A stretch of DNA of 64,000 bases from Rhizobium sp. CB3090 (GTDB lineage Bacteria > Pseudomonadota > Alphaproteobacteria > Rhizobiales > Rhizobiaceae), in assembly GCF_029714285.1 (NCBI RefSeq), contig NZ_CP121664.1, positions 248,001 through 312,000 of the forward strand. Direction: 5' to 3'. Positions 1 through 64,000 of this stretch are shown in pieces (within the stretch, counting starts at the first letter, position 1; the number at the start of each line of letters is the position of its first letter). The notes below the pieces were generated by a model. The model did no database searches. It was not told where the DNA came from and was given only the letters and a program-made list of their open reading frames with translations. The translations under genes and the position numbers were made by a program.

Positions 1-244
1 GTGTAACGAAGTCCACCGTCATGCCGTTGACGTGTGGCTGAGAGCTCGCGTCCACGAACAGCGTGATCCCATCTGTTTCGATGACAGCGTCGCCCTCGCG
101 TGAGCTGCTCTCAAGCCCCATCCTGTATTTGAGCCCGGCGCAGCCACCGGTCTCGACCGCGATGCGCAGGCCCTCGGCCGGCTCGTCCGCTCGGCTGAGT
201 GCAATCCTCATGGCGGCGACGGCGTTGTCTGTGAGCGTGATCAT
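1..244 (-). CDS. iscA: HesB/IscA-type iron-sulfur assembly protein, 3' end cut off by window edge
   Basis: Reading leftward from the ATG at 242-244, the frame stays open to base 1 (about 81 codons). The protein begins MITLTDNAVAAMRIAL and contains the A-type carrier motif VETGGCAGLKYRMGLES, with the first conserved cysteine. It continues into DGITLFVDASS, typical of IscA/HesB. The two C-terminal cysteines (CGCG-type motif) would lie outside the window. A-type proteins carry or deliver Fe-S clusters; in rhizobia a hesB/iscN gene usually heads a nifU-nifS operon, so those genes may follow to the left (inference). A sigma-54-type promoter sits about 45 bp upstream. Family call is firm; the exact gene name is not. 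Confidence 0.85.
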   Translation of the reverse strand, partial: MITLTDNAVAAMRIALSRADEPAEGLRIAVETGGCAGLKYRMGLESSSREGDAVIETDGITLFVDASSQPHVNGMTVDFVT

Positions 245-288
245 AAATGTCGTTCTCGTTGGTCGTCGGCAAAATTCGCAAATGACCT

Positions 289-304
289 TGCATGTGCCAT
301 GCCA
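289..304 (-). promoter_or_regulatory. Sigma-54-type -24/-12 promoter for hesB/iscA
   Basis: Read on the minus strand, the element is TTTGGCATGGCACATGCA. The GG at 303-302 and GC at 291-290 are separated by exactly 10 bases, as the sigma-54 consensus TGGCAC-N5-TTGC requires. It lies about 45 bp before the iscA ATG. No perfect NifA enhancer lies at the usual 100 bp. The element at 529-544, about 230 bp away, could serve both this promoter and nifQ. Confidence 0.65.
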
Positions 305-528
305 AACAGAAAAACACTTGAGGAACCTTCGGATCTTCCAGTGGCAATATGCGCATCTCCGACATCGTTGAACGTCAAACATCAAAAAAGGGCAGTCACC
401 GGTGAATGCGAGAATCCCACCAAAGGATCACCGCGCCATTCCACGCCGCGGCCGTTATCGCAGGTGGGAGAACGTTCCTAGCAGGCGCACCGGGGAAAGG
501 GCTGAGTACCAACGATGACTGTCGGGTT

Positions 529-544
529 TGTCGATGAGCCGACA
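529..544. promoter_or_regulatory. NifA upstream activator sequence (nifQ side)
   Basis: TGTCGATGAGCCGACA is a perfect TGT-N10-ACA palindrome, the NifA binding consensus. Its centre is about 100 bp upstream of the GG of the promoter at 636-649, the normal spacing for NifA-activated sigma-54 promoters. The intergenic stretch from 245 to 779 otherwise holds only the two promoters; I see no gene in it. Confidence 0.75.
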
Positions 545-634
545 TTTGGCGTTGGCCGCTCTGCATTTGCACGCTCATCACATCGCTCAAATAACCCCGA
601 AAGGCCCGTGCCTACGCTGTTTGTCCGACCACGC

Positions 635-650
635 TGGCATGGTTTTTGGA
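635..650 (+). promoter_or_regulatory. Sigma-54-type promoter for nifQ
   Basis: CTGGCATGGTTTTTGGA has GG at 636-637 and a second GG at 648-649 separated by 10 bases. The -24 half is good. The -12 half reads TTTTTGG rather than TTGC, so it is an imperfect match, accepted because of the perfect enhancer 100 bp upstream and the nifQ gene downstream. Confidence 0.55.
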
Positions 651-779
651 GGTTTCTCGTCATGGCCGTCAATGCTGCAGGCGACCTTGATCGATGAAAA
701 ACGAAGGAGCAAAAGCGCCGTGTCAGATCTGCATCAGTTCCAGGTTTTGAGGGGCAAGGGCATCAGTCGCGGAGCACGA

Positions 780-1376
780 ATGTCTGATCGGTGGCAACAC
801 TTGCAGTCATCCAAGGCCGGGCAGTGGCTGCGAATGGACTTGGAGATGGATTTTGACGAATATGCGCTTGCCTGCGTCTTTTCGCGAGCGCTGGAGGAGA
901 TCGAAGCTGGCCAGGCGTCGGCGACAGAGGCGACCGGCCTTTCTCGCGCCGAGCTGCGGGACATCCTTACAAGGAATTTTCCTGCCAAGCTCATCGACGC
1001 TTTCTTTCCGGAAAAGGCGAGCGATCCAGAACTCGGTACGGAGGAGGGGCTCCTGCGTGACTTGCTACTTTCGCATGCCCGTCCAAACGATCCAGTCAGT
1101 GCTCGCTTTGCTAAAATCATCGCGCGACGTGCCCTGCGCGACGACCATCTTTGGCAGGACCTTGGACTCCTCGAGCCGGCCGAGCTCGGGCGGTTGTTTG
1201 CTATGCATTTCCCGACGCTGGCGGCTGGCAATACCGACAATATGAGGTGGAAGAAGTACCTTTACCGCAAGCTCTGCGAGGCCGAAGGTTTTTCGCTGTG
1301 CGCCGCTCCGAGCTGTCAGGAATGCGGTGATTACGAAACATGCTTCGGCCCCGAAACGGATGAAGGCCGTCGCTAA
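780..1376 (+). CDS. nifQ: NifQ, molybdenum donor for FeMo-cofactor synthesis
   Basis: A 198-residue protein. NifQ carries a Mo-Fe-S cluster and supplies molybdenum to the NifEN/NifH cofactor assembly site. The diagnostic cysteine motif C-x4-C-x2-C-x5-C is present at residues 174-188 (CAAPSCQECGDYETC), close to the C-terminus as in the family. The frame is open from 528, but the stretch before 780 holds the promoter and enhancer and does not look like protein, so I start at ATG 780 (MSDRWQHLQ). It is the only nif gene here transcribed away from the hesB/iscA gene, and it is preceded by a NifA enhancer and a sigma-54-type promoter. Confidence 0.92.
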   Translation: MSDRWQHLQSSKAGQWLRMDLEMDFDEYALACVFSRALEEIEAGQASATEATGLSRAELRDILTRNFPAKLIDAFFPEKASDPELGTEEGLLRDLLLSHARPNDPVSARFAKIIARRALRDDHLWQDLGLLEPAELGRLFAMHFPTLAAGNTDNMRWKKYLYRKLCEAEGFSLCAAPSCQECGDYETCFGPETDEGRR

Positions 1377-1422
1377 GTCGCTTCTGCGAGCTGTGCGAGA
1401 TGGTCAGCGCTTTGGTCGGCGT

Positions 1423-2865
1423 CTATACAAATCCCGCCCGCATCTCGCGGCGGCGTTGAACGGAAGAGGGGATATTCATTCCTTCCCTGTATTTTGCGAC
1501 CGTGCGGCGCGCTATATCGATGCCGCTTTCCCGAAGTTGGGCGACCATGTTGTCGTCGGAAAGCACGCTGTCCTCCGTTTCCGCGGCGATCATTGCCCTG
1601 ATGCGATGGCGGATAGCTTCGGCCGAGTGCGCCTCGCCGCCTTCGCAGGAGGAAATCGCGACCGTAAAAAAATACTTCAGTTCGAACACCCCGCGGGGGG
1701 TGAGCATGTATTTATTCGACGTCACACGGCTCACCGTCGACTCATGCATCTCGATCGCGTCAGCGACAGTCTTAAGATTGAGAGGCCGAAGATAGGCAGT
1801 GCCGCGTTCCAGAAAGACATCCTGCTGGCGGACGATTTCGGTCGCTACCTTAAGGATCGTCTTGGCGCGCTGATCGAGACTGCGAACCAACCAGTTCGCG
1901 TTTTGGAAGCATTCGTTGAGGAATGCCTGATCTTTGGAATCATGCGCGGTCAGACGGGAGACTTCGGCAAAATAGGTTTGGTTGATGAGCACCTTGGGTA
2001 GCATGTCGGGATTGAGCTCGATCTGCCACCCGCCTGCGTTCGAAGGCAAGACCCGAACGTCCGGTATGATGGCCTCCGGTCGTCCCGATTGGAATCGGTT
2101 TCCGGGCCTGGGGTCAAGCGTACGGATCTCATGCAACATGTCGAGAAGGTCATCTTCGTCGACGCCGCAGCGCCGCTTCAATGCGCGAAAGTCGCGTTGT
2201 GCAACCAACTCAAGATTGGCGACCAGCGCTTCCATAGCAGGGTCGAACCGATCGCGCTGCCGCAACTGTATCTCGAGGCATTCGCGAAGAGTTCGTGCAA
2301 AAATTCCAGGTGGATCGAAATGCTGCAAGGTCGCGAGGACCCGCTCAACCTCAGCCTCGCGGACACCCAGACATGCTGCCAGCTCTGATAGGTCCACCTG
2401 AAGATATCCAGTGCTTTCCAGATGATTGGCAAGCGCACCGGCAATCAGCCGATCTCGAGAGGTCAATGCAGTGAGGGCGATCTGCCGGGCGACATCGTCG
2501 TGCAATGTTTCGGTAGAAGCAGCAAACTCCTCGAAGCCAGGGAGTTGCTCTGACGAAGCATTGGCTCCATTCCGAATTGATTTCCATTCTCCAAGTGGCT
2601 CTGGAGCGTCGACCCGTGTAGGAGCATCAACCTTGCCCTCCTGCGCGGCAATGTCGGGCCTATTCTCCGAGCTCGAAACGACATCGTCAGAAGCGATGCC
2701 ATCGCTTGATGCCAGCTCCAGAAACGGGTTCTTCTCCAATTCCTGTTCAACGAACTGATGCAGCTCGCCGTGCGCCAGTTGCAGCAAGCGAATAGATTGG
2801 ATGAGCTGAGGCGTAATAACCAGCGATTGCCTTTGGCGCTGGAGAAGGTTTGCTAAATACTGCAT
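1423..2865 (-). CDS. rpoN: RNA polymerase sigma-54 factor (RpoN, symbiotic copy)
   Basis: 480 residues. The N-terminus is the glutamine-rich activator-contact region I (LLQRQRQSLVITPQLIQSIR, then LEKNPFLEL), followed by an acidic spacer, the core-binding domain (LIAGALANHLESTGYL) and the DNA-binding part. Near the C-terminus lies the RpoN box ARRTVAKYRE, which reads the -24 element. Sigma-54 is needed for all NifA-activated transcription. The gene lies 76 bp downstream of prxS on the same strand, probably as one operon. Rhizobia such as R. etli have a second rpoN copy in this arrangement that works in symbiosis (established knowledge), so this is probably the rpoN2 type. Whether a housekeeping copy exists elsewhere cannot be seen. 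Confidence 0.95.
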   Translation of the reverse strand: MQYLANLLQRQRQSLVITPQLIQSIRLLQLAHGELHQFVEQELEKNPFLELASSDGIASDDVVSSSENRPDIAAQEGKVDAPTRVDAPEPLGEWKSIRNGANASSEQLPGFEEFAASTETLHDDVARQIALTALTSRDRLIAGALANHLESTGYLQVDLSELAACLGVREAEVERVLATLQHFDPPGIFARTLRECLEIQLRQRDRFDPAMEALVANLELVAQRDFRALKRRCGVDEDDLLDMLHEIRTLDPRPGNRFQSGRPEAIIPDVRVLPSNAGGWQIELNPDMLPKVLINQTYFAEVSRLTAHDSKDQAFLNECFQNANWLVRSLDQRAKTILKVATEIVRQQDVFLERGTAYLRPLNLKTVADAIEMHESTVSRVTSNKYMLTPRGVFELKYFFTVAISSCEGGEAHSAEAIRHRIRAMIAAETEDSVLSDDNMVAQLRESGIDIARRTVAKYREGMNIPSSVQRRREMRAGFV

Positions 2866-2941
2866 CCTAAGAGCGAAACCCCTATCGATCTTGGTACTTA
2901 GTCGCGCGAATTTTCATTTTATGAGGCTTTGATTCCGATGT

Positions 2942-3481
2942 TTATGCTGCGGCCGAGGCCTTCAGCGTTTCCAGGATGTTTTGCGGTGACGAAATGCCAT
3001 AGGGATCGGTTTGACAGTTGTCAGAGAAGCCTTCTTCCTCAAACCATTGCTCCACCTCGCCGTCATCGACTACCGCCGCGTAGCGCCAAGAGCGCATTCC
3101 GAAACCGAGATTGTGCTTGGTGACGAGCATGCCCATCTTGCGGGTAAATTCTCCCGAGCCGTCAGGGATGAGCTTGACGTTCTGAAGTCCTACGGACTTG
3201 CCCCAGGCGTTCATGACGAACGCATCGTTTACGGAGAGACAGTAAATCTCATCGATGCCGTTCTTTTGAAACTCCCCATAAAGGCTTTCGAAATCAGGTA
3301 GTTGTTGGTTGGTGCAGGTGGGGGTGAAGGCGCCTGGCAGCGAAAACAAGATGACGCGTTTGCCGCTGAAATAGTCGTCGGATGTCTGGTCTTTCCAGCG
3401 ATACGGATTCGGTCCGGGTAGGGACTCGTCGCGAACACGCGTGCGGAACGTGACGAAGGGAACCTTCTTTTTGCTGGTCAT
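2942..3481 (-). CDS. prxS: Peroxiredoxin of the Prx5 type (PrxS-like)
   Basis: 179 residues. It reduces hydrogen peroxide and organic peroxides through a peroxidatic cysteine. The active-site motif PGAFTPTC places that cysteine at residue 56; further cysteines occur in YCLSVND and SDNCQTDPYG. Length and the PGAFTPTCT motif fit the Prx5/AhpE-like group. It is the first gene of a probable operon with rpoN. A good sigma-54-type promoter lies about 85 bp upstream, so peroxide defence and sigma-54 supply would be induced together during symbiosis. This matches the published R. etli prxS-rpoN2 arrangement. Confidence 0.9.
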   Translation of the reverse strand: MTSKKKVPFVTFRTRVRDESLPGPNPYRWKDQTSDDYFSGKRVILFSLPGAFTPTCTNQQLPDFESLYGEFQKNGIDEIYCLSVNDAFVMNAWGKSVGLQNVKLIPDGSGEFTRKMGMLVTKHNLGFGMRSWRYAAVVDDGEVEQWFEEEGFSDNCQTDPYGISSPQNILETLKASAAA

Positions 3482-3565
3482 CCAATTGCTCCTTCATAAC
3501 AGACAATTGACGCGTTGTTTTGCGATTACGGCCGCAGTATTCGATCTCAGCCGAGATACTGGTCT

Positions 3566-3581
3566 AGCAAGCGCCGTGCCA
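3566..3581 (-). promoter_or_regulatory. Sigma-54-type promoter for prxS-rpoN
   Basis: On the minus strand the sequence is ATGGCACGGCGCTTGCT, a full match to TGGCACG-N4-TTGC. GG is at 3580-3579 and GC at 3568-3567, with 10 bases between. I found no perfect TGT-N10-ACA within the next 250 bp upstream, so the activator site is either degenerate or absent. The region 3582-4041 holds no gene I can support. Confidence 0.8.
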
Positions 3582-4041
3582 TTGCCTTGAGGGTAGAGAG
3601 CTATTCTACTTCTGCGCCGAGCCCTGGCATGAGTAGGAGCGCCTCGAACAACGGCGCTGACCCAGATATCCGAGCCTCGAATGACGTCCGCCGCGGTGAC
3701 ATCGGTTGGTCGCCCGTTATCGGGAAGCGTCCGATATTCGAAAAATACAGAAACGTTCCAGAAAGTCGTGTCAGATCCTTCAACTCGCACGCCGGCAGGC
3801 TTTGATGTGGCCGCGGTACTCGCGCTTTTGGGCGCAACGATTTGCCGAGACATCTCTTCTTGCAGCGCCGACCGACGCGTCGCAGTTGTTCTCGACCATC
3901 TCCAGATTAAGACCTGTACCACTCTCCAGCTCTTCGGCAAGACGGCCGCGTGTCCGGTCCCAGTGAGATTAAAAGTTCGGGAGGGGTCATCGCGATTGGA
4001 CGATTAGGTTCGCTCGCGCGTGTCCCTTCGCAACCTTCTTA

Positions 4042-4057
4042 TGTTCGAAACGGGACA
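4042..4057. promoter_or_regulatory. NifA upstream activator sequence (PEP mutase gene)
   Basis: TGTTCGAAACGGGACA is a perfect TGT-N10-ACA. Its centre is about 95 bp upstream of the GG of the promoter at 4144, ideal for NifA. Confidence 0.8.
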
Positions 4058-4141
4058 AGAATGTTGGAAGACGGACGAAGGGATCGCAGTGCCTGGGCTG
4101 CCTGCCCGGACAGGTCGTGTAGCACGGCCGTTTGCGCCCAT

Positions 4142-4158
4142 CCGGCACGCAACTTGCG
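4142..4158 (+). promoter_or_regulatory. Sigma-54-type promoter for PEP mutase gene
   Basis: CCGGCACGCAACTTGCG: GG at 4144-4145 and GC at 4156-4157 with 10 bases between, matching TGGCACG-N4-TTGC except for the first T. It lies 54 bp before the chosen ATG. Confidence 0.8.
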
Positions 4159-4211
4159 TCGTTGCTCTTTTCGCTGCGCTTGGCACCGGCAGATTTCCGA
4201 AGGAGCATGAT

Positions 4212-5075
4212 ATGGATCAAACGGTTTTCGTTCCAAAGAGCATCGGGGCGATTGAGGATCCGACGAAAACGCTCCGCGATCTGATTTCCTCGCCGAACCT
4301 CACGCACCTGATGGGGGCGTATGATGGGCTTTCTGCGCTGATCGCCACGCAGGCGGGCTTTAAGGCCATCTGGGCGTCTGGACCGTCCATTTCGAAGAGC
4401 CTCGGCTATCGCGACGTCGGGGAGGCAAGTTGGATACATCTGATGGAGGTGTTGGAACGAATGGGGGATGCCAGCGGGCTGCCGATCCTGGCCGATGGTG
4501 ACTCCGGCTTCGGGAGCATGAATAGCGCGCGGTTGATGGCAGCAAAGCTTTTGCAACATGGCGCATCTGGTGTGTGCATCGATGACAAGGGCTTCCAGAA
4601 AATGAATTCCTCTGTCGGCCGTCGTCATCCGCTGGACGATATCGAAGTGTTTTGCGGCCGCCTGAAGGCGATCAAGGACACGACGGGAAACGATCTTGTG
4701 CTTGTCGCCCGCAGCGAAGCCTTGATCGCCGGTTACGGTCTCAAGGCGGCCCTGTTGCGCGCGGACGCCTATGCGAACGCCGGCGCCGATGCAATCCTGA
4801 TTCATTCGCGAGAGGCGAAAATGGAGGAGGTTCTGACCTTCGCAAAGGAGTGGAAGCGGCTTCCGATCATAATTGCGCCCTCCAACTACTACCGCACAGT
4901 CATTTCAGTGCATCATGAGGCTGGGATATCCAATGTCATCTGGGTCAATCACGCGATGCGGGCCGCGGTCGCAGGCATGCGGGCCGCTTGCAACTGGATC
5001 ATCGCCGAAGCAAGCGCCGGGCCGATTGGGCAGGAGGTAGCGACGGTCGACGACCATCCCGCCGCGTTATGGTGA
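4212..5075 (+). CDS. Phosphoenolpyruvate mutase homologue (isocitrate lyase/PEP mutase superfamily)
   Basis: 287 residues. PEP mutase converts phosphoenolpyruvate to phosphonopyruvate, the entry step of C-P bond (phosphonate) synthesis. The sequence follows the family closely: SGPSISKSLGYRD and EASW near residues 55-80, DGDSGFG for the metal/substrate aspartates (DADTGYG in reference enzymes), the gating loop DDKGFQKMNSS (EDKxxxKxNS in PEP mutases), VARSEA, and VIWVNHAMRA near the end. The start is ATG 4212, with AAGGAG 7 bp upstream; the open frame before it holds the promoter. No phosphonopyruvate decarboxylase or aminotransferase gene is adjacent, so the downstream chemistry is unknown; a phosphonopyruvate hydrolase or other C-C lyase role remains possible. 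The upstream motifs suggest NifA control. Confidence 0.85.
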   Translation: MDQTVFVPKSIGAIEDPTKTLRDLISSPNLTHLMGAYDGLSALIATQAGFKAIWASGPSISKSLGYRDVGEASWIHLMEVLERMGDASGLPILADGDSGFGSMNSARLMAAKLLQHGASGVCIDDKGFQKMNSSVGRRHPLDDIEVFCGRLKAIKDTTGNDLVLVARSEALIAGYGLKAALLRADAYANAGADAILIHSREAKMEEVLTFAKEWKRLPIIIAPSNYYRTVISVHHEAGISNVIWVNHAMRAAVAGMRAACNWIIAEASAGPIGQEVATVDDHPAALW

Positions 5076-5643
5076 ACCGCCTTCGGCGGAAGTAGATATC
5101 TATCCTCGCAAGTAATTAGAATCGGTCCGGCTGAAGGGGCACCCAGCGCATGGAATATGATCAAGCGCTTCTGCCTGCATGGCGCTTGCCATCGCCGGCT
5201 TGGTCAAAACTTCGTCTCTTGCCGGTCGACTTGCGCCGCAGCCGGTTCTTCGCCAGTTTTCCAGCAGACAGAGCCGACGGTCTTGGCCAAAGGGACTGCA
5301 CAGTGCCGAATCTGCGATCTTTGTGACTGCGAATTATCTCGATCATAGAGTGTTCAAAATCCAGATCTTCAGTAAACCGTCCAAGCATGAAGTCATGCGA
5401 GGCTTACATTGGTGCGGTCGCCCTACTTGGATCGGCGCCGGCGGATATGGAACTTATTTCCTCGTAAGATTGCTCGTGCCGCACTGGATCGTATCGCGTG
5501 GGACCACGTGTCGGCCATTGCTGCCTCGCCGACGACGGCCGCAAAAGTTCCCTTCGAAGGTAACGCATCAGCGGAACAATCTCCGCAGCGCATATGTTCC
5601 GACTTCGCTCGAGGCGTGATAGCACGTCGTAGAGGAGAATCGG
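5076..5643 (+). other. Intergenic stretch without a recognisable gene
   Basis: 568 bp between the PEP mutase gene and the ribbon-helix-helix gene. The only open frames are short with unlikely compositions. I see no enhancer, promoter consensus or strong hairpin that I would defend. Confidence 0.5.
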
Positions 5644-5922
5644 ATGACGACACGCAACCACGCCGCCATGCTTGAAGACGCCGCTGATCGCATCGGCGAC
5701 ATGTCCCGCGCCGATCTGCAGATCATGTTGCGCCGGGCCGCCCTAATGCTTCGGAATGCCGGCTCGATCCCCTTAGATGGGGAGGTTGAGGAAGCGATCG
5801 ACAGCATTGCCGACGAACTCGGCAAGACCCGCAACGACATGATCCGCTACATCATCAAGGGATGGCTGGAGACGAACGCCTATCTGCCGGTACGGGAGAT
5901 GGATGAAGATGGGAACGGCTGA
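5644..5922 (+). CDS. Small ribbon-helix-helix-like protein
   Basis: 92 residues, start ATG 5644 preceded by GAGGAG 8 bp upstream. The N-terminal half is helical and charged. The C-terminal part (EEAIDSIADELGKTRNDMIRYIIKGW) looks like a CopG/Arc-type ribbon-helix-helix with the second helix ending in a tryptophan. Such proteins are often small DNA-binding repressors, sometimes antitoxins, but no toxin gene is adjacent. Function is inferred from pattern only. Confidence 0.6.
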   Translation: MTTRNHAAMLEDAADRIGDMSRADLQIMLRRAALMLRNAGSIPLDGEVEEAIDSIADELGKTRNDMIRYIIKGWLETNAYLPVREMDEDGNG

Positions 5923-5948
5923 TGTACTGCCGCCGAACATAAAAAATA

Positions 5949-6179
5949 ATGGGAGAAGGGAATGGTTGGACCCGGGGGCCGGAGCAGCGCAAAAATTGGA
6001 AGAGCAATCAAAAGTACCTAATTCCGTACTTTCTGATTAGCCTTCTTGTGATCTACATTTTTGAAAACACACCGCTCGGCAACGTCTTAGGTATTCTCTT
6101 TATTTGCGGACTCGCCTTATTCCCGATGATCGATTTAAAGGAGACTTACCAAAAGCTAGCGAAGAAAATTCGCGAATGA
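5949..6179 (+). CDS. Small hypothetical membrane protein
   Basis: 76 residues with a charged N-terminus and two probable membrane helices (about residues 24-40, YLIPYFLISLLVIYIF, and 45-62, VLGILFICGLALFP), then a short basic tail. No convincing Shine-Dalgarno site precedes the ATG, and the region is more AT-rich than its neighbours. I do not recognise the family. It could be a real small inner-membrane protein or a chance frame. Confidence 0.4.
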   Translation: MGEGNGWTRGPEQRKNWKSNQKYLIPYFLISLLVIYIFENTPLGNVLGILFICGLALFPMIDLKETYQKLAKKIRE

Positions 6180-6312
6180 AACAAGCCCGAGGACACAGCC
6201 AAGTGAAATGAACTCAGTTGGCCTGGGAGTGGAGCCCCTGCGAGACAGCCTGTCGCGTCGAAACATGCTATGAAGCGATCATGGGGCTTAACGGGAGGGA
6301 GGCAGCTTAGCC

Positions 6313-7029
6313 ATGTGCGGACGTGTCTATATCCGATCATCGTTGCGGGAATTGCTCGCCAATTTCGCCTTCGCCGGGCCGGGAGACGTCGAGCCGCTGT
6401 CTAACAGCTTCCCGCGTTACAACGGCGCACCACAGCAAGACTATCCGATTATCATCCGGGAGATTGTGCAAGAGCCGGACGTCATGGGTCCGGTGTTCGC
6501 TTCGGCGCGCTGGGGCTTCATTCCGGCTTGGGCGAAGGACGCCGGCCGGCCGGTGATCAACGCCAGGGCCGAAGGCATCTCGACCAGCGGCATGTTCAAG
6601 CATTCCTACAAGTCGAAACGCTGCCTGGTGCCGATCAATGGCTTTTTCGAGTGGAAAGACATGCACGGGACTGGCAAGAACAAGAAGCCTTATGCGATCG
6701 CGATGAAGTCGGGCGAGCCCTTTGCCCTTGCCGGCATCTGGTCCAGTCGCCGCAATCGGGATACCGGTCTCGATGAGAAGACGTTTGCGATCATCACCTG
6801 TGCACCCAACGAAATGATGGCGCAGATACACGACCGCATGCCGGTCATCCTGCATCCGGAAGACTATGAGCGCTGGCTGTCGTCGGAGCCCGATCCCTAT
6901 GACCTGATGAGGCCGTTCCCGAGCGAGCTTATGACCATGTGGCCGATCGGCAAGGACGTCGGTTCGCCGAAAAATGACCGCCCCGATATCATTGAGCCTT
7001 TCGAGGATCCGGAGCCGCCGTTGCTGTGA
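6313..7029 (+). CDS. yedK: SOS response-associated peptidase/abasic-site shield (HMCES/YedK family)
   Basis: 238 residues. The family protects abasic sites in single-stranded DNA by forming a thiazolidine crosslink through the N-terminal cysteine after methionine removal. The protein begins MCGRVYIRSS, so Cys2 is in place. Other hallmarks are ARWGFIPAWAKD, the NARAEGI motif, a CLVPINGFFEWK block and QIHDRMPVIL, containing the catalytic histidine. Length is normal. It is a stand-alone gene in an accessory block with no visible link to symbiosis. Confidence 0.93.
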   Translation: MCGRVYIRSSLRELLANFAFAGPGDVEPLSNSFPRYNGAPQQDYPIIIREIVQEPDVMGPVFASARWGFIPAWAKDAGRPVINARAEGISTSGMFKHSYKSKRCLVPINGFFEWKDMHGTGKNKKPYAIAMKSGEPFALAGIWSSRRNRDTGLDEKTFAIITCAPNEMMAQIHDRMPVILHPEDYERWLSSEPDPYDLMRPFPSELMTMWPIGKDVGSPKNDRPDIIEPFEDPEPPLL

Positions 7030-7106
7030 TCGATGGCGATATTGTGAAAGAACGTGCCGGAGGAAGGAACCATGATCAGGCCGTTTGACGCCGGCAATGT
7101 CGTTGA

Positions 7107-7844
7107 CTAAGCCGAACGTGATGGGGCGCTTTCTTTGTAGCGAAATGTGGTGATGTAGGTCGCTCTCACATGCTTTCCCTCGGTCCAATCACGGAGCCGG
7201 TCTGGATGCGTGCCGTTGATAATAACCCCCGCAGCGCCTCGCAAGGACATGAAATGGGCCGCACAAGCATCGACCGGCGCATGACCAAGCTCCGCAAGAT
7301 CGTGGGCATCTATCTCCTCGATGAACGCGTCCGGATTGTGAATTGCCCCATTTCGATAGACGCCGTCTACATCGGTAAGAATTGCCAATAAAGGAGCGTT
7401 GGTTACCCACGCAATCCACGCGGCCACAGCGTCGGACGTAATGTCCCAACCCCATTCAACCGAATCCGTCGTGGGGAGCATGCGCGACGGAAGCAGAACT
7501 GGAATTTTGCCAACCTTTGCCAGGCTCCGACATTCGCTCAACGTTGCAGAGGGAACAAGTTTCGAAGAGAAAGCACGATTGGCCAGCGAATTTCCTTTCT
7601 GATCTTGGACAAGAGCGCACGCGTGACGGGTCGAAACCGGTGCGAGAGCAGATAGGTCGTCAACACGCTCCATCGCCTTGTCGTGAAGGTCCCCGCCGGG
7701 AACTACTAAAATTCGATGTCCACGCTGGACCAAGCGCTCGAGTTCCGCGACAGCCGTCCTACAGGCCGACAGATCATGCATGAGGCTCCCGCCGAACTTC
7801 ACAACTATGGAAAAGCCGCATGGGGGAAGACTTTCGGTGAACAT
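7107..7844 (-). CDS. Amino-acid-kinase-fold protein, COG2054/MfnE-like
   Basis: 245 residues from ATG 7844, which has GAGG about 8 bp upstream. The frame is open to 7958, but the extra 38 residues precede the fold and look unrelated. The N-terminus has VVKFGGSLMHD (phosphate-binding loop of the fold) and ILVVPGGDLHD; the second half has ITSDAVAAWIAW and LLAILTDVDGVYR, as in amino-acid/UMP kinase superfamily members. It resembles the small COG2054 group that includes MfnE. The true substrate cannot be told; FomA-like phosphonate kinases and MoSto-type molybdenum storage proteins share the same fold. No sigma-54 promoter was found in front of it. Confidence 0.6.
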   Translation of the reverse strand: MFTESLPPCGFSIVVKFGGSLMHDLSACRTAVAELERLVQRGHRILVVPGGDLHDKAMERVDDLSALAPVSTRHACALVQDQKGNSLANRAFSSKLVPSATLSECRSLAKVGKIPVLLPSRMLPTTDSVEWGWDITSDAVAAWIAWVTNAPLLAILTDVDGVYRNGAIHNPDAFIEEIDAHDLAELGHAPVDACAAHFMSLRGAAGVIINGTHPDRLRDWTEGKHVRATYITTFRYKESAPSRSA

Positions 7845-8372
7845 GTCTGGACCTCGCCCTTCCACTGTGTAGGCCACATGAGCGTTTGCAGGGATCTTCG
7901 ATGTCAGATTCCGATGCGAAACTGAGACTTTATGAAACCCCGCAGCGTACAACTGCATCCGTTCAACGCCATTTGGGGAGCAAGCTCGATTACGTTGAAC
8001 CTAACGTCGAGAAGTTTCGTCGCATTCCAAACGTCGCTCTTCCACCATTTCCCAGCAATTCTTCACCGAACGATATTGGAGAAGTCTCGAACGTGCCGCG
8101 ATCTTCCATCTTTGTCCGCGACGCTCAAACTGACGGGCCTCTTCATTTAGCTGCAGGCCTCCATGATCCGGCGTTCCATGCGGCGACCAACGCGAGAAAT
8201 ATGGGTCGGCGGCTCTTAGTGCGTCGGAACAACGTCAAAAACCGTGCCAACCTTGCAGAAGGAGCCGGCAAAAGCTTTGTCCATGTTTCTTCCCGAGGGC
8301 TGAGGACAGCGAAACGTCTCAAAGAGGCGATAAAACGCGTTATGGAGATTCAAGCGCAAACACTGTCCAATT
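7845..8372. other. Stretch without a supported gene upstream of the SnoaL/SDR enhancer
   Basis: Between the kinase gene and the enhancer at 8373 there is one open frame (7901-8401, +). Its composition is poor, it lacks a good ribosome site, and it runs through the enhancer. I do not call it a gene. Confidence 0.4.
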
Positions 8373-8388
8373 TGTCAGATGCCCGACA
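8373..8388. promoter_or_regulatory. NifA upstream activator sequence (SnoaL/SDR/LLM group)
   Basis: TGTCAGATGCCCGACA is a perfect TGT-N10-ACA. Its centre is about 99 bp upstream of the GG of the promoter at 8479. Confidence 0.75.
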
Positions 8389-8476
8389 CAGCCTTCGTTA
8401 AGTCAATCTCGCTGCTCCCAACGTAAGCAGTTGAAATCAAGCCCCTAAGACATCTCGTCCGGCGATGCCAGTCGCG

Positions 8477-8492
8477 TTGGCATGAGATTTGA
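8477..8492 (+). promoter_or_regulatory. Sigma-54-type promoter, -12 GA variant
   Basis: GTTGGCATGAGATTTGA: GG at 8479-8480, 10 bases, then GA at 8491-8492 in place of the usual GC. It is closely similar to the element before nifH in this window (TTGGCATGCGTTTTGA), which supports it as functional. The leader to the ATG at 8876 is long, about 370 bp, and I see no gene in it. Confidence 0.6.
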
Positions 8493-8875
8493 AAGTATTT
8501 GTCTTTGAAAGTGGTGGGGCCTGTAACGGCGATGCCGACCGGTAAATGATTATTCGGTACCGGTCGGCAGGAGGGGAGGCGGACCATATCAAATCGTCAA
8601 ATGGATTTCGTCGAAGAAGAGAACAATGGAAGCCAAGAGAGCGAACGGTCTGAGGGGCCAAATCCCCGATAACTTTCAACCGCGGCCGAGCGCAGTTACG
8701 GATCTTGAGCCAAACGACGGTTTGATAGATGGGAAGCATATTGCCGGGCCACCCCGTACCAGGTGCAAAGTGCAGCATCTCCTCGATGGTCCGCCGGCTA
8801 CGAACATCCTGGCGTCGTTGCCGCGTCGATCAATGCACGAATGCCTCTTCCCGACCTGGAATTAGCGACAAAGCG

Positions 8876-9448
8876 ATGTGCCACGAACAAATTACCGAAT
8901 TACTTGATCGCGAGGCGATCCGCGACTGTCTTTATCGATACTGTCGCGGGATAGATCGGGCAGACGAGGCGGCGCTGCGCAGTGCGTACTGGCCCGATGC
9001 GCATGACAATCACGGCGCTTATTCCGGCTCCGCCGAGGGGTTCATAGAGTTCGCGCTGGGTGTCTTCAAGACCGAACCGCGCAATATCCATCAGATCACG
9101 AACGTTCTGATCGAGTTCATCGATCCGGCGGAGGCTACCGTCGAGAGTTACTTCACTGCGCTGCAGCGGGGACCGGACGGCGCGAGGACGATACGTCAGG
9201 TTCTCTTGTGTGGCCGCTATTGCGATCTGTTTCAGAAAAGAGAAGGTGAGTGGCGCATTGCCGAGCGGACCGTCGTCTACGATTGGTTCGAGGAACAAAC
9301 CGCGCCAGTGACCTCCGAGACGGAGCGTTTCGGTCTCCGGCAGCCGATCGGGGCATCGTATCCGGCCGATCCGGTCTACGCGCTCGTGAACCGTCGTTTT
9401 CTTCAAAAACGTGAAGAACTGATCCACATGGCGAAAACACCTCGGTGA
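8876..9448 (+). CDS. SnoaL/NTF2-like small protein, possible dehydratase or isomerase
   Basis: 190 residues starting [28 protein letters not shown], the classic opening of the SnoaL_4 group (scytalone dehydratase/LinA-like alpha+beta barrel). Later blocks are [22 protein letters not shown] and [11 protein letters not shown]. Members are small cofactor-free enzymes acting on cyclic or aromatic substrates, or have no known substrate. I start at ATG 8876; the frame upstream to 8729 is not protein-like. It is followed at 110 bp by the SDR fusion and then the LLM monooxygenase, all on the same strand behind the same enhancer and promoter, so a common oxidative pathway is likely (inference). Confidence 0.75.
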
Positions 9449-9557
9449 TGAGTGGTTTTAAATCTTCGTCGGTGGCCGAATGGACCTCTCAATCTACTGC
9501 CATCCCGGGGTGGTTGTCCGGAAAACATGGTCCGGGAAACGGTCAGGAGAATTCCTC

Positions 9558-11063
9558 ATGAAACAGCAAGGACGCGTCGTCATCATTACAGGCGCTGCAG
9601 GCGGGATCGGCCGCGCACTCGTCGACGCTCATCTCGCTGTCGGGGACATAGTTGTTGCCGCAGACCTCCCGGACAGCGGCGTGCTTGAACTGGCTCGCGG
9701 TTTCGGCGCGGCGGATCTCGGGCTTGAATTCGATGTCTCGCGGGAAGAAGATATCCTTGCCCTTTATGCGCGGATCGACGCGCAGTTCGACCACATCGAC
9801 GTTCTTGTCAACAATGCGGCGATGGGACCCAGCATGGCCGCGACCACTGAGACCCCCATCGATGACTTCCGACGCGCATTGGCGGTAAACCTGATCGGGC
9901 CCTTCCTCATGGCTCGCGAAGCGGCGCGGCGGATGCAGCCAGGTGCTGCGATTATCAACGTCGCCTCGATGGCGGGCATAATTGGCAATCCAAAACGCAA
10001 CGCCTACGCTGCTTCGAAAGCGGGCCTTATCTCGGTTACGAAATCGCTCGCCTGCGAGTTGGCTTCGCTTGGCATCCGCGTGACGGCAGTGGCGCCAGGC
10101 TATGTGCGCACGCCGATGGTTGCGAAATTGGAACGCGCGGGCCAGACGAACTTGGCGGCGGTGCGTAGCCGTGTGCCGATGGGGCGGATGGCGCGTCCGG
10201 ACGAAATTGCGCGAGCCGTGCGGTTTCTCGCCAGCCCGGATGCGCGTTACATCAACGGCACGGTGCTGACAATTGATGGGGGGTGGATGTCCTTCAACCA
10301 GCCCGGCGACGCGCACCCGCGAGTAAGCGAAATACCACTAGCCGAGCTTTCCCGCCCGCCACAATCAACCAATAAGCGGATCGTTCTCGTGACGGGCGGC
10401 GCGACCAGCATAGGCGCGGCCGTTGTTCGCCGCTTTGCAGCAAACGGCGATACCGTCGTAATTGCGGACATAAACGGCGTCGCAGCGGTGAAGCTCGCAA
10501 AATCCCTCGGCGGGGAGCACATGGGAAAATCCGTGGACATCTCAAGTGAAACGGAGGTGGTAGCACTGTTCGACGATGTGCGGGCGCGGTTCGGGCGGCT
10601 TGAGGTCCTCGTCAACAGTACCGCTTGGCCCGACAGCTGCGAGTCGGGAGTTGAGCAAACGCCTGCCGAGATCGCGCGCGTCATCGATGTCAACCTCACC
10701 GGTGCCTTCACCTGCGCGCGTGAGGCTATCAAGACGATGCGGCCCGACGGGGTAATCCTGAACGTCGGATCAATTAACCGTTCCCTGACGATTGCCCAGC
10801 GCCATGCGTATGGCGCATCAAAGGCGGGGTTGGAAATGCTGACCCGCTGCATGGCGGCCGAACTCGGGCCGGTTGGCATCCGAACTGCGACGATTGCTCT
10901 TGGCTTCATTCACACACCTGATAGTGCACGGAAAGCGAACAGCCGCCGCAACCCGGCCCGTAGCGGTGGGCAGTTCGAAGGCATGGCAAACGCCGCGTTT
11001 TTTCTAGCTTCGCCAGATGCTTCATACATCAACGGTTCGACCCTCTACGTCGGCAACGGCTGA
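9558..11063 (+). CDS. Tandem two-domain short-chain dehydrogenase/reductase
   Basis: 501 residues made of two complete SDR folds. Domain 1 (about 1-245) has TGAAGGIG for NAD(P), NNAAM, a serine in NVASMAG and YAASK as the catalytic Tyr-Lys. Domain 2 (about 265-501) has TGGATSIG, a degenerate NSTAW in place of NNAG, VGSIN and YGASK. Both therefore keep Ser-Tyr-Lys. A typical SDR is about 250 residues, so this is a fusion or tandem duplication. I start at ATG 9558 (MKQQGRVVIITG), since the open frame before it is not SDR sequence. From memory, NGR234 has a similar double SDR (y4vI) next to a monooxygenase and nifH. Substrate unknown. Confidence 0.9.
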   Translation: MKQQGRVVIITGAAGGIGRALVDAHLAVGDIVVAADLPDSGVLELARGFGAADLGLEFDVSREEDILALYARIDAQFDHIDVLVNNAAMGPSMAATTETPIDDFRRALAVNLIGPFLMAREAARRMQPGAAIINVASMAGIIGNPKRNAYAASKAGLISVTKSLACELASLGIRVTAVAPGYVRTPMVAKLERAGQTNLAAVRSRVPMGRMARPDEIARAVRFLASPDARYINGTVLTIDGGWMSFNQPGDAHPRVSEIPLAELSRPPQSTNKRIVLVTGGATSIGAAVVRRFAANGDTVVIADINGVAAVKLAKSLGGEHMGKSVDISSETEVVALFDDVRARFGRLEVLVNSTAWPDSCESGVEQTPAEIARVIDVNLTGAFTCAREAIKTMRPDGVILNVGSINRSLTIAQRHAYGASKAGLEMLTRCMAAELGPVGIRTATIALGFIHTPDSARKANSRRNPARSGGQFEGMANAAFFLASPDASYINGSTLYVGNG

Positions 11064-11308
11064 AGGTCGGGCGATATTGGATTCTCCCACGATCAGAACA
11101 TTCACGGGAGATCGAAAATGGCACCATTTGCCAGATGGGATGCGAGAGATCATCGAATTTGACAATTTGAGGGAGCACTTGCGGCCGGCGAACGGCAAGC
11201 GATCTGTCTCGAAACCTCGAATACCAAAAAAAGGCGGATCGGGACCGAGGCCACGACACGTAGCCATCGGCCATTTGCCGACGGGCCCAACGTTAATGAG
11301 GCAACGCT

Positions 11309-12373
11309 ATGGAATTCGCGACCTTCATCCTTGCTTCCCAGCGGGGCTATCATCAATCGCCCGCCAGCATCATCCGCAACTCAATCGAACAGGCAGTCCT
11401 TTCGGAGCAAGCTGGCTTCAACACCGCGTGGTTTGCCGAACACCACTTCAACAACTATAGCCTGGTTCCATCGCCCTTGATGATGGTTGCCCATTGTGCC
11501 GGCCGGACGAACTCCATTCGCCTCGGCACTGGTGTTTGCGTATTGCCGCTTTATCAACCACAACGTCTGCTTTCCGAGATAGGTTTCGCCGATATCGTTT
11601 CGAGCGGTCGCCTGGAGCTTGGCGTCGGTTCCGGATATCAGCAGTTTGAGTTTGACCGCTTCGGTGTCGAAATCGATGAGGCGCCGTCCATTTGTTCGGA
11701 ATATCTGGACGTCGTTCTCAAGGGCCTCAAGCAAAAGATTTTTGAGCACGATGGCCAATATATAAAGGTACCTCCGACGGCGATTTCGGTGCGGACTATC
11801 CAGAAGCCAACTCCACCGATCTGGATTGCTACCGCGTCCGGATACAACATGGGCCGCGCTTATCGCGAGGGACATAATCTTTTCGTCACAGCATTCCACG
11901 ATGGCTTGGAAACATTGAGCAAGCTGCGCGAAAGCATCGAGAACGCAGCATTGTCAAAAGGTAAGACTGTTACGGACGCCAAGATTTCGCTGTTACGTTG
12001 TTGCTATGCCAGCGACAATGAGGCGGAGATCAACAGCTATCTCGACAACGCCCGTTTCCAGCGTCGGCTATCTGAGGCGCTTCATCAGCGCCGCCAACAA
12101 AGTGAGGACGGTTACCTGCTGCAGGAAACCCCGACCCAACAGGATCTCTCGTTTCAAACGATGCGCGACAATCTGCCAATCGGCAGTGTGAACCGGGTGA
12201 TCGATCGCCTGCTGGAAGAGATTAGTGTGCTGAAACCGTCCCAGATCGCGATTCACTGCCAATTGGGCGATTTCGACCATCAGGCGATGCTGCGGCAAAT
12301 CGAACTCTGGGGAGACAAGATCATCCCGGCTGTCAACAAGTCGCTCGGTCACGCGCCCGCCGTGACCGGATAA
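11309..12373 (+). CDS. LLM-class flavin-dependent monooxygenase
   Basis: 354 residues of the bacterial-luciferase-like family, which uses reduced FMN and oxygen. Family blocks include the beginning MEFATFILASQRGY, FNTAWFAEHHF, NSIRLGTGVCVLPLYQP, GRLELGVGSGYQQFEFDRFG and PPIWIATASGYNMGRAYREG. Length is normal. It lies 245 bp downstream of the SDR fusion on the same strand; the gap contains no consensus sigma-54 element that I can find, so it may be read from the promoter at 8479 or have its own start. The reaction is probably an oxygenation within the same unknown pathway. Confidence 0.9.
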   Translation: MEFATFILASQRGYHQSPASIIRNSIEQAVLSEQAGFNTAWFAEHHFNNYSLVPSPLMMVAHCAGRTNSIRLGTGVCVLPLYQPQRLLSEIGFADIVSSGRLELGVGSGYQQFEFDRFGVEIDEAPSICSEYLDVVLKGLKQKIFEHDGQYIKVPPTAISVRTIQKPTPPIWIATASGYNMGRAYREGHNLFVTAFHDGLETLSKLRESIENAALSKGKTVTDAKISLLRCCYASDNEAEINSYLDNARFQRRLSEALHQRRQQSEDGYLLQETPTQQDLSFQTMRDNLPIGSVNRVIDRLLEEISVLKPSQIAIHCQLGDFDHQAMLRQIELWGDKIIPAVNKSLGHAPAVTG

Positions 12374-12543
12374 CTACGTTCCGAGATCACGGAGCAATTT
12401 TTGATGATGAGCCGTTCGGATAGACCGACGTCGATCTCGCTTCATGGCGAACGGCCCTCGCTGACGATGCCGACCTCTGGCCTCAAGGACGGCGATTTAA
12501 ACTTTGGCGAACTCGCAACGATCAATTGCCGTATTGACCATCA

Positions 12544-13089
12544 TCAGCCAGCCAGATTGAGTGTTTCGAAGTGAAACGGGCCGCGCACCCCGGCGGAAAA
12601 ACGCTCGGCGGCGTTGAGAGCCATCTCTAACCTTTCGCGGGGCGGAGAGCTTGATGATGCAAAGAGCGCGCCCAGTGCTATTTGCTGACCACATCCACAG
12701 GCGTCAAATCCATCGACCGGCTCAACAACCTGGTAATCATCGTCAATTCTGAAGAGCCTTCCGGCATAGCCGACGAGGAAGGTCCCGCCGCGCTCAGCTT
12801 CGTTCTGCCGTCGTGCGTAGCCGCCATCTTTCAAGCATTGGCGAAGCGCGTTGACGAAATCCGTCACCATGAAGGCATAGACATCCGTTTCGGGATCTCT
12901 TTTGGGCGGCTTAAAGGAATGTGCCAATAGCTGGCTCATTCTGAACGAAGAGGTAAACCCGAAGAGAAAGTCCTGGTTGCGGAATACTTTGCGATCGGCT
13001 CGGACGGTAAGCGAATAGCCGGCCACACCAGCGCTATCGCCCCCGATGTGAACAGATGCGTCGCTGATTAAACCGACAATGCATGTCAT
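12544..13089 (-). CDS. Proteasome-like Ntn-hydrolase family protein
   Basis: 181 residues beginning MTCIVGLISDASVHIGGDSAG. This resembles the start of proteasome-beta/HslV-like Ntn hydrolases, in which Thr2 becomes the nucleophile after removal of Met. Later blocks are KVFRNQDFLFGFTSSFRM and GGTFLVGYAGRLFRIDDDYQ, and the end contains ACGCGQQIALGALFA. The start is ATG 13089, with AGGAGG about 10 bp upstream. The same frame stays open a further 105 codons to 13404 without a stop; that extension could be an older gene fused in frame. Stand-alone members of this family occur in phages and plasmids. Substrate unknown. Confidence 0.7.
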   Translation of the reverse strand: MTCIVGLISDASVHIGGDSAGVAGYSLTVRADRKVFRNQDFLFGFTSSFRMSQLLAHSFKPPKRDPETDVYAFMVTDFVNALRQCLKDGGYARRQNEAERGGTFLVGYAGRLFRIDDDYQVVEPVDGFDACGCGQQIALGALFASSSSPPRERLEMALNAAERFSAGVRGPFHFETLNLAG

Positions 13090-13545
13090 CCGCCGCCGCT
13101 CCTCCTGTGGGTTGATTTTATAGAATCCAATGTCGCAATAGCAGCCGACCAGCTTTGTCGCTTTGGCTGCCCCAGGCTCAGCTAGCAAACAGCGTGCCGA
13201 CCAGCGCCCCGGCCACTGATCAATCGTGACAGCTTCGCCCGGTCTTACCGCTTTCTGGTTGATCGGCACGATTACCAGGTCTGGGATGAATTGGCGCTCT
13301 CTCGCCTGAAACTTCAATAAGTCTTGGCGTTGTTGTTTGATCCGGGGGAATTCTGTCGGGTTTGTTCCGTCCGCGACACGGACGTGTTCGGCTAACTGGC
13401 GCATCCATGCCTAAACCGTTGGATAGCGGGTCATTTCACGCTCTTTGCGCAGCTGGCATGGCTTTTGAAGTTCCCTTGCCAGGAGGTGACAGGAACGGCC
13501 GACCTGTGACGACATCGATCCGATAAAATGGAGGAGAAAGGTATC

Positions 13546-13662
13546 ATGCCAAGTCTGGCGCAGATCCGCATTCAGCTCGAAAGAACCGTTGCCCGCCTGG
13601 CATCGGAACGCTCGATTGCTCGAGTTGGCGGCGATTGTCATAATTACGGCGTCGATCAATAG
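13546..13662 (+). CDS. Possible 38-residue small protein or gene remnant
   Basis: ATG 13546 is preceded by GGAGGAGAAAGG at good spacing and encodes a 38-residue basic, helical peptide (starts MPSLAQIRIQLERTVARLAS) ending at TAG 13662. The strong ribosome site is the main argument. It could be a truncated relic. The rest of the 13105-14136 interval has no gene I can support. Confidence 0.35.
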   Translation: MPSLAQIRIQLERTVARLASERSIARVGGDCHNYGVDQ

Positions 13663-14136
13663 TCGCCAATGAAGCTTCGCTGGGATTTCAATGGACATGT
13701 GCTTACCGGACTTTCGCATTCGCCGGATAAAAGTCGCGCGGGTGCAGCGGTGATCAGCGCTTTTGGCGCCAAATTGCGGACCGCCCGTTTCTTCGCGGCG
13801 CCAGCTACGGTTTTTCCTGCGGATGTGAGTGGAGACCCAAGTTCTGTGCGAGCTTTCCGCGAGCCTAGACCGACCCATCTATGATTGCTCGGTTCGCGAG
13901 GATCATCGCCTAGCGGCCACGGAGCGGTAACGATTTCTGGCGGGGCCGAATCCATTTGGTCGGCTAAAACAGCCACTTATATGCCGCCTGTTTCCAACCT
14001 CCGAGGCTCGGCAACACCAAACCAGGGCGAAGACAATACCATCCATCTCCGGACAGATCGCCGAGCCAGGTGCCCGCCATCACAGACTTACAATTCCCCG
14101 CACCACGGAGTTTTCTCGATTAGGAGTTTTTCGCAC

Positions 14137-16218
14137 ATGACTGGTTTCGATCCTCGCCCGACACTGAATGCGCCCGATGACGACCCTTATCTCTGGCTCG
14201 AAGACATTGATGGCGAGAAAGCCTTGCATTGGGTCACTGAGCAATCGGCGCGAACGCTGGCGCGCTTTGGCGGGCCTCGGTTCGAAGGAGACCGCGACAC
14301 GCTCGCAGGCATTTTCGGCCGCCCTGATAAGATTGCGTGGATCACGCGCCGGGACCGATACCTCTATAATTTCTGGCGAGATGCCGCAAACCCGAGAGGC
14401 GTGTGGCGCAGAACAACGCTCGCCGCCTATATCACGGCGGAGCCGGAGTGGGAAATCGTTCTCGACTTGGATGACCTCGCCAAGACAGAGGGAAAGGACT
14501 GGATATGGGACGGTGCCTCGATCGAACCGGGAAGATGCGAAAGAGCCGTCCTTCGCCTATCGCTAGGTGGCAGCGATGCGGTCGAGCATCGCGAGTACGA
14601 TCTAACCACGCGAAGCCTCGTCGCCGACGGCTTCAATCTCCCGGAGGCCAAAGGAAATATTGCCTGGCTCAATCACGACACTCTTTTGCTTTCCATCGCT
14701 CTCGGCGATGGCATGGCCACGCGCTCCGGCTATGCGCGCACAGTGCGGTTATGGACGCGCGGCTCGGATCCGCTCGCCGCGCCGGTTATCTTCAAGGCGA
14801 GTCCCGACTCTATTCTCGTGTTCGCCTATCTGGATCGTACCGCCGCAAGCGAACGCGTTTGGTTCATCGAGCGGACCTTTTTCGACACGATCGGCTGGAT
14901 CGGCGACAGGAGCGGTCCGAAGACCCAGATCGATCTTCCCCGAGATGCGAGCTGGAACGTCTTCGGGGATTGGCTGGCTGTGAAGTTGCGTAACGCATGG
15001 ACGGTCGGAGGGACTACCCATGCGGCTGACGCGCTGCTCGGCATCTCCCTGTCCTCGTTCATCGCCGGCGCGCGTAGCCTTGCTACGCTATTTGAACCGG
15101 GCGAAAGGTGCGCCCTGCAGTCCTTCTTCTGGAATGACGGAAAGCTCGTGGTATCCCTCCTCGACAATCTCGTCCCGCGCTTTGCTATGTTCACGCCCGG
15201 ACGAAAGGATTGGACGCACCGAACCTTGGACACCATGCCGGCTGCGACGACCGTTCGAGCCTGGCCGTTAGATGCGGAAGTTCACGAGAGCAATGGAGAA
15301 ATCCTCGTCTCGGCTGAAGATCCAGTGACCCCACCGCAGCTTCTCTTGTTCAATCTCAACGGAGCGCCGCGGCTCGGCGCCCCCGTCGTCCTGAAACGCG
15401 ATCCAGACAAGTTCGATGCATCCGGATTGGTGGTCACGCGTCATGAGGCGGCTTCGACGGACGGTGAAATAATCCCCTATACACAAGTTGGTCCGGAGAA
15501 CGGAAACGGAAATGCGCCGGTTCACCTCACCGCCTATGGCGGCTACGGCAAATCGGTTCTGCCCCGTTACAAATCCGCGATAGGCAAGCTGTGGCTGGAA
15601 CGCGGCGGCACGAGCGTGGTGGCCAACATCCGCGGCGGCGGCGAGTTCGGCACCCGCTGGCACGAGGCTGGAAGAAGGGCGGGCAGGCGTCTTGCCCATG
15701 ACGATTTCGCCGCCGTGGCCGCTGACCTGGTGCAACGCGGTGTCACGCGTCCGGGACGGATCGCTGCCCAGGGCGGCTCAAATGGCGGTCTTCTGATCGC
15801 CAACATGCTAACTCGATATCCGGAGCGTTTCGGCGCGCTCTTCTGCACCGTTTCCGTTCTGGACCTGCGTCGTTACACGAAGCTCCTCGCGGGTGCGAGT
15901 TGGATTGAGGAAAAGGGTGATCCCGACAAGCCGGAAGATTGGGCCTTTCTCAGTCAAATGTCTGCCTATCACACGGCCGAAGCGGGGCAATCCTACCCGC
16001 CCATCCTGCTCGCCACCCGGAGACGCGACGACCGCGTCCATCCGGGGCACGCACGTAAGATGGCTGCAAAGCTACAGGCACTCGGCTGCCCCGCCTACTT
16101 CTACGAAGCTGAGGTCGGCGGTCATGGCGCCGGCTCGGACAATCGCGAGCAGGCGGCCTTCCTCGCCCTCGGTTACAGTTTCCTTCGCGATGCCATCGGT
16201 TTTCCGGAACGTCTATGA
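14137..16218 (+). CDS. Prolyl oligopeptidase family serine peptidase (S9)
   Basis: 693 residues. The N-terminal part (DDDPYLWLEDIDGEKALHWV) and the following beta-propeller (about 60-410) match S9A peptidases. The C-terminal alpha/beta-hydrolase domain has TAYGGYGKS, the nucleophile motif GGSNGG with Ser548, Asp631/632 in RRDDRVHPGH and His663 in GGHGAG, so the triad looks complete. Start ATG 14137 has AGGAG upstream and yields MTGFDPRPTLNAPDDD; the longer open frame is not conserved-looking. No signal peptide is visible, so it is probably cytoplasmic and cleaves short proline-containing peptides. Confidence 0.92.
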   Translation: MTGFDPRPTLNAPDDDPYLWLEDIDGEKALHWVTEQSARTLARFGGPRFEGDRDTLAGIFGRPDKIAWITRRDRYLYNFWRDAANPRGVWRRTTLAAYITAEPEWEIVLDLDDLAKTEGKDWIWDGASIEPGRCERAVLRLSLGGSDAVEHREYDLTTRSLVADGFNLPEAKGNIAWLNHDTLLLSIALGDGMATRSGYARTVRLWTRGSDPLAAPVIFKASPDSILVFAYLDRTAASERVWFIERTFFDTIGWIGDRSGPKTQIDLPRDASWNVFGDWLAVKLRNAWTVGGTTHAADALLGISLSSFIAGARSLATLFEPGERCALQSFFWNDGKLVVSLLDNLVPRFAMFTPGRKDWTHRTLDTMPAATTVRAWPLDAEVHESNGEILVSAEDPVTPPQLLLFNLNGAPRLGAPVVLKRDPDKFDASGLVVTRHEAASTDGEIIPYTQVGPENGNGNAPVHLTAYGGYGKSVLPRYKSAIGKLWLERGGTSVVANIRGGGEFGTRWHEAGRRAGRRLAHDDFAAVAADLVQRGVTRPGRIAAQGGSNGGLLIANMLTRYPERFGALFCTVSVLDLRRYTKLLAGASWIEEKGDPDKPEDWAFLSQMSAYHTAEAGQSYPPILLATRRRDDRVHPGHARKMAAKLQALGCPAYFYEAEVGGHGAGSDNREQAAFLALGYSFLRDAIGFPERL

Positions 16219-16413
16219 CTTGTTGAGGAAAGCAGCCGATCGACTTGAAGCGGTGAGGCACTCCCTTCATCATCAGCGATATCATCGATCGCTAAGGCGC
16301 GCCGCGTGGCAGCAGGGGCTGGCGCCGACCGCCAGCTTGACGGTCGGAGTGTATTCCAATCGCCGAAACAGAGCTCTGTCAGTAATTGCATCGGCGCCTG
16401 AACGGCTGCCCAT

Positions 16414-17394
16414 CTAGCGAAGAACCGGCTCTCCATGGAAACGGCGCTTTGATGGCTTTGAGACGCCAAATCCAACCTCCATCATCAGCCGCGGCCGCTG
16501 ATTTGCCAAGGTACCCATATGAAAGCCGAAAGGATCTTCGACGAAACCTGAACCCGCTTTGCCGGTCAAAGTGATGGCATTTTCCTCGCCATAGAAATCC
16601 AACACCTCACGCGCCGGATGGCCGACGAGCAGAGTCAATTGATGCTTCAAGCGCCGACGATTGTGGCTGCCGCGCACGTAGACATGCGGACCGGAATTGG
16701 CATCGACGTCGGTGAGATAAAAGAAAAACTTCAACATCCGCCAATCATCGAGATCGAAGTGAAACTTGAAGGAAGCGCGGCTAAGATCAGCATCCGAGGC
16801 ATTTTTTGTCGGAAAGCTCCACCACGTCCGCGTGGTGATCAATCTCGCATTGCCGCCGAGATAATGCCTTGCCACGTTAAGAAGCAGCGGGTCTTGCTGA
16901 ACGGCAACGACGGCATCACATCGTAACGCCCGTTCGTAATGGTGGCCACTCAGTATCGTCCGGCCAAACCACCGCTCGGCTTCGATATGGTCGCTGGCCA
17001 AAAAGTCAAACCTTCGGTCGAAATTGCCGAAGCAAGGAGTCTCATTCCCAAAACGGGCAATTTCCTCGTGGATTGCGGTGGGAAGCGTCAATCCCGCAAA
17101 TAGGCCAGTTCTTCTCAGTTCGGCGGCGATCGCCTCTGCCTTTAGGTCGCCAAACATCGAGGTCTTGCGACTTTCCTGCCGCGGCGCTTGTCTTGCGGTC
17201 AGCCAATGTGCCTTGCGGAACGGCATCGTGCGTGCCAGCAGGAACATTGGCAGCCAAGCCGGGTTCTCCCGCATATCAGTGAGATAGGTTGGAATTCGAG
17301 ACACTATCCGGCGAAATACCCCTCCGTTGCGCGCGATCGTTTCGAGATTCTTCGGGTTAGAGTTTGCGGAGCTGAGCATTCGATAGCCTTTCAT
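16414..17394 (-). CDS. Phytanoyl-CoA dioxygenase (PhyH)-like Fe(II)/2-oxoglutarate oxygenase
   Basis: 326 residues from ATG 17394 (MKGYRMLSSANSNPKN). Candidate iron ligands are His212 and Asp214 in FHFDLDDW, and the distal histidine in DPFGFHMG followed by the 2-oxoglutarate arginine in NQRPRL; GPHVYVRGSHNRR is a PhyH family block. About 80 N-terminal residues precede the fold. An ATG at 17433 is also possible, but AGGAGG lies between the two starts. The protein probably hydroxylates a small molecule; substrate unknown. It is convergent with the S9 gene and divergent from nodD. I found no sigma-54 promoter or NifA element upstream. Confidence 0.7.
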   Translation of the reverse strand: MKGYRMLSSANSNPKNLETIARNGGVFRRIVSRIPTYLTDMRENPAWLPMFLLARTMPFRKAHWLTARQAPRQESRKTSMFGDLKAEAIAAELRRTGLFAGLTLPTAIHEEIARFGNETPCFGNFDRRFDFLASDHIEAERWFGRTILSGHHYERALRCDAVVAVQQDPLLLNVARHYLGGNARLITTRTWWSFPTKNASDADLSRASFKFHFDLDDWRMLKFFFYLTDVDANSGPHVYVRGSHNRRRLKHQLTLLVGHPAREVLDFYGEENAITLTGKAGSGFVEDPFGFHMGTLANQRPRLMMEVGFGVSKPSKRRFHGEPVLR

Positions 17395-18289
17395 GGATGA
17401 TAGAAGTTCCTCCTGCGGGCAAGAACCTTGCACTCAATACGGTGTAGTCTCGACTGAGCGTGTTCCTGTTGATGCTACGAAATCCAGTGACGGACCGACG
17501 CAATGTGCAAAGGCGGTATGCTCTCGCACGCCGCCTTTGCTGGTCTTATCCAGGGAGGATCCGTTCAAGGGAATGTGTCGTTGCTCCCCTAATCCAGTTT
17601 TCACATCAGGCGCGGTCGGACCTAGCCCAATGAACGGAAATCGGGCGCACCGACTTTGATTGCATGACTGAACATCAATTTCTCTAAAGTTTGTTTCGGC
17701 GAATACGATCAAAGTCGGGGACATAGGGACCTTACTCCAATGCCCCACAGGTTTGGCAAATCTATTGTTTAGATAATGCTTATTTACGAGATGGATAATT
17801 CAAGACACAGCTCCGCAATTTCAGGGACTGAGACCCGTTCATGATGCTGATCGAGACCGGCATTTCGGTACGGCATTTTCCTGTTGAAGACTCCCCACCG
17901 GATGTCGGATCGCCAAGGCGTTCAGGAGTGGGGATTGAGCGGATCCTGCACGGGAGCGTGTTCCGCAACTACACGCGTTGGCATATTCGCTAGTGTTCAA
18001 GGGATTGCTTTGCCGCGATTGCGTGAGTGGAAGCCCTTGTGCCAAGCTGCCGGGCTGGCCCGAAATTTTGTCCAATATCGTGCAGCGCCCCAAGAGGGTG
18101 CTCGGTGAGGCGGATTTGCCAAAACGCGCGGCGAGGTAGGCCGCTTAAGTAAAGTTCACCGACCGTTTTCAGGCGATCCACACGAAAATTTGCATCGATC
18201 TACTTGATTTCCGAGAATATATATTCTTTCAATGGCGCGATGATCGATGGCGTGTATGGCATATTTCCACGCCGTGGATGAAGGAAAGC
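17395..18289. other. Intergenic region between PhyH-like gene and nodD
   Basis: About 890 bp. I looked for a nod box, sigma-54 elements and TGT-N10-ACA. Only a near match TGTTTCGGCGAATACG at about 17692 is present, with a single mismatch in the ACA half. An AT-rich palindromic stretch GAATATATATTC lies at about 18214. No gene is supported. Confidence 0.4.
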
Positions 18290-19264
18290 ATGCGTTTCAA
18301 AGGTCTTGATCTAAATCTCCTCGTCGTGCTCGACGCCCTCATGACCGAGCGCAATCTTACGGCAGCGGCACGAAGTATCAATCTCAGCCAGCCAGCCATG
18401 AGCGCGGCTGTTGCGCGGTTGCGGACGTATTTCAACGATGATCTCTTCACAATGGTTGGCCGTGAACTTGTCCCAACGCCACGTGCCGAAAGGCTCGCCG
18501 TGGCAGTCCGGGAGGCTTTGCTGTATATCCAGCTCTCCGTTATTGCCTGGGAACCGTTCGACCCCGCTCATTCGGATCGCTGCTTCAAGATCATCCTCTC
18601 CGACTACGTCACGCTCCTGTTTTTTGAAAACGTCGTGAAGCGTTTGGCGAAGGAAGCTCCTGCTGTCAGCTTCGAGTTTGTCCCTGTTTCAGACGACTTC
18701 GCTGAGCTGCTCCAGCGCGGCGATGTCGACTTTCTTATTATGCCGGAAGTGTTGATGTCGAAGCATCCTCATGTGGCATTGTTCGACGATATTTTCGTGT
18801 GCGTAGGGTGCAGTACGAACAAGCAGTTATCAGAGCCATTCACGTTCGAGCAATACATGTCGATGGGGCACGTCGCCGTCAGGTTCGGAAATACCTGCAA
18901 GCCCGCGATTGACGAGTGGTATTTGCGCGAGCGGGGTTTCAAGCGACGTATCGAGGTCGTGGTGCAATCCTTTAGCATGATCCCACCCATGCTGTCTGGT
19001 ACCGACCGCATAGGGACAATGCCTCTGCGTCTGGCGCAGCACTACGCAAAAACGACACCCCTGCGCATCATGGAGCTCCCGCTTCCGATCGCGACGTTAA
19101 CCGAGGCTCTCCAATGGCCCGCGCTCCATAATAGCGATGCGGCAAGCCTCTGGATGCGGGAGACACTAATTCGGGAGGCGGCTCGGATGGCTCCGCCGCC
19201 GACTGCGGAACGTCAAGATGCTCTGACAATGAAGCCCAGTCGTCCGAAAGTTTACGCCGGATGA
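18290..19264 (+). CDS. nodD: NodD, LysR-family flavonoid-responsive regulator of nodulation genes
   Basis: 324 residues. The N-terminus [20 protein letters not shown] followed by [19 protein letters not shown] is the near-invariant NodD helix-turn-helix. Further NodD blocks are [45 protein letters not shown] and [17 protein letters not shown]. NodD binds nod boxes and activates nod genes with plant flavonoids. I start at ATG 18290, the conserved NodD start; an ATG at 18278 would add four residues. No nod genes are in the window, so this is one of probably several nodD copies. No nod box is evident upstream. The C-terminal tail after LPLPIATL is less typical. Confidence 0.93.
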
Positions 19265-19681
19265 ATGCGCCGCTCGCTCGATGCGGCTGAAATGCAATTA
19301 AGCCTTCCAAGCTATGGGGCATGCGAGCCTGTCCGCGACCGGCGACCAAGAATATTGCCAACTCGCCTGGATCCCTCGCTTACCGCCGAGTCTAACAACG
19401 CATAAATTGCCAAGGCTGGTCTGATCAGTTTCGTCCGTGTCGCTCCGCACGGATATGCCTCTTTCGATCCCCGGGGCCATGATGCGGCAGAACAAACAGT
19501 TGGGTCTCAACTGGTTTGGCGTTGTTTCGAGGCAGAATTGGGTGCTTCGCTACTCGCACGATTTGATGTGGGATTGTCTCCAATTTTAAAAGTTCGTTGG
19601 ACCTGCTGTTGATCGTTGCCAACCTACGACACCCAACGATCTCCAGATTCTATCCGTTTACGCGACACCTTGCGTCCGATT
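19265..19681. other. nodD-nifH spacer upstream of the enhancer
   Basis: About 420 bp with no supported gene. It precedes the nifH regulatory module at 19682-19800. Confidence 0.45.
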
Positions 19682-19697
19682 TGTCGGGCCCGCGACA
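19682..19697. promoter_or_regulatory. NifA upstream activator sequence of nifH
   Basis: TGTCGGGCCCGCGACA is a perfect TGT-N10-ACA, and internally a near-complete palindrome (GTCGGGCCCGCGAC). Its centre is about 97 bp upstream of the promoter GG at 19787. Confidence 0.9.
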
Positions 19698-19784
19698 AAG
19701 GCCTGTCCAGTTTGCGCACATGTTTGGCGCGGCTAAATAGCTGAAAAACAATCAAGAGAGTTTCCCTTCAAGTCGGTCGCCAAC

Positions 19785-19800
19785 TTGGCATGCGTTTTGA
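19785..19800 (+). promoter_or_regulatory. Sigma-54 promoter of nifHDKENX, -12 GA variant
   Basis: TTGGCATGCGTTTTGA: GG at 19787-19788, 10 bases, GA at 19799-19800. Its position relative to enhancer and nifH start (about 73 bp to the ATG) makes it the nifH promoter despite GA instead of GC. It nearly equals the element at 8477-8492. Confidence 0.85.
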
Positions 19801-20766
<966 letters not shown>

Positions 20767-20780
20767 CCGCCGCTTTCGAC

Positions 20781-20810
20781 GGACGCGCCGGCCCTTGACC
20801 CGGCGCGTCC
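20781..20810 (+). terminator. Strong hairpin between nifH and nifD
   Basis: An 11-bp perfect inverted repeat, GGACGCGCCGG (20781-20791) and CCGGCGCGTCC (20800-20810), has an 8-base loop. A second smaller hairpin follows (ACGCGCCTC...GAGGCGT, about 20820-20840). There is only a short T run, so it is more likely a partial terminator or an mRNA-stabilising end that raises NifH above NifDK than a full stop. Confidence 0.7.
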
Positions 20811-20869
20811 TTCCCGAGAACGCGCCTCAGCGCGAGGCGTCATCCGAACCTTAAAAGAGGGCAGGCCCT

Positions 20870-22372
20870 ATGAGCCTCGACTACGAGAATGACGGCACAT
20901 TGCATGAAAAGCTGATTGCTGACGTGCTGTCGCAGTATCCGGACAAGGCGGCGAAGCGCCGCAACAAGCACCTCAGCGTTGCAACGGGCGGAGAGGCGAC
21001 CGACCAGGAGGACGACGTCCTTTCCGAATGCAGTGTCAAATCGAATATCAAATCCATTCCAGGCGTTATGACGATCCGCGGCTGCGCCTATGCCGGCTCC
21101 AAAGGGGTCGTGTGGGGCCCGATCAAGGACATGGTCCACCTATCCCATGGACCGGTTGGGTGCGGCCATTATTCCTGGTCGCAGCGTCGCAATTATTATG
21201 TCGGCACGACAGGGATCGACACCTTCGTGACGATGCAGTTCACCTCCGACTTCCAGGAAAAAGACATCGTTTTCGGCGGCGACAAGACGCTGGACAAGAT
21301 CATCGATGAGATCGAGGAATTATTCCCGCTGAACAAGGGCATCAGCATCCAATCCGAATGCCCGATCGGTCTGATTGGCGACGACATCGAGGCTGTGTCG
21401 CGCAAGAAGGCGAAGGAATACGAAAAGACGATCGTGCCGGTGCGCTGCGAGGGCTTCCGCGGCGTATCGCAGTCACTTGGCCATCATATTGCCAACGATT
21501 CCATCCGCGACTGGGTGTTCGACAAAACCGACGCCGAGTTCGAGGCGGGTCCTTACGACGTCAACGTCGTCGGCGATTACAATATCGGCGGCGACGCATG
21601 GGCCACGCGCATCCTCCTGGAGGAGATGGGGTTGCGCGTGGTCGCCAACTGGTCGGGAGACGCAACGCTTGCCGAACTGGAGCGGGCGCCTAAGGCCAAA
21701 CTCAACCTCATCCACTGCTACCGGTCGATGAACTACATCTGTCGGCACATGGAGGAAAAGTACGCCATTCCGTGGATGGAATACAATTTCTTTGGTCCTT
21801 CGCAGATCGAAGCCTCTTTACGCAAGATTGCCAAGCATTTTGGGTCGGAAATCGAGGAAAAGACCGAGAAAGTCATCGCCAAGTACCGACCTCTGGTGGA
21901 CGCTGTCATCGCCAAATACCGACCACGTCTCGAAGGCAAGACAGTGATGCTCTACGTCGGCGGTTTGCGTCCTCGTCACGTGGTTACGGCCTACGAGGAC
22001 CTCGGCATGGAGATCGTCGGCACCGGCTACGAGTTCGCCCACAACGACGACTATCAGCGCACCGGACACTACGTGAAAAAAGGCACGCTCATCTATGACG
22101 ACGTGACCGGTTATGAACTGGAAAAGTTCATCGAGGGTATCCGCCCCGATCTCGTTGGCTCCGGTATCAAGGAAAAGTACCCGGTGCAGAAGATGGGCAT
22201 TCCGTTCCGCCAAATGCATTCGTGGGATTACTCCGGCCCCTATCATGGCTACGACGGCTTTGCCATCTTCGCCAAAGACATGGACCTCGCCATCAACAAT
22301 CCAGTCTGGGATCTCTACGACGCCCCCTGGAAGAAAAAGGTCGCGCCGGCTGAGGCGGTTGCGGCCGAATGA
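20870..22372 (+). CDS. nifD: Nitrogenase MoFe protein alpha chain
   Basis: 500 residues. NifD holds the FeMo-cofactor and shares the P-cluster with NifK. P-cluster cysteines lie in [35 protein letters not shown] and [11 protein letters not shown]. The cofactor cysteine is in [17 protein letters not shown] and the cofactor histidine in [14 protein letters not shown]. Start ATG 20870 has AAGAGGG upstream. The short internal echo VIAKYRP...VIAKYRP near residues 340-355 is, to my knowledge, common in rhizobial NifD. Expressed from the nifH promoter. Confidence 0.98.
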
Positions 22373-22374
22373 GG

Positions 22375-22408
22375 GCCTGGCCTGTCTTGGAGCAGGGGCA
22401 GGCTAGGC
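22375..22408 (+). repeat. Hairpin between nifD and nifK
   Basis: GCCTGGCCTG (22375-22384) pairs with CAGGCTAGGC (22399-22408) with one mismatch and a 14-base loop. It begins 3 bp after the nifD stop and may modulate nifD/nifK transcript stability. Confidence 0.5.
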
Positions 22409-22497
22409 TCTCGCCGCGGAGTTGATCCGCACACCTTAAACATCTCGACGTTCTTTGCCGCCACCGGTGCGGCACGATGAAAAGAAAGGCGAATACC

Positions 22498-24039
22498 ATG
22501 CCGCAGTCGGCCGAAAAAATTCTCGACCACGCGCCCCTGTTCCGCGAGCCGGAATACAGGCGAATGCTTGCCGAAAAGAAGCTGAATTTCGAATGTCCGC
22601 ACCCGGACCAGATCGTTACCGATCAAGGCGAGTTCACCAAGAGCTGGGAATACAGGGAGAAAAATCTCGCCCGCGAAGCCCTCGTGATCAATCCCGCCAA
22701 GGCCTGCCAGCCGCTCGGCGCCGTCTTTGCTGCCGCCGGCTTCGAGCGGACCATGTCCTTCGTCCATGGCAGTCAGGGCTGCGTTGCCTATTACAGGTCG
22801 CACCTTTCACGACATTTCAAGGAGCCTTCGTCGGCGGTTTCGTCCTCCATGACCGAAGACGCCGCGGTATTCGGCGGGCTGAAGAACATGGTCGATGGGC
22901 TCGCCAACACCTATGCGCTCTACGACCCGTCGATGATTGCCGTCTCGACCACCTGCATGGCGGAGGTCATCGGCGACGATTTGCACGGCTTCATCGAAAA
23001 CGCCAAGAACGAAGGCTCGGTCCCCTCCGACTTCGATGTTCCTTTCGCCCACACACCCGCCTTTGTCGGCAGCCACGTCGACGGCTATGACGGCATGGTC
23101 AAGGGCATCCTGGAGCACTTCTGGAAGGGCAGGGAGCGCAAGGAACCGAACGGCACCATCAACATCATTCCCGGCTTCGACGGGTTCTGCGTCGGCAACA
23201 ACCGCGAGCTCAAGCGCCTGCTCAACCTCATGGGCGTGTCATATACCCTCATCCAGGATGCATCCGACCAGTTCGATACTCCCTCGGACGGCATGTATCG
23301 CATGTATGATGGCGGCACAACGATCGGAGACGTCAAGGAAGCTCTTGGCGCCGACGCGACACTATCGCTGCAGCACTACAACACCCGCAAGACGCTGGAA
23401 TATTGCAAAGAGCTCGGACAGCCGACCGCTTCCTTCCATTATCCGATTGGCGTCGCCGCGACCGACGAATTGCTGATGAAAATCTCGGTGATTTCCGGCA
23501 AGGATATTCCTTCCGCGATCGGATTGGAGCGCGGGCGGCTCGTCGACGCCATGGCGGACAGCCAAGCCTGGCTGCACGGAAAGAAATACGCGATCTACGG
23601 CGATCCAGATTTTGTCTATGCGGTGGCCCGGTTCGTGATGGAAACCGGCGGCGAGCCGATACATTGCCTTGCCACCAACGGCACATCCGCCTGGGAAGAC
23701 GAAATGAAGGCATTGCTGGCATCCTCGCCTTTCGGAAAGGATGCCAAAGTCTGGGCGGGCAAGGACCTCTGGGCACTGCGCTCGCTGCTCTTCACCGAAC
23801 CGGTGGACCTCTTGATCGGCAATTCCTATGGCAAGTATCTGGAGCGCGACACCGGCACGCCGCTGATCCGCCTGACCTTTCCGATTTTCGACCGGCATCA
23901 TCACCATCGCTTCCCGCTGATGGGCTACCAAGGCGGGCTGCGTGTCTTAACGACAATCCTCGACACGATATTCGACAAACTTGACCGCGAGACGAGCCAA
24001 ACAGGTGTCACGGATTATTCCTATGACCTCACACGCTAA
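22498..24039 (+). CDS. nifK: Nitrogenase MoFe protein beta chain
   Basis: 513 residues from ATG 22498 ([20 protein letters not shown]), the standard rhizobial start; an in-frame ATG at 22477 would add seven residues. P-cluster cysteines are visible in [35 protein letters not shown] and [12 protein letters not shown]. NifK forms the alpha2-beta2 MoFe protein with NifD. GAAAGG precedes the start. It follows nifD after a 125-bp spacer with a hairpin, and its last 17 bases overlap nifE. Confidence 0.98.
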
Positions 24040-25597
24040 CGGCAAACGATCGGCTCCGCCGCCAAGCGCCTTGCGATCGGCATCCAAGACCGTCGCAAGG
24101 CGCTCGCTCGATGCCAGGATCCAGGAGGTCTTCGACGAGCCCGCTTGCGAGACGAACCGCGGCAAAGATGCCAGCGTGCGCAAGAAGGGCTGTTCCAAGC
24201 CGCTCACTCCCGGGGCAGCAGCCGGCGGCTGCGCGTTCGACGGGGCAAAGATCGTGCTGCAGCCGATCACCGACGTCGCGCATCTCATTCATGGTACGCT
24301 CGCCTGCGAAGGCAATTCCTGGGACAACCGCGGTACTGCTTCGTCCGGCCCGACGCTTTGGCGCACGAGCTTCACCACCGATCTTACCGAACTCGACGTG
24401 GTGATGGGTCACGGCGAGCGGAAGCTCTTTAAAGCGATACGCGAGATCAAGGAAACATACGCGCCCCCGGCATTCTTCGTCTATTCGACGTGCGTTACGG
24501 CGCTGATCGGTGACGACATCGAAGCCGTCTGCAAGCGTGCTGCGGAAAAATTCGGGCTGCCGGTAGTGCCTGTCAACGCGCCCGGCTTTTCCGGCTCCAA
24601 GAACCTTGGAAACAAACTCGCCGGCGAGACGCTGCTCGATCATGTCATCGGCACCGTGGAGCCCGACGATGCCGGTCCCTACGACATCAATATTCTCGGC
24701 GAATTCAACCTCTCCGGCGAGTTCTGGCTGGTAAAGCCGCTTCTCGACCGGCTCGGTATTCGCGTGCGCGCCTGCATCCCCGGTGACGCGCGTTATCGTG
24801 ACATTGCCTCGGCGCATCGTGCCCGGGCAGCGATGATGGTGTGCTCGACCGCCCTCATAAATCTTGCCCGCAAGATGGAGGAACTCTGGGATATTCCGTT
24901 CTTCGAAGGTTCCTTCTACGGCATCACCGACACGTCGCAATCGCTGCGGCAGATCGCTGAGCTGATCGTCAGGAAGGGTGCCGATCCGGAAATTCTTGCG
25001 CGCACCGAGGCTCTGATCGCAGAGCAGGAGGCGATTGCATGGAAAAAGCTCGCGGCATACCGTCCGCGGCTTCAAGGCAAGCGCGTGCTCCTCAATACCG
25101 GGGGTGTGAAGGCCTGGTCGGTCGCCCATGCGCTGATGGAGATCGGCGTCGAAATTGTCGGCACCTCGACCAAGAAGTCGACGGCCGAAGACAAGGAACG
25201 CATCAAACAGATTCTGAAGGACGACAACCATATCTTCGAATCGATGCGACCGAGCGAGCTCTACGACTTTCTCGCAGAAGGCAAGGCCGACATCATGTTG
25301 TCGGGCGGGCGCACGCAATTCATCGCGCTGAAGGCCAAAACGCCTTGGCTCGATATCAACCAGGAACGCCACCACCCCTATGCCGGCTATGACGGTATGG
25401 TCGAGCTCGTTCGCCAGATCGATCTTGCCATACACAATCCGATCTGGAGTGAGGTGCGAGAGCCGGCACCCTGGGAATGCCCACCTGTGCCGGAGGCTCG
25501 AGTGCCAAGCGGGCAGGGCAAGACCGAAACTTCCTGCCCTTCAAGAACGCCGTCGCCACTCTCGCCAGTGGCTTCCGCAACTGGTGAGGAAAGCTGA
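24023..25597 (+). CDS. nifE: NifE, FeMo-cofactor scaffold alpha subunit
   Basis: 524 residues from ATG 24023; a start at 23981 is also open. NifE pairs with NifN as the scaffold where the NifB cluster is matured with Mo and homocitrate. Key blocks: [70 protein letters not shown] and [12 protein letters not shown]. The first about 20 residues before [15 protein letters not shown] look like an added leader. The C-terminal tail after [10 protein letters not shown] is long and poorly conserved. It overlaps the end of nifK and ends in a TGATG overlap with nifN, indicating translational coupling. Confidence 0.97.
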
Positions 25598-26988
25598 TGG
25601 CATGCATTCTCCCGCAGACCAAGTCGGCGGCGGTCAACCCGCTGAAGTCGTCCCAGCCCCTGGGCGCGGCCTTGGCCTATCTCGGCGTCGATGGTGCTAT
25701 ACCGTTGTTCCACGGCAGCCAAGGCTGCACCAGCTTCGCGCTGGTGCTCTTCGTGCGCCATTTCAAGGAAGCGATTCCCCTGCAGACAACGGCGATGGAC
25801 GCAGTGGCGACGATCCTCGGCGGCGCCGGCAATCTGGAAGAGGCGCTCCTTAATCTTAAAACACGCGCCAAACCGAAGCTGATCGGAATCTGCACGACGG
25901 CGCTGGTCGAAACCCGCGGCGAGAATTTCGAGGGCGATCTTGCCAATATCAAGTCGGAGCGTGCCGAAGAGCTAGCAGGTACCGAGGTCGTGCTAGCGAG
26001 CACACCGGATTTCGACGGTGCGATCGAGGAGGGTTGGGCAAAGGCCGTCACCTCCATGATCGAAGGCATTACGGCCCCAGGCGGGCGGCCCCGCGATCTG
26101 AAGAAGATTGCGATCCTCCCAGGTTGGCACCTGACGGTCGCCGATATTGAACTGCTGCGCGAAACGGTCGAAAGCTTTGGTCTCAAGCCCGTGATCCTGC
26201 CGGACGTCTCTGGTTCCCTCGACGGTACGGTTCCTGACGACCGTTGGGTGCCGACCACCTACGGCGGTACGAAGGTCGAGGAAATCCGCGAACTCGGTAC
26301 CTGCTTCCAGGCGATTGCGATCGGCGAGCACATGCGCACGGCCGCCGCGGCGCTGCAGGCAAAGACCGGCGTGCCTTATGTCCTCTTCGAGCAGCTTGTC
26401 GGCTTAAAGGCAATCGACCGTTTCATGACCATGCTGGCGATGATCGCCGGCAATCCTGTGCCGGCCACGGTGCGGCGGCGCCGCGCCCAATTGCAGGACG
26501 CACTCCTCGACGGTCATTTCCATTTCGGCGGCAAGCGTGTCGCGATTGCCGCCGAGCCGGATCATCTTTTTCAACTTGCAACGTTCTTCAAGGGTGTGGG
26601 CGCTGAAATAGTCGCCGCCGTGGCGACCACCGGCACCAGCTGCATTCTGCAGAAGATGCCGGCCGACGCTGTGCAGGTCGGTGACCTTTCCGATCTGGAG
26701 ACCATGGCGCGTCACGCTGGCGGTGACTTGATCGTGACCCATTCCCATGGCCGTCAGGCGGCCGAGCGGCTTGGCGTGCCGCTGATGAGGGTCGGCTTTC
26801 CGATCTTCGATCGGCTGGGCAGCCCGCATAAGAAAACCATTCTCTACGAGGGCGCGCGCAACTTTCTGTTCGAGGCCGCCAACATTTTCCAGTCGAACTG
26901 CCGCCGGCCGAGCCCCGAAGCGCTCAATCCCTTGCAAGATATGGAGGCAAAAAATGACCGCTGTCCGACGACTTTCACTCGTCACTGA
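25597..26988 (+). CDS. nifN: NifN, FeMo-cofactor scaffold beta subunit
   Basis: 463 residues starting at the ATG that shares a base with the nifE stop. Blocks typical of NifN: NPLKSSQPLGAALAYLGVDG, PLFHGSQGCTSFALVLFVRH, IGICTTALVETRGEN and RVGFPIFDRLGSPHK. It pairs with NifE. The 3' end overlaps nifX by 35 bp in another frame, so the last roughly ten residues (NDRCPTTFTRH) are encoded within nifX. Confidence 0.96.
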   Translation: MACILPQTKSAAVNPLKSSQPLGAALAYLGVDGAIPLFHGSQGCTSFALVLFVRHFKEAIPLQTTAMDAVATILGGAGNLEEALLNLKTRAKPKLIGICTTALVETRGENFEGDLANIKSERAEELAGTEVVLASTPDFDGAIEEGWAKAVTSMIEGITAPGGRPRDLKKIAILPGWHLTVADIELLRETVESFGLKPVILPDVSGSLDGTVPDDRWVPTTYGGTKVEEIRELGTCFQAIAIGEHMRTAAAALQAKTGVPYVLFEQLVGLKAIDRFMTMLAMIAGNPVPATVRRRRAQLQDALLDGHFHFGGKRVAIAAEPDHLFQLATFFKGVGAEIVAAVATTGTSCILQKMPADAVQVGDLSDLETMARHAGGDLIVTHSHGRQAAERLGVPLMRVGFPIFDRLGSPHKKTILYEGARNFLFEAANIFQSNCRRPSPEALNPLQDMEAKNDRCPTTFTRH

Positions 26989-27454
26989 CGAGGGACCGGT
27001 ACCTGCCCCAGAATGCCCGAAGGGAGTTCTGCGCGTTGCGATCGCGACGCAGGACCTGAAGAGGCTCAACGCACATTTCGGATCTGCCAAGCTTTTTGCT
27101 GTCTATGACGTCACCCCAACCGGTTGGGAAATCGTCGAAGCCGTCGATTTTGGCGAAGCAACTGACGAAAGCGGCAAGCACACGAACGACGGCGGCACTG
27201 ATCGCATCACGATGAGGGTCGAGGCGTTGAAGGGATGTCATCTGCTGTTCTGCCTGGCGATCGGCGGCCCCTCCGCCGCGAAGGTCGTCGCGGCAAAAAT
27301 CCATCCGATCAAAGTGCCGGAGCCATCGCCCATCGAGGAGGTCCTGACGCGCACCCAGACCATGCTGAAAACTGCCCCGCCGCCATGGCTGCGCAAGGTG
27401 CTTGCAGACGCCGGGATGGGTCTCGCCAAGCCGTTCTTCGACGATGAGGATTAA
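26954..27454 (+). CDS. nifX: NifX, FeMo-cofactor precursor carrier
   Basis: 166 residues. NifX binds the NifB cluster/VK cluster and shuttles it to NifEN. Family blocks: LRVAIATQDLKRLNAHFGSAKLF, YDVTPTGWEIVEAVDF, CHLLFCLAIGGPSAAKVV and HPIKVPEPSPIEEVL. Start ATG 26954 lies within the 3' end of nifN and is preceded by GGAGG, which argues for coupling. Normal length. Confidence 0.95.
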   Translation: MTAVRRLSLVTDEGPVPAPECPKGVLRVAIATQDLKRLNAHFGSAKLFAVYDVTPTGWEIVEAVDFGEATDESGKHTNDGGTDRITMRVEALKGCHLLFCLAIGGPSAAKVVAAKIHPIKVPEPSPIEEVLTRTQTMLKTAPPPWLRKVLADAGMGLAKPFFDDED

Positions 27455-27466
27455 AGGAGATCGGAG

Positions 27467-27955
27467 ATGACTTCGCCTATCAGCCTCGCCAACCCAGTCG
27501 CAGATGATGATAGCGACGCAATGGCAACCCCGTTCATGAAACGCCTGGTTCGCTTGGTGAGGGCCCAGGATACTCATGGGTCGTGGGATGGAAAATCGGA
27601 CACCGACCTGCTTGCCGATTTCATTGTGACGAAGGAGCAGCGCCGCCAGATGCCAATCATCGGCGACCCCGATCCGGACGTGATTTGGAGGCTTCAGATC
27701 TTTTACACCTGCGTCGGCCTTGAAATCGAGGGGCATTCCGGCCTCGTCGCCTCCTCGATCGTGACGATGAATCCCGAGGGCTTCGGGCGAGTGGTTCTCA
27801 CGACAGGGCGCTTGGTCGTTTTGTCGAAGACGCTCCGAGACGTGCATCGGTTCGGCTTCGAGACGCTTCGCAAACTCGCCGAGGCCGGCACGAAATTGGT
27901 CGATGATGCGATCGTCGCCATCAAAGCCTATCCCGACGTGGCGCGGGCGCCATGA
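27467..27955 (+). CDS. NifX-associated protein (DUF269)
   Basis: 162 residues following nifX after 12 bp, with AAAGGAGATCGGAG before the ATG. Blocks such as MKRLVRLVRAQDTHGSWDGK, LLADFIVTKEQRRQMPIIGDPDPDVIWR, GRVVLTTGRLVVLSK and DVHRFGFETLRKLAEAG define the DUF269 family, found almost only next to nifX. In some bacteria it is the NafY/NifX companion; its exact role is unsettled. From memory it corresponds to y4vQ in NGR234. Confidence 0.93.
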   Translation: MTSPISLANPVADDDSDAMATPFMKRLVRLVRAQDTHGSWDGKSDTDLLADFIVTKEQRRQMPIIGDPDPDVIWRLQIFYTCVGLEIEGHSGLVASSIVTMNPEGFGRVVLTTGRLVVLSKTLRDVHRFGFETLRKLAEAGTKLVDDAIVAIKAYPDVARAP

Positions 27956-27979
27956 AATCGGTTTTTGAGGAAAAAGATA

Positions 27980-28183
27980 ATGTCAGACATTGTGGAGCAG
28001 CTTAAGAAGGTCCGTAAACTCCAGTCACGAGCGGCAACTGCGAAAATGGAGTTGCACGACCTTGCCGAGGACCTCCCGGTCAACTGGCCTAAGATCAAGA
28101 CGATCGCAGAAAAAACGTTCGACGCGTTCGCCGAGTTGAACACGGCGAAGAAAGAGCTTGCGGTATTGGAGGAATCCCGATGA
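27980..28183 (+). CDS. CCE_0567/DUF683-type nitrogen fixation protein
   Basis: 67 residues, mostly alpha-helical (MSDIVEQLKKVRKLQSRAAT...), ending EELAVLEESR-like. The small Rop-like four-helix family occurs in nif operons between DUF269 and fdxB. I start at ATG 27980 with TGAGGAAAAAG upstream; an in-frame start at 27965 would add five residues. Its stop overlaps the fdxB start (ATGA). Function unknown; possibly a metal-binding helper. Confidence 0.85.
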   Translation: MSDIVEQLKKVRKLQSRAATAKMELHDLAEDLPVNWPKIKTIAEKTFDAFAELNTAKKELAVLEESR

Positions 28184-28509
28184 CGGGGTCTTTCGTTACC
28201 CGCGATGGATCCAACTGGATGCCGGAGTATCTGACCGGCATCGATGGTAAAACTTGCATCGGCTGCGGCCGCTGTTTCAAGGTCTGCTCGCGCGACGTCA
28301 TGCACCTTTACGGCGCCAATGAAGGGGGTGAAATCCTGGGCATCTGCGATGACGAGGACGACGACTTCGATGGCGAACTCAGTCGTATGATTATGGTCGT
28401 GGACCAGGAAGGGCGCTGTATCGGCTGCGGCGCCTGCGTCCGCGTCTGCCCGAAGAACTGTCAGCTTCATATAGCGGCTGACAAGCTCGCTTCATGTGCT
28501 GGCGCATAA
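28180..28509 (+). CDS. fdxB: nif-specific ferredoxin III (FdxB)
   Basis: 109 residues with two 4Fe-4S motifs, CIGCGRCFKVCSRDV and CIGCGACVRVCPKNC, separated by an acidic insert (CDDEDDDFDGEL). The long insert and C-terminal tail are characteristic of FdxB from nif operons. It is probably an electron carrier for nitrogenase cofactor assembly or for nitrogenase itself. Translationally coupled to the preceding gene through ATGA. Last firm member of the nifH operon. Confidence 0.94.
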   Translation: MTGSFVTRDGSNWMPEYLTGIDGKTCIGCGRCFKVCSRDVMHLYGANEGGEILGICDDEDDDFDGELSRMIMVVDQEGRCIGCGACVRVCPKNCQLHIAADKLASCAGA

Positions 28510-28524
28510 ACCTGGAGAACGACG

Positions 28525-28788
28525 GTGCCTTTTGCAATTTTCTGTCGCCTCCTGCAACTAATCACGTGCGTCAGCCTTCTAGGCACTTACCTCGTTTCCC
28601 ATTCCATCCTCAGAGCAATGGTCACGACGTTGGGTATTTGGCTCCTTCTTCAGGTGGTCTATTTCGCAAGCGTGCTCTTCCTGATGTGGCGAGCTAGTTG
28701 CGCTTCAAAGAGGAGCCGGCGGGTCTTGCGGTTCGATGATCGCGAGGAAATGCGCTACCGGCCAGAGCATTGCGAGAAGAAACACTGA
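28525..28788 (+). CDS. Small membrane protein resembling exopolysaccharide repressors (ExoX/Psi type)
   Basis: 87 residues from GTG 28525, with TGGAGAA 9 bp upstream. Two hydrophobic helices (about 5-27 and 32-54) are followed by a short, strongly basic cytoplasmic tail (RASCASKRSRRVLRF). The pattern LLLQVVYFASVLFLMWR resembles the second helix of ExoX/PsiA-type proteins, which lower exopolysaccharide synthesis in rhizobia; psi genes are known near nif/nod genes. It is 15 bp after fdxB and probably cotranscribed. The identification rests on size, topology and one motif. Confidence 0.55.
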   Translation: MPFAIFCRLLQLITCVSLLGTYLVSHSILRAMVTTLGIWLLLQVVYFASVLFLMWRASCASKRSRRVLRFDDREEMRYRPEHCEKKH

Positions 28789-29146
28789 ACTACTCCGATG
28801 TCCTCCCAGCTTGGCTCGATGGTGCGGTTTGCTGCCCTTGAGGGCCGGGAATTGATCAGTTGTGAGCCTCGGGCTGCTTAGAAGGGACATTGATCATCGA
28901 GCATGACGTTATTGGAGCAACTACACGACATGACCGTCGGCGATCGCTTCCAGTGTTGCAACTGAGAGTTTATTGTTTGTTTCATCGGCATTGACGTTGA
29001 AGCTGTGAGCACCGGCCTGGATTGCGTCGTCTCGATGCCAACGAAGGCAAGGGGACAATGGGATCTTTGGAACGTGGGAGGGTGCCGTTAGTCGCTTAAG
29101 GATCGCGCATAACTGACTGGATTTAAAGCCACATTGGAAGAGATAA
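28789..29146. other. Spacer between the nif operon and acdS
   Basis: 358 bp without a supported gene. I searched for NifA and sigma-54 elements because acdS is NifA2-controlled in Mesorhizobium loti. I found only a TGG-N10-ACA near match at about 29118 and no GG-N10-GC promoter, so how acdS is expressed here is not visible. Confidence 0.45.
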
Positions 29147-30160
29147 ATGCTGAAAAATTTCGAACGATATCCGCTTACCTTCGGTCCTACGCCTATCGAA
29201 AAGCTCGATCGCCTCAGCGAGTATTTAGGAGGCAAGGTGGAGATCTATGCCAAGCGCGAGGACTGTAACTCGGGTCTGGCGTTCGGCGGCAATAAGCTCC
29301 GCAAACTTGAGTACATCATTCCAGACGCAATCGCGTCCAATGCCGATACGCTCGTCTCCATTGGTGGCGTGCAGTCCAACCATACGCGGATGGTCGCCGC
29401 GGTTGCCGCCAAGATCGGCATGAAATGCCTTCTGGTGCAAGAGGATTGGGTACCATATGAGGACGCTGTATACGATCGCGTTGGCAATATCCTTTTAAGC
29501 CGGATCATGGGAGCAGAGGTGCGGCTGGTCGATGACGGCTTCAATATCGGCATCCGCAGCAGTTGGGAACGGGCGCTCGACGACGTCAAGCAAAAAGGCG
29601 GCAGACCCTATGCGATCCCAGCGGGTGCCTCTGTCCACAAATATGGCGGTCTCGGCTATGTGGGCTTTGCCGAGGAAGTTCGCGCGCAGGAAAATCAGCT
29701 TGGTTTTGCCTTTGACTACATCGTGGTCTGCACGGTGACGGGCTCAACGCAAGCCGGCATGGTCGTCGGGTTCGCCAAGGATGGGCGACAGCGCAACGTG
29801 ATCGGTATCGATGCTTCGGCAACCCCCCTCCAAGCCCAGTCGCAAGTGCTCAACATTGCCCGCCAAACTGCAAAGCTCGTCGAACTCGAAAGGGAAATCG
29901 CCAACGATGATGTGGTATTGCTCGCGGACTACGCGCACCCCCGTTACGGCATTCCTTCCGAGGAAACAACGGAAGCCATCCGCCTTTGTGCGCGGCTGGA
30001 AGGGATAATTACTGATCCCGTCTACGAGGGCAAATCAATGCAAGGCATGATAAATCTCATTCGCAAAGGCTTCTTTCCAGAGGGATCAAGGCTCCTCTTT
30101 GCGCATCTCGGCGGCGCGCCGGCGATCAATGCTTACAGCTACACGTTTCGCAACGGCTGA
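29147..30160 (+). CDS. acdS: 1-aminocyclopropane-1-carboxylate deaminase
   Basis: 337 residues, the normal AcdS length. The PLP enzyme degrades ACC, the ethylene precursor, to ammonia and 2-oxobutyrate, lowering plant ethylene and favouring nodulation. Blocks: [37 protein letters not shown] (PLP lysine in GGNKLRK), [28 protein letters not shown] and the C-terminal [15 protein letters not shown]. It may differ from D-cysteine desulfhydrase by residues I cannot verify without alignment. Monocistronic between the nif operon and a regulator in convergent orientation. Confidence 0.93.
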
Positions 30161-30453
30161 TCCCGAACGAAATAGTCTCATGCGGGCCCTGAAAATTGAA
30201 GGTTCCATGGATGCGCCAACAAGCAATAGTACTGCGGGTGCAGCCCTTTTTCCAATCTCAGCAATATGAAAATCCGCTACTATCAGCGACATTGCCATAC
30301 CGTTGGCAAGCAAAAAATCCTCCGCCGAAAACGCCAAAATCAAGCACTGTTTTAATCACAATGCCTACTCTATTGGGGTGCGCCTATTTTGACTGATCAA
30401 GACGCAGCCAAATTGGCGCCGCAGACACGGCCAGGTTCGGGCCGATCCCGCAA

Positions 30454-31164
30454 TTACGAATCCGATTTCTCGGAAAGCGCGTAGCCAACAGATCTTACAG
30501 TCCGTATTAGATCGCGGTCGCTGTCCCTATTTAGGGCCGCGCGCAAGTTACCAATGTGAACATCGATGGTGCGAGGCCCGATATGAACGGTATGCGGCCA
30601 AGCTGCATTCTTTAGTTCATCTCGCGAGTACGCCCGGTATGGGTTTCTCATAAAGTGCTCCAGCAGGCGGAACTGGGTTGGAGCGAGATGAATCGTCCGG
30701 CCGTTTCGGCGCACACGATGCGTGGCCACATCCAATTCAATGTCCTGAAAGGCAAGCAGTTCTTGATGCCTTGGAATGGAACTCCGACACGAGCCGTCCA
30801 AGATTCTGCGGATGCTTGTGAGCGCTATCTCTCGCGATCGGCTAACATGCTCATTGTCATCGAAGGCGAGCCTGTCTTGTTGAGTTACTTCATCAGCAAC
30901 CTCCGCAATCGCAATGATCGACATTGACCGCGCCCGAGAAAGACGCAGGCGAATACAGAGCGTCTGCGTCTCAACGTCAGAGAAATGCATCCCAAGAAAC
31001 ACCACATCTGGCGTCGCCTCTTGCAAGTGTTTGGCAAGGGCGTTCCCATGGCTGGTATTGATGTACTTACATGCGCATTCCAAGAACTGACCAGAGCAAT
31101 CGTCTGGTGCATTGATCAGCACCGCCGCTGAGTGGAAATCCCGATTGGTATCGTCCTTCGACAT
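30454..31164 (-). CDS. OmpR/PhoB-type winged-helix regulator with atypical receiver, TtsI-like
   Basis: 236 residues from ATG 31164, which has AAGGA 9 bp upstream; a GTG at 31323 is also in frame. The C-terminal domain (from about 145) is a PhoB-like winged helix: LAPTQFRLLEHFMRNPYRAYSRDEL, RTIDVHIGNLRAAL, RTVRSVGYAL. The N-terminal half resembles a receiver but lacks a clear phosphoacceptor Asp block (VVFLGMHFSDVETQTL). This combination is that of TtsI, the activator of rhizobial type III secretion genes. No tts genes are in the window, so the specific name is a proposal. A sigma-54-type promoter lies upstream instead of a clear nod box. Confidence 0.6.
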   Translation of the reverse strand: MSKDDTNRDFHSAAVLINAPDDCSGQFLECACKYINTSHGNALAKHLQEATPDVVFLGMHFSDVETQTLCIRLRLSRARSMSIIAIAEVADEVTQQDRLAFDDNEHVSRSREIALTSIRRILDGSCRSSIPRHQELLAFQDIELDVATHRVRRNGRTIHLAPTQFRLLEHFMRNPYRAYSRDELKNAAWPHTVHIGPRTIDVHIGNLRAALNRDSDRDLIRTVRSVGYALSEKSDS

Positions 31165-31352
31165 CGCGTGAAATCCTTGAATTAAAGTTCGGCCGACCTT
31201 CAGGTTTTTTCGCCAACAGAGTTTGCACTTATCTCCAAAATCCAGTTTGTTGAATTGCGGCTTGCGCCGAAGCCTTCCATTACGGCACGTCAACGAATGG
31301 GTTTGATCCTGGAGGGAGTTCACTCATCAGTCGGCGATTTTGCAGATAACCG

Positions 31353-31368
31353 TGCACGCGTCGTGCCA
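31353..31368 (-). promoter_or_regulatory. Sigma-54-type promoter for TtsI-like gene
   Basis: On the minus strand the sequence reads TTGGCACGACGCGTGCA. GG is at 31367-31366 and GC at 31355-31354, 10 bases apart. The -24 half is perfect; the -12 half is GTGC. Immediately upstream (31376-31393) lies an 18-bp palindrome, GATTGTTTTGAAACAATC. No perfect NifA element was found near the expected position. Confidence 0.6.
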
Positions 31369-31375
31369 ACGAAAA

Positions 31376-31393
31376 GATTGTTTTGAAACAATC
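31376..31393. repeat. Palindrome GATTGTTT-TG-AAACAATC
   Basis: Two 8-bp arms separated by TG, sitting directly upstream of the -24 element on the TtsI-like side and about 110 bp before the next plus-strand gene. AAACAATC also occurs in the nod box, but the rest of the nod box consensus is not matched, so a different dimeric regulator is likely. Confidence 0.55.
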
Positions 31394-31502
31394 CCATGGC
31401 TGTAACACTGAGCGCACATGTTCGAAATCTCGGACTTGGGCGCTTTGCCACTAAAGCAAAAAATACTCAAACTGAATCTGAAGCCAGCGACTTCGCACTA
31501 AT

Positions 31503-32450
31503 ATGCGCTTTCGGTTTGGCGAAGAAATGGATGTGTCAGCGGCAGGAGAACAGCCATGCACCCTTGATGCGGACCATCTATTCGGCTTGAGGATCTATGA
31601 TGCTTTCGCCGTCGCCGATGGCTGCGCACAGCGTTTGGACATGAACCTCGAAGAGGCGCTGATCCACCGCCCAGTCAACTATCTGATTAGGGAGTGGATC
31701 GAGGACGATGCAGAGTTAGTCTTATCGTATGTGCACAGTCCGAGGGCACTGCTAATGGAGAAATGTGCGATCGTTATCCCAGGCCCCCGACATATTAAAT
31801 TAACTGCAAAAGAGCGCTTCTCAGCGCGCGCAGTTATGGTCGGCGGCACGTCCGTTCTGCAAGGTTTATTATCTCAATTGGCACGTGTTGGCGTGCAAAA
31901 GACGATTATCCTTGGACTAGGAGGCATGGGCGAGGTCGACCATCGTTTCTGTCACGAGCTGTATGGTATGGAACTCCGCGTACGCCCACTGCGCAGGCCA
32001 TATCCGGGACGCCTTATTGACGTGGCAACGGCAGAGGAAGTTGCTGACGTCAATGGGGTCGTTCTGATATTTACCGAGGATATGACGATCAGTTTCACGA
32101 TGCTGGAGCGCTTGGTGCGGTCATCATATCGCAACATTGTGGTTGTTGGCCAGGTACTCGGTAAACGATCGCTACGAGTGCTGACGGGCAAAGCGCAACG
32201 CCTTACAGCAATTATACCCGAAGGCTCCGACAGCAATGAAAGTGGGTCTGCAGATTTGAGCCTCGTCGGCGTTTATAAATTTGACGCGGCGTTAGTTCGG
32301 AGGATTGCGCGGAGGCGGCAACGTCGCTCGCATGACGATCCGGAGTTCTTTGAAGCAGCCTTTGGGTTTCACGGTCATCCAATCTATGTCATGTGTGCCG
32401 ATCCGAGCGAAATGACGGTGAACAACGACATCCATACAGCCAGATTTTGA
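31503..32450 (+). CDS. Unrecognised protein with a probable Rossmann-like core
   Basis: 315 residues. I do not recognise the family. Visible features: a conserved-looking N-terminal stretch LRIYDAFAVADGCAQRLDMNLEEALIHRPVNY, a segment VIPGPRHIKLTAKERFSARA, then a likely nucleotide-binding-like strand-loop-helix, KTIILGLGGMGEVDHRF, and hydrophobic strands NGVVLIFTEDM and RNIVVVGQVLGK. No signal peptide or membrane helix is seen. The start is uncertain (ATG 31503 or 31527; no good ribosome site). It is divergent from the TtsI-like regulator and ends about 150 bp before the IS66 element. Codon use looks coding throughout. Confidence 0.6.
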   Translation: MRFRFGEEMDVSAAGEQPCTLDADHLFGLRIYDAFAVADGCAQRLDMNLEEALIHRPVNYLIREWIEDDAELVLSYVHSPRALLMEKCAIVIPGPRHIKLTAKERFSARAVMVGGTSVLQGLLSQLARVGVQKTIILGLGGMGEVDHRFCHELYGMELRVRPLRRPYPGRLIDVATAEEVADVNGVVLIFTEDMTISFTMLERLVRSSYRNIVVVGQVLGKRSLRVLTGKAQRLTAIIPEGSDSNESGSADLSLVGVYKFDAALVRRIARRRQRRSHDDPEFFEAAFGFHGHPIYVMCADPSEMTVNNDIHTARF

Positions 32451-33167
32451 GTGCCGCATTTGAAGAACCTCGCCCAACGCTTTTCCTTCCGCGCACGCAA
32501 TCTTTGATGCCCCAGATGCGGTCCCTGTTTTCGAAATGCAAAGCTTGGTGCCTGACACCAAATTGCGCGTATGCCAAACCACCGAGTTGATTCCTTCTTT
32601 CTTCGTAAGCGGTTAGCTCAGGGCGTGTGACCTGAAGTTCCATGGCATGAGGGCGTCTATTTCTGAGACGGGCCAGCCTTGAGCGATGCGAGTCAATGTC
32701 TGGGAGAGCCAGTCGAGGGGATCGACGTTGTTCATTTTGGCTGTCTGCAAGAGAGTGGCCACGGTCGCCCAGGTCCGTCCGCCCCCCTCACTTCCGGCGA
32801 ATAGACTATTTTTTCTCGTAATTGTCTGGGGTCTGATCGCGCGCTCGACAATGTTGGAGTCGATTTCGATACGACCGTCCGTCAGAAAGCGCTCCAACGC
32901 CTCGCGCCGGGTGAGAGCATAGCGGATTGCTTCGGCGGTCTTGGACTTACCGGAGACTTTACCGAGCTCTCTTTCCCAAAGATCGAAGAGCCTTGCGACA
33001 ATGGCTGTGGACTTTTCCTGACGAAGTGTGGAGCGGCTGTCGGCGTCCTTGCCCCGAACCTCATCCTCGATGCGCCAGAGCTCGGTCATTGCCATAACCG
33101 TGTCCGTGGCGGCCTGAGAGACACCGCTAATGTGCAGATCGTAAAACTTGCGTCGAAGATGTGCCCA

Positions 33168-35206
33168 ACTTGCGTCAGGCAAGTCCCGGAACGGGGGATG
33201 AATACGAAAGGAGGTGAGAGCCGAACAGAAACCGTTCGCAGCGATCCAGCGGGTTCAACGCCCGTCCGGCAAAGGCGCAGCCCGCCAGCCGGAAGCGAGT
33301 CTTGCATGGATGGCGGCAACGTCATTCGTGAAGCGTAGACAGCGGATGATGAAGCGGCGGGGTAAGCCCCGATATCATGGTTTGTGACGACGCCTTCGGA
33401 GTGTTGGGACCGGGGGCAGCATCCGACTTGCCGGTATTGGCGAGGCAGGCGGGGTCGTCCGGGGTCTTGGGCCACCGCAAAGTCATGGGATGGATCGCCG
33501 GGGAACCTGAGAGATCCCACTCACGCCCAAGGAAGCAATGCCGGAAACGGGGTGCCGGCTGACATAAAAGACTCCCGGCCCTACGACAGCCCTGCATGTC
33601 GGAGGGAGCGCCTCGGCGGACACAAATATGCAGGGCCGCATGGACCCGGAAGGCGAAGCAATAAGCCGACGGGCAAGCGTGAGCGGGAAGTCGTAGCACC
33701 CTCATATTACCAATGAGCGCGGGGAACCGTGTCCGGCGGGACCCGAAGGAGGAAAGGGGGGTGTCACGGAACCAGAACCACTGACAGGAAACATCGGAGG
33801 GGACCCTGAGCCCTACAAACGTGTACACGAAACGGCAGTGGATAGCCGAACAGGCGAGGGAGCACCCGGAGAGGGTGTTCACATCCTTGCACCATCTGAT
33901 TGATCTCGACTGGATGTTCGAGGCGTGGGCTCTGACGCGCAAGGATGGCGCGGCGGGCATCGACGGTCGCACGGCTGACGACTATGAGAAGGATCTCGGG
34001 GCGAGATCTTGAAAGCCTCCGGATCCGGATGATGTCGGGCAGTTACCGCGCACCCCCGGTGCGACGCCACTACATCCCCAAGGCCGATGGGTCCCGGCGA
34101 CCTCTGGGCATCCCGACCGTCGAAGATAAAGTGGCGCAACGGGCAATCGTGATGCTGCTGGAGCCGATCTACGAGGAGGACTTTCTGGACTGCTCGTTCG
34201 GGTTCCGGCCGGAACGGTCGGCGCATGACGCCATCCGCACCTTGCGCGATGGCATCATGGACACCGGTCAGCGATGGGTGATCGACGCGGATATCTCGAA
34301 GTATTTCGATAGCATCGACCACGGGCATCTACGCAGCTTTCTCGACCTGAGGATCAGAGACGGCGTCATCAGACGCATGATTGACAAGTGGTTGAACGCG
34401 GGGGTGCTGGACCAGGGCACCCTGAGCCGATCGGTAGCTGGAACTCCACAAGGCGGAGTGATCAGTCCGCTTCTCGCGAACATCTTCCTCCACCATGTGC
34501 TGGACAGGTGGTTCGTGGAGGTGGCGAAGCCTCGCCTAAAACGGAGGTGCCAGATGGTGCGGTATGCTGACGACTTCGTCATGAGCTTCGAGGATTACCT
34601 GGACGGCCGGCGTATGCTGGCCGTGCTGGGCAGGCGTTTCGAGCGGTATGGGCTCCGGCTCCATCCCGACAAGACGCGCTATGTGGACTTCCGTTTCCGG
34701 CGCCCGCATGGGCGGCACCCGGCAACGAGTGCCACCAGTTTCAACTTTCTCGGCTTCACCCATGTCTGGGGGCAGTCGCGGAAGGGGAAGCCGGTGGTGC
34801 GGCAGGTCACGGCCAAGGATCGGTTTGCGCGAGCCTTACGGGCAGTCAGGGAATGGTGCCTCAAACACCTGCACCTGTCGCTCACGGTTCAGCACCGACA
34901 TCTGACCCGGATGATGCGAGGCCACTACGCCTACTATGGGATCACGGGCAATGGACGGCGTCTGAGGTGGTATCACCATCAGGTCGAGCGCATCTGGAAA
35001 AGCGGGCTCTCACGCCGCAGCCGATCTGGAAAGCCGAACTGGAATCGGATGGCGCAGGTCCTTGACCGGTTTCCCTTGCCTTCAACCCGGATCGTACATC
35101 AGTGGAGCCGTCCCTGAGCGAAACTGGACTGTGAGGAACCGGATGCGGGAAATCTGCACGTCCGGATCTGTGAGGGGCGGGGCTCGGTAACGACCCCGCC
35201 TACTCG
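33168..35206 (+). mobile_element. Bacterial group II intron inserted antisense in tnpC
   Basis: Boundaries come from restoring the tnpC reading frame and may be off by a few bases. The 5' part (33168-33820) is GC-rich and highly structured, as expected for domains I-III. The reverse transcriptase frame sits within domain IV. A domain V-like hairpin lies at about 35136-35168 (GAACCGGATGCGGGAAA then TGCACGTCCGGATC), and a domain VI-like stem ending CTAC follows at about 35172-35203. These are the conserved 3' parts of group II introns. The 5' terminal GUGYG is not obvious; the nearest is TTGCG at 33170. Confidence 0.85.
33821..35117 (+). pseudogene. ltrA: Group II intron reverse transcriptase/maturase, frameshifted
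   Basis: It starts in one frame at GTG 33821 (MYTKRQWIAEQAREHPERVF...GIDGRTADDYEKDLG) and continues in the next frame from about 34005 (DLESLRIRMMSGSYRAPPVRR) to 35117. The shift falls in a GGGG run at 33997-34000, consistent with one extra G. The second part has all RT blocks: PKADGSRRPLGIP, GFRPERSAHDAI, DISKYFDSIDH, GTPQGGVISPLLANI and the catalytic YADDF, then the maturase X domain (HYAYYGITGN). No HNH endonuclease follows. Unless rescued by frameshifting or due to a sequencing error, the protein is broken. Confidence 0.85.
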
Positions 35207-36347
35207 GCATCCTGCGAGCTGGATCATTTCGTTGCTGCCGATTTTCGCCCGTGTCTTGGCGAGGCTGGTATAGGCCGAGTAGCCATCCACCTGCAGGATG
35301 CCGCTAAATCCGGAGAGATGACGCATTACGCAATCTGCGCCTCTGCTGTCTTCAAAACGATAGGCCACCATCGGCGGGCTGGTTCCACCATAGGGGCGAT
35401 CGTCACGCGCATAAGCCCAAAGCCAGGCCTTGGTGGTTTTACCCGAACCGGGAGCAAGAGTGGGCAGGGTCGTCTCGTCGGCAAATATCCTCTCGCCCTC
35501 CTTGACCCTCTCGAGGATATAATCGGCGAGCATCTGCAGTTCGAAGCCCAGATGCCCCATCCATTGGGCCATCAGCGACCGGCTGATCTCGACGCCGTCG
35601 CGCATGTAGATCGCTTCCTGCCGGTAAAGGGGAAGACCGTCGGCATATTTGGATACGGCGATATAGGCGAGCAGCCGTTCCGTCGGCAGGCCGCCTTCAA
35701 TGATGTGTGCCGGTGCCAAAGCCTGGACGACGCCGTCGCCGCCCCGGAACGCATATTTGGGACGCCGTGTCACGACGACCCTGAACTTCGGCGGCACGAC
35801 GTCCAGCCGCTCGGAGCGGTCCTCGCCGATCAGCACTTTTTCCAGCCCCTCGAACCCGGCCGGGATTTCCGGTTCGATGACCTCCTCAATGCGCTCGAGA
35901 TGTGCGGCAAAACCCTTGCGTGGACGCGGCGTTCGTTTCGGCTTGTCCTTGGCCGCGCGGTCGAGTTCGCTCTGGATCGCCGAAAGGCCCGTTTCGACCT
36001 CTTCGAACGCAAACGAGACCTGCTCGTCATTGACACCAAGGCGCAGCCGTTCTGAGCGCTTGCCATTTTGCGTGCGCTGCAAAACCTTCATGATCAAGGT
36101 CAGGTTGGCAATCCGCTCGTTCGCGCTTTTCTCCACCGCCTCCAATCGGGCAATCTCAGTCTCGGCGGCCTTCAGCCGGGCTTCCTTCGCAGCCTGCTCA
36201 CGCACCAACGCGAGAACCATCGCTTTCAGCGCGTCAACGTCGTCCGGAAGGTCGTTAAGGGGCAAATCCATCGGGTCAAGTAGAGCACAAAAGTAGCCAC
36301 TTTCCCAATCATTACAGCAGCATGATTCATCTTGCCACAGGTCGGCT

Positions 36348-36692
36348 TCAGCCTGTTAGTAATGGCCGCCGGACATGGACCGGCCGGATCTTCTTCCAAT
36401 CCAGACCGGCCAGAAGCGCCATCAATTGCGAATGGTCCAGGCGTATCCGTGCCGCCGATATGCCCGGCCAGCAAAAGCTCTGCTCTTCGAGCGTTTTCGA
36501 GTATAGGCAGACACCGCTACCATCCCACCAGACGATGCGAACACGGTCCGCCCGTTTCGACCGGAACACATAAAGCGCTCCGTTGAACGGGTCGAGACCA
36601 CCATCTCTAACCAGAGCCATCAAGGATGCCGCACCTTTGCGAAAGTCGACAGGCTGGCACGACACGTAAACAACGACACCGGATCCGATCAT
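36348..36692 (-). CDS. tnpB: IS66 accessory protein TnpB
   Basis: 114 residues with the IS66 Orf2 signature VVVYVSCQPVDFRKGAASL, DPFNGALYVFRSK and RIVWWDGSGVCLYSKTLE. TnpB is required with TnpA for IS66 transposition. It overlaps the end of tnpA by 4 bp (ATGA-type coupling) and precedes tnpC by about 76 bp. Intact. Confidence 0.93.
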   Translation of the reverse strand: MIGSGVVVYVSCQPVDFRKGAASLMALVRDGGLDPFNGALYVFRSKRADRVRIVWWDGSGVCLYSKTLEEQSFCWPGISAARIRLDHSQLMALLAGLDWKKIRPVHVRRPLLTG

Positions 36693-37075
36693 GCCTTACG
36701 GACCGCCCGAAGTATCTTCGAAAGGTGATCAGGCTCTATATCGCTCGCGACGCGCACCATGACACCACCGATGACGATTTCCACCGTAGAACTTGCCACC
36801 GGCTCAACGCGCGCGAACTTGATCTCCTCCTTTGGGGCTTCCGTCACAGGCGCGACCATACCCGACGACAGTGCCTTGCGACGCCACCCGTAAAGCTGCG
36901 AGGGATCCAATCCCTCGGCACGTGCGATTGCCGACACATTGGCTCCAGGCAACAACGTTTCGGCGATCAACCGCTCTTTCTCCACGTCCGACCAGTCGCG
37001 CGGCTTGCGCCGCGTTCGCACCGGCGTCGCAGTCAAAACCTCGAATGTTCGTGGCTGATTCACACTGTCGCTCAT
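36689..37075 (-). CDS. tnpA: IS66 TnpA (helix-turn-helix Orf1)
   Basis: 128 residues from ATG 37075 (MSDSVNQPRTFEVL), with GAGGAA upstream; an ATG at 37096 is also in frame. It contains the helix-turn-helix WSDVEKERLIAETLLPGANVSAIARAEGLDPSQLYGWRR typical of IS66 Orf1. Intact. Confidence 0.93.
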   Translation of the reverse strand: MSDSVNQPRTFEVLTATPVRTRRKPRDWSDVEKERLIAETLLPGANVSAIARAEGLDPSQLYGWRRKALSSGMVAPVTEAPKEEIKFARVEPVASSTVEIVIGGVMVRVASDIEPDHLSKILRAVRKA

Positions 37076-37254
37076 AGGATTCCTCGCATGATTCACGCAG
37101 AAGATTCCCGATCAGCAGGCTAAATGATACGTGGGATTGCCTACTCGCTTACCTTTCTTCGAGCACTTTCATACATAGAACGTCGCGAAGTTGGGGACTC
37201 ACAACAGACACTATTGTCAGGTTTGTCCGGCCAGTGTCGATACCGGATCAATAC

Positions 37255-38992
37255 TCCCCAGAAGTGGGCTCTTCCGCAATTTCGGTGCAACTCAGGTGCC
37301 GATGATACGTGAACGCAGGAGGTCCATCCCGGCTCTTCCATACATGGATCGCTTGATGAGCTTTAGCTTGTTGATCTTGCCTTCAACTGGCCCAGTACTC
37401 CATGGCAACGTCAATGCAGCTTGCACCGCCTCGACGTCGCGACGAATCCCGCGCGCGAACGAAGACATCGGCCCAGTTGCGGCATCATGTAACCACGGCT
37501 TGAGCGCGACGGTTTCCCGATTGCAGATCATGGACTGGAAGCGTCGTGCCAGATCGGCAGCAGTGGCAACGTCAGGTGAGGCCGAGGAAATCGCGTTCAC
37601 AAAAGCGCGCTCGTTCCGCGGGAGAGTATCGGCTTCGGCTGTCAGAAGACGAACGGTTAGCCGGGATGAAGGCGTGCGCCATGAAGATTTGCGCGAGGCC
37701 CGAGACAATATAGGTGCGGGGACGCCGTCGCGCAGCCTTACCTTTACCCACTGGCGAAAGGTCTTTACACTCTCACGATAACCGCGATCGCACACCTCCC
37801 TGTAAAGTCGCGTCGCATTGCGGCAGCCTTCAAACCAGCGCCTGCGGACGTAGTCTGCATGGGCATCGGCCGGATTCTCCGTGAATACCGTGCGCTCCCA
37901 TGTCCCAGGTTGATTGTCTTTCAGCCATTTCCGTATGGTTTTGAGGTCGATGCCAAGCTCACGCTTGATCGCCAGTTGGCTCCAGCCCATACCATTCAGG
38001 CGGATGACCTCCTCAAAAAGAGCACGCCGATCTTGATGCCGATTGTTCTGCTGTCGTGCTGCGCGTCCTTGGAGCAGCCCTTCTTTCCCGCGCTCGCGGC
38101 GCATTTGATCATCCGTATCAATCTGCGCCATAAGCGCCTTTCCGACATCCCGAATAACGCGGTATTGTCGCTCCACAACATTCTGCAAGGCATCGGAACA
38201 GTTGCGCAGGAGATGCCAACGATCGGCGATCTGCTGCGCTTTCGGCGCTCCCTCACGGGCGCCACGCGCATAAGCACCGGCCCGGTCCCGAGCGATGACT
38301 TCAACGCCGGGATGATCGGCAAGCCATCCTGAGAGCGTGTCCTTCTCGCGGTCTGGCAACAGATCAACGACATTGTTCGTTTCGAGATCGACCAGGATCG
38401 TTCCATAGCGTTGTCCGCGACGCCAGGCCCAATCGTCTACGCCCAGGATACGCGGCGCTTCGCAATTCCCAGAGGGTTGCGTCCGCGCAATCCGCAAAAT
38501 GGTGTCGGCGCTCACAGGCATGCCAAGACGAGTGACCAATCTCATGCCCGCCTCTCCTCCCAACGCCATGCCGATACTGCGATGCACGTCTCCCAGGCGT
38601 CTGGTGCGCCGGCAATAGCGCCAGGTCACATCACCAACGTTCTCGGCAAATATGCGCCTGCGGCATCTCTCGTTGCTGCAACGCAGGCGCCGGACATGCA
38701 AGATTATCGTGACCGCTCGCCCTTGCCACGGCAGGTCCGCGAGGTGTCGTTCGTAACGACTATGAACACGATGCGAGGCCTTGCGGCAATCCGGGCATTT
38801 GGCTCCTGTCGATCGGAAGCGACAATCGATCGATATAGCCCCTCTCGACTGCTGAACGTGATCGACGACCAAAGACGGCGGGATCAACGGTAGAATGCGC
38901 TTCGCCATTTCCATGCTCCTGCTGATTCGTGTGTCGAATCAACAGGATTCAGAAAGTTGCACCGAAATTGCGGAAGAGCCCACTTCTGGGGA
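37255..38992 (-). mobile_element. ISL3-family insertion sequence
   Basis: Bounded by a perfect 38-bp inverted repeat: 37255-37292 (begins TCCCCAGAAGTGGGCTCTTC) and 38955-38992. One transposase gene fills the element. The bases just outside (left GATCAATAC, right AATTTCATC) do not form an 8-bp duplication, so either the outermost repeat bases are fortuitous or the element has suffered recombination. It lies about 95 bp after the IS66 target repeat and about 120 bp before the luxR promoter. Confidence 0.9.
37292..38914 (-). CDS. tnp: ISL3-family transposase
   Basis: 540 residues, intact. The N-terminal zinc-finger region has CPDCRKASHRVHSRYERHLADLPW and RRLRCSNERCRRRIF; the DDE core has LGVDDWAWRRGQRYGTILVDLE, ARDRAGAYARGAREGAP and, at the end, STGPVEGKINKLKLIKRSMYGRA. 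The stop codon lies at the inner edge of the left terminal repeat. Confidence 0.95.
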   Translation of the reverse strand: MEMAKRILPLIPPSLVVDHVQQSRGAISIDCRFRSTGAKCPDCRKASHRVHSRYERHLADLPWQGRAVTIILHVRRLRCSNERCRRRIFAENVGDVTWRYCRRTRRLGDVHRSIGMALGGEAGMRLVTRLGMPVSADTILRIARTQPSGNCEAPRILGVDDWAWRRGQRYGTILVDLETNNVVDLLPDREKDTLSGWLADHPGVEVIARDRAGAYARGAREGAPKAQQIADRWHLLRNCSDALQNVVERQYRVIRDVGKALMAQIDTDDQMRRERGKEGLLQGRAARQQNNRHQDRRALFEEVIRLNGMGWSQLAIKRELGIDLKTIRKWLKDNQPGTWERTVFTENPADAHADYVRRRWFEGCRNATRLYREVCDRGYRESVKTFRQWVKVRLRDGVPAPILSRASRKSSWRTPSSRLTVRLLTAEADTLPRNERAFVNAISSASPDVATAADLARRFQSMICNRETVALKPWLHDAATGPMSSFARGIRRDVEAVQAALTLPWSTGPVEGKINKLKLIKRSMYGRAGMDLLRSRIIGT

Positions 38993-39109
38993 AATTTCAT
39001 CCGGCATTGACAAGCCAGAGCGCGGCGTACTCGGCTGCTTTGCTGCTGCATTTTATATAAACGGCTAAAAAAATTGGTAGAGGCTCCGTGGGGGTTCTTT
39101 TCAGCAAGA

Positions 39110-39125
39110 TTGGCACGACTCTTGA
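39110..39125 (+). promoter_or_regulatory. Sigma-54-type promoter for luxR gene, -12 GA variant
   Basis: TTGGCACGACTCTTGA: GG at 39112-39113, 10 bases, GA at 39124-39125, the same -12 variant as nifH. It lies 45 bp before the start codon. The expected enhancer position (about 39012) is only 20 bp from the end of the ISL3 element and no TGT-N10-ACA is present, so the insertion may have removed or displaced the enhancer. Confidence 0.6.
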
Positions 39126-39169
39126 ACTACGGAATTCCGAGCCCTCGGAAAAAACGGGAGGAAAGCACG

Positions 39170-40156
39170 ATGTCAGCTCTTCCACAGCCCGCTTTCAAAG
39201 CTTTAGCGATAACGTTCGCCGAAGGCTCGGAGAGCCGTGGCCGCTCAGGGCCAGCGACGTCACGCACTGACGACAAAATGGCGTGCCATTATTTGACCGA
39301 GAGCGAGAATCGATTGTTTAGGGACGGTTGCGGTTCCACTCAAGTGAGTAAGCAGACCGGCCAAGTTGCCGATGTGATTTCCTCGGACCTCTCGCCGCCT
39401 TCTCAAGCTATAAACAGAGGGGAATTTGCAGTCCAGTTCGGCCGATTTCTTGACCAGACACATGGCATCGCTCAGTCTAAACAGTTATTTGAGCACTTAT
39501 CAGCTTTCGCTCTGAATTTCGGCTGTACGTGGATAGCCTACGGTCCTCTTACAATCGAGCGCAAGGTTTTACAGCCGGTTCGACGCCCTTCACTTGAGAT
39601 CCTGAACTATCCTGATGAATGGCAGAAGCGATGTCTCGAAATGGGTTATGATCGGAAAGCTCCCATTATCAAGGAAAGTCGAATGCGATCAGGCCCTATC
39701 CAGTGGAGAGAGGCATACGTTGGCCCTAGCACAACTCCAAACGAACGGCGTATCTTCGACGAGGCTGCAAGCTTTGGCGTAAGGTCAGGCATTACTATTC
39801 CCTTGCGCAGCTCGGCTGGAAGCTTCGCCATCATGAGCTTTGCCCAGCAAATTGAGCGTGAATACCACCACAGGGCAATCGCCTACTTACAACTTGCGGC
39901 GATACATTTCCATCTGAGACTTGCAAATGTCGCGGATTCGAATCCCATGGAGAAAGTGCCTGAGCTCTCGCTTAGGGAGAAAGAATGTATTCTCTGGGTA
40001 GCACGGGGAAAGTCGTCATGGGACATAGGAATTATTATGAATATATCCGAAAACACTGTTAATTTTCACATTAAAAACGTCATGCGAAAGTTGGACGCTG
40101 CCAGTAGAACGGTCGCGGCTATTAAGGCAATAAATCTGGGATTTATCGAGCTGTAG
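39170..40156 (+). CDS. LuxR-family transcriptional regulator with autoinducer-binding-type domain
   Basis: 328 residues from ATG 39170 with GGAGGAAAG upstream. An unusual N-terminal extension of about 95 residues precedes the sensor domain (about 100-255), which shows quorum-sensing signature spacing: CTWIAYGP, PDEWQKRCLEMGYDRKAPII and GPIQWREAY. The C-terminal LuxR helix-turn-helix is LSLREKECILWVARGKSSWDIGIIMNISENTVNFHIKNVM. No luxI gene is nearby, so it is either a solo receptor or responds to a remote synthase. Its promoter suggests induction in symbiosis, and its position suggests control of the aminotransferase/kamA region (inference). Confidence 0.88.
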   Translation: MSALPQPAFKALAITFAEGSESRGRSGPATSRTDDKMACHYLTESENRLFRDGCGSTQVSKQTGQVADVISSDLSPPSQAINRGEFAVQFGRFLDQTHGIAQSKQLFEHLSAFALNFGCTWIAYGPLTIERKVLQPVRRPSLEILNYPDEWQKRCLEMGYDRKAPIIKESRMRSGPIQWREAYVGPSTTPNERRIFDEAASFGVRSGITIPLRSSAGSFAIMSFAQQIEREYHHRAIAYLQLAAIHFHLRLANVADSNPMEKVPELSLREKECILWVARGKSSWDIGIIMNISENTVNFHIKNVMRKLDAASRTVAAIKAINLGFIEL

Positions 40157-40400
40157 GAGGCGATTGTTCGTCTCTAGGCGGCAGTGCCGCCACTGCCGCA
40201 GCTCTGTTTTCCTGCGACAGGCCAATAATAAGCAAATAGGAACACTATCATTCTAGGTAGGAGCACAGTTAGCAATGGTCATATAGAGTTGCGGAAACTT
40301 TCCAAATTGACGCCGGATTTCGAGGCGTTGCTGAGATTTCGCGGTAATTGGCGTCAAGGGTACAGGCGCTGGGTCATGGCATCTGGTTGAGGAAATAATC

Positions 40401-41675
40401 GTGAGTAATGACCGCATTTCCAATTCCCTATTTGCTTTTGAAACCTTCGAATCGAACGTGCGATCCTATTCACGATCATTCCCCGTGGTGTTCACGAAAG
40501 CGGCAGGAGCCATCCTCGAAGACGAAAATGGTTGTGCGTTCATTGATTTTCTTTCCGGCGCGAGTGCCCTTAACTACGGTCACAACGATTCGTACATCCT
40601 AAGTGCTGCCGTGGAGTACCTGCAGTCAAATCGGGTTATCCATGCGTTAGACATGGCTACGTCGGCGAAAAGAGAGTTTATCGAGCTTTTTGACGAGCTG
40701 ATTTTGCGCCCGCGTGGTCTTAGGTACAAATACCAGTTTGTGGGTCCCACTGGAGCCAACGCCGTCGAGGCAGCTTTGAAACTTGCACGCAAGGTCACTG
40801 GACGCCACAGCATCGTCTCATTCACCAACGGTTATCATGGGGTGAGCCTGGGCGCGCTTGCAGTAACTGGTAATCGATATTTCCGAGACGCGGCAGGTCT
40901 TCCTCCTTCCGGCGCGGTGTTCATGCCTTACGACGGCTATTGGGGCCCTGATCGGGATACTACGGAATATTTGGACAAAGTGCTTGCCGACCGTAGCAGT
41001 GGCGTCGATTTGCCCGCGGCCGTTATTCTTGAAACCGTTCAGGGTGAAGGCGGCATCAATCCTGCGAGCAGAAACTGGCTGCAGTCGCTCGAGCGGCTTT
41101 GCAGGAAGAATGGCATCCTGCTGATTATTGATGACATTCAGGCGGGCTGCGGACGAACTGGCGATTTTTTCAGCTTTGAGTTTGCGGACATTTCTCCAGA
41201 CATCGTTCTTTTGTCGAAATCTCTCAGCGGTTGTGGGCTGCCGCTGTCACTCTTGCTGCTCAAACCCGAATTTGACGTCTGGCAACCAGGCGAACACAGC
41301 GGAACCTTTAGGGGCAACAATCTCGCACTCGTGACAGCGACCGCTGCTTTGCGAAAATACTGGACAAATGAAAACCTATCTAGAGAAGTTGTCGAAAAAG
41401 GATGCATTCTAAGAGAGCGCCTTCAGCAAGTCGCCCAAAGCAACCGAAATTCCAACATTGCCGTACGTGGAAGGGGCATGATGGTGGGGCTCGACTGCAG
41501 TACGGGCAAATTGGCGGCGCAAATCGTACGCAAAGCCTTTGAAGATGGGCTCGTAGTAGAGCGATGTGGCGCGGAAGATCACGTTATTAAGCTTCTTCCT
41601 CCATTGACAACTGAACGGCAGACCTTGGAGCGTGGCCTGGATATTCTGGAGAAATCCGTGCACTCAAGCGTGTAA
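40401..41675 (+). CDS. Class III PLP aminotransferase, EctB/diaminobutyrate type
   Basis: 424 residues. Family blocks: DENGCAFIDFLSGASALNYGHND, YQFVGPTGANAVEAALKLARK, ETVQGEGGINPASRNWLQ, LLIIDDIQAGCGRTGDFFSFE and LSKSLSGCGLPLSLLLL with the PLP lysine. Overall it resembles L-2,4-diaminobutyrate:2-oxoglutarate aminotransferases (EctB, siderophore-type). It would form or use a terminal amine such as diaminobutyrate from aspartate semialdehyde. No ectA or ectC is present, so ectoine is not the likely product. Located 245 bp after the luxR gene on the same strand. Confidence 0.88.
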   Translation: MSNDRISNSLFAFETFESNVRSYSRSFPVVFTKAAGAILEDENGCAFIDFLSGASALNYGHNDSYILSAAVEYLQSNRVIHALDMATSAKREFIELFDELILRPRGLRYKYQFVGPTGANAVEAALKLARKVTGRHSIVSFTNGYHGVSLGALAVTGNRYFRDAAGLPPSGAVFMPYDGYWGPDRDTTEYLDKVLADRSSGVDLPAAVILETVQGEGGINPASRNWLQSLERLCRKNGILLIIDDIQAGCGRTGDFFSFEFADISPDIVLLSKSLSGCGLPLSLLLLKPEFDVWQPGEHSGTFRGNNLALVTATAALRKYWTNENLSREVVEKGCILRERLQQVAQSNRNSNIAVRGRGMMVGLDCSTGKLAAQIVRKAFEDGLVVERCGAEDHVIKLLPPLTTERQTLERGLDILEKSVHSSV

Positions 41676-42465
41676 AGCTATGCTTGGCTCTTGGAGGCAT
41701 GGCAGAGCCAAAGCGATCAGGCGCCGGCATCGATTGTGGTTTGTGGGCACCGCGACTCGCGCGAACCGGCTCATCTACGGATCGCGCGGTCGCGGGCGTC
41801 TTGCAGGCGCTAACGCCTCGTAACCTGTTAGCGCTATAAAAAGTGCGACCCCCAAGCTTATTGGGTAACGAGGTCGCCTAAATGGGGCTAAGGCCCAGAA
41901 CTATCTTTCTGAAAATCTGGCGATCACGTCGTTCCAATGGTCTCCGTCATCGCATTTGGAAATGCGGAGGTCTCCCAAGACGATGCTGAAAACCGGTCAA
42001 TGGGAATTCAGATTTGTCGGATTCGCGACATGGAATGTTCGGCCCTGCGTGCGCCCCATCCTCACCTAAATAGTTGAACAGGGGAAATAGGCTCTTCTTT
42101 TGCCGATTCTGCGTAGATGGCACATCTTTTGCTTTCTCCATATTGCGAAGCAATGGATCGTCGATCTTAACGTCAACGACGAGTTTATGGTGGTGGGACG
42201 TAGAAGCCAGCATGTCGCACTCGAGTAACTCCATGTTCGGCGCCGTCTTGGTTCTCATGACGATATTGGTGCGCGCGGGTCGACACATGGCCTTATCTTC
42301 AAGAAAGATTCAATCAAACCGGCTTCCGGGAACGCTGCAGCGCGTGGATGAGCTAGCCAACACGGGCTGTTTGAGGCATCGGGAAAACGGAGACCTTAAA
42401 ATCCATAGGCCAAGTAAAGGCTTTTGCCGCTTAAGCATTTGCCTAATAGACTTCAGGAAGTAAGA
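41676..42465. other. Spacer with a short hairpin, no supported gene
   Basis: 790 bp. A GCGCTAAC (41807-41814)/GTTAGCGC (41827-41834) inverted repeat with 12-base loop is present and might terminate the aminotransferase transcript, though it lacks a U run. Short frames on both strands look non-coding. Confidence 0.4.
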
Positions 42466-43359
42466 ATGGATTTTCCCACCACAAGTCTCATAAAGAACCG
42501 CTATGAGCGATTTCCCCGGCAAATGAAGGTCGCTGCGCGTTGGTTGGTTGACCATCCGACAGAGGTCGCACTGCTGTCAATGAGGGAGCAGGCGCGCCGA
42601 GCAAGAGTGCCTCCGGCAACGTTAACGCGGCTTGCAAAACGCCTTGGCTTCGATGGCTTCGACAAATTGAAGGAGGTATTCGCGGATAGCGTTAGGGAAC
42701 GGCCGGAATGCTTCGGTGGAAGTGGAGAGGAGTTGTTGGCACGAGGGAAGATCGGGGGAGATGGCGTCCTCATCTGCGATACAGTGAATGCTTTGCAGGG
42801 TCATCTAAGCAGGTTCGCGCAGCCGTCCGCGATTGCCGCGTTGGCGGCAGCAGCCGACCTCGTAGCGGAGGCGAAACAAATTTTTTGCATCGGCCGCCGT
42901 TCAAGCTTTCCCGTCGCTTATTTAATGCACCATGTTGGATCATTGCTTGGCTCTCCCACAACATTGATCGATGGGTTGGGCGGAGCCTCCGATGATGCGC
43001 TTAGGTCTGTCGGTCCAGAAGACATTTTGCTGGCGGTCACAGTCAGCCCTTACACCCGCTTCACAGTACAGGCAGCCGAGTTTGCCGTGTCGCGTGGTGC
43101 GAAACTCATCGCCCTGACGGACAGCGAACTGTCTCCAATCGCAAAAATTTCTCAAGTTGTGATCCGCGTTCGCACCGAAGTTCCTTCATTTATTCACACG
43201 ATGACTCCGGCATTGGCCGCAGTAGAATGTCTCATGGAACTGGTCGCCGCGAGACGCGGGAGCTGCGCTCTTCAAGCTCTGGCTGACCATGAAGAACAAC
43301 TTGTGGAATTCGACGCTTATGTCATGAAGAACGGCGTAGGCACGAATTCTCATGACTAA
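42466..43359 (+). CDS. RpiR/MurR-family transcriptional regulator
   Basis: 297 residues from ATG 42466 (MDFPTTSLIKNRYERFPRQM) with AGGAAG upstream. The N-terminal helix-turn-helix (VALLSMREQARRARVPPATLTRLAKRLGFDGFDKLKEVF) is followed by an SIS sugar-isomerase-like domain (FCIGRRSSFPVAYLMHHV, ILLAVTVSPYTRFTV, AKLIALTDSELSPIAKI). Regulators of this group sense phosphorylated sugars or related metabolites and usually control neighbouring catabolic or biosynthetic genes. It stands alone between the aminotransferase and kamA-like genes. Confidence 0.9.
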   Translation: MDFPTTSLIKNRYERFPRQMKVAARWLVDHPTEVALLSMREQARRARVPPATLTRLAKRLGFDGFDKLKEVFADSVRERPECFGGSGEELLARGKIGGDGVLICDTVNALQGHLSRFAQPSAIAALAAAADLVAEAKQIFCIGRRSSFPVAYLMHHVGSLLGSPTTLIDGLGGASDDALRSVGPEDILLAVTVSPYTRFTVQAAEFAVSRGAKLIALTDSELSPIAKISQVVIRVRTEVPSFIHTMTPALAAVECLMELVAARRGSCALQALADHEEQLVEFDAYVMKNGVGTNSHD

Positions 43360-43796
43360 TGAAGAGCCGGAAATTGATTGGTCGCTATCCGCTTGGCGCG
43401 ACGTTTCGCCGGCGATTTCGACGAGCATCTCTCAGGAATCTGCACACCAAAAACAGTGTGTCGATGTTGGTCTTGCTAGCGTGAGGCGAGCCGATTGCCT
43501 TTGAGTGTCAATCCACTGCAAACATTGGCCCGTTTGTGGAAGGCGCCATTGAGTTGGACAGATCGTGATAAGGAATTGACCAACACTGCTGAGTTTTCAA
43601 AAGAGAGAGCCGGGCCAAGATGTCGCACCCAAAGGATCGAATTCACAAAAGAGCCCCATCCACGACGTTGCGAAGACCGACGACATCAACCAGGAGCACG
43701 AGGGTTGCCTAGCTGAACCTTTAGGCAAACATACCTTGAAGCTTCGAACGGCTCACATCATCGTTTACATTGCCCGTGTCAACTTAAGCGCATTTC
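43360..43796. other. Spacer upstream of the kamA enhancer
   Basis: About 440 bp without a supported gene, leading to the regulatory module at 43797-43908. Confidence 0.4.
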
Positions 43797-43812
43797 TGTT
43801 CCGGCCCTGACA
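43797..43812. promoter_or_regulatory. NifA upstream activator sequence (kamA-like gene)
   Basis: TGTTCCGGCCCTGACA is a perfect TGT-N10-ACA with its centre about 89 bp upstream of the promoter GG at 43894. Confidence 0.8.
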
Positions 43813-43891
43813 GACACTCTAAAGACGCAGATTCTGTCGACCCCTGCGTAACCACTTCACTTGGCGTCACTTTGCCGGCTTCATCTCATCG

Positions 43892-43908
43892 ACGGTACGC
43901 GGATTGCA
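43892..43908 (+). promoter_or_regulatory. Sigma-54-type promoter for kamA-like gene
   Basis: ACGGTACGCGGATTGCA: GG at 43894-43895 and GC at 43906-43907 with 10 bases between; the -12 half TTGCA is perfect and the -24 half has GGTAC for GGCAC. It is 63 bp before the ATG. Confidence 0.75.
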
Positions 43909-43970
43909 TGGTCATAACAATGAAGCCGTTACGGCCATTGCGTCTCGCGTTCTTTAATTAGAGGCTCTAG

Positions 43971-45095
43971 ATGAAGACCACCCGCACAATTCAAAGTAAG
44001 ACGGATCCGCTCACCAGTTTGGGCCCACGGTTGTCGTCTAAGGTCATAAAGTTCGTTGAGGGCGCGCGTACAGTGACCCGGGGAGAGCTGGAAGCCAACA
44101 ACATCACGCGTTATGGTGTTACAAGATTCTATCGTGAACAGATCATTAACAGTGATTATTACGATCAGCTGAAATTTATCGTGGAGCCCTCATTCAAAGA
44201 GTTCGACAATAATGGCAATTTGGATACCAGTGGTGAGCACGATAACACGGTTGTGCCCGGATTTCAGCACAAGTACTCTCAGACGGGACTGTTGTTGGCA
44301 ACAGACCGTTGCGCTTCGTACTGCCGATATTGCTTTCGAAAACGCATTGTGGGTAAAGACTCAGATGAAATTGCAGCTGACTTAGGGCAAATTGCACAAT
44401 ACATTGAACGTCATCCTGAGATAACGAACGTACTGGTATCGGGAGGCGACCCATTCGTACTCAGCACCAGCAGGCTCCATGAGATTCTTGATCATCTCTT
44501 GCCGTTCCCGCATTTGAAGTCCATTCGTTTTGGCACAAAAGCGCTCGCGTACGCGCCCAAAAGGTTCGAGGATCCCACCTTGGTGACCTTATTCAAACGG
44601 ATTCATGATGCAGGTAAGACTGCGCTCATCGTCACCCATTTTGATCACTTTGGTGAGATCTCAGCAGACGCTGAGCGCAACATCTGCCTCTTGCGTGCGC
44701 AAGGCGTTCAGTTTCTTAATCAGTCCGTGCTCCTGGCTAAGGTCAACGATGATCCCGCGATCTTGGCCGAGACCTTCGCCAGATGTCATCAGATTGGCGT
44801 CCGCCCCTACTATCTCTTCCAGGGTCGGCCGGTGAAAGGTGCGTCGCATTTTCAGGTTCCGCTGCGTCGGGGACTAGAGATTACGCGCGGGATTAACCAA
44901 CGTCTCAGCGGCATCCAAAAGACATTCAAATATATCATGTCGCACTACACGGGAAAGATTGAGATTCTTGACGTTGGAGCCGATGGCCATGTGTACATGC
45001 GATATCATCAAAACAAGGCTCAGGAAAAGATTGGCAAGATATTTTCCCGCCGGTACCTTGAGGGCGCCTGTTGGCTGGACGATTTACCCGCTTAG
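43971..45095 (+). CDS. KamA-family radical SAM aminomutase
   Basis: 374 residues. The radical SAM motif C-x3-C-x2-C is at Cys114, Cys118, Cys121 (CASYCRYCF), followed by VSGGDPFVLSTSRLHEIL, matching lysine/glutamate 2,3-aminomutases. The C-terminal HYTGKIEIL aligns by eye with the GGGGK region whose lysine holds PLP. Such enzymes move the alpha-amino group to the beta carbon, giving beta-lysine, beta-glutamate or beta-arginine; the substrate cannot be chosen from sequence alone. It is somewhat shorter than classic KamA (about 415 residues). Directly behind a full NifA/sigma-54 module and 430 bp before an ATP-grasp ligase gene. Confidence 0.85.
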   Translation: MKTTRTIQSKTDPLTSLGPRLSSKVIKFVEGARTVTRGELEANNITRYGVTRFYREQIINSDYYDQLKFIVEPSFKEFDNNGNLDTSGEHDNTVVPGFQHKYSQTGLLLATDRCASYCRYCFRKRIVGKDSDEIAADLGQIAQYIERHPEITNVLVSGGDPFVLSTSRLHEILDHLLPFPHLKSIRFGTKALAYAPKRFEDPTLVTLFKRIHDAGKTALIVTHFDHFGEISADAERNICLLRAQGVQFLNQSVLLAKVNDDPAILAETFARCHQIGVRPYYLFQGRPVKGASHFQVPLRRGLEITRGINQRLSGIQKTFKYIMSHYTGKIEILDVGADGHVYMRYHQNKAQEKIGKIFSRRYLEGACWLDDLPA

Positions 45096-45527
45096 ATGGA
45101 AATGGCGCTGAATATTGATTTCATGCGCTGGACGAGCTAGGCCAAACGGCTGGCACTCACTGACCGTTCGGAAGGCAAAGTCAGACTTAGCATGAGCACG
45201 TGCTGCGTCTAGTGGCAGATCAGAGCGGATCGCACCGCTGAAAAGGACCGTCGCCATAGTTTCCACAGCCCGCGGCGACACGGTGCGGAGCGCGCAGATC
45301 TCTGTGCGTTGCGAAAGGGAGCGGCACCAGCAATGCTTGAGCTTCAAGCGCGATTTTGGAAATTTCAACCAAATCTGGCCTGCATTCGTTCCATCTTCCG
45401 AACTTCTCCCGTCCAAATAAGCGCTGCAGGTGCCCTTCCTAAAACTTTACACAATATTTGCAGAAGCAACTCCACCAACAATGATACGCTTGCCACCAAA
45501 GTTTATACATTGAAGGGAGGATCGTAA
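45096..45527. other. Spacer between kamA-like and ATP-grasp genes
   Basis: 432 bp. No gene, enhancer or sigma-54 promoter that I can support. If the ATP-grasp gene is in the kamA operon, this is an unusually long spacer. Confidence 0.4.
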
Positions 45528-46820
45528 TTGGCATTCGCCCTCGCACCGGTCGGAGTTACGCCAATGACAGAAAGAGCTCTCATTCTAATTGAAGGTAGCA
45601 GAGGTAATGGTCCTCTATATATGAAGGCAGCCGCGCGCCTTGGACTTTATCCCATTACGCTGTCGGCTGATCCAACTCAGTATAATTACCTTGCGGTGGA
45701 ACACGGTGAGGCAATCCGTGCCGACACGGATAATCTAGACGCGATGATCGGCCAGTGTTCCCGATTGAGTGCGTCGTATGACATTGCTGGCATTACCGGC
45801 TTTGCAGGTCGCGATGAATCGGAATATTTGATAATAAGCAATCTTTGCCGCCATTTCGGTTTACCCGGCCCAAATCCTGTCTCCATTGAACAGTGCTACG
45901 ACAAGTTCGCCCAACGGGAACTCCTCGCACAAGCCGGCGTTCCTGTACCTGCTTACCGCCTAGCGACAGGCGCGACTGACATTGAAAGCTCCGCTATAGA
46001 AATCGGTCTGCCAGTAATACTTAAGCCAGTTGTTGGCAGCGGCAGCAGCGGTGTTCGATTGTGCCGCAACCTCGCCGAGTTGACTGAACATACGGACTAT
46101 CTGCTGGGCGGGAAACACGCCTGGCGGTCTTCGCCGAAGATATTGGTCGAAGAATTTGCACAAGGCCCATACTATAGCGTCGACACCATGGGAAATGAGA
46201 TTATTGCAGTCGGTACCGCTGATTTTGGCCGCCCGCCCTATTTCATTGCTCGTGAGTACATTTTCCCGGCGCCCCTGACTGGCCGACAATATGATTGCGT
46301 CGCTGAGATTTCACTACGCTGCTTACGAGCGCTTGGGCTGGGCTGGGGGCCGGCGAACGTTGAATTGCGGTGGACAAAACGTGGCCCGGTCGCCATTGAA
46401 ATCAATCCCCGTCTTCCGGGTTTGGCGACCCCTCGGCTGGTGCTACTCGCGTACGGCGTGGATCTTGTGACTGAGCACATCAAGCTTGTTATCGGCGAGA
46501 AATCGGATTTGCACATAACGCGTTCTCAGGTTGCCGGCGCGCGGTTCCTGGTACCTGACAGCAACGGCATTCTTGATTGGGTCGACGGTGATAAAAGGGC
46601 AGCGGCTGAACTGGGAGTCGCCGAAGTTGAATTGTACGTCAAGCCTAAGGCCGAAATCGTCAGAACGAGTGATTACCGAGACGCGATCGGGCATGTCATC
46701 GCCACCTCACCGCATCACACTCAGACCGAGACAATACTTGAGCGTGCCACAAGCTTAATAACTTGGTCTATTATTCCATTCGCGACCCCTGCCGAACAGG
46801 AACCTATCGGGAACCGATAA
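45528..46820 (+). CDS. ATP-grasp carboxylate-amine ligase (copy 1)
   Basis: 430 residues from TTG 45528, which has GAAGGGAGG 7 bp upstream; ATG 45564 (MTERALILIEGSRG) is the alternative and fits the paralogue better. Blocks: ITLSADPTQYNYLAVE, the pre-ATP-grasp FGLPGPNPVSIEQCYDKFAQR, nucleotide-binding GLPVILKPVVGSGSSGVRL, VEEFAQGPYYSVDTMG and the metal-binding ELRWTKRGPVAIEINPRLPG. The family links a carboxylate to an amine using ATP (dipeptide-type ligases). It is a clear paralogue of the gene at 49422-50711. Same strand as the kamA-like gene. Confidence 0.87.
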   Translation: MAFALAPVGVTPMTERALILIEGSRGNGPLYMKAAARLGLYPITLSADPTQYNYLAVEHGEAIRADTDNLDAMIGQCSRLSASYDIAGITGFAGRDESEYLIISNLCRHFGLPGPNPVSIEQCYDKFAQRELLAQAGVPVPAYRLATGATDIESSAIEIGLPVILKPVVGSGSSGVRLCRNLAELTEHTDYLLGGKHAWRSSPKILVEEFAQGPYYSVDTMGNEIIAVGTADFGRPPYFIAREYIFPAPLTGRQYDCVAEISLRCLRALGLGWGPANVELRWTKRGPVAIEINPRLPGLATPRLVLLAYGVDLVTEHIKLVIGEKSDLHITRSQVAGARFLVPDSNGILDWVDGDKRAAAELGVAEVELYVKPKAEIVRTSDYRDAIGHVIATSPHHTQTETILERATSLITWSIIPFATPAEQEPIGNR

Positions 46821-47007
46821 CCTAATTATCCAGTTTTTGCCACCGGGCGTTGACAACGAGTGCAGAGAGAGATTGGCCTCGGTGGCCGCAGCTGGACATT
46901 CACAGAAGCTGGGGCGCAGGTCCGATCGCGCGGCCGTGATCTTCACAGAAGTGGCTCGGTTTGTCTGAACAGTTCCGGGCGTTTTGCTAAGTAGATTTCC
47001 GCCTCGA

Positions 47008-47836
47008 TTATGCCGCCATCATCATTGGCGTCAGCGCGTTGAAGTAAGCCTGATCCGGTGTCTGCCGGTCAAGGGATGAATGTGGACGTCGGGTATTGTA
47101 AAAGGTCAGATAGCCGCCGATGCCAGCGCGGGCCTCGGACACAGTCTTGTAGGCATGGAGATAGACCTCCTCGTATTTGATCGACCGCCAGAGCCGCTCG
47201 ACGAAGACGTTGTCGCAATGCACCCTTGCCATCCATCGAGACGGCGATCTCAGCCTTCTTCAGCACCGCCGTGAAGTCGATGGGGGTAAACTGCGATCCC
47301 TGGTCCGTGTTGAAGATGTCCGGCTTTCCGTACCGAGCAAGCGCTTTCTCGACTGCCTCTATACAGAAAGCCGTCTCCATCGTGATCGACAGCCGCCACG
47401 ACAGAACCCGACGACTGAACCAATCGACGACAGCGCAGAGATAGACGAAGCCTCGCGCCATTGGGATGTAGCTGATGTCCATAGCCCAAACCTGATTGGG
47501 TCTGGTGACTGCCAGCTTGCGCAGAAGATACGGATAGACCTTGTGACCAGGTGCCGGTTTCGACGTGTTGGGACGACGGTAAATCGCCTCAATGCCCATC
47601 TTCTTCATCAGCGTCGCGACGTGAAGCCGCCCTGTCTGAAGCCCTTCCGCCTTCAAAAGCCCCTGCAACATCCGGCTTCCGGCAAACGGGTAATCGAGAT
47701 GCAGTTCGTCGATCCGCCGCATCAGGGCCAGATCGCCGCCTGACACAGGACGCGGCGAATAATAGACGCTGCCACGACTGAAGCCGAGAAGCTTCGCCTG
47801 GCGGACGACCGACAGTTTGTGCTCGCGATTGATCAT
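47008..47836 (-). pseudogene. IS3-family transposase OrfB, frameshifted
   Basis: The main frame (47836 to about 47215) has MINREHKLSVVRQAKLLGFSRGSVYY, the WAMDISYIPMARGFVYLCAVVDWFSRR block with the first catalytic Asp, and FNTDQGSQFTPIDF with the second. After VSMDGKGA the sequence continues one frame over: CDNVFVERLWRSIKYEEVYL (catalytic Glu) and FYNTRRPHSSLDRQTPDQAY. The shift is at about 47215-47222. The enzyme is therefore broken in the assembled sequence. Confidence 0.88.
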
Positions 47837-48165
47837 TTCTTTCCGCTCAGCAGTCCGGCTTTGCCGAGCGCACCGGATAAAAAATCATTCTCTAACGTCA
47901 GTTCACCAATCTTGGCATGCAGGGTTTTGACATCGACGGTCGGAGCCGCTGGTTCCGCTTTGGCGTCATCACCGAAAACGCCTGTCGCCCCCTCAAGGAG
48001 CTGGTCCTTCCACTGCTTGATCTGATTGCCATGCAGGTCGAACTGCTGGGACAATTCCACCAGCATCTGTTCGCCCCTAATGGCGGCAAGCGCCACCTTC
48101 GCCTTGAAAGCCGGGCTATGGTTCCGGCGCGGTCGTCTCGTCATGGTCTCTCCTGTTCCCGGCAT
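47833..48165 (-). CDS. IS3-family OrfA
   Basis: 110 residues: RPRRNHSPAFKAKVALAAIRGEQMLVELSQQFDLHGNQIKQWKDQL is the helix-turn-helix, and the C-terminal leucine-zipper-like LHAKIGELTLENDFLSGAL precedes the stop. Its end overlaps orfB by 4 bp, the usual IS3 layout. Intact. Confidence 0.9.
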   Translation of the reverse strand: MPGTGETMTRRPRRNHSPAFKAKVALAAIRGEQMLVELSQQFDLHGNQIKQWKDQLLEGATGVFGDDAKAEPAAPTVDVKTLHAKIGELTLENDFLSGALGKAGLLSGKK

Positions 48166-48412
48166 CTAAGCCGAAGTCAGGCAGAAATCCACTTATCCGT
48201 GCTGTCCAAATTTCCCGAGCCAGCTCTTCACCCTCATTACGACATGCTGCCTCAAAGACGTCGAACCCGAAGGCATGGCCTTCTGTCGAAGCTGGCTGGA
48301 CAGCTTGGCTCTTTCGAGCACAAAGGCGATCGCCGAACCTTCACGTTTTCGGAGAGCGCCCGCGCCTGAGAAGAGCTCGATAATGTCAATCATAAGCCAC
48401 GGAGCACGAACG

Positions 48413-49267
48413 TTAAGCCTGCGACACATTGTCGGCACAGATGTCGCAATCAGCCCTATCGCTTGTGGATGGGACAAACCATGTTGATGGCCCTCCGTTC
48501 TCGATAGCGGAAAGCGGGTAGGACCTGGTGCCCTTCGCGATGATCATATTGCAACCGGCATTCATAGTGATCCTCGCTGCCATCAACTTCGTCAGCATGC
48601 CACCTGAACTATGGCGAGAGTGGGAATGAGTGGCCATGGCCTCTATCCGGGGAGTAATTCGTTGCACCTTTGTGATCAGACGGGCCGACGGGTTGTTGTG
48701 CGGATCTTCCGTGAAGAGGCCATCTATATTGGAAAGCAGGATAAGAATGTCGGCCTGCAACAACTCTGCGACATGTGCCGCTAGCTGATCATTGTCGCCA
48801 ACACAGGTCTCGGTCGTTGCAGTCGTGTCGTTCTCATTGATGACGGGAAGGGCGCCAACTTGGAGGATTCGCCGAACCGTTGACCACATATTGATACGGC
48901 GATGTCGGTTGCGTAAATCTTCGCCGGTCAACAGCAACTGGCCGAGGCCAAACCCGAAACGTTTCAAGCTCCGTTCAAAGGCGAGCATGAGCCGAACCTG
49001 ACCAATCGCAGCAGCCGCTTTTCGCTCCTCGTTTTTCAGTGGACTGTCCGAATCATTGAAGTGGTAAGATCCCGCTGCGACTGCACCCGACGTCACGATG
49101 ATCACCTGCTGCCCACGCGCAAAAAATCGGACCACATCTTCTATCATCGTTTCCAGCCAAGGGCCACGAATGTGTCCGGTTTCTCCATCGGCAATCAGTG
49201 CAGAGCCAATCTTCACGACTATACGGTGAGCAGAAAGTAATTGCGCCGCGCTCGTCATTACCGTCAT
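48413..49267 (-). CDS. Glutamate-5-kinase-like amino-acid kinase without PUA domain
   Basis: 284 residues from ATG 49267 (MTVMTSAAQLLSAHRIVVKIGSALI); ATG 49330 would add 21 residues. It follows ProB: VKIGSALIADGETGHIRGPWLE, VIIVTSGAVAAGSYHFN, AAAAIGQVRLMLAFERSL, GQLLLTGEDLRNRHRRINMWSTVRRIL, LPVINENDTTATTE, GDNDQLAAHVAELLQADILILLSNIDGLFTEDP and HSHSRHSSGGMLTKLMAA. The PUA domain of ProB is missing, as in short forms. It phosphorylates a carboxylate, perhaps glutamate or an analogue. No proA gene is adjacent. Downstream of the second ATP-grasp gene (155 bp) on the same strand. Confidence 0.85.
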   Translation of the reverse strand: MTVMTSAAQLLSAHRIVVKIGSALIADGETGHIRGPWLETMIEDVVRFFARGQQVIIVTSGAVAAGSYHFNDSDSPLKNEERKAAAAIGQVRLMLAFERSLKRFGFGLGQLLLTGEDLRNRHRRINMWSTVRRILQVGALPVINENDTTATTETCVGDNDQLAAHVAELLQADILILLSNIDGLFTEDPHNNPSARLITKVQRITPRIEAMATHSHSRHSSGGMLTKLMAARITMNAGCNMIIAKGTRSYPLSAIENGGPSTWFVPSTSDRADCDICADNVSQA

Positions 49268-49421
49268 CAAATGTTGCTCCGTTCGAAATAAACCATATCT
49301 CTCCGATTTCTTCTGGCAAATTAACGACAAGCCGCTCGCAATTGCTCAAGATCGAAAATCGGCATCAGAGTCGATCAGCACCTTTCTTGCTCTTAATTGC
49401 ATGAATATCGACAGTGACGAT

Positions 49422-50711
49422 TTACCCCTTACCTCGAGATACTGAGCCTCTGGGGGAGTTTAACGACCCAGTTTGTTCATCTTGATCAAGGGTAGAAAAT
49501 GGCGTGATCGACCAACCGATTTGCTCGACCGCGTGCTGAAGTATAGCCTTCGTCTGCGCAAAACTGGGTGAAATTGCGATCACATGTCCTATGCGGTCTC
49601 GGTAGTCACCTTTTCGAACGATCGGTGTCTTAGGTTTAACATACAATTTGACCTCTAAGACACCCGGCACGGCAGCCGCTCGACTGTCGCCATTGATCCA
49701 ATCGAGGGTGCCATCACGATTAGGAAGTAGGAACCGCACGGCTGCAGTCTGCAGATAACTTCTGCGCAAGTCCGATTCCCCACCGGTAGCAAGTTTAATG
49801 TGCTCGGTGACAAGATCGACACCGTAAGCTAACTGAATCCGCCGAGGATACGTTCCACCCGCAATACGCGGATTGACTTCAATGACGACTGGGCCACGTT
49901 TTGTCCACCGCAATTCGATGTTCGTCGGCCCCCACCCAAGATGGAGAGCTTTCAGACAGCTTAGCGCCACATCGGAGATACGCTCGTGTTCGTCGTCAGT
50001 CAACGGGGCCGGAAAGATGCTCTCACGAAAGAGAAAATGTGGTGGAGGATCGAATTCAGCGGTACTAATCCCTATGACCTCATTTCCCATTGTGTCGGCT
50101 TCATAAAACGGGCCTTGTGCGAATTCTTCCACCAAGATCTTCGGTGAAGGCCGCCATGTGTGCTTGCCGCCCAACAGATTGGCCGTATGTTCGGCCAACT
50201 CATCGACGTTGCGGCACAGTCGGACACCGATGCTGCCGATTCCGCCGACCGCTGGCTTGACAACGACAGGCAGGCCAATTTCCGCGGCAGAGCTTTCAAC
50301 CTCCGCCCCGTTCGTGGCCAAGCGATAAGCAGGTATCGGAACGCCGGCCTCTGCGAGGAGGCGACGTTGAGTGAATTTGTCGCAGCATCGTTCGATTGAT
50401 ACTGGGTTCGGTCCCGGCAAATTGAAATGCTTACAGAGCTTGCCGACCGTCGCATAGTCCTTCTCCTCGGCGCTGGTAATGCCAACAATTTCATAGGCCT
50501 CACGCAACCGGGAGCATTCGTGGATCAACGCATCAAGATTGTCTGTATCGACCTGGAGTGCTTCGACGCTTCCCATCGCAAGATAGTCGTACTGAGCTGG
50601 ATCGGCCGACAGGGTAATTGGATGAAGGCCTACACTCTCGGCAGCTTGGACGTATTGCTGACCAGTACCGTGTCCGTTGCCTTCAACTAGGATGAGCGCT
50701 CTTCTTGCCAT
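49422..50711 (-). CDS. ATP-grasp carboxylate-amine ligase (copy 2)
   Basis: 429 residues from ATG 50711 (MARRALILVEGNGHGTG), with GGAGGG 10 bp upstream; the ATG at 50729 would overlap that ribosome site. Blocks parallel copy 1: ITLSADPAQYDYLAMG, FNLPGPNPVSIERCCDKFTQR, GLPVVVKPAVGGIGSIGVRL, VEEFAQGPFYEADTMGNE and ELRWTKRGPVVIEVNPRIAGG. The two copies are in opposite orientation, on either side of the IS3 element, and diverge mainly in the segment after VGIT and at the C-terminus. Two ligases could add two different amino groups to one scaffold. Confidence 0.88.
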   Translation of the reverse strand: MARRALILVEGNGHGTGQQYVQAAESVGLHPITLSADPAQYDYLAMGSVEALQVDTDNLDALIHECSRLREAYEIVGITSAEEKDYATVGKLCKHFNLPGPNPVSIERCCDKFTQRRLLAEAGVPIPAYRLATNGAEVESSAAEIGLPVVVKPAVGGIGSIGVRLCRNVDELAEHTANLLGGKHTWRPSPKILVEEFAQGPFYEADTMGNEVIGISTAEFDPPPHFLFRESIFPAPLTDDEHERISDVALSCLKALHLGWGPTNIELRWTKRGPVVIEVNPRIAGGTYPRRIQLAYGVDLVTEHIKLATGGESDLRRSYLQTAAVRFLLPNRDGTLDWINGDSRAAAVPGVLEVKLYVKPKTPIVRKGDYRDRIGHVIAISPSFAQTKAILQHAVEQIGWSITPFSTLDQDEQTGSLNSPRGSVSRGKG

Positions 50712-51007
50712 TGACTGCTGACCCTCCATTGCGTGATGTGCGGCGGCCCGAGTGTATCGGCATCAGGCTTGTCAGCCGCGTATGGCCTCAGACCTGCAGT
50801 GAACGTACCATTCTCAGCGAATTGGGGTCGTAAAGATCTTGTAAATTTTTAGCTGAATCTGGTGCCGTGTCTTGCAGCGTCCGCAAAAGGATGCAGCCGC
50901 TGAAGAGATGCGGACGGTTTCGATGCCAATCATACTATGGGAAACGCGTTACTCCGTTTTGGCGCGGGAAGCATTGTTCGGCTTAGTAATAGCGTTGCAT
51001 GTTTCCT

Positions 51008-51547
51008 CTAGGCCTGATAATGAGCTTGAGAACAATAATCCTCTCGGGATACCTCATAGTATTGAAATAGTTTTCCATTGTCGAAACGATCGTCAACATA
51101 GTGCAGCCCAAACTTTTCTGCCGCCCGCTCTGCCCGGGTATTGCCGTGCGCAATGAAACCAATTACCTTTTCTTTAGTTGAATTTTGTAAGGCGTGCGTG
51201 ATAGCAAAGCGCGCCGCCTCGGGTCCCAGGCCTCGTCCTGCGCCACTTTGGAAAAATGCATAAGCAAATTCAAGGTTAGCGGTATCCCCATACTCCAGCA
51301 GGCCACAGCGACCGATGAAAATCGGACTATCATTGACTTTTTCATAGACTATCCAGAAGCCGAAGCCGCTCTTGCTCCACTGAGCCAAGAACCGATCGAT
51401 CCACTTGTGCACGTCCGCCCTGGTCTGTGGCACGTTGTTAAAGATGGCGTTTTGAACCAGGGGATCGTTGTGCAACTTGTACAATTCCGCCCCATGTTGC
51501 GATTTTAGAGGGGTTAGGATCAAACGTTTGGTCTGACATGCGGTCAT
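51008..51547 (-). CDS. GNAT acetyltransferase, RimJ/RimL-like
   Basis: 179 residues from ATG 51547 with AGGA 8 bp upstream; ATG 51553 is adjacent. The fold is visible: TKRLILTPLKSQHGAELYKLHNDPLVQNAIF, then VHKWIDRFLAQWSKSGFGFWIVYEK, GRCGLLEYGDTANLEFAYAFFQSGAGRGLGPEAARFAI (acetyl-CoA loop) and [14 protein letters not shown]. The family acetylates amino groups of proteins, antibiotics or small metabolites. First gene of the probable minus-strand operon GNAT, ATP-grasp copy 2, glutamate-kinase-like; acetylation of the product or self-protection is possible (inference). Confidence 0.85.
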   Translation of the reverse strand: MTACQTKRLILTPLKSQHGAELYKLHNDPLVQNAIFNNVPQTRADVHKWIDRFLAQWSKSGFGFWIVYEKVNDSPIFIGRCGLLEYGDTANLEFAYAFFQSGAGRGLGPEAARFAITHALQNSTKEKVIGFIAHGNTRAERAAEKFGLHYVDDRFDNGKLFQYYEVSREDYCSQAHYQA

Positions 51548-51586
51548 CAACATTTTCCTGATCTGGCGAGGCTCCAGAGTGCTGCT

Positions 51587-51600
51587 TCAAATAGGATACC
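51587..51600 (-). promoter_or_regulatory. Possible sigma-54-type promoter for GNAT/ATP-grasp/kinase genes
   Basis: On the minus strand the sequence reads TGGTATCCTATTTGA: GG at 51600-51599, 10 bases, GA at 51588-51587. The -24 half is weak (GGTAT), and no perfect NifA element lies upstream, so this is tentative. Confidence 0.3.
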
Positions 51601-52522
51601 ACGAACTACTCTTACCGGCCGAGAACGATGTTCGCCTCCGTAGAGGATCCCGCTCGCACCTGTTACCAGCCATCCTTTCGCCCACTCCAATCTGGAGCCC
51701 GATCGAGTCGATCAGCTGTCTTCCGCACTCTTACATATGGTGGTCGGCTAGGTTAAGTCGCAGAACATTCGATTCATGCACAGACGATGGAGACCAGCTT
51801 GTTGATCTACTGAATCTGCTTGTTTCACATTATTAGTCGGCACAGATGCACGCACCTGCCAAGATCGGTAGGGTTCGGCGGCTGCTTGTAACAAGGAGCT
51901 GTCAAAAGCTCACGCGAATATCAACAGGACTGGCATCGTACTCAACTTTTCGTGCGCATGAACGCCGTCCCTCGTATATAGGCTCCGTAAAAAGGAGAAT
52001 GCCAGCCGAACCCGGTATAGCCGCGGAACAGCAGCGCGAAATTGCACGCGAAATCGTGTGCGGTTACAAACCAATGTCTTCCTATCAGCCAAAGTTCCTT
52101 TGTGACTGCTTTGCTAGCAAATGCGTGGGTGCAGGAGGATTCGCGCGGCGAAACGCGCTGGTCAACGATTTGTGCGTATGGCTGGGGGGAAATTGCGGCG
52201 GGCCGCGGAGGTGTTATTCGGCGATCGTGCAGACATCGTGTCTGAGGGCCGGCAGTGACTAAGAAGTTGCAACAAACTCTCTTTCCGAGGTAGCGGCCAT
52301 CATCTCATCAAATTAGGTGGCGAGCAAGCGGACCGCGCGTCCGGCCATATACGTCGTCTGGATCTGAAATTGAAACAATTGACTCATATATGCTTCATAT
52401 GTATCACATGATGCATATATGCGGCATAGAGCAGCGGCGTGGCAGCAAAAGTGGAGCCCACAAGTTCCGGGCGCGAGCGGTGTGCAGTCTACTCTGACAG
52501 TGACCAAAAATTAGAGGAACCA
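51601..52522. other. Long spacer with an AT-rich repeat region before the catabolic-looking genes
   Basis: About 920 bp with no gene I can support. Near its right end are two copies of CATATATGC (52385-52393 and 52414-52422, 29 bp apart) with further CATATG/CACATG palindromic pieces between them. These may be operator sites for the gene at 52523. Confidence 0.45.
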
Positions 52523-53569
52523 ATGACGAAGAATCTCATTACTCGCGTGCGTGCAAAGGGCGACGCCTTCTCAATCGGTTGTGCGCTCGGAAAGGCCAAT
52601 GCCACAAGCTTCCTTGAGTATCGGCTTGGCACGGAGCAATTTCGCGCTCTAGATGTTCGCTGGCGCGGATCGGAATATTTGAAGAATTTGGAAGCTGCAG
52701 CCCGCGCGGCATATCCACGCTACATGCGCGAAATCGAGGGGATTGCAGAAGGCGCCGGCAAGGATTTCGAGACCATCTTCCTATTGAATTGCCAGACCGA
52801 CCTGCAAATTCCAGAAGCAACCTCTGCGGCAAAAGCTATTGCCGGAATGGGCTGCACGACTGTTCTAATACCAGCGGAAGGCAATGGGCCGGCGGTTATC
52901 GCCCACAACGAAGATGGGGAACCCGAATCTCTCGGTGCCAATTTCTGGGTGGAGATTGTGCCCAATGAGGGGCCGGCGTGGAGCAGCTTTATGACCGCGG
53001 GCATGCTCCCGGGCGGCACCTTCGGACTGAACGAGACCGGCCTCGTCCAGACGATCAACGAGATCACCCCGAACGACCAAAAACCTGGCGTGCCCCGGCA
53101 AATTCTTTGCCGCGCCATTCTTGATGCAAAAAGCCTGGAGGAAGCCGTCGGTATTTTGAAGCGCGGCGACCGCTCCTGCGGATTCCATCACACGCTCGGC
53201 GATGCCAAGGCCCGCAAGGTACTCTCTGTCGAAGCGCCGGCCTCCGGCTGCGTCGTTGTAGAGGTTGCTGTGCCACGAGCGCATGCCAACCATTTGCTAT
53301 CCAGCGAGTTCAGTGAACTGAAGCAGACCATCGGTGCTTCCTCCCGCGACCGGCAAGCAGCGGCGGACCGTATGATTGCCGAAGGAGCGTTGGCGGGTGG
53401 AGCAGAAGCCGTGCTGTTCGATGAGACCACTCCAATTTTCAAAGATTGGAAAGACTCGCGGACGCTCGCAACGAGCATTTTCGAGCTTTTCCCAGACCGC
53501 ATCGAGTGGCGGATTCATGCTGCTCGTGACGAGCGAGATGCACTAAGCGGAACGATGCGTGTCGTCTAA
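52523..53569 (+). CDS. C45-family acyltransferase/amidohydrolase (penicillin acyltransferase-like Ntn hydrolase)
   Basis: 348 residues from ATG 52523, with AGAGGA upstream. The family is made as a precursor that cleaves itself before a cysteine; here the expected nucleophile is in GMGCTTVLIPAEGNGPAVIAHNED, the hallmark stretch. The N-terminal HTH-like part (RYMREIEGIAEGAGKDFETIFLLNCQTDL) and GLNETGLVQTINEI also match. Members hydrolyse or exchange acyl amides, including N-acyl amino acids. No signal peptide is evident, so cytoplasmic. First gene of the right-hand block and possibly involved in cleaving an imported amide. Confidence 0.85.
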   Translation: MTKNLITRVRAKGDAFSIGCALGKANATSFLEYRLGTEQFRALDVRWRGSEYLKNLEAAARAAYPRYMREIEGIAEGAGKDFETIFLLNCQTDLQIPEATSAAKAIAGMGCTTVLIPAEGNGPAVIAHNEDGEPESLGANFWVEIVPNEGPAWSSFMTAGMLPGGTFGLNETGLVQTINEITPNDQKPGVPRQILCRAILDAKSLEEAVGILKRGDRSCGFHHTLGDAKARKVLSVEAPASGCVVVEVAVPRAHANHLLSSEFSELKQTIGASSRDRQAAADRMIAEGALAGGAEAVLFDETTPIFKDWKDSRTLATSIFELFPDRIEWRIHAARDERDALSGTMRVV

Positions 53570-53859
53570 TGCGGCCCTATGATCGCCGAGCGGAACTCTG
53601 GCTTCGTTCGGCGATCGGCGATTATGGGGAGTAAGAAAAGGCTGGGCATCTCTTACTGGCTTCGCTGCTACAGCCAACACCTCGGCATTGATTGTATCGG
53701 CTCTGCTCTGTTGGCTGGTCGCTAAAACTATCGGCGATGGAGGACGCGACGATCAAACCGCGCTCCTATCATTGGGCGTTCTCATCGAGGCCGACGGGCG
53801 AAAACTTGACAAATCAACCCGGCCGCCGGGGCGGATCATATGAAAATGCAAGGAACGAT

Positions 53860-54354
53860 ATGAGCTACCATGTGAGAGACGATCAATATAAACGGCTCGT
53901 CGCATTCCACGAGCAGGCAAGCCGCTTGTCGGATTCCGAAGCCCTAATGGCATTGGCAGAGAAGGCTTTCCAGGACGAATTTGGCCATAAGCTTTTTACC
54001 CTTCTCAAGGTTGATCGAGCCGCTGGCGTTTTGCGTCGCATATACTCGACCGACCTCAATTACAGTCCCGTCGGCGGAACGAAGCCCCTCGCAGATGACG
54101 AGTGGAGTAAGCGTGTCGGCACGGGTCGACACTTTCTGGGCAGAGACAGCGCGGACATGGAGCGCTACTTCCTCGATCATAAGACTTTGATTGAAATGGG
54201 CCTCCAAAGTGTGTTGAACACGGCCGTCATTTGGCGCAACGAGGTTATCGGCTGGATCAATCTATTGGATGCAGCTGAACATTATACAGTCGAAATGTGT
54301 GACCTTGCTGGTCTCTACAGCCAGTGCCTTGCACCCGCCTTTCTTAAGGAATGA
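53860..54354 (+). CDS. GAF-domain sensory protein
   Basis: 164 residues from ATG 53860 (MSYHVRDDQYKRLVAFHEQA) with AAGGAA upstream. The whole protein is a single GAF-like domain: ALMALAEKAFQDEFGHKLFTLLKVDRAAGVLRRIYST, LIEMGLQSVLNTAVIWRNEVIGWINLLDA and a closing helix YTVEMCDLAGLYSQCLAPAF. GAF domains bind small ligands. With no attached output domain it may act as a ligand-binding partner of a regulator. It is placed between the C45 gene and the first binding protein gene. Confidence 0.75.
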   Translation: MSYHVRDDQYKRLVAFHEQASRLSDSEALMALAEKAFQDEFGHKLFTLLKVDRAAGVLRRIYSTDLNYSPVGGTKPLADDEWSKRVGTGRHFLGRDSADMERYFLDHKTLIEMGLQSVLNTAVIWRNEVIGWINLLDAAEHYTVEMCDLAGLYSQCLAPAFLKE

Positions 54355-54658
54355 ATCAGGCGTCATTGTTGCGGAACGATGACTGGGCTTTTAAGCGATC
54401 GTCGAATGGCTCGGCCCCTAATCTCGAGCATGTTTCAATTGGACTTAACCTCGCAGGCGCAAGGTATGGCCGGCCAGAGCAAAGGCGTCGCGCCCTTTTC
54501 GTTTCGCTGCAATGCCGTAAGTAGGCCCCGCCGAGAAATATCCGGTTTCCTGCATCCCCGCTCAAAAACAGGCGGAAACCTGCATTGCATCAGCCATAGG
54601 CTGCATCAGGGGAGTCGCCTTGTGCCAATGAGCAAGGGCATCAACGGAGGGGAATGGA

Positions 54659-55765
54659 ATGAGTTTTCTGATCAATCGCAGGCGCTTTATTCAGGCCACC
54701 TCGTCCGCGATCGTGGTTGGGGCACTGTCCTCGGCCTCCGGCGGTGCGCAGGCGAAGTCTGCAGGCGAACTGCGCATCACCATGAGCGGCGGGAGTTGGG
54801 CCGAAGCCATAATCAAGGCCTATGTGAAGCCGTTTGAGGAGGAAACTGGCGTCAAGGTCACGCCGATCATGCAAGATATTCCTGGTGCGCAGATTTCACT
54901 TATGGTGAAAACCAACAATGTGGCGGTTGACGTCCACAACGTCAGTGCGCCCGGAACCCTGAGTCTCGCCGCGGGCGGTTATTTAGAGAAGATTGACTAC
55001 TCAAACTTCGATCAAAAGGAATTGAGCGCGGTCTTAGACTTTTGCAAAAATCCGTTCGGCTTCGGCAGCTATGTTTCTTCGCAACCGATGGTCTACAACA
55101 CCAACAAGTTCCCATCCGGCAAGCCGCGGCCTACCAATTGGGCGGAATACTGGGATGTAAAGACTTTCCCCGGGAGCCGTTCGCTCAGAAGCGGCACTTA
55201 TGGAACTGTAGGTCCTTGGGAGCAAGCTTTGCTCGCCGATGGCGTGGCCATGGACGCCCTTTACCCGATGGACATCGATCGAATTTTCGCCAGTCTGGAC
55301 AAGATCAAACCTCACATCCGCAAGTGGTGGACGAACGGAGCAGAGATACTTCAGATCATGCGCGATGACGTGGCGGAGATAGTGCAAGCCCCTGATGCGC
55401 GAGCGATCTCCCTGATTGATAGTGGCGCGCCGTTCGAGATCAATCGAAACCAGGCAATGCTCGGCTGGGACTACTGGACGATCGTAAAGGGCAGCCCCAA
55501 TCAGGAAGCAGCTCAGAAGTTCATCGCGTCGACTGTTCGCCCCGAGCGGCAGGTGGCTTTCGCGCAACTAGTCGCTCAATCGCCCAGCAACAGCAACGCC
55601 TATAAAATGATTCCGGAGCAAGCGGCGCGAAATCTCGCGACACACCCCGACTATAAAGCGACCAGCTTTCCCTTCAATGCGCAGTGGTACGCAGAGACGG
55701 GGTCGGACGGCATGACAAACATTCAGCGTTTGATCAACCGCTGGAACGAGTGGGTTCTTCGTTAA
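54659..55765 (+). CDS. ABC transporter periplasmic binding protein, PotD-like (copy 1)
   Basis: 368 residues. The N-terminus MSFLINRRRFIQATSSAIVVGALSSASGGAQA is a Tat-type signal (twin Arg, hydrophobic stretch, AQA cleavage). The mature part matches the polyamine/iron-type family 1 binding proteins: ELRITMSGGSWAEAIIKAYVKPFEEETGVKV, QPMVYNTNKFP, PTNWAEYWDVKTFPGSRSL, KWWTNGAEILQIMRDDVAEIVQ and YKMIPEQAARNLATHPDY. Clear paralogue of the protein at 59459-60562. Ligand probably cationic or amine-bearing; exact ligand unknown. Start ATG 54659 has GGAGGGGAA upstream. Confidence 0.9.
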   Translation: MSFLINRRRFIQATSSAIVVGALSSASGGAQAKSAGELRITMSGGSWAEAIIKAYVKPFEEETGVKVTPIMQDIPGAQISLMVKTNNVAVDVHNVSAPGTLSLAAGGYLEKIDYSNFDQKELSAVLDFCKNPFGFGSYVSSQPMVYNTNKFPSGKPRPTNWAEYWDVKTFPGSRSLRSGTYGTVGPWEQALLADGVAMDALYPMDIDRIFASLDKIKPHIRKWWTNGAEILQIMRDDVAEIVQAPDARAISLIDSGAPFEINRNQAMLGWDYWTIVKGSPNQEAAQKFIASTVRPERQVAFAQLVAQSPSNSNAYKMIPEQAARNLATHPDYKATSFPFNAQWYAETGSDGMTNIQRLINRWNEWVLR

Positions 55766-56001
55766 AATCTCCGAAAAGACGTCGTTACTTGATATCGCCA
55801 AGCAGGGCGTGGAGTTTTCTGCGGAACTCTGTCACTGACGGTGACCATTCGGGACTCGTTTCGCGCGTGCCAGAATGGTCCATCCGGCATCAACTGAGGC
55901 TGCTAAAACAGGCGCCGGCGACAAACGGTGACAAAGGTTCTTGCCGTTATTGTCGTGCGGCAATCCAGCACGCCCGCCGCAAAAAAATTGGAGCCTACAA
56001 A

Positions 56002-57222
56002 ATGAACCAAGGTTGTAGCTCGACGAGCACTCCGCAAAATGACACCCTCTCAGCCTCACATAAATCCACCGCGGGGGAGCAGATCCTAGCCAACGGTGAG
56101 GTTGTCGCGGCAAATCTGTTTGATCCCTCGCCGGAAAACGAGGCAGCGACCCTTCGGAACATCGATAAACTGAAGGGGATCGGTACCCGAAGTATTCAAG
56201 CCGACTCTGGCAAGTCGAAGCCGCTTGAACGGAGCGCGAAGTCGCTCGGCGAAGTCCGCTTTACCGTCAAGCGCAAGGACCATGATCTCGACAGCTATTT
56301 TGCCGAGTATCCGATCGCGAGGATGTTGGTTCTCAAGGACGGAAGCGTTGCATATGAAAGATACGGCCTGGGGAACACCGAGGAAACCCGATGGACCTCA
56401 ATGTCCATCGCCAAGTCGGTGACCTCCACGCTCATCGGTGCCGCAATAAAGGACGGGCTCATTCTGACCGTCCAGGATCCAGTGACGAAGTATCTCCCGG
56501 AGTTGAGGGACACTGTCTACAAGGAGAACACTCTCCAGCATCTCTTACAGATGAGCTCTGGTGTTAAGTGGGACGAATCGACCTACACCGTGAGCGGGGA
56601 TTCCGAGATTTCCCGATATTTTGCACCATTCAATAGTGGGCGGAGCAACGCGATGATGGACCTCATGAAGTCCATAGTCCGGATCGCGGCGCCCGGTGTC
56701 AGAGGTAATTACAATACCGGTGACTACTTTTTGCTGGCGAAAATACTATCCCGAGTAACACATAAGACGACGAGTGATTACCTGTCTGAGAAGATCTGGA
56801 AACCGGCCGGGATGGAAAGAGACGGCTTCTGGCTCCTCGATGCGCCCGATGGGCAGGAACTTGGAGGGACAAGCGCAACGTTGCGCGATTTCGGGCGGCT
56901 CGGTCAATTTATTCTGGACGAAGCGCCCCGGATAGTGCCCGACGGCTGGTTCAACGAGGCGACTGCTCCTGCGTTCGCATTGGATGATGACCTCTACTAT
57001 GGATATGGATGGAAGACGGGGCGTTCATCGGATTACAGTTCCCCGCACGCAATCCTGCCGTTTGGTCACGGCGGCCTCTACGGACAAAAGCTTCACATCG
57101 ACCCGACAAGAAAAATGGTAATTGTTCAATGGGGTGCATTTCCGCCGGTAGCCCCCGATAATGATTCCACCACGCCCTGGAATGCCATCCGGGAGGCTAT
57201 AACGCAGAAAATTGGCTGGTAG
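56002..57222 (+). CDS. Serine hydrolase of the beta-lactamase/6-aminohexanoate-dimer hydrolase type
   Basis: 406 residues from ATG 56002 (GGAG upstream). The S-x-x-K motif is in WTSMSIAKSVTSTLIG, the Tyr of the active site in RGNYNTGDYFLLAKIL, and GHGGLYGQ gives the third box. Other blocks are YERYGLGNTEETRW, VTKYLPELRDT and LLQMSSGVKWDES. This set is typical of NylB-like hydrolases, which cleave linear amides, and of related esterases. The N-terminal 75 residues are not conserved-looking and there is no signal peptide. Downstream of binding protein copy 1; it could hydrolyse the transported amide. Confidence 0.85.
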   Translation: MNQGCSSTSTPQNDTLSASHKSTAGEQILANGEVVAANLFDPSPENEAATLRNIDKLKGIGTRSIQADSGKSKPLERSAKSLGEVRFTVKRKDHDLDSYFAEYPIARMLVLKDGSVAYERYGLGNTEETRWTSMSIAKSVTSTLIGAAIKDGLILTVQDPVTKYLPELRDTVYKENTLQHLLQMSSGVKWDESTYTVSGDSEISRYFAPFNSGRSNAMMDLMKSIVRIAAPGVRGNYNTGDYFLLAKILSRVTHKTTSDYLSEKIWKPAGMERDGFWLLDAPDGQELGGTSATLRDFGRLGQFILDEAPRIVPDGWFNEATAPAFALDDDLYYGYGWKTGRSSDYSSPHAILPFGHGGLYGQKLHIDPTRKMVIVQWGAFPPVAPDNDSTTPWNAIREAITQKIGW

Positions 57223-57612
57223 CATGCGCTCGTTCGCAATTGCCTCGCCGCGGTTGGCGCGTCAGCGCTCTCGCCTTGCGGTCCATCCAGCAGCTTGTTC
57301 GGGCGTAGGTCATCGTTTCCGAAGCACGGCGTCATTGATCGTTGGTTCCGGATGCCGCGCTAGACGCTGGAGGTTTTTTGCATCTTCAGCGGATCGGATA
57401 TGAGCGGATCGGCGATTAACGACTACCTCAAGCGTCCGGTGCTGAGCGATCCAGCGAAAACGGCGACGCAAACATTCTTAATGGTCGCGTCACCGATCAG
57501 GTGGTACTTCAAAAGCCCGGAAGCCTTGACGGCCCATTTCCGTCCAAATGAGCCTTCGGCAGTTTGTTTCTCCTGGTTGTGTTACCGTTCACCTACCCAT
57601 GAAAAATCGATG
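57223..57612. other. Convergent spacer
   Basis: About 390 bp between the serine hydrolase and the M24 gene, which converge. No supported gene or clear terminator. Confidence 0.4.
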
Positions 57613-58803
57613 TTACAAAACGGTTTGGCTTTTTAGATCCTTGGGGGATCGTGTTAACACTTCGGGTGTCGCTCCGATAACCACCGTATCGTCCTGCCGG
57701 AAGCCGCCAAGTCCGTAAACATACAAACCAGGCTCGACAGAATAGACCTCGTTCTCGAGCAAGGGGCGGTGGTTAAACGACATGTCTTCAGGATATTCGT
57801 GACACATCAAGCCCATCCCGTGTCCGGTGCGGTGCATGATGTAGTCGCCAAAACCGGCTTTCTCGATCACGGCTTGTGCTGCCGAGTCGATCCCGGATAC
57901 GGGCCTCCCGGCCACGGCCGCTTCAATCCCAGCTTCATTGGCAGCGAGGGCAACTTCGAAGAAGCGCTCCTGCTGGGAATCCGGCTTTCCGCAGAACCAA
58001 GTACGTTCATTCTCCACGACCACTCCGTTGATCCGGGGGATGATCAGATTGATCATCACGTGGCCTTTTTCGAGTGTCGCTCCCGATCGTTTTCCATCTC
58101 CATGCGGAGCCGCCGACGGTGGGCCAGAAATTGACCAGAGGTCGACCAATTGAACGTCCTGCGCTGGAAATCGTCGTGCTGCCTCCTGAGCAAACTCGAC
58201 GCCCATCATCATATCCAATTCCATCAGAAGTCGTCCGGGGCGAATATTCTCCCGGTAGCGTTCCTGCAACCAATCGGTCAAGCCCGCTATTTCTCGCATG
58301 AGCGCGATTTCTTCCGGGTGCTTGACCAATCGACGCGCGCGAAGTTCTTGTGTCTTCGTCAGGAGGAGGACTTCGGGAAGCAGCGCAATTGCCTTCTGCA
58401 GCGGGCCACCACCTGCATCAGTACCAATACGAGCTTTTCCTAAGCCGGCAGCGCGCAGCTTCTCAGCGAGCATTTCCGGCCATTCGCGCACGAGGTACAT
58501 CCGGTTGTTAAGACGCGGATGCTCCGCATAGAAACTTGCATCGGATACCCAAAGGCGCCCGCCTTCGTCTGCATATCGCCAATTGTTGGTCGATAGCTCG
58601 TTAAGGATCACGAAAGGCTCGCCGTTCCTCGGGATGACACACACAATGGGCCGCTCCCATGGGCTGATGTCCGTTTGAAAATTCGTCGTAAACTGGAAGA
58701 ATTCCGTAGTAACGAATGCGAACGCATCCAGACGTTCGCGATCCATCAAGTCCAATAACATCTGGTGACGATATTGACGGACTTCAGTGCTCAAAAATGC
58801 CAT
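57613..58803 (-). CDS. M24-family (creatinase/aminopeptidase P fold) hydrolase
   Basis: 396 residues. N-terminal creatinase domain: YRHQMLLDLMDRERLDAFAFVTTEFFQFTTNF, then VILNELSTNNWRY. C-terminal pita-bread domain: LVKHPEEIALMREIAGLTDW, GHVMINLIIPRINGVVVENERT, HRTGHGMGLMCHEYPED, LLENEVYSVEPGLYVYGLGGFRQDDTVVI. In metallo-M24 enzymes two aspartates occupy the positions that here read N (NLIIP) and E (VENERT), so the dinuclear metal site looks incomplete. This suggests a metal-independent creatinase- or ectoine-hydrolase-like enzyme rather than an aminopeptidase. It would cleave an amide or C-N bond. Confidence 0.85.
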   Translation of the reverse strand: MAFLSTEVRQYRHQMLLDLMDRERLDAFAFVTTEFFQFTTNFQTDISPWERPIVCVIPRNGEPFVILNELSTNNWRYADEGGRLWVSDASFYAEHPRLNNRMYLVREWPEMLAEKLRAAGLGKARIGTDAGGGPLQKAIALLPEVLLLTKTQELRARRLVKHPEEIALMREIAGLTDWLQERYRENIRPGRLLMELDMMMGVEFAQEAARRFPAQDVQLVDLWSISGPPSAAPHGDGKRSGATLEKGHVMINLIIPRINGVVVENERTWFCGKPDSQQERFFEVALAANEAGIEAAVAGRPVSGIDSAAQAVIEKAGFGDYIMHRTGHGMGLMCHEYPEDMSFNHRPLLENEVYSVEPGLYVYGLGGFRQDDTVVIGATPEVLTRSPKDLKSQTVL

Positions 58804-59458
58804 CCAAAACCTCGTTTCATTGATTTAAGCCTTCCTCGGCGCGGTATTGCGCTGGGATCTGTTCAGACGCCAATCCTGATTAGAAATTTCTCACGCAGGA
58901 AGCGCCATCTACGACGATGAAACATATGAGTCACCCGGCTGTCAATGAATCATTTGGAGCAAATATCGCCCTGCGGCGCACCAGCGATTACAGCTCAACA
59001 CAGGCTTTCCTTTGCAACTCATGACGTGAGCAAGCGCCCGAGAAAAGCCGGGTAAAAACCGTGGCATCAAAGTCCATCACGCATGCGGCTCAAGTGCGGC
59101 GCACTTAAGAACCGGTCTTTGGAAGGAACGATTAAATCGTTTAGGAGAGCACATCGGGCATAATACGCTTGGATCATATCTCTCAGTATAAAACATTTGT
59201 TGCAATAAAATTCGTATTGCGCTAGGCATTGCGGCCAGCCGGTAGGGTCCTTGTGGGCATGCCGCTGCCTGGGACTGGTCAGTCGGTTCTCGCCGCCTGG
59301 TTGGTGCAAGGGAGGAATAAAGTCAGCCGCATCGAACACAATCTCCGAGGGGTCAGACACAGGCTTCGGCAATGGAGGTTTGATCCCGGCGAGTGCATCA
59401 CCATGAACCGAACAACCGAATCCCCTTGACGAGCAAGGGAATAACAGAGGGAACGAAA
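58804..59458. other. Divergent intergenic region between M24 and binding protein copy 2
   Basis: 655 bp holding the promoters of both genes. I found no perfect NifA element and no convincing sigma-54 promoter, in contrast to the 43.8-kb region. No gene is supported. Confidence 0.45.
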
Positions 59459-60562
59459 ATGAGTTTTTTGATAAATCGCAGGCACTTCATGCAGGTCACA
59501 TCCTCCGTGATCGCGATCGGTGCGATGTCTTCCGTTTCGGGTCGCGCCGGGGCGGCTTCCGCTGGTGAGTTGAAGGTCAACATGAGCGGCGGCAACTGGG
59601 GAAACGCAGTCATGAAGGCGTATGTCGAGCCTTTCGTGGCGGAGACAGGGGTTAAGGTTACCCCGGTTACGGCGGACTTCTCATCCACGCAGATCGCGAT
59701 GATGGTCGACACGAAAAACGTTTCGGCTGACGTCGTGAACCTCGGTCAGACCAACGTCGACCCGCTGACTGCCAAAGGATATCTGGAGCCGGTCGACTAT
59801 TCCTTGTGGAAGAAGGATGAACTGGAAGCAATTTCTGAATTCGCGAAACACACAAATGGATTTGCTTCCTACGTGTATTCCACAAACATGGTATACAACA
59901 CCAAGAAGTTCCCAGCCGATAAGCCGCGACCTACCACTTGGGCGGAGTTCTGGGACGTGGAAAAATTCCCGGGCGTGCGCTCTCTCTTCACCGGCGAATA
60001 TGGAAATGGCCCATGGGAGGAAGCGTTGCTGGCGGACGGCGTGCCTATGGACAAGCTATATCCGCTGGATGTCGACCGCGTCTTTGCCAGCCTCGACAAG
60101 ATCAAGCCGCATATCCGTAAATGGTGGACCAGCGGTTCTGAAATTCTGCAGATCATGCGCGATAACGTCGCTGACGTTGTGCAGTCCTACGACGGTCGCG
60201 CACTTTCTCTGATCGACGAGGGTGCGCCCATCGAGATCAACCGCAATCAGGCGAAGCTGACGACGGACTTCTGGTGCATTCCCAAGGGCAGCCCAAACAC
60301 CGAGAATGCCCAGAAATTCCTCGAGCTCACCGGCCGCGCCGATCGGCAGGCTGCGTTCGCGGAGTTGATCGGGCAAGGTCCGACGAACAAGAACGCCTAC
60401 AAGACCATACCTGAAAAAATCGGACGAAAGCTTGCGTCGTATCCCGATTACACGGCCTCCAGCTTCGCTCTGAATGCAAAATGGTATGCGGAGACAGGCG
60501 CGGACGGCAAGTCGAACAAAGAGCTGATGGTCCAACGCTGGAACGAGTGGATCCTCCAGTAA
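59459..60562 (+). CDS. ABC transporter periplasmic binding protein, PotD-like (copy 2)
   Basis: 367 residues. Tat-type signal MSFLINRRHFMQVTSSVIAIGAMSSVSGRAGA, then ELKVNMSGGNWGNAVMKAYVEPFVAETGVKV, NMVYNTKKFPADKPRPTTWAEFWDVEKFPG, KPHIRKWWTSGSEILQIMRDNVADVVQSYDGR and AYKTIPEKIGRKLASYPDY. It aligns with copy 1 end to end. Start ATG 59459 has GAGGGAACG upstream. It is the binding protein directly linked to the ABC ATPase and permease genes that follow. Confidence 0.92.
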   Translation: MSFLINRRHFMQVTSSVIAIGAMSSVSGRAGAASAGELKVNMSGGNWGNAVMKAYVEPFVAETGVKVTPVTADFSSTQIAMMVDTKNVSADVVNLGQTNVDPLTAKGYLEPVDYSLWKKDELEAISEFAKHTNGFASYVYSTNMVYNTKKFPADKPRPTTWAEFWDVEKFPGVRSLFTGEYGNGPWEEALLADGVPMDKLYPLDVDRVFASLDKIKPHIRKWWTSGSEILQIMRDNVADVVQSYDGRALSLIDEGAPIEINRNQAKLTTDFWCIPKGSPNTENAQKFLELTGRADRQAAFAELIGQGPTNKNAYKTIPEKIGRKLASYPDYTASSFALNAKWYAETGADGKSNKELMVQRWNEWILQ

Positions 60563-60580
60563 GCCGTTCATCGAACTTCG

Positions 60581-60640
60581 ATTGGTGGCGCCATCCAATC
60601 GCGGGAGCAGGACTATGCTCCACGTGAATAGCGCCACCTT
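60581..60640 (+). repeat. Nested hairpins between binding protein and ATPase genes
   Basis: GGTGGCGC (60584-60591) pairs with GCGCCACC (60631-60638), enclosing a second stem GGAGCA (60604-60609)/TGCTCC (60616-60621). An alternative stem GATTGG/CCAATC overlaps the left arm. Such structures after a binding protein gene often protect the upstream mRNA and lower downstream expression, which would fit the need for excess binding protein. Confidence 0.6.
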
Positions 60641-60706
60641 ATCTGACGACCTGACTTTTGAGAATGGTGCGCCCGACTGGCGCACTGTTCCTCCTGGAGT
60701 TTCGCA

Positions 60707-61801
60707 ATGACCCTGAACCTGAAAAGTTATCTGCCTGCCGAGGATGAAGTATTGAAGAACCAGCCAGTCGCCACCCAGATAGAATTCTGTAATGTCACGA
60801 AAATGTATGGGGCCGTGGCTGCGGTTAAGGACATCTCGCTTTCCGTATCTCGCGGGGAGTTCCTGACCATTCTCGGCCCAAGCGGTTCGGGTAAAACCAC
60901 AGCCTTGATGCTCCTTGCCGGCTTCACGGCGCCGACGAAAGGCGACATACTCATCGCCGGAAAATCAGTTTCTGAAGTCCCGTCTTACCGGCGCGACCAA
61001 GGCATCGTATTCCAGAGCTATGCCCTTTTCCCGCACCTCACGGTTCACCGCAATCTGGAGTTTCCGCTGGAGATGCGTGGCGTCAAGGCCGCTGACAGGG
61101 CGACGCGGGTCGGCCGAATGCTTGAACGTGTTCGCCTCGGCGAATTTGGCGGCCGTATGCCATCGCAATTGAGTGGTGGTCAGCAGCAGCGCGTGGCCGT
61201 TGCGCGCGCGCTGATTGCCGACCCGCCGATCCTGCTGCTCGACGAGCCGCTTGGCGCATTGGATCGAAATCTGCGCGAACAGATGCAGATTGAAATTAAG
61301 GAACTGCACCGGGAGTTTGGAAAGACGACAATTTGCGTGACCCATGATCAGGAAGAAGCCCTGACCTTGTCGGATCGCATTGTCGTTATGCGAGCCGGTC
61401 AAATCGAGCAGATCGATACGCCCGAGGCTCTCTACGATCGGCCGAAAACGCGCTTTGTTGCCAACTTCCTGGGCGAGGCAAATATTCTCGAAAACACCGA
61501 ATTCAAAGTGGAATCCGACGCCGTGCCTTCTTCCGGCATGGTATCCATGTTGCGGCCCGAACGCATTTCGGTTGGCCGCCGTTCGGCGGCGAGACGCGCA
61601 GATGCGGATCAAAGGCAGGCAGTGTCCGGCACCGTTGAAGACATGATCTACGCCGGCCCCTTGAGAAAATACCGGGTACGTGTCGGAAACACTGTGCTGA
61701 TCGCCCGCGAACATGTCGCCTCCGACCAGGAGGTCTTCCATCCCGGCGATGAGGTTCGTCTCGACTGGCTTCGCTCCGATATCCGCTTTGTCGCGGCGTA
61801 A
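60707..61801 (+). CDS. ABC transporter ATPase, PotA-like
   Basis: 364 residues. Walker A GPSGSGKTT, signature LSGGQQQRVAVARALI, Walker B ILLLDEPLGALD and the switch histidine in CVTHDQEEALTLSDRI are all intact. A TOBE-type domain follows (about 290-364; MLRPERISVGRR, VRVGNTVLIAREH). It powers the importer with the fused permease 17 bp downstream. Family: spermidine/putrescine/iron-type importers. Confidence 0.95.
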   Translation: MTLNLKSYLPAEDEVLKNQPVATQIEFCNVTKMYGAVAAVKDISLSVSRGEFLTILGPSGSGKTTALMLLAGFTAPTKGDILIAGKSVSEVPSYRRDQGIVFQSYALFPHLTVHRNLEFPLEMRGVKAADRATRVGRMLERVRLGEFGGRMPSQLSGGQQQRVAVARALIADPPILLLDEPLGALDRNLREQMQIEIKELHREFGKTTICVTHDQEEALTLSDRIVVMRAGQIEQIDTPEALYDRPKTRFVANFLGEANILENTEFKVESDAVPSSGMVSMLRPERISVGRRSAARRADADQRQAVSGTVEDMIYAGPLRKYRVRVGNTVLIAREHVASDQEVFHPGDEVRLDWLRSDIRFVAA

Positions 61802-61818
61802 GGTGGAGGGCCAGGCAA

Positions 61819-63591
61819 ATGACGACGATTCAAAAACTGCGGTCAAAGCCGATTCTGCTTACGGTGCCGGCCTTCGGTCTGCTGTTTGCGGTATTCGGTA
61901 TACCGATGATCCTTCTGTTCCTGACGAGCTTGAACGCGCCTGCGCTTTCTCTTGTGAATTATGAAGGATTCTTCGCCCAGCGATCCTTCGTCCTGATTCT
62001 GTTTCAAACGTTCAAGATCAGCTTTGTTGCCACGGCAATATGCCTGATCATTGGCTACCCGACTGCATTTCTCATTGCAAATGGGGGACGCGCACGGCCC
62101 ATCCTGATGGTGCTGGTCTTCCTGCCTTGGCTGACAAGCGCTTTGGTGCGCACTTACGCATGGACGGTCGTCCTGGGCGACAGTGGATTGATCAATACCT
62201 TGTTGCTCAATGCGGGCATCATCGAGAGACCACTTTCGCTTATTTACAATCGTTTCGCTGTCTACGTCGGCATGGTGCACATCATGCTGCCGATGATGAT
62301 CTTGCCGCTCATCAGCGTGATGATGGGGATAGACAAATCGTTGATGTCGGCTGCGCGCAGCATGGGTGCGAAGCCGCTCACAGCCTTCTTGCGCGTCTTC
62401 TTTCCGCTGAGTATCCCGGGCATTCGAAGTGGATGCATACTGGTGTTCGTCGTGTGCCTCGGCTTCTATATCACACCGCAAGCATTGGGCGGTCTAGGCG
62501 ACACGATGTTGTCGACCCTCATCAACTCACAGCTTACAACCTCCTTAAACATCGGGCAGACAGCCGCCGCGGCTTTCATTCTGCTTGCGATGGCGGTCCT
62601 GGTTCTTTCGACGGCGGGCGTCAACCTCGCCGGCGCGCACGATCATTCAGGGCAAGCAGACAAGAAGCACCGTCCAAGCAGGCTGTCCTTTGCCGGCGCG
62701 GCGATCCGTCGTCTGAATGAACTTGCCATACCGTATCGAGCCCGCCGCTGGGCGGCCAAGCTCTACCAATCACAACGGGATACGTTTTGGTCGAAGATCC
62801 TCGGTGCAGTCTTCCTTACCCTCGTTATGATCTATCTGCTGGCACCGGGTCTGATCGTCATCGTGATATCCTTCAGTTCGGCAGAGTTTATCGAGTTTCC
62901 GCCAAGAGACGTTTCCCTGCGGTGGTACTACTCGTTCTTTGAAGATCCATCGTGGATCGGAGCTTTGTGGAACAGCTTCCAGTTCGGCGTGATCGTCGCC
63001 GCCGTGTCGACAGTCGTTGGTACATTGGCAGCTTTTGGGTTGAGCCGCTGCGCACCACGTCTTCGCTCGGGTCTGACCATGGTAATTCTGACGCCAATCA
63101 CCTTCCCGATCATCGTAGTCGGCGTAGCCGTCTATCTCGGATTGGCGAGACTTGGCCTAGTGGGAACCAACACCGGAATTATCCTCGGCCAAACCATCGG
63201 CGCGATTGGTTATGTCGTTGTGGTCGTCTTGGCGACTCTGTCAGGGTTTGACCGAAGACTGGAGCAGGCGGCCATGAGCATGCGTGCCGGGCCTGTGCAG
63301 ACCTTCCTACGAGTAACCTTGCCGTTGATCCGCTCCGGCATCATCGGCGGCGCGTTGTTCGCGTTTCTTGCGTCCTTCGATGAGGTCATCATTACGTCGT
63401 TTGTCAGCGGCTATTCGATCCCGACACTCCCTTTGAAGATGTTGGAGAACTTGAAGCAACAGATCGACCCAACGATTGCTGCAGTAGGGTCGTTGCTGAC
63501 ACTGCTACCAATCGTCTGGCTGGTCGCTCTCTACTTCACCCTTTGGCGGGGGCGGAGCAAATTGCAGACCGCGACCGTCGCCGCGACCTGA
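61819..63591 (+). CDS. Fused ABC permease (PotB-PotC type in one chain)
   Basis: 590 residues with two complete permease domains. The first (about 10-275) has the loop SMGAKPLTAFLRVFFPLSIPGIRSG, the EAA motif that contacts the ATPase. The second (about 325-580) has SMRAGPVQTFLRVTLPLIRSG. A basic, soluble linker (HDHSGQADKKHRPSR...) of about 50 residues joins them. About twelve membrane helices are expected. Usually these are two proteins; here one chain provides both halves of the channel. Inner membrane importer with the genes at 59459 and 60707. Confidence 0.93.
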   Translation: MTTIQKLRSKPILLTVPAFGLLFAVFGIPMILLFLTSLNAPALSLVNYEGFFAQRSFVLILFQTFKISFVATAICLIIGYPTAFLIANGGRARPILMVLVFLPWLTSALVRTYAWTVVLGDSGLINTLLLNAGIIERPLSLIYNRFAVYVGMVHIMLPMMILPLISVMMGIDKSLMSAARSMGAKPLTAFLRVFFPLSIPGIRSGCILVFVVCLGFYITPQALGGLGDTMLSTLINSQLTTSLNIGQTAAAAFILLAMAVLVLSTAGVNLAGAHDHSGQADKKHRPSRLSFAGAAIRRLNELAIPYRARRWAAKLYQSQRDTFWSKILGAVFLTLVMIYLLAPGLIVIVISFSSAEFIEFPPRDVSLRWYYSFFEDPSWIGALWNSFQFGVIVAAVSTVVGTLAAFGLSRCAPRLRSGLTMVILTPITFPIIVVGVAVYLGLARLGLVGTNTGIILGQTIGAIGYVVVVVLATLSGFDRRLEQAAMSMRAGPVQTFLRVTLPLIRSGIIGGALFAFLASFDEVIITSFVSGYSIPTLPLKMLENLKQQIDPTIAAVGSLLTLLPIVWLVALYFTLWRGRSKLQTATVAAT

Positions 63592-64000
63592 ACTGTGGAA
63601 CAGCGCCGGATCCCGAACAACCTCACTGCTTGCAATCGACTTGCCAATCCCAGACAGAACTGGGGCTGGCAATTTGATTCCGGTCAAATATGCGGTTGCG
63701 GCCAACCTCTTATGGGGAGAGGGATTTGGCGCCCCTGCTCGGACTTTCGAAACGTGGGTTGGCTGGGTGGAAGCCATTCGGAAGAACTGCTGCCGAACGA
63801 TGTCGATCTCCATGCCTGGTTTTTCACCCGACAGGTGTAGCTCTGCAAGGCCGCTGGCTCTGGCCCGAACCCCCGGTGAACCTATTGTCGCGAGGGATCG
63901 CGATATCCCTATGCCTGCAGAGTCACTCTACCGTCCCGGCGGCCGGCGCGTCGGCGGACCTAGATCTTCCGTCGTGGAATGGAGGTGGCATAGGTGTTCA
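63592..64000. other. Right end of window without a recognisable gene
   Basis: About 410 bp after the permease stop. Short frames only; the next gene presumably begins outside the window. Confidence 0.4.

Follow-up and report, generated by a model that had tools for sequence, protein, structure and literature searches.

The analyzed window, a stretch of 64,000 nucleotides from Rhizobium sp. CB3090, contains a kamA gene cluster with a NifA/sigma-54 promoter footprint and, next to it, a block of predicted uptake and degradation genes. As the best single explanation, we tentatively propose a rhizopine-like pair built on a diaminobutyrate (DABA)/beta-amino-acid amide. The basis of this reading is the observed gene families, the promoter footprint, the loss of lysine-binding residues in KamA, and the co-inheritance and linkage of the two halves; from these we infer the nature of the substrates and of the compound, and how the latter is transported and used.

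KamA and the synthesis-side genes

The gene at 43971–45095 (plus strand) encodes a KamA-family radical SAM aminomutase. The cysteines of the CxxxCxxC cluster motif (C114, C118 and C121) and the PLP lysine K329, which are also found in lysine and glutamate 2,3-aminomutases, are invariant in 12 aligned sequences. In contrast, Asp293 and Asp330 of lysine 2,3-aminomutase, which we take to be the residues holding the lysine side chain, are replaced by R286 and S324, and both replacements are invariant among the 12 aligned members. In glutamate 2,3-aminomutase, Lys stands in place of Asp293. The protein scored 170 bits against TIGR03820 (curated cut-off 525) and lay under all KamA-family cut-offs in NCBIfam, missing that of the subfamily model by little (192.5 against 199.2) and those of the equivalogs by far. 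A search of its own genome with TIGR04368 gave matches below the cut-off only. The AlphaFold model of KamA was set aside (mean pLDDT 45.8). Judging from these residues, the enzyme is probably not a lysine 2,3-aminomutase, and a beta-lysine product is unlikely because both lysine-binding Asp residues are lost. A beta-lysine or N-acetyl-beta-lysine osmolyte was rejected on the same ground, and also since the GNAT protein of the cluster is of the Acetyltransf_3 type and poorly conserved.

The conserved kamA neighborhood includes two upstream genes on the plus strand, both beyond the limits of the span given in the first-pass annotation. The first (40401–41675) encodes an EctB/Dat-type L-2,4-diaminobutyrate:2-oxoglutarate aminotransferase (TIGR02407, 645.7 bits, cut-off 552), and the second (42424–43359, probable ATG at about 42466) an RpiR/MurR-type regulator (PF01418, PF01380) whose relatives adjoin kamA in several genera. 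A LuxR-family regulator with an autoinducer-binding domain (39074–40156, plus strand; PF03472, PF00196) precedes them and adjoins ectB in several rhizobia. A search of the genome for EctC (PF06339) gave no match, and none was found in the control genomes either.

The first-pass annotation had described kamA as followed by two ATP-grasp ligases, a glutamate-kinase-like enzyme and a GNAT gene. These families were recovered, but not as a single operon. ATP-grasp ligase 1 (45528–46820; PF13535, PF18603) lies on the plus strand, as does kamA, whereas the ProB-type glutamate 5-kinase-like protein (48413–49330; TIGR01027, 250.7 bits, cut-off 186), which has the kinase domain PF00696 only, ATP-grasp ligase 2 (49422–50729; PF18603, PF02786) and the GNAT acetyltransferase (51008–51553; PF13302) are encoded convergently on the minus strand. 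An IS3-type insertion lies in between (47069–48165, minus strand; orfA 47833–48165 and orfB 47069–47836, recognized by their translations) and is regarded as being outside the system; IS3 family transposase matches in related DNA span approximately 46946–48228 of the window. One NifA operon running from kamA to GNAT was therefore rejected. The GNAT gene was found in related locus L003, and no match was detected in L007–L010.

Both ligases contain the LAL_C2 domain PF18603 (55.7 and 60.1 bits; Pfam cut-off 29.4). Among the solved relatives of ligase 2 are the L-amino acid ligases 4wd3 (the best match), 3vot and BacD; biotin carboxylases rank between them. In 10 of 32 related loci, kamA is in frame with remnants of NRPS condensation domains, and in five Bradyrhizobium loci it lies upstream of a gamma-glutamyltranspeptidase gene. 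MFS or MATE genes are found close to related clusters. An alternative in which bacteroids make a signal directed at the host, or an antimetabolite peptide following a bacilysin/dapdiamide-like logic, and the hydrolases serve self-protection or recycling, is improbable on balance. The kinship of the ligases with L-amino acid ligases including BacD, the condensation-domain remnants, the gamma-glutamyltranspeptidase genes and the MFS or MATE neighbors speak for such a product, but the importer with its aminotransferase/aldehyde dehydrogenase route looks nutritional.

NifA/sigma-54 sites

An exact NifA enhancer (TGT-N10-ACA, 43797–43812) and a sigma-54-like -24/-12 box (43893–43908, CGGTACGCGGATTGCA) lie upstream of kamA on the plus strand. 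The box has 2 mismatches to TGGCACN5TTGCW, so that of the perfect enhancer and promoter previously assigned to kamA, only the enhancer is perfect. The perfect sigma-54 box of the region (42118–42133) is located ahead of the RpiR gene, on the same strand, together with an enhancer at 42015–42030.

Site pairs were defined as an exact enhancer with a sigma-54 box (at most 2 mismatches) 70–160 bases downstream. The window contains 3 such pairs; its shuffles (n = 60) averaged 0.12 and never had more than 1. By the same criterion, no pair was found between 45 and 64 kb, in agreement with the earlier description of the uptake block as having no NifA enhancer. In 20 of the 32 related loci, spread over several genera, a pair lies upstream of kamA or of the transcription unit containing it; this count leaves out pairs 2 kb (locus L003) and 3.3 kb (locus L005) upstream of kamA (RpiR promoter). 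The footprint supports conserved NifA/sigma-54 control of kamA and, with it, the control in bacteroids that the first-pass annotation had set as a test.

Uptake and degradation block

Domain searches confirmed the families reported for this block, namely two binding proteins, a complete importer and three hydrolases. All genes but that of the M24 protein are on the plus strand. The first encodes a C45 autoproteolytic amidohydrolase (52439–53569, start probably at 52523; NF040521, 224.2 bits, cut-off 85) with an MGC motif in its translation. It is followed by an unnamed protein (53692–54354), GAF-like by eye only and with no Pfam match, which adjoins C45 in R. tropici-type loci and has an 83% counterpart in CIAT 899. 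Next are substrate-binding protein 1 (54659–55765; PF13416) and a beta-lactamase/NylB-type serine hydrolase (55684–57222; PF00144), the true start of which is probably downstream of the ORF start. The M24 pita-bread hydrolase (57613–58803, minus strand; PF00557) has an altered metal site: compared with 1pv9, D209 is replaced by Leu, D220 by Glu and E327 by Asp, residues that we take to be prolidase metal ligands. The importer comprises an ATPase with a TOBE domain (60707–61801; PF00005, PF08402) and a fused double permease (61819–63591; two stretches of PF00528).

Substrate-binding protein 2 (59393–60562, probable start 59459) is a paralogue of protein 1 (62% identity). Among its closest solved folds are the Agrobacterium opine receptors MotA, AgtB and AttC and the GABA receptor Atu4243, at 26–32% identity. 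By sequence and fold, the binding proteins resemble GABA/opine-binding proteins more closely than they resemble most PotD/PotF proteins. The opine/GABA-type group is the nearest one to binding protein 2 in both respects. A polyamine importer as the default reading was rejected, since spermidine/putrescine PotD/PotF score well below the opine/GABA receptors; binding of putrescine had been named beforehand as a test of the ligand, and the sequence comparison points away from it.

The genes placed at 52.5–63.6 kb are there, but the block extends past 63.6 kb. Of the 18 kb that were read downstream of the window, it takes up about 18 kb. The extended block encodes an importer, RpiR and Lrp regulators, class-III aminotransferases, hydrolases (EutD-like M24 and DoeB-like M20), an EutC-like protein and an aldehyde dehydrogenase. 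A similar clustering of M24, M20, EutC, Lrp, class-III aminotransferase and aldehyde dehydrogenase genes is found in ectoine utilization (eutABCDE/doeABCD). However, the EutD-, DoeB- and EutC-like proteins here are under the NCBIfam cut-offs. On this replicon, the EutD/DoeA equivalog model (cut-off 613 bits) gave 547.9 and 410.9 bits; a true EutD, at 816 bits, is located on another contig, C2.

Co-inheritance and linkage of the two halves

The E cut-offs set within the analysis were 1e-100 for kamA, 1e-160 for the permease, 1e-240 for the importer-side aminotransferase and 1e-140 for EctB; the EctB set comprised 24 members after exclusion of one hit at 54% (G371). kamA was found in 3 of 346 genomes in a family-wide search drawn evenly over 109 genera and in 2 of 121 relatives of genome G165, itself included. 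Among 65 nif+ (NifN+) genomes, 12 had both kamA and the permease, 4 and 5 had one or the other, and 44 had neither (p = 1.9e-6). All 16 kamA+ genomes of the genus carried the aminotransferase adjoining the importer, and on 20 of 24 plasmids its distance from kamA was no more than 41 kb; one repeat of the corresponding test left out four R. tropici-type genomes. Linkage of kamA and the permease was assessed on 14 plasmids; 16 plasmids have both genes, but the near-duplicates CP140954 and CP148093 were left out. In R. tropici CIAT 899, the two halves are about 20 kb apart or less. The synthesis and catabolism genes thus tend to be linked and co-inherited, with exceptions, and the co-occurrence of both blocks proposed earlier as a test was borne out to this extent.

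The two halves could instead be separate symbiotic traits with the plasmid alone in common, kamA, ectB and the ATP-grasp genes making a product in bacteroids and the importer half scavenging amino compounds from plants or soil (GABA, ectoine-like osmolytes, homoserine derivatives). Relatives of the importer and of the eut/doe-like genes act on GABA or ectoine, an aminotransferase of 66–69% identity is present on large plasmids of S. meliloti, S. medicae and R. leguminosarum, and the importer gene was not seen within the examined flank in most of 29 contig loci. We consider this rather unlikely in view of the co-occurrence among NifN+ genomes, the retention of the aminotransferase by every kamA+ genome of the genus, and the linkage relative to uniform placement on the plasmid, a weak null because symbiotic genes cluster.

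Proposed mechanism

Under the rhizopine-like reading, NifA would switch on kamA and the upstream RpiR gene in nodules. KamA would produce a beta-amino acid by rearranging a non-lysine amino acid whose side chain is probably acidic or polar, and EctB/Dat would form DABA from aspartate semialdehyde. From units of this kind, the ATP-grasp ligases may assemble a small amide, and the ProB-like kinase possibly contributes by activating a glutamyl group. The amide would be set free by nodule breakdown or export and imported by free-living kin via the opine/GABA-type ABC importer. The C45, M24, EutD-like and DoeB-like hydrolases could then cleave it, and the products would enter a repurposed DABA/ectoine degradation route of class-III aminotransferases and aldehyde dehydrogenase under RpiR/Lrp control.

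Possibly, though with some doubt, several rhizobial genera have a second, peptide-type class of rhizopine: a NifA-driven DABA/beta-amino-acid amide made by a KamA of new specificity and ATP-grasp ligases, and edible only to carriers of the co-inherited importer and degradation route. If so, bacteroids would spend fixed nitrogen on a private food or signal for free-living kin. How bacteroids, which possibly do not reproduce, reward such kin is an old question, and the pair would answer it in a second way, with a different chemistry. Because the halves lie so close together in R. tropici CIAT 899, this strain allows a direct test.

Relation to known systems

Classical rhizopines, which are inositol compounds, have a limited distribution. 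The mos/moc genes of Sinorhizobium/Rhizobium, for L-3-O-methyl-scyllo-inosamine, combine NifA-type control of synthesis with linked, co-inherited and symbiosis-restricted catabolism genes; the kamA locus is similar in these respects, the control being seen here as a sequence footprint. However, its chemistry is predicted from the genes to be that of amino acids and amides, and the gene content fits the first-pass suggestion that the compound is a non-protein amino acid amide and not an inositol derivative. Homology to classical rhizopine genes was rejected: a profile search of the scanned cluster proteins found no inositol or DHDPS-like family, presumably the families of mos/moc genes. Rhizopines and mocDEF are covered in PMC3538637.

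According to the accessible part of PMC2922099, predicted non-ribosomal peptide operons of symbiotic or pathogenic bacteria combine ATP-grasp or condensation-domain ligases, a diaminobutyrate transaminase and periplasmic binding proteins, as here. Unlike the present cluster, they are defined by a paralogous methionyl-tRNA synthetase or an oxygenase-cupin protein, and this part contains no occurrence of rhizobia or KamA. No published account of such a synthesis/uptake pair was found in titles and abstract beginnings of the open-licence literature.

The EctB-type protein is 74% identical to the R. leguminosarum UPM791 gene product taken as Dat, whose gene likewise has ATP-grasp genes and an importer block of related type as neighbors. 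Dat activity and DABA production were reported in UPM791 pea bacteroids; in a dat mutant beta-alanine drops, and DABA relieves pantothenate auxotrophy (PMC10228743). The published role concerns homoserine/pantothenate and not a shared amide. It would be compatible with internal bacteroid metabolism, in which DABA and beta-amino acids are osmolytes or pantothenate/beta-alanine precursors and the importer serves re-uptake. This seems very improbable, as it leaves the ATP-grasp ligases and the co-inherited hydrolase/importer block unexplained; the main text of PMC10228743 does not mention ATP-grasp.

DABA aminotransferase, KamA and a D-Ala-D-Ala-ligase-like ATP-grasp protein are among the top 50 proteins by spectra in UPM791 pea bacteroids (PMC7950203, Table 2). 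The abundant KamA, RLV_1884, was rejected as an orthologue, being a different paralogue (31% identity), whereas the aminotransferase is the Dat orthologue. If true, the rhizopine-like pair would suggest why these three kinds of protein are abundant in UPM791 bacteroids.

Gene content and genomic setting

The window covers bases 248001-312000 of a 561 kb contig of a 6.49 Mb genome in four contigs, and its nifN-type gene (25597-26988) was used as a marker. Among named plasmids, the nearest relatives belong to nodule-derived Rhizobium strains. The closest is pRCCGE532b (Rhizobium sp. CCGE532), whose gene order matches that of the window if transposases are ignored: LuxR, ectB, RpiR, kamA, ATP-grasp, proB, ATP-grasp, GNAT, C45, binding protein.

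Family scans bore out the families named in the first-pass annotation, both in the proposed synthesis half (KamA-family radical SAM protein, 43971-45095 +; two ATP-grasp proteins, ProB-type kinase, GNAT) and in the adjoining uptake/degradation half at 52.5-63.6 kb (C45 amidohydrolase, two binding proteins, beta-lactamase-type serine hydrolase, M24, ABC ATPase and fused permease, 61819-63591 +). The ligases, kinase and GNAT gene said to follow kamA are present, but proB, the second ATP-grasp gene and the GNAT gene are on the minus strand, with an IS3 element between them and the first ATP-grasp gene. Both ATP-grasp proteins carry the L-amino-acid-ligase domain LAL_C2. Upstream of kamA, outside the span first proposed, are genes of an EctB-type aminotransferase (40401-41675 +; above the equivalog cut-off) and an RpiR regulator (42424-43359 +).

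In CCGE532 the serine hydrolase match is split into four separate pieces (L003:28943-30153), so the gene looks broken there. Just past the window, an EutB-like PALP gene is present as two overlapping frames (L048:11910-12892). A reverse-transcriptase ORF (33945-35117) adjoins IS66 and ISL3 transposase genes.

Predicted NifA/sigma-54 promoters

A pair was defined as an exact NifA enhancer and a sigma-54 box with at most two mismatches at set spacing. The window contains three pairs, against a mean of 0.12 and a maximum of 1 in 60 shuffles: 42015/42118 (42015-42133), before the RpiR gene, with no mismatch in the box and the best in the window by that measure; 43797/43893, before kamA; and 4042/4143 (4042-4158), with two mismatches in the box. 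The kamA promoter had been called perfect; its enhancer at 43797 is exact, whereas the box at 43893 has two mismatches. No pair was found at 45-64 kb of the window or in the stretch directly beyond.

Thirty-two loci with kamA relatives (29 genome contigs and three plasmid records; identity 72-93%) were examined in Rhizobium, Sinorhizobium/Ensifer, Mesorhizobium, Microvirga and Bradyrhizobium. A pair precedes kamA, or the reading frame preceding or fused to it, in 20 of them, four of which (L007-L010) represent a single plasmid type. Six others have a box with at most one mismatch and no exact enhancer at set spacing; in L013 an exact enhancer is about 207 bases off, outside that spacing. The remaining six have neither at threshold, one of them, the CCGE532 locus, having an exact enhancer and a three-mismatch box. 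In all, 37 pairs, kamA ones included, occur on 1139.5 kb of scanned strand, a background of 0.032 per kb. Since chance would give at most about 4 of 32 loci with a pair, predicted NifA control of kamA is well supported at the sequence level.

In four places (529-650, 8373-8493, 13363-13469 and 19682-19801) a NifA enhancer precedes a -24 box of TGGCAT type whose -12 element reads TTTGAA or TTTGGA; these sites may be reiterated nif promoters.

KamA-family aminomutase and ATP-grasp ligases

An alignment of 12 clade members shows no variation at the cluster cysteines C114, C118 and C121 or at the PLP lysine K329. Alignment to lysine 2,3-aminomutase (2a5h), and via the KamA of R. leguminosarum UPM791, places Arg286 at Asp293 and Ser324 at Asp330; both replacements are invariant. 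We take these two Asp residues to grip the lysine side chain; glutamate 2,3-aminomutase has a basic residue in place of one of them. With the lysine 2,3-aminomutase model KamA reaches 170 bits, where the cut-off is 525, and it falls narrowly below the cut-off of the KamA subfamily model (192.5 vs 199.2). From its residues, we infer that the enzyme acts on a non-lysine substrate.

ATP-grasp relatives of solved structure include L-amino acid ligases and BacD, interspersed with biotin carboxylases. Near relatives are mainly rhizobial: 97 of 99 plasmid records (E ≤ 1e-60) belong to Rhizobium, Sinorhizobium or Mesorhizobium, and the other two to Azospirillum. The synthesis half is probably a NifA-controlled, amide-forming bacteroid pathway.

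Co-inheritance of the two halves

Among 148 genomes of the genus, 65 were NifN-positive (E ≤ 1e-100), and these include all genomes with kamA (16; E ≤ 1e-100), the permease (17; E ≤ 1e-160) or EctB (24; at least 74%). Within the 65, kamA and the permease occur together in 12, kamA alone in 4, the permease alone in 5 and neither in 44 (p = 1.9e-6; 4e-4 to 0.014 with lineages crudely collapsed). In the same order, the counts are 16/8/1/40 for EctB and the permease (p = 1.6e-8) and 15/1/9/40 for kamA and EctB (p = 8e-8). The class-III aminotransferase beside the importer, picked as a test partner only once its conservation had been seen, occurs (E ≤ 1e-240) in 18 of the 148 genomes: all 16 with kamA, G353 (NifN-positive) and G359 (NifN-negative). 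For kamA and this gene, NifN-positive genomes gave 16/0/1/48 (p = 2.6e-14), or 12/0/1/48 with four R. tropici plasmid copies removed.

In plasmid records, kamA has 28 matches (E ≤ 1e-60), 27 of them rhizobial, and the aminotransferase (at least 80%) also 28, with 24 records common to both. kamA accompanies the permease (at least 78%) in 16 of 17 records and C45 (at least 60%) in 9 of 9. It lies within 40 kb of the permease in 11 of 14 plasmids and within 41 kb of the aminotransferase in 20 of 24. Co-occurrence and linkage of the halves hold as a tendency, not as a strict rule. The permease and the aminotransferase are both more than 100 kb from kamA in NC_019313 and T1473/T1470; AR07 has its permease at 16 kb and its aminotransferase at 118 kb from kamA; R. 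binae has both genes and no kamA; and three kamA plasmids (two Bradyrhizobium, one Mesorhizobium) are without the aminotransferase. The binding protein and C45 were seen only in L007-L010 among the 29 contig loci, whose flanks reach at most 10 kb and are often incomplete.

In R. tropici CIAT 899, kamA, proB and the second ATP-grasp gene are on the minus strand, with uptake genes within about 20 kb in a plus-strand block (C45, binding protein, ABC, permease, aminotransferase, CMD, M24); minus-strand CocE hydrolase, M24 and RpiR genes lie in between. S. meliloti ml66 has the order ATPgrasp-kamA-ATPgrasp, beyond which is an aspartate-semialdehyde dehydrogenase gene; the distances to the permease and the aminotransferase are about 24 and 29 kb, respectively.

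Diaminobutyrate and R. leguminosarum UPM791

The UPM791 symbiotic plasmid encodes an EctB relative with 74% identity to that of the window, which by place and annotation is Dat; published genes were assigned to annotated genes of NZ_CP025505 by order and size. Dat is reported to be an active L-2,4-diaminobutyrate (DABA) aminotransferase; DABA was found in pea bacteroids and was missing from a dat mutant, which formed smaller nodules and was less competitive (PMC10228743). Its authors invoke homoserine use and pantothenate, setting aside ectoine, siderophore and polyamine roles; the main text of that paper has no mention of ATP-grasp. Diaminobutyrate transaminases are also reported as NifA-dependent in nodules for M. 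loti, where the msi260 mutant was fully effective (PMC3538637), and for P. phymatum (Bphy_7266; PMC8305402).

In UPM791, a first stretch carries nifHDKEN, ectB, two ATP-grasp, D-Ala-D-Ala-ligase-like, reductase-like and MFS genes. Next come an importer whose permease has 59% identity and M20, M24 and M81 genes. Beyond these lie an Lrp gene (84% to the Lrp of C104) and genes related to the second aminotransferase (92%) and the ALDH (85%). The abundant bacteroid protein RLV_1884 is a different KamA (31% identity to that of the window, D293 kept, D330 replaced by Cys) and therefore an analogue. A parallel cluster (L038:17777-22888) adjoins fixABCX-nifA; its genes for glutamate dehydrogenase, a GluTR-like protein, ATP-grasp and a KamA with 31% identity to that of the window share one strand.

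A rhizopine-like system comprising both halves is tentatively favoured as the best single explanation; the main grounds are that the halves are co-inherited, linked and have DABA as a common theme. The pair is proposed to work like the mos/moc systems, but is not assigned to their family.

kamA neighbours in related loci

In 10 of the 32 loci (L006:12244-15054, L011, L014, L016, L017, L020, L024, L027, L034, L035), an NRPS condensation domain, assigned by Pfam on L006 only, and an adenylation-start-like stub lie upstream of kamA and share its reading frame, which spans about 900 aa and is free of stops; the second His of HHxxxD is missing in eight of the ten. In five Bradyrhizobium loci (L019, L021, L022, L031, L032), kamA is followed by genes for a gamma-glutamyltranspeptidase and a 7TM_transglut relative, and in four of them an ATP-grasp gene is also downstream. 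Possible counterparts in B. diazoefficiens, the lysine 2,3-aminomutase gene bll8232 and the gamma-glutamyltranspeptidase gene bll8231, are listed in the same nodule expression table (PMC8632152).
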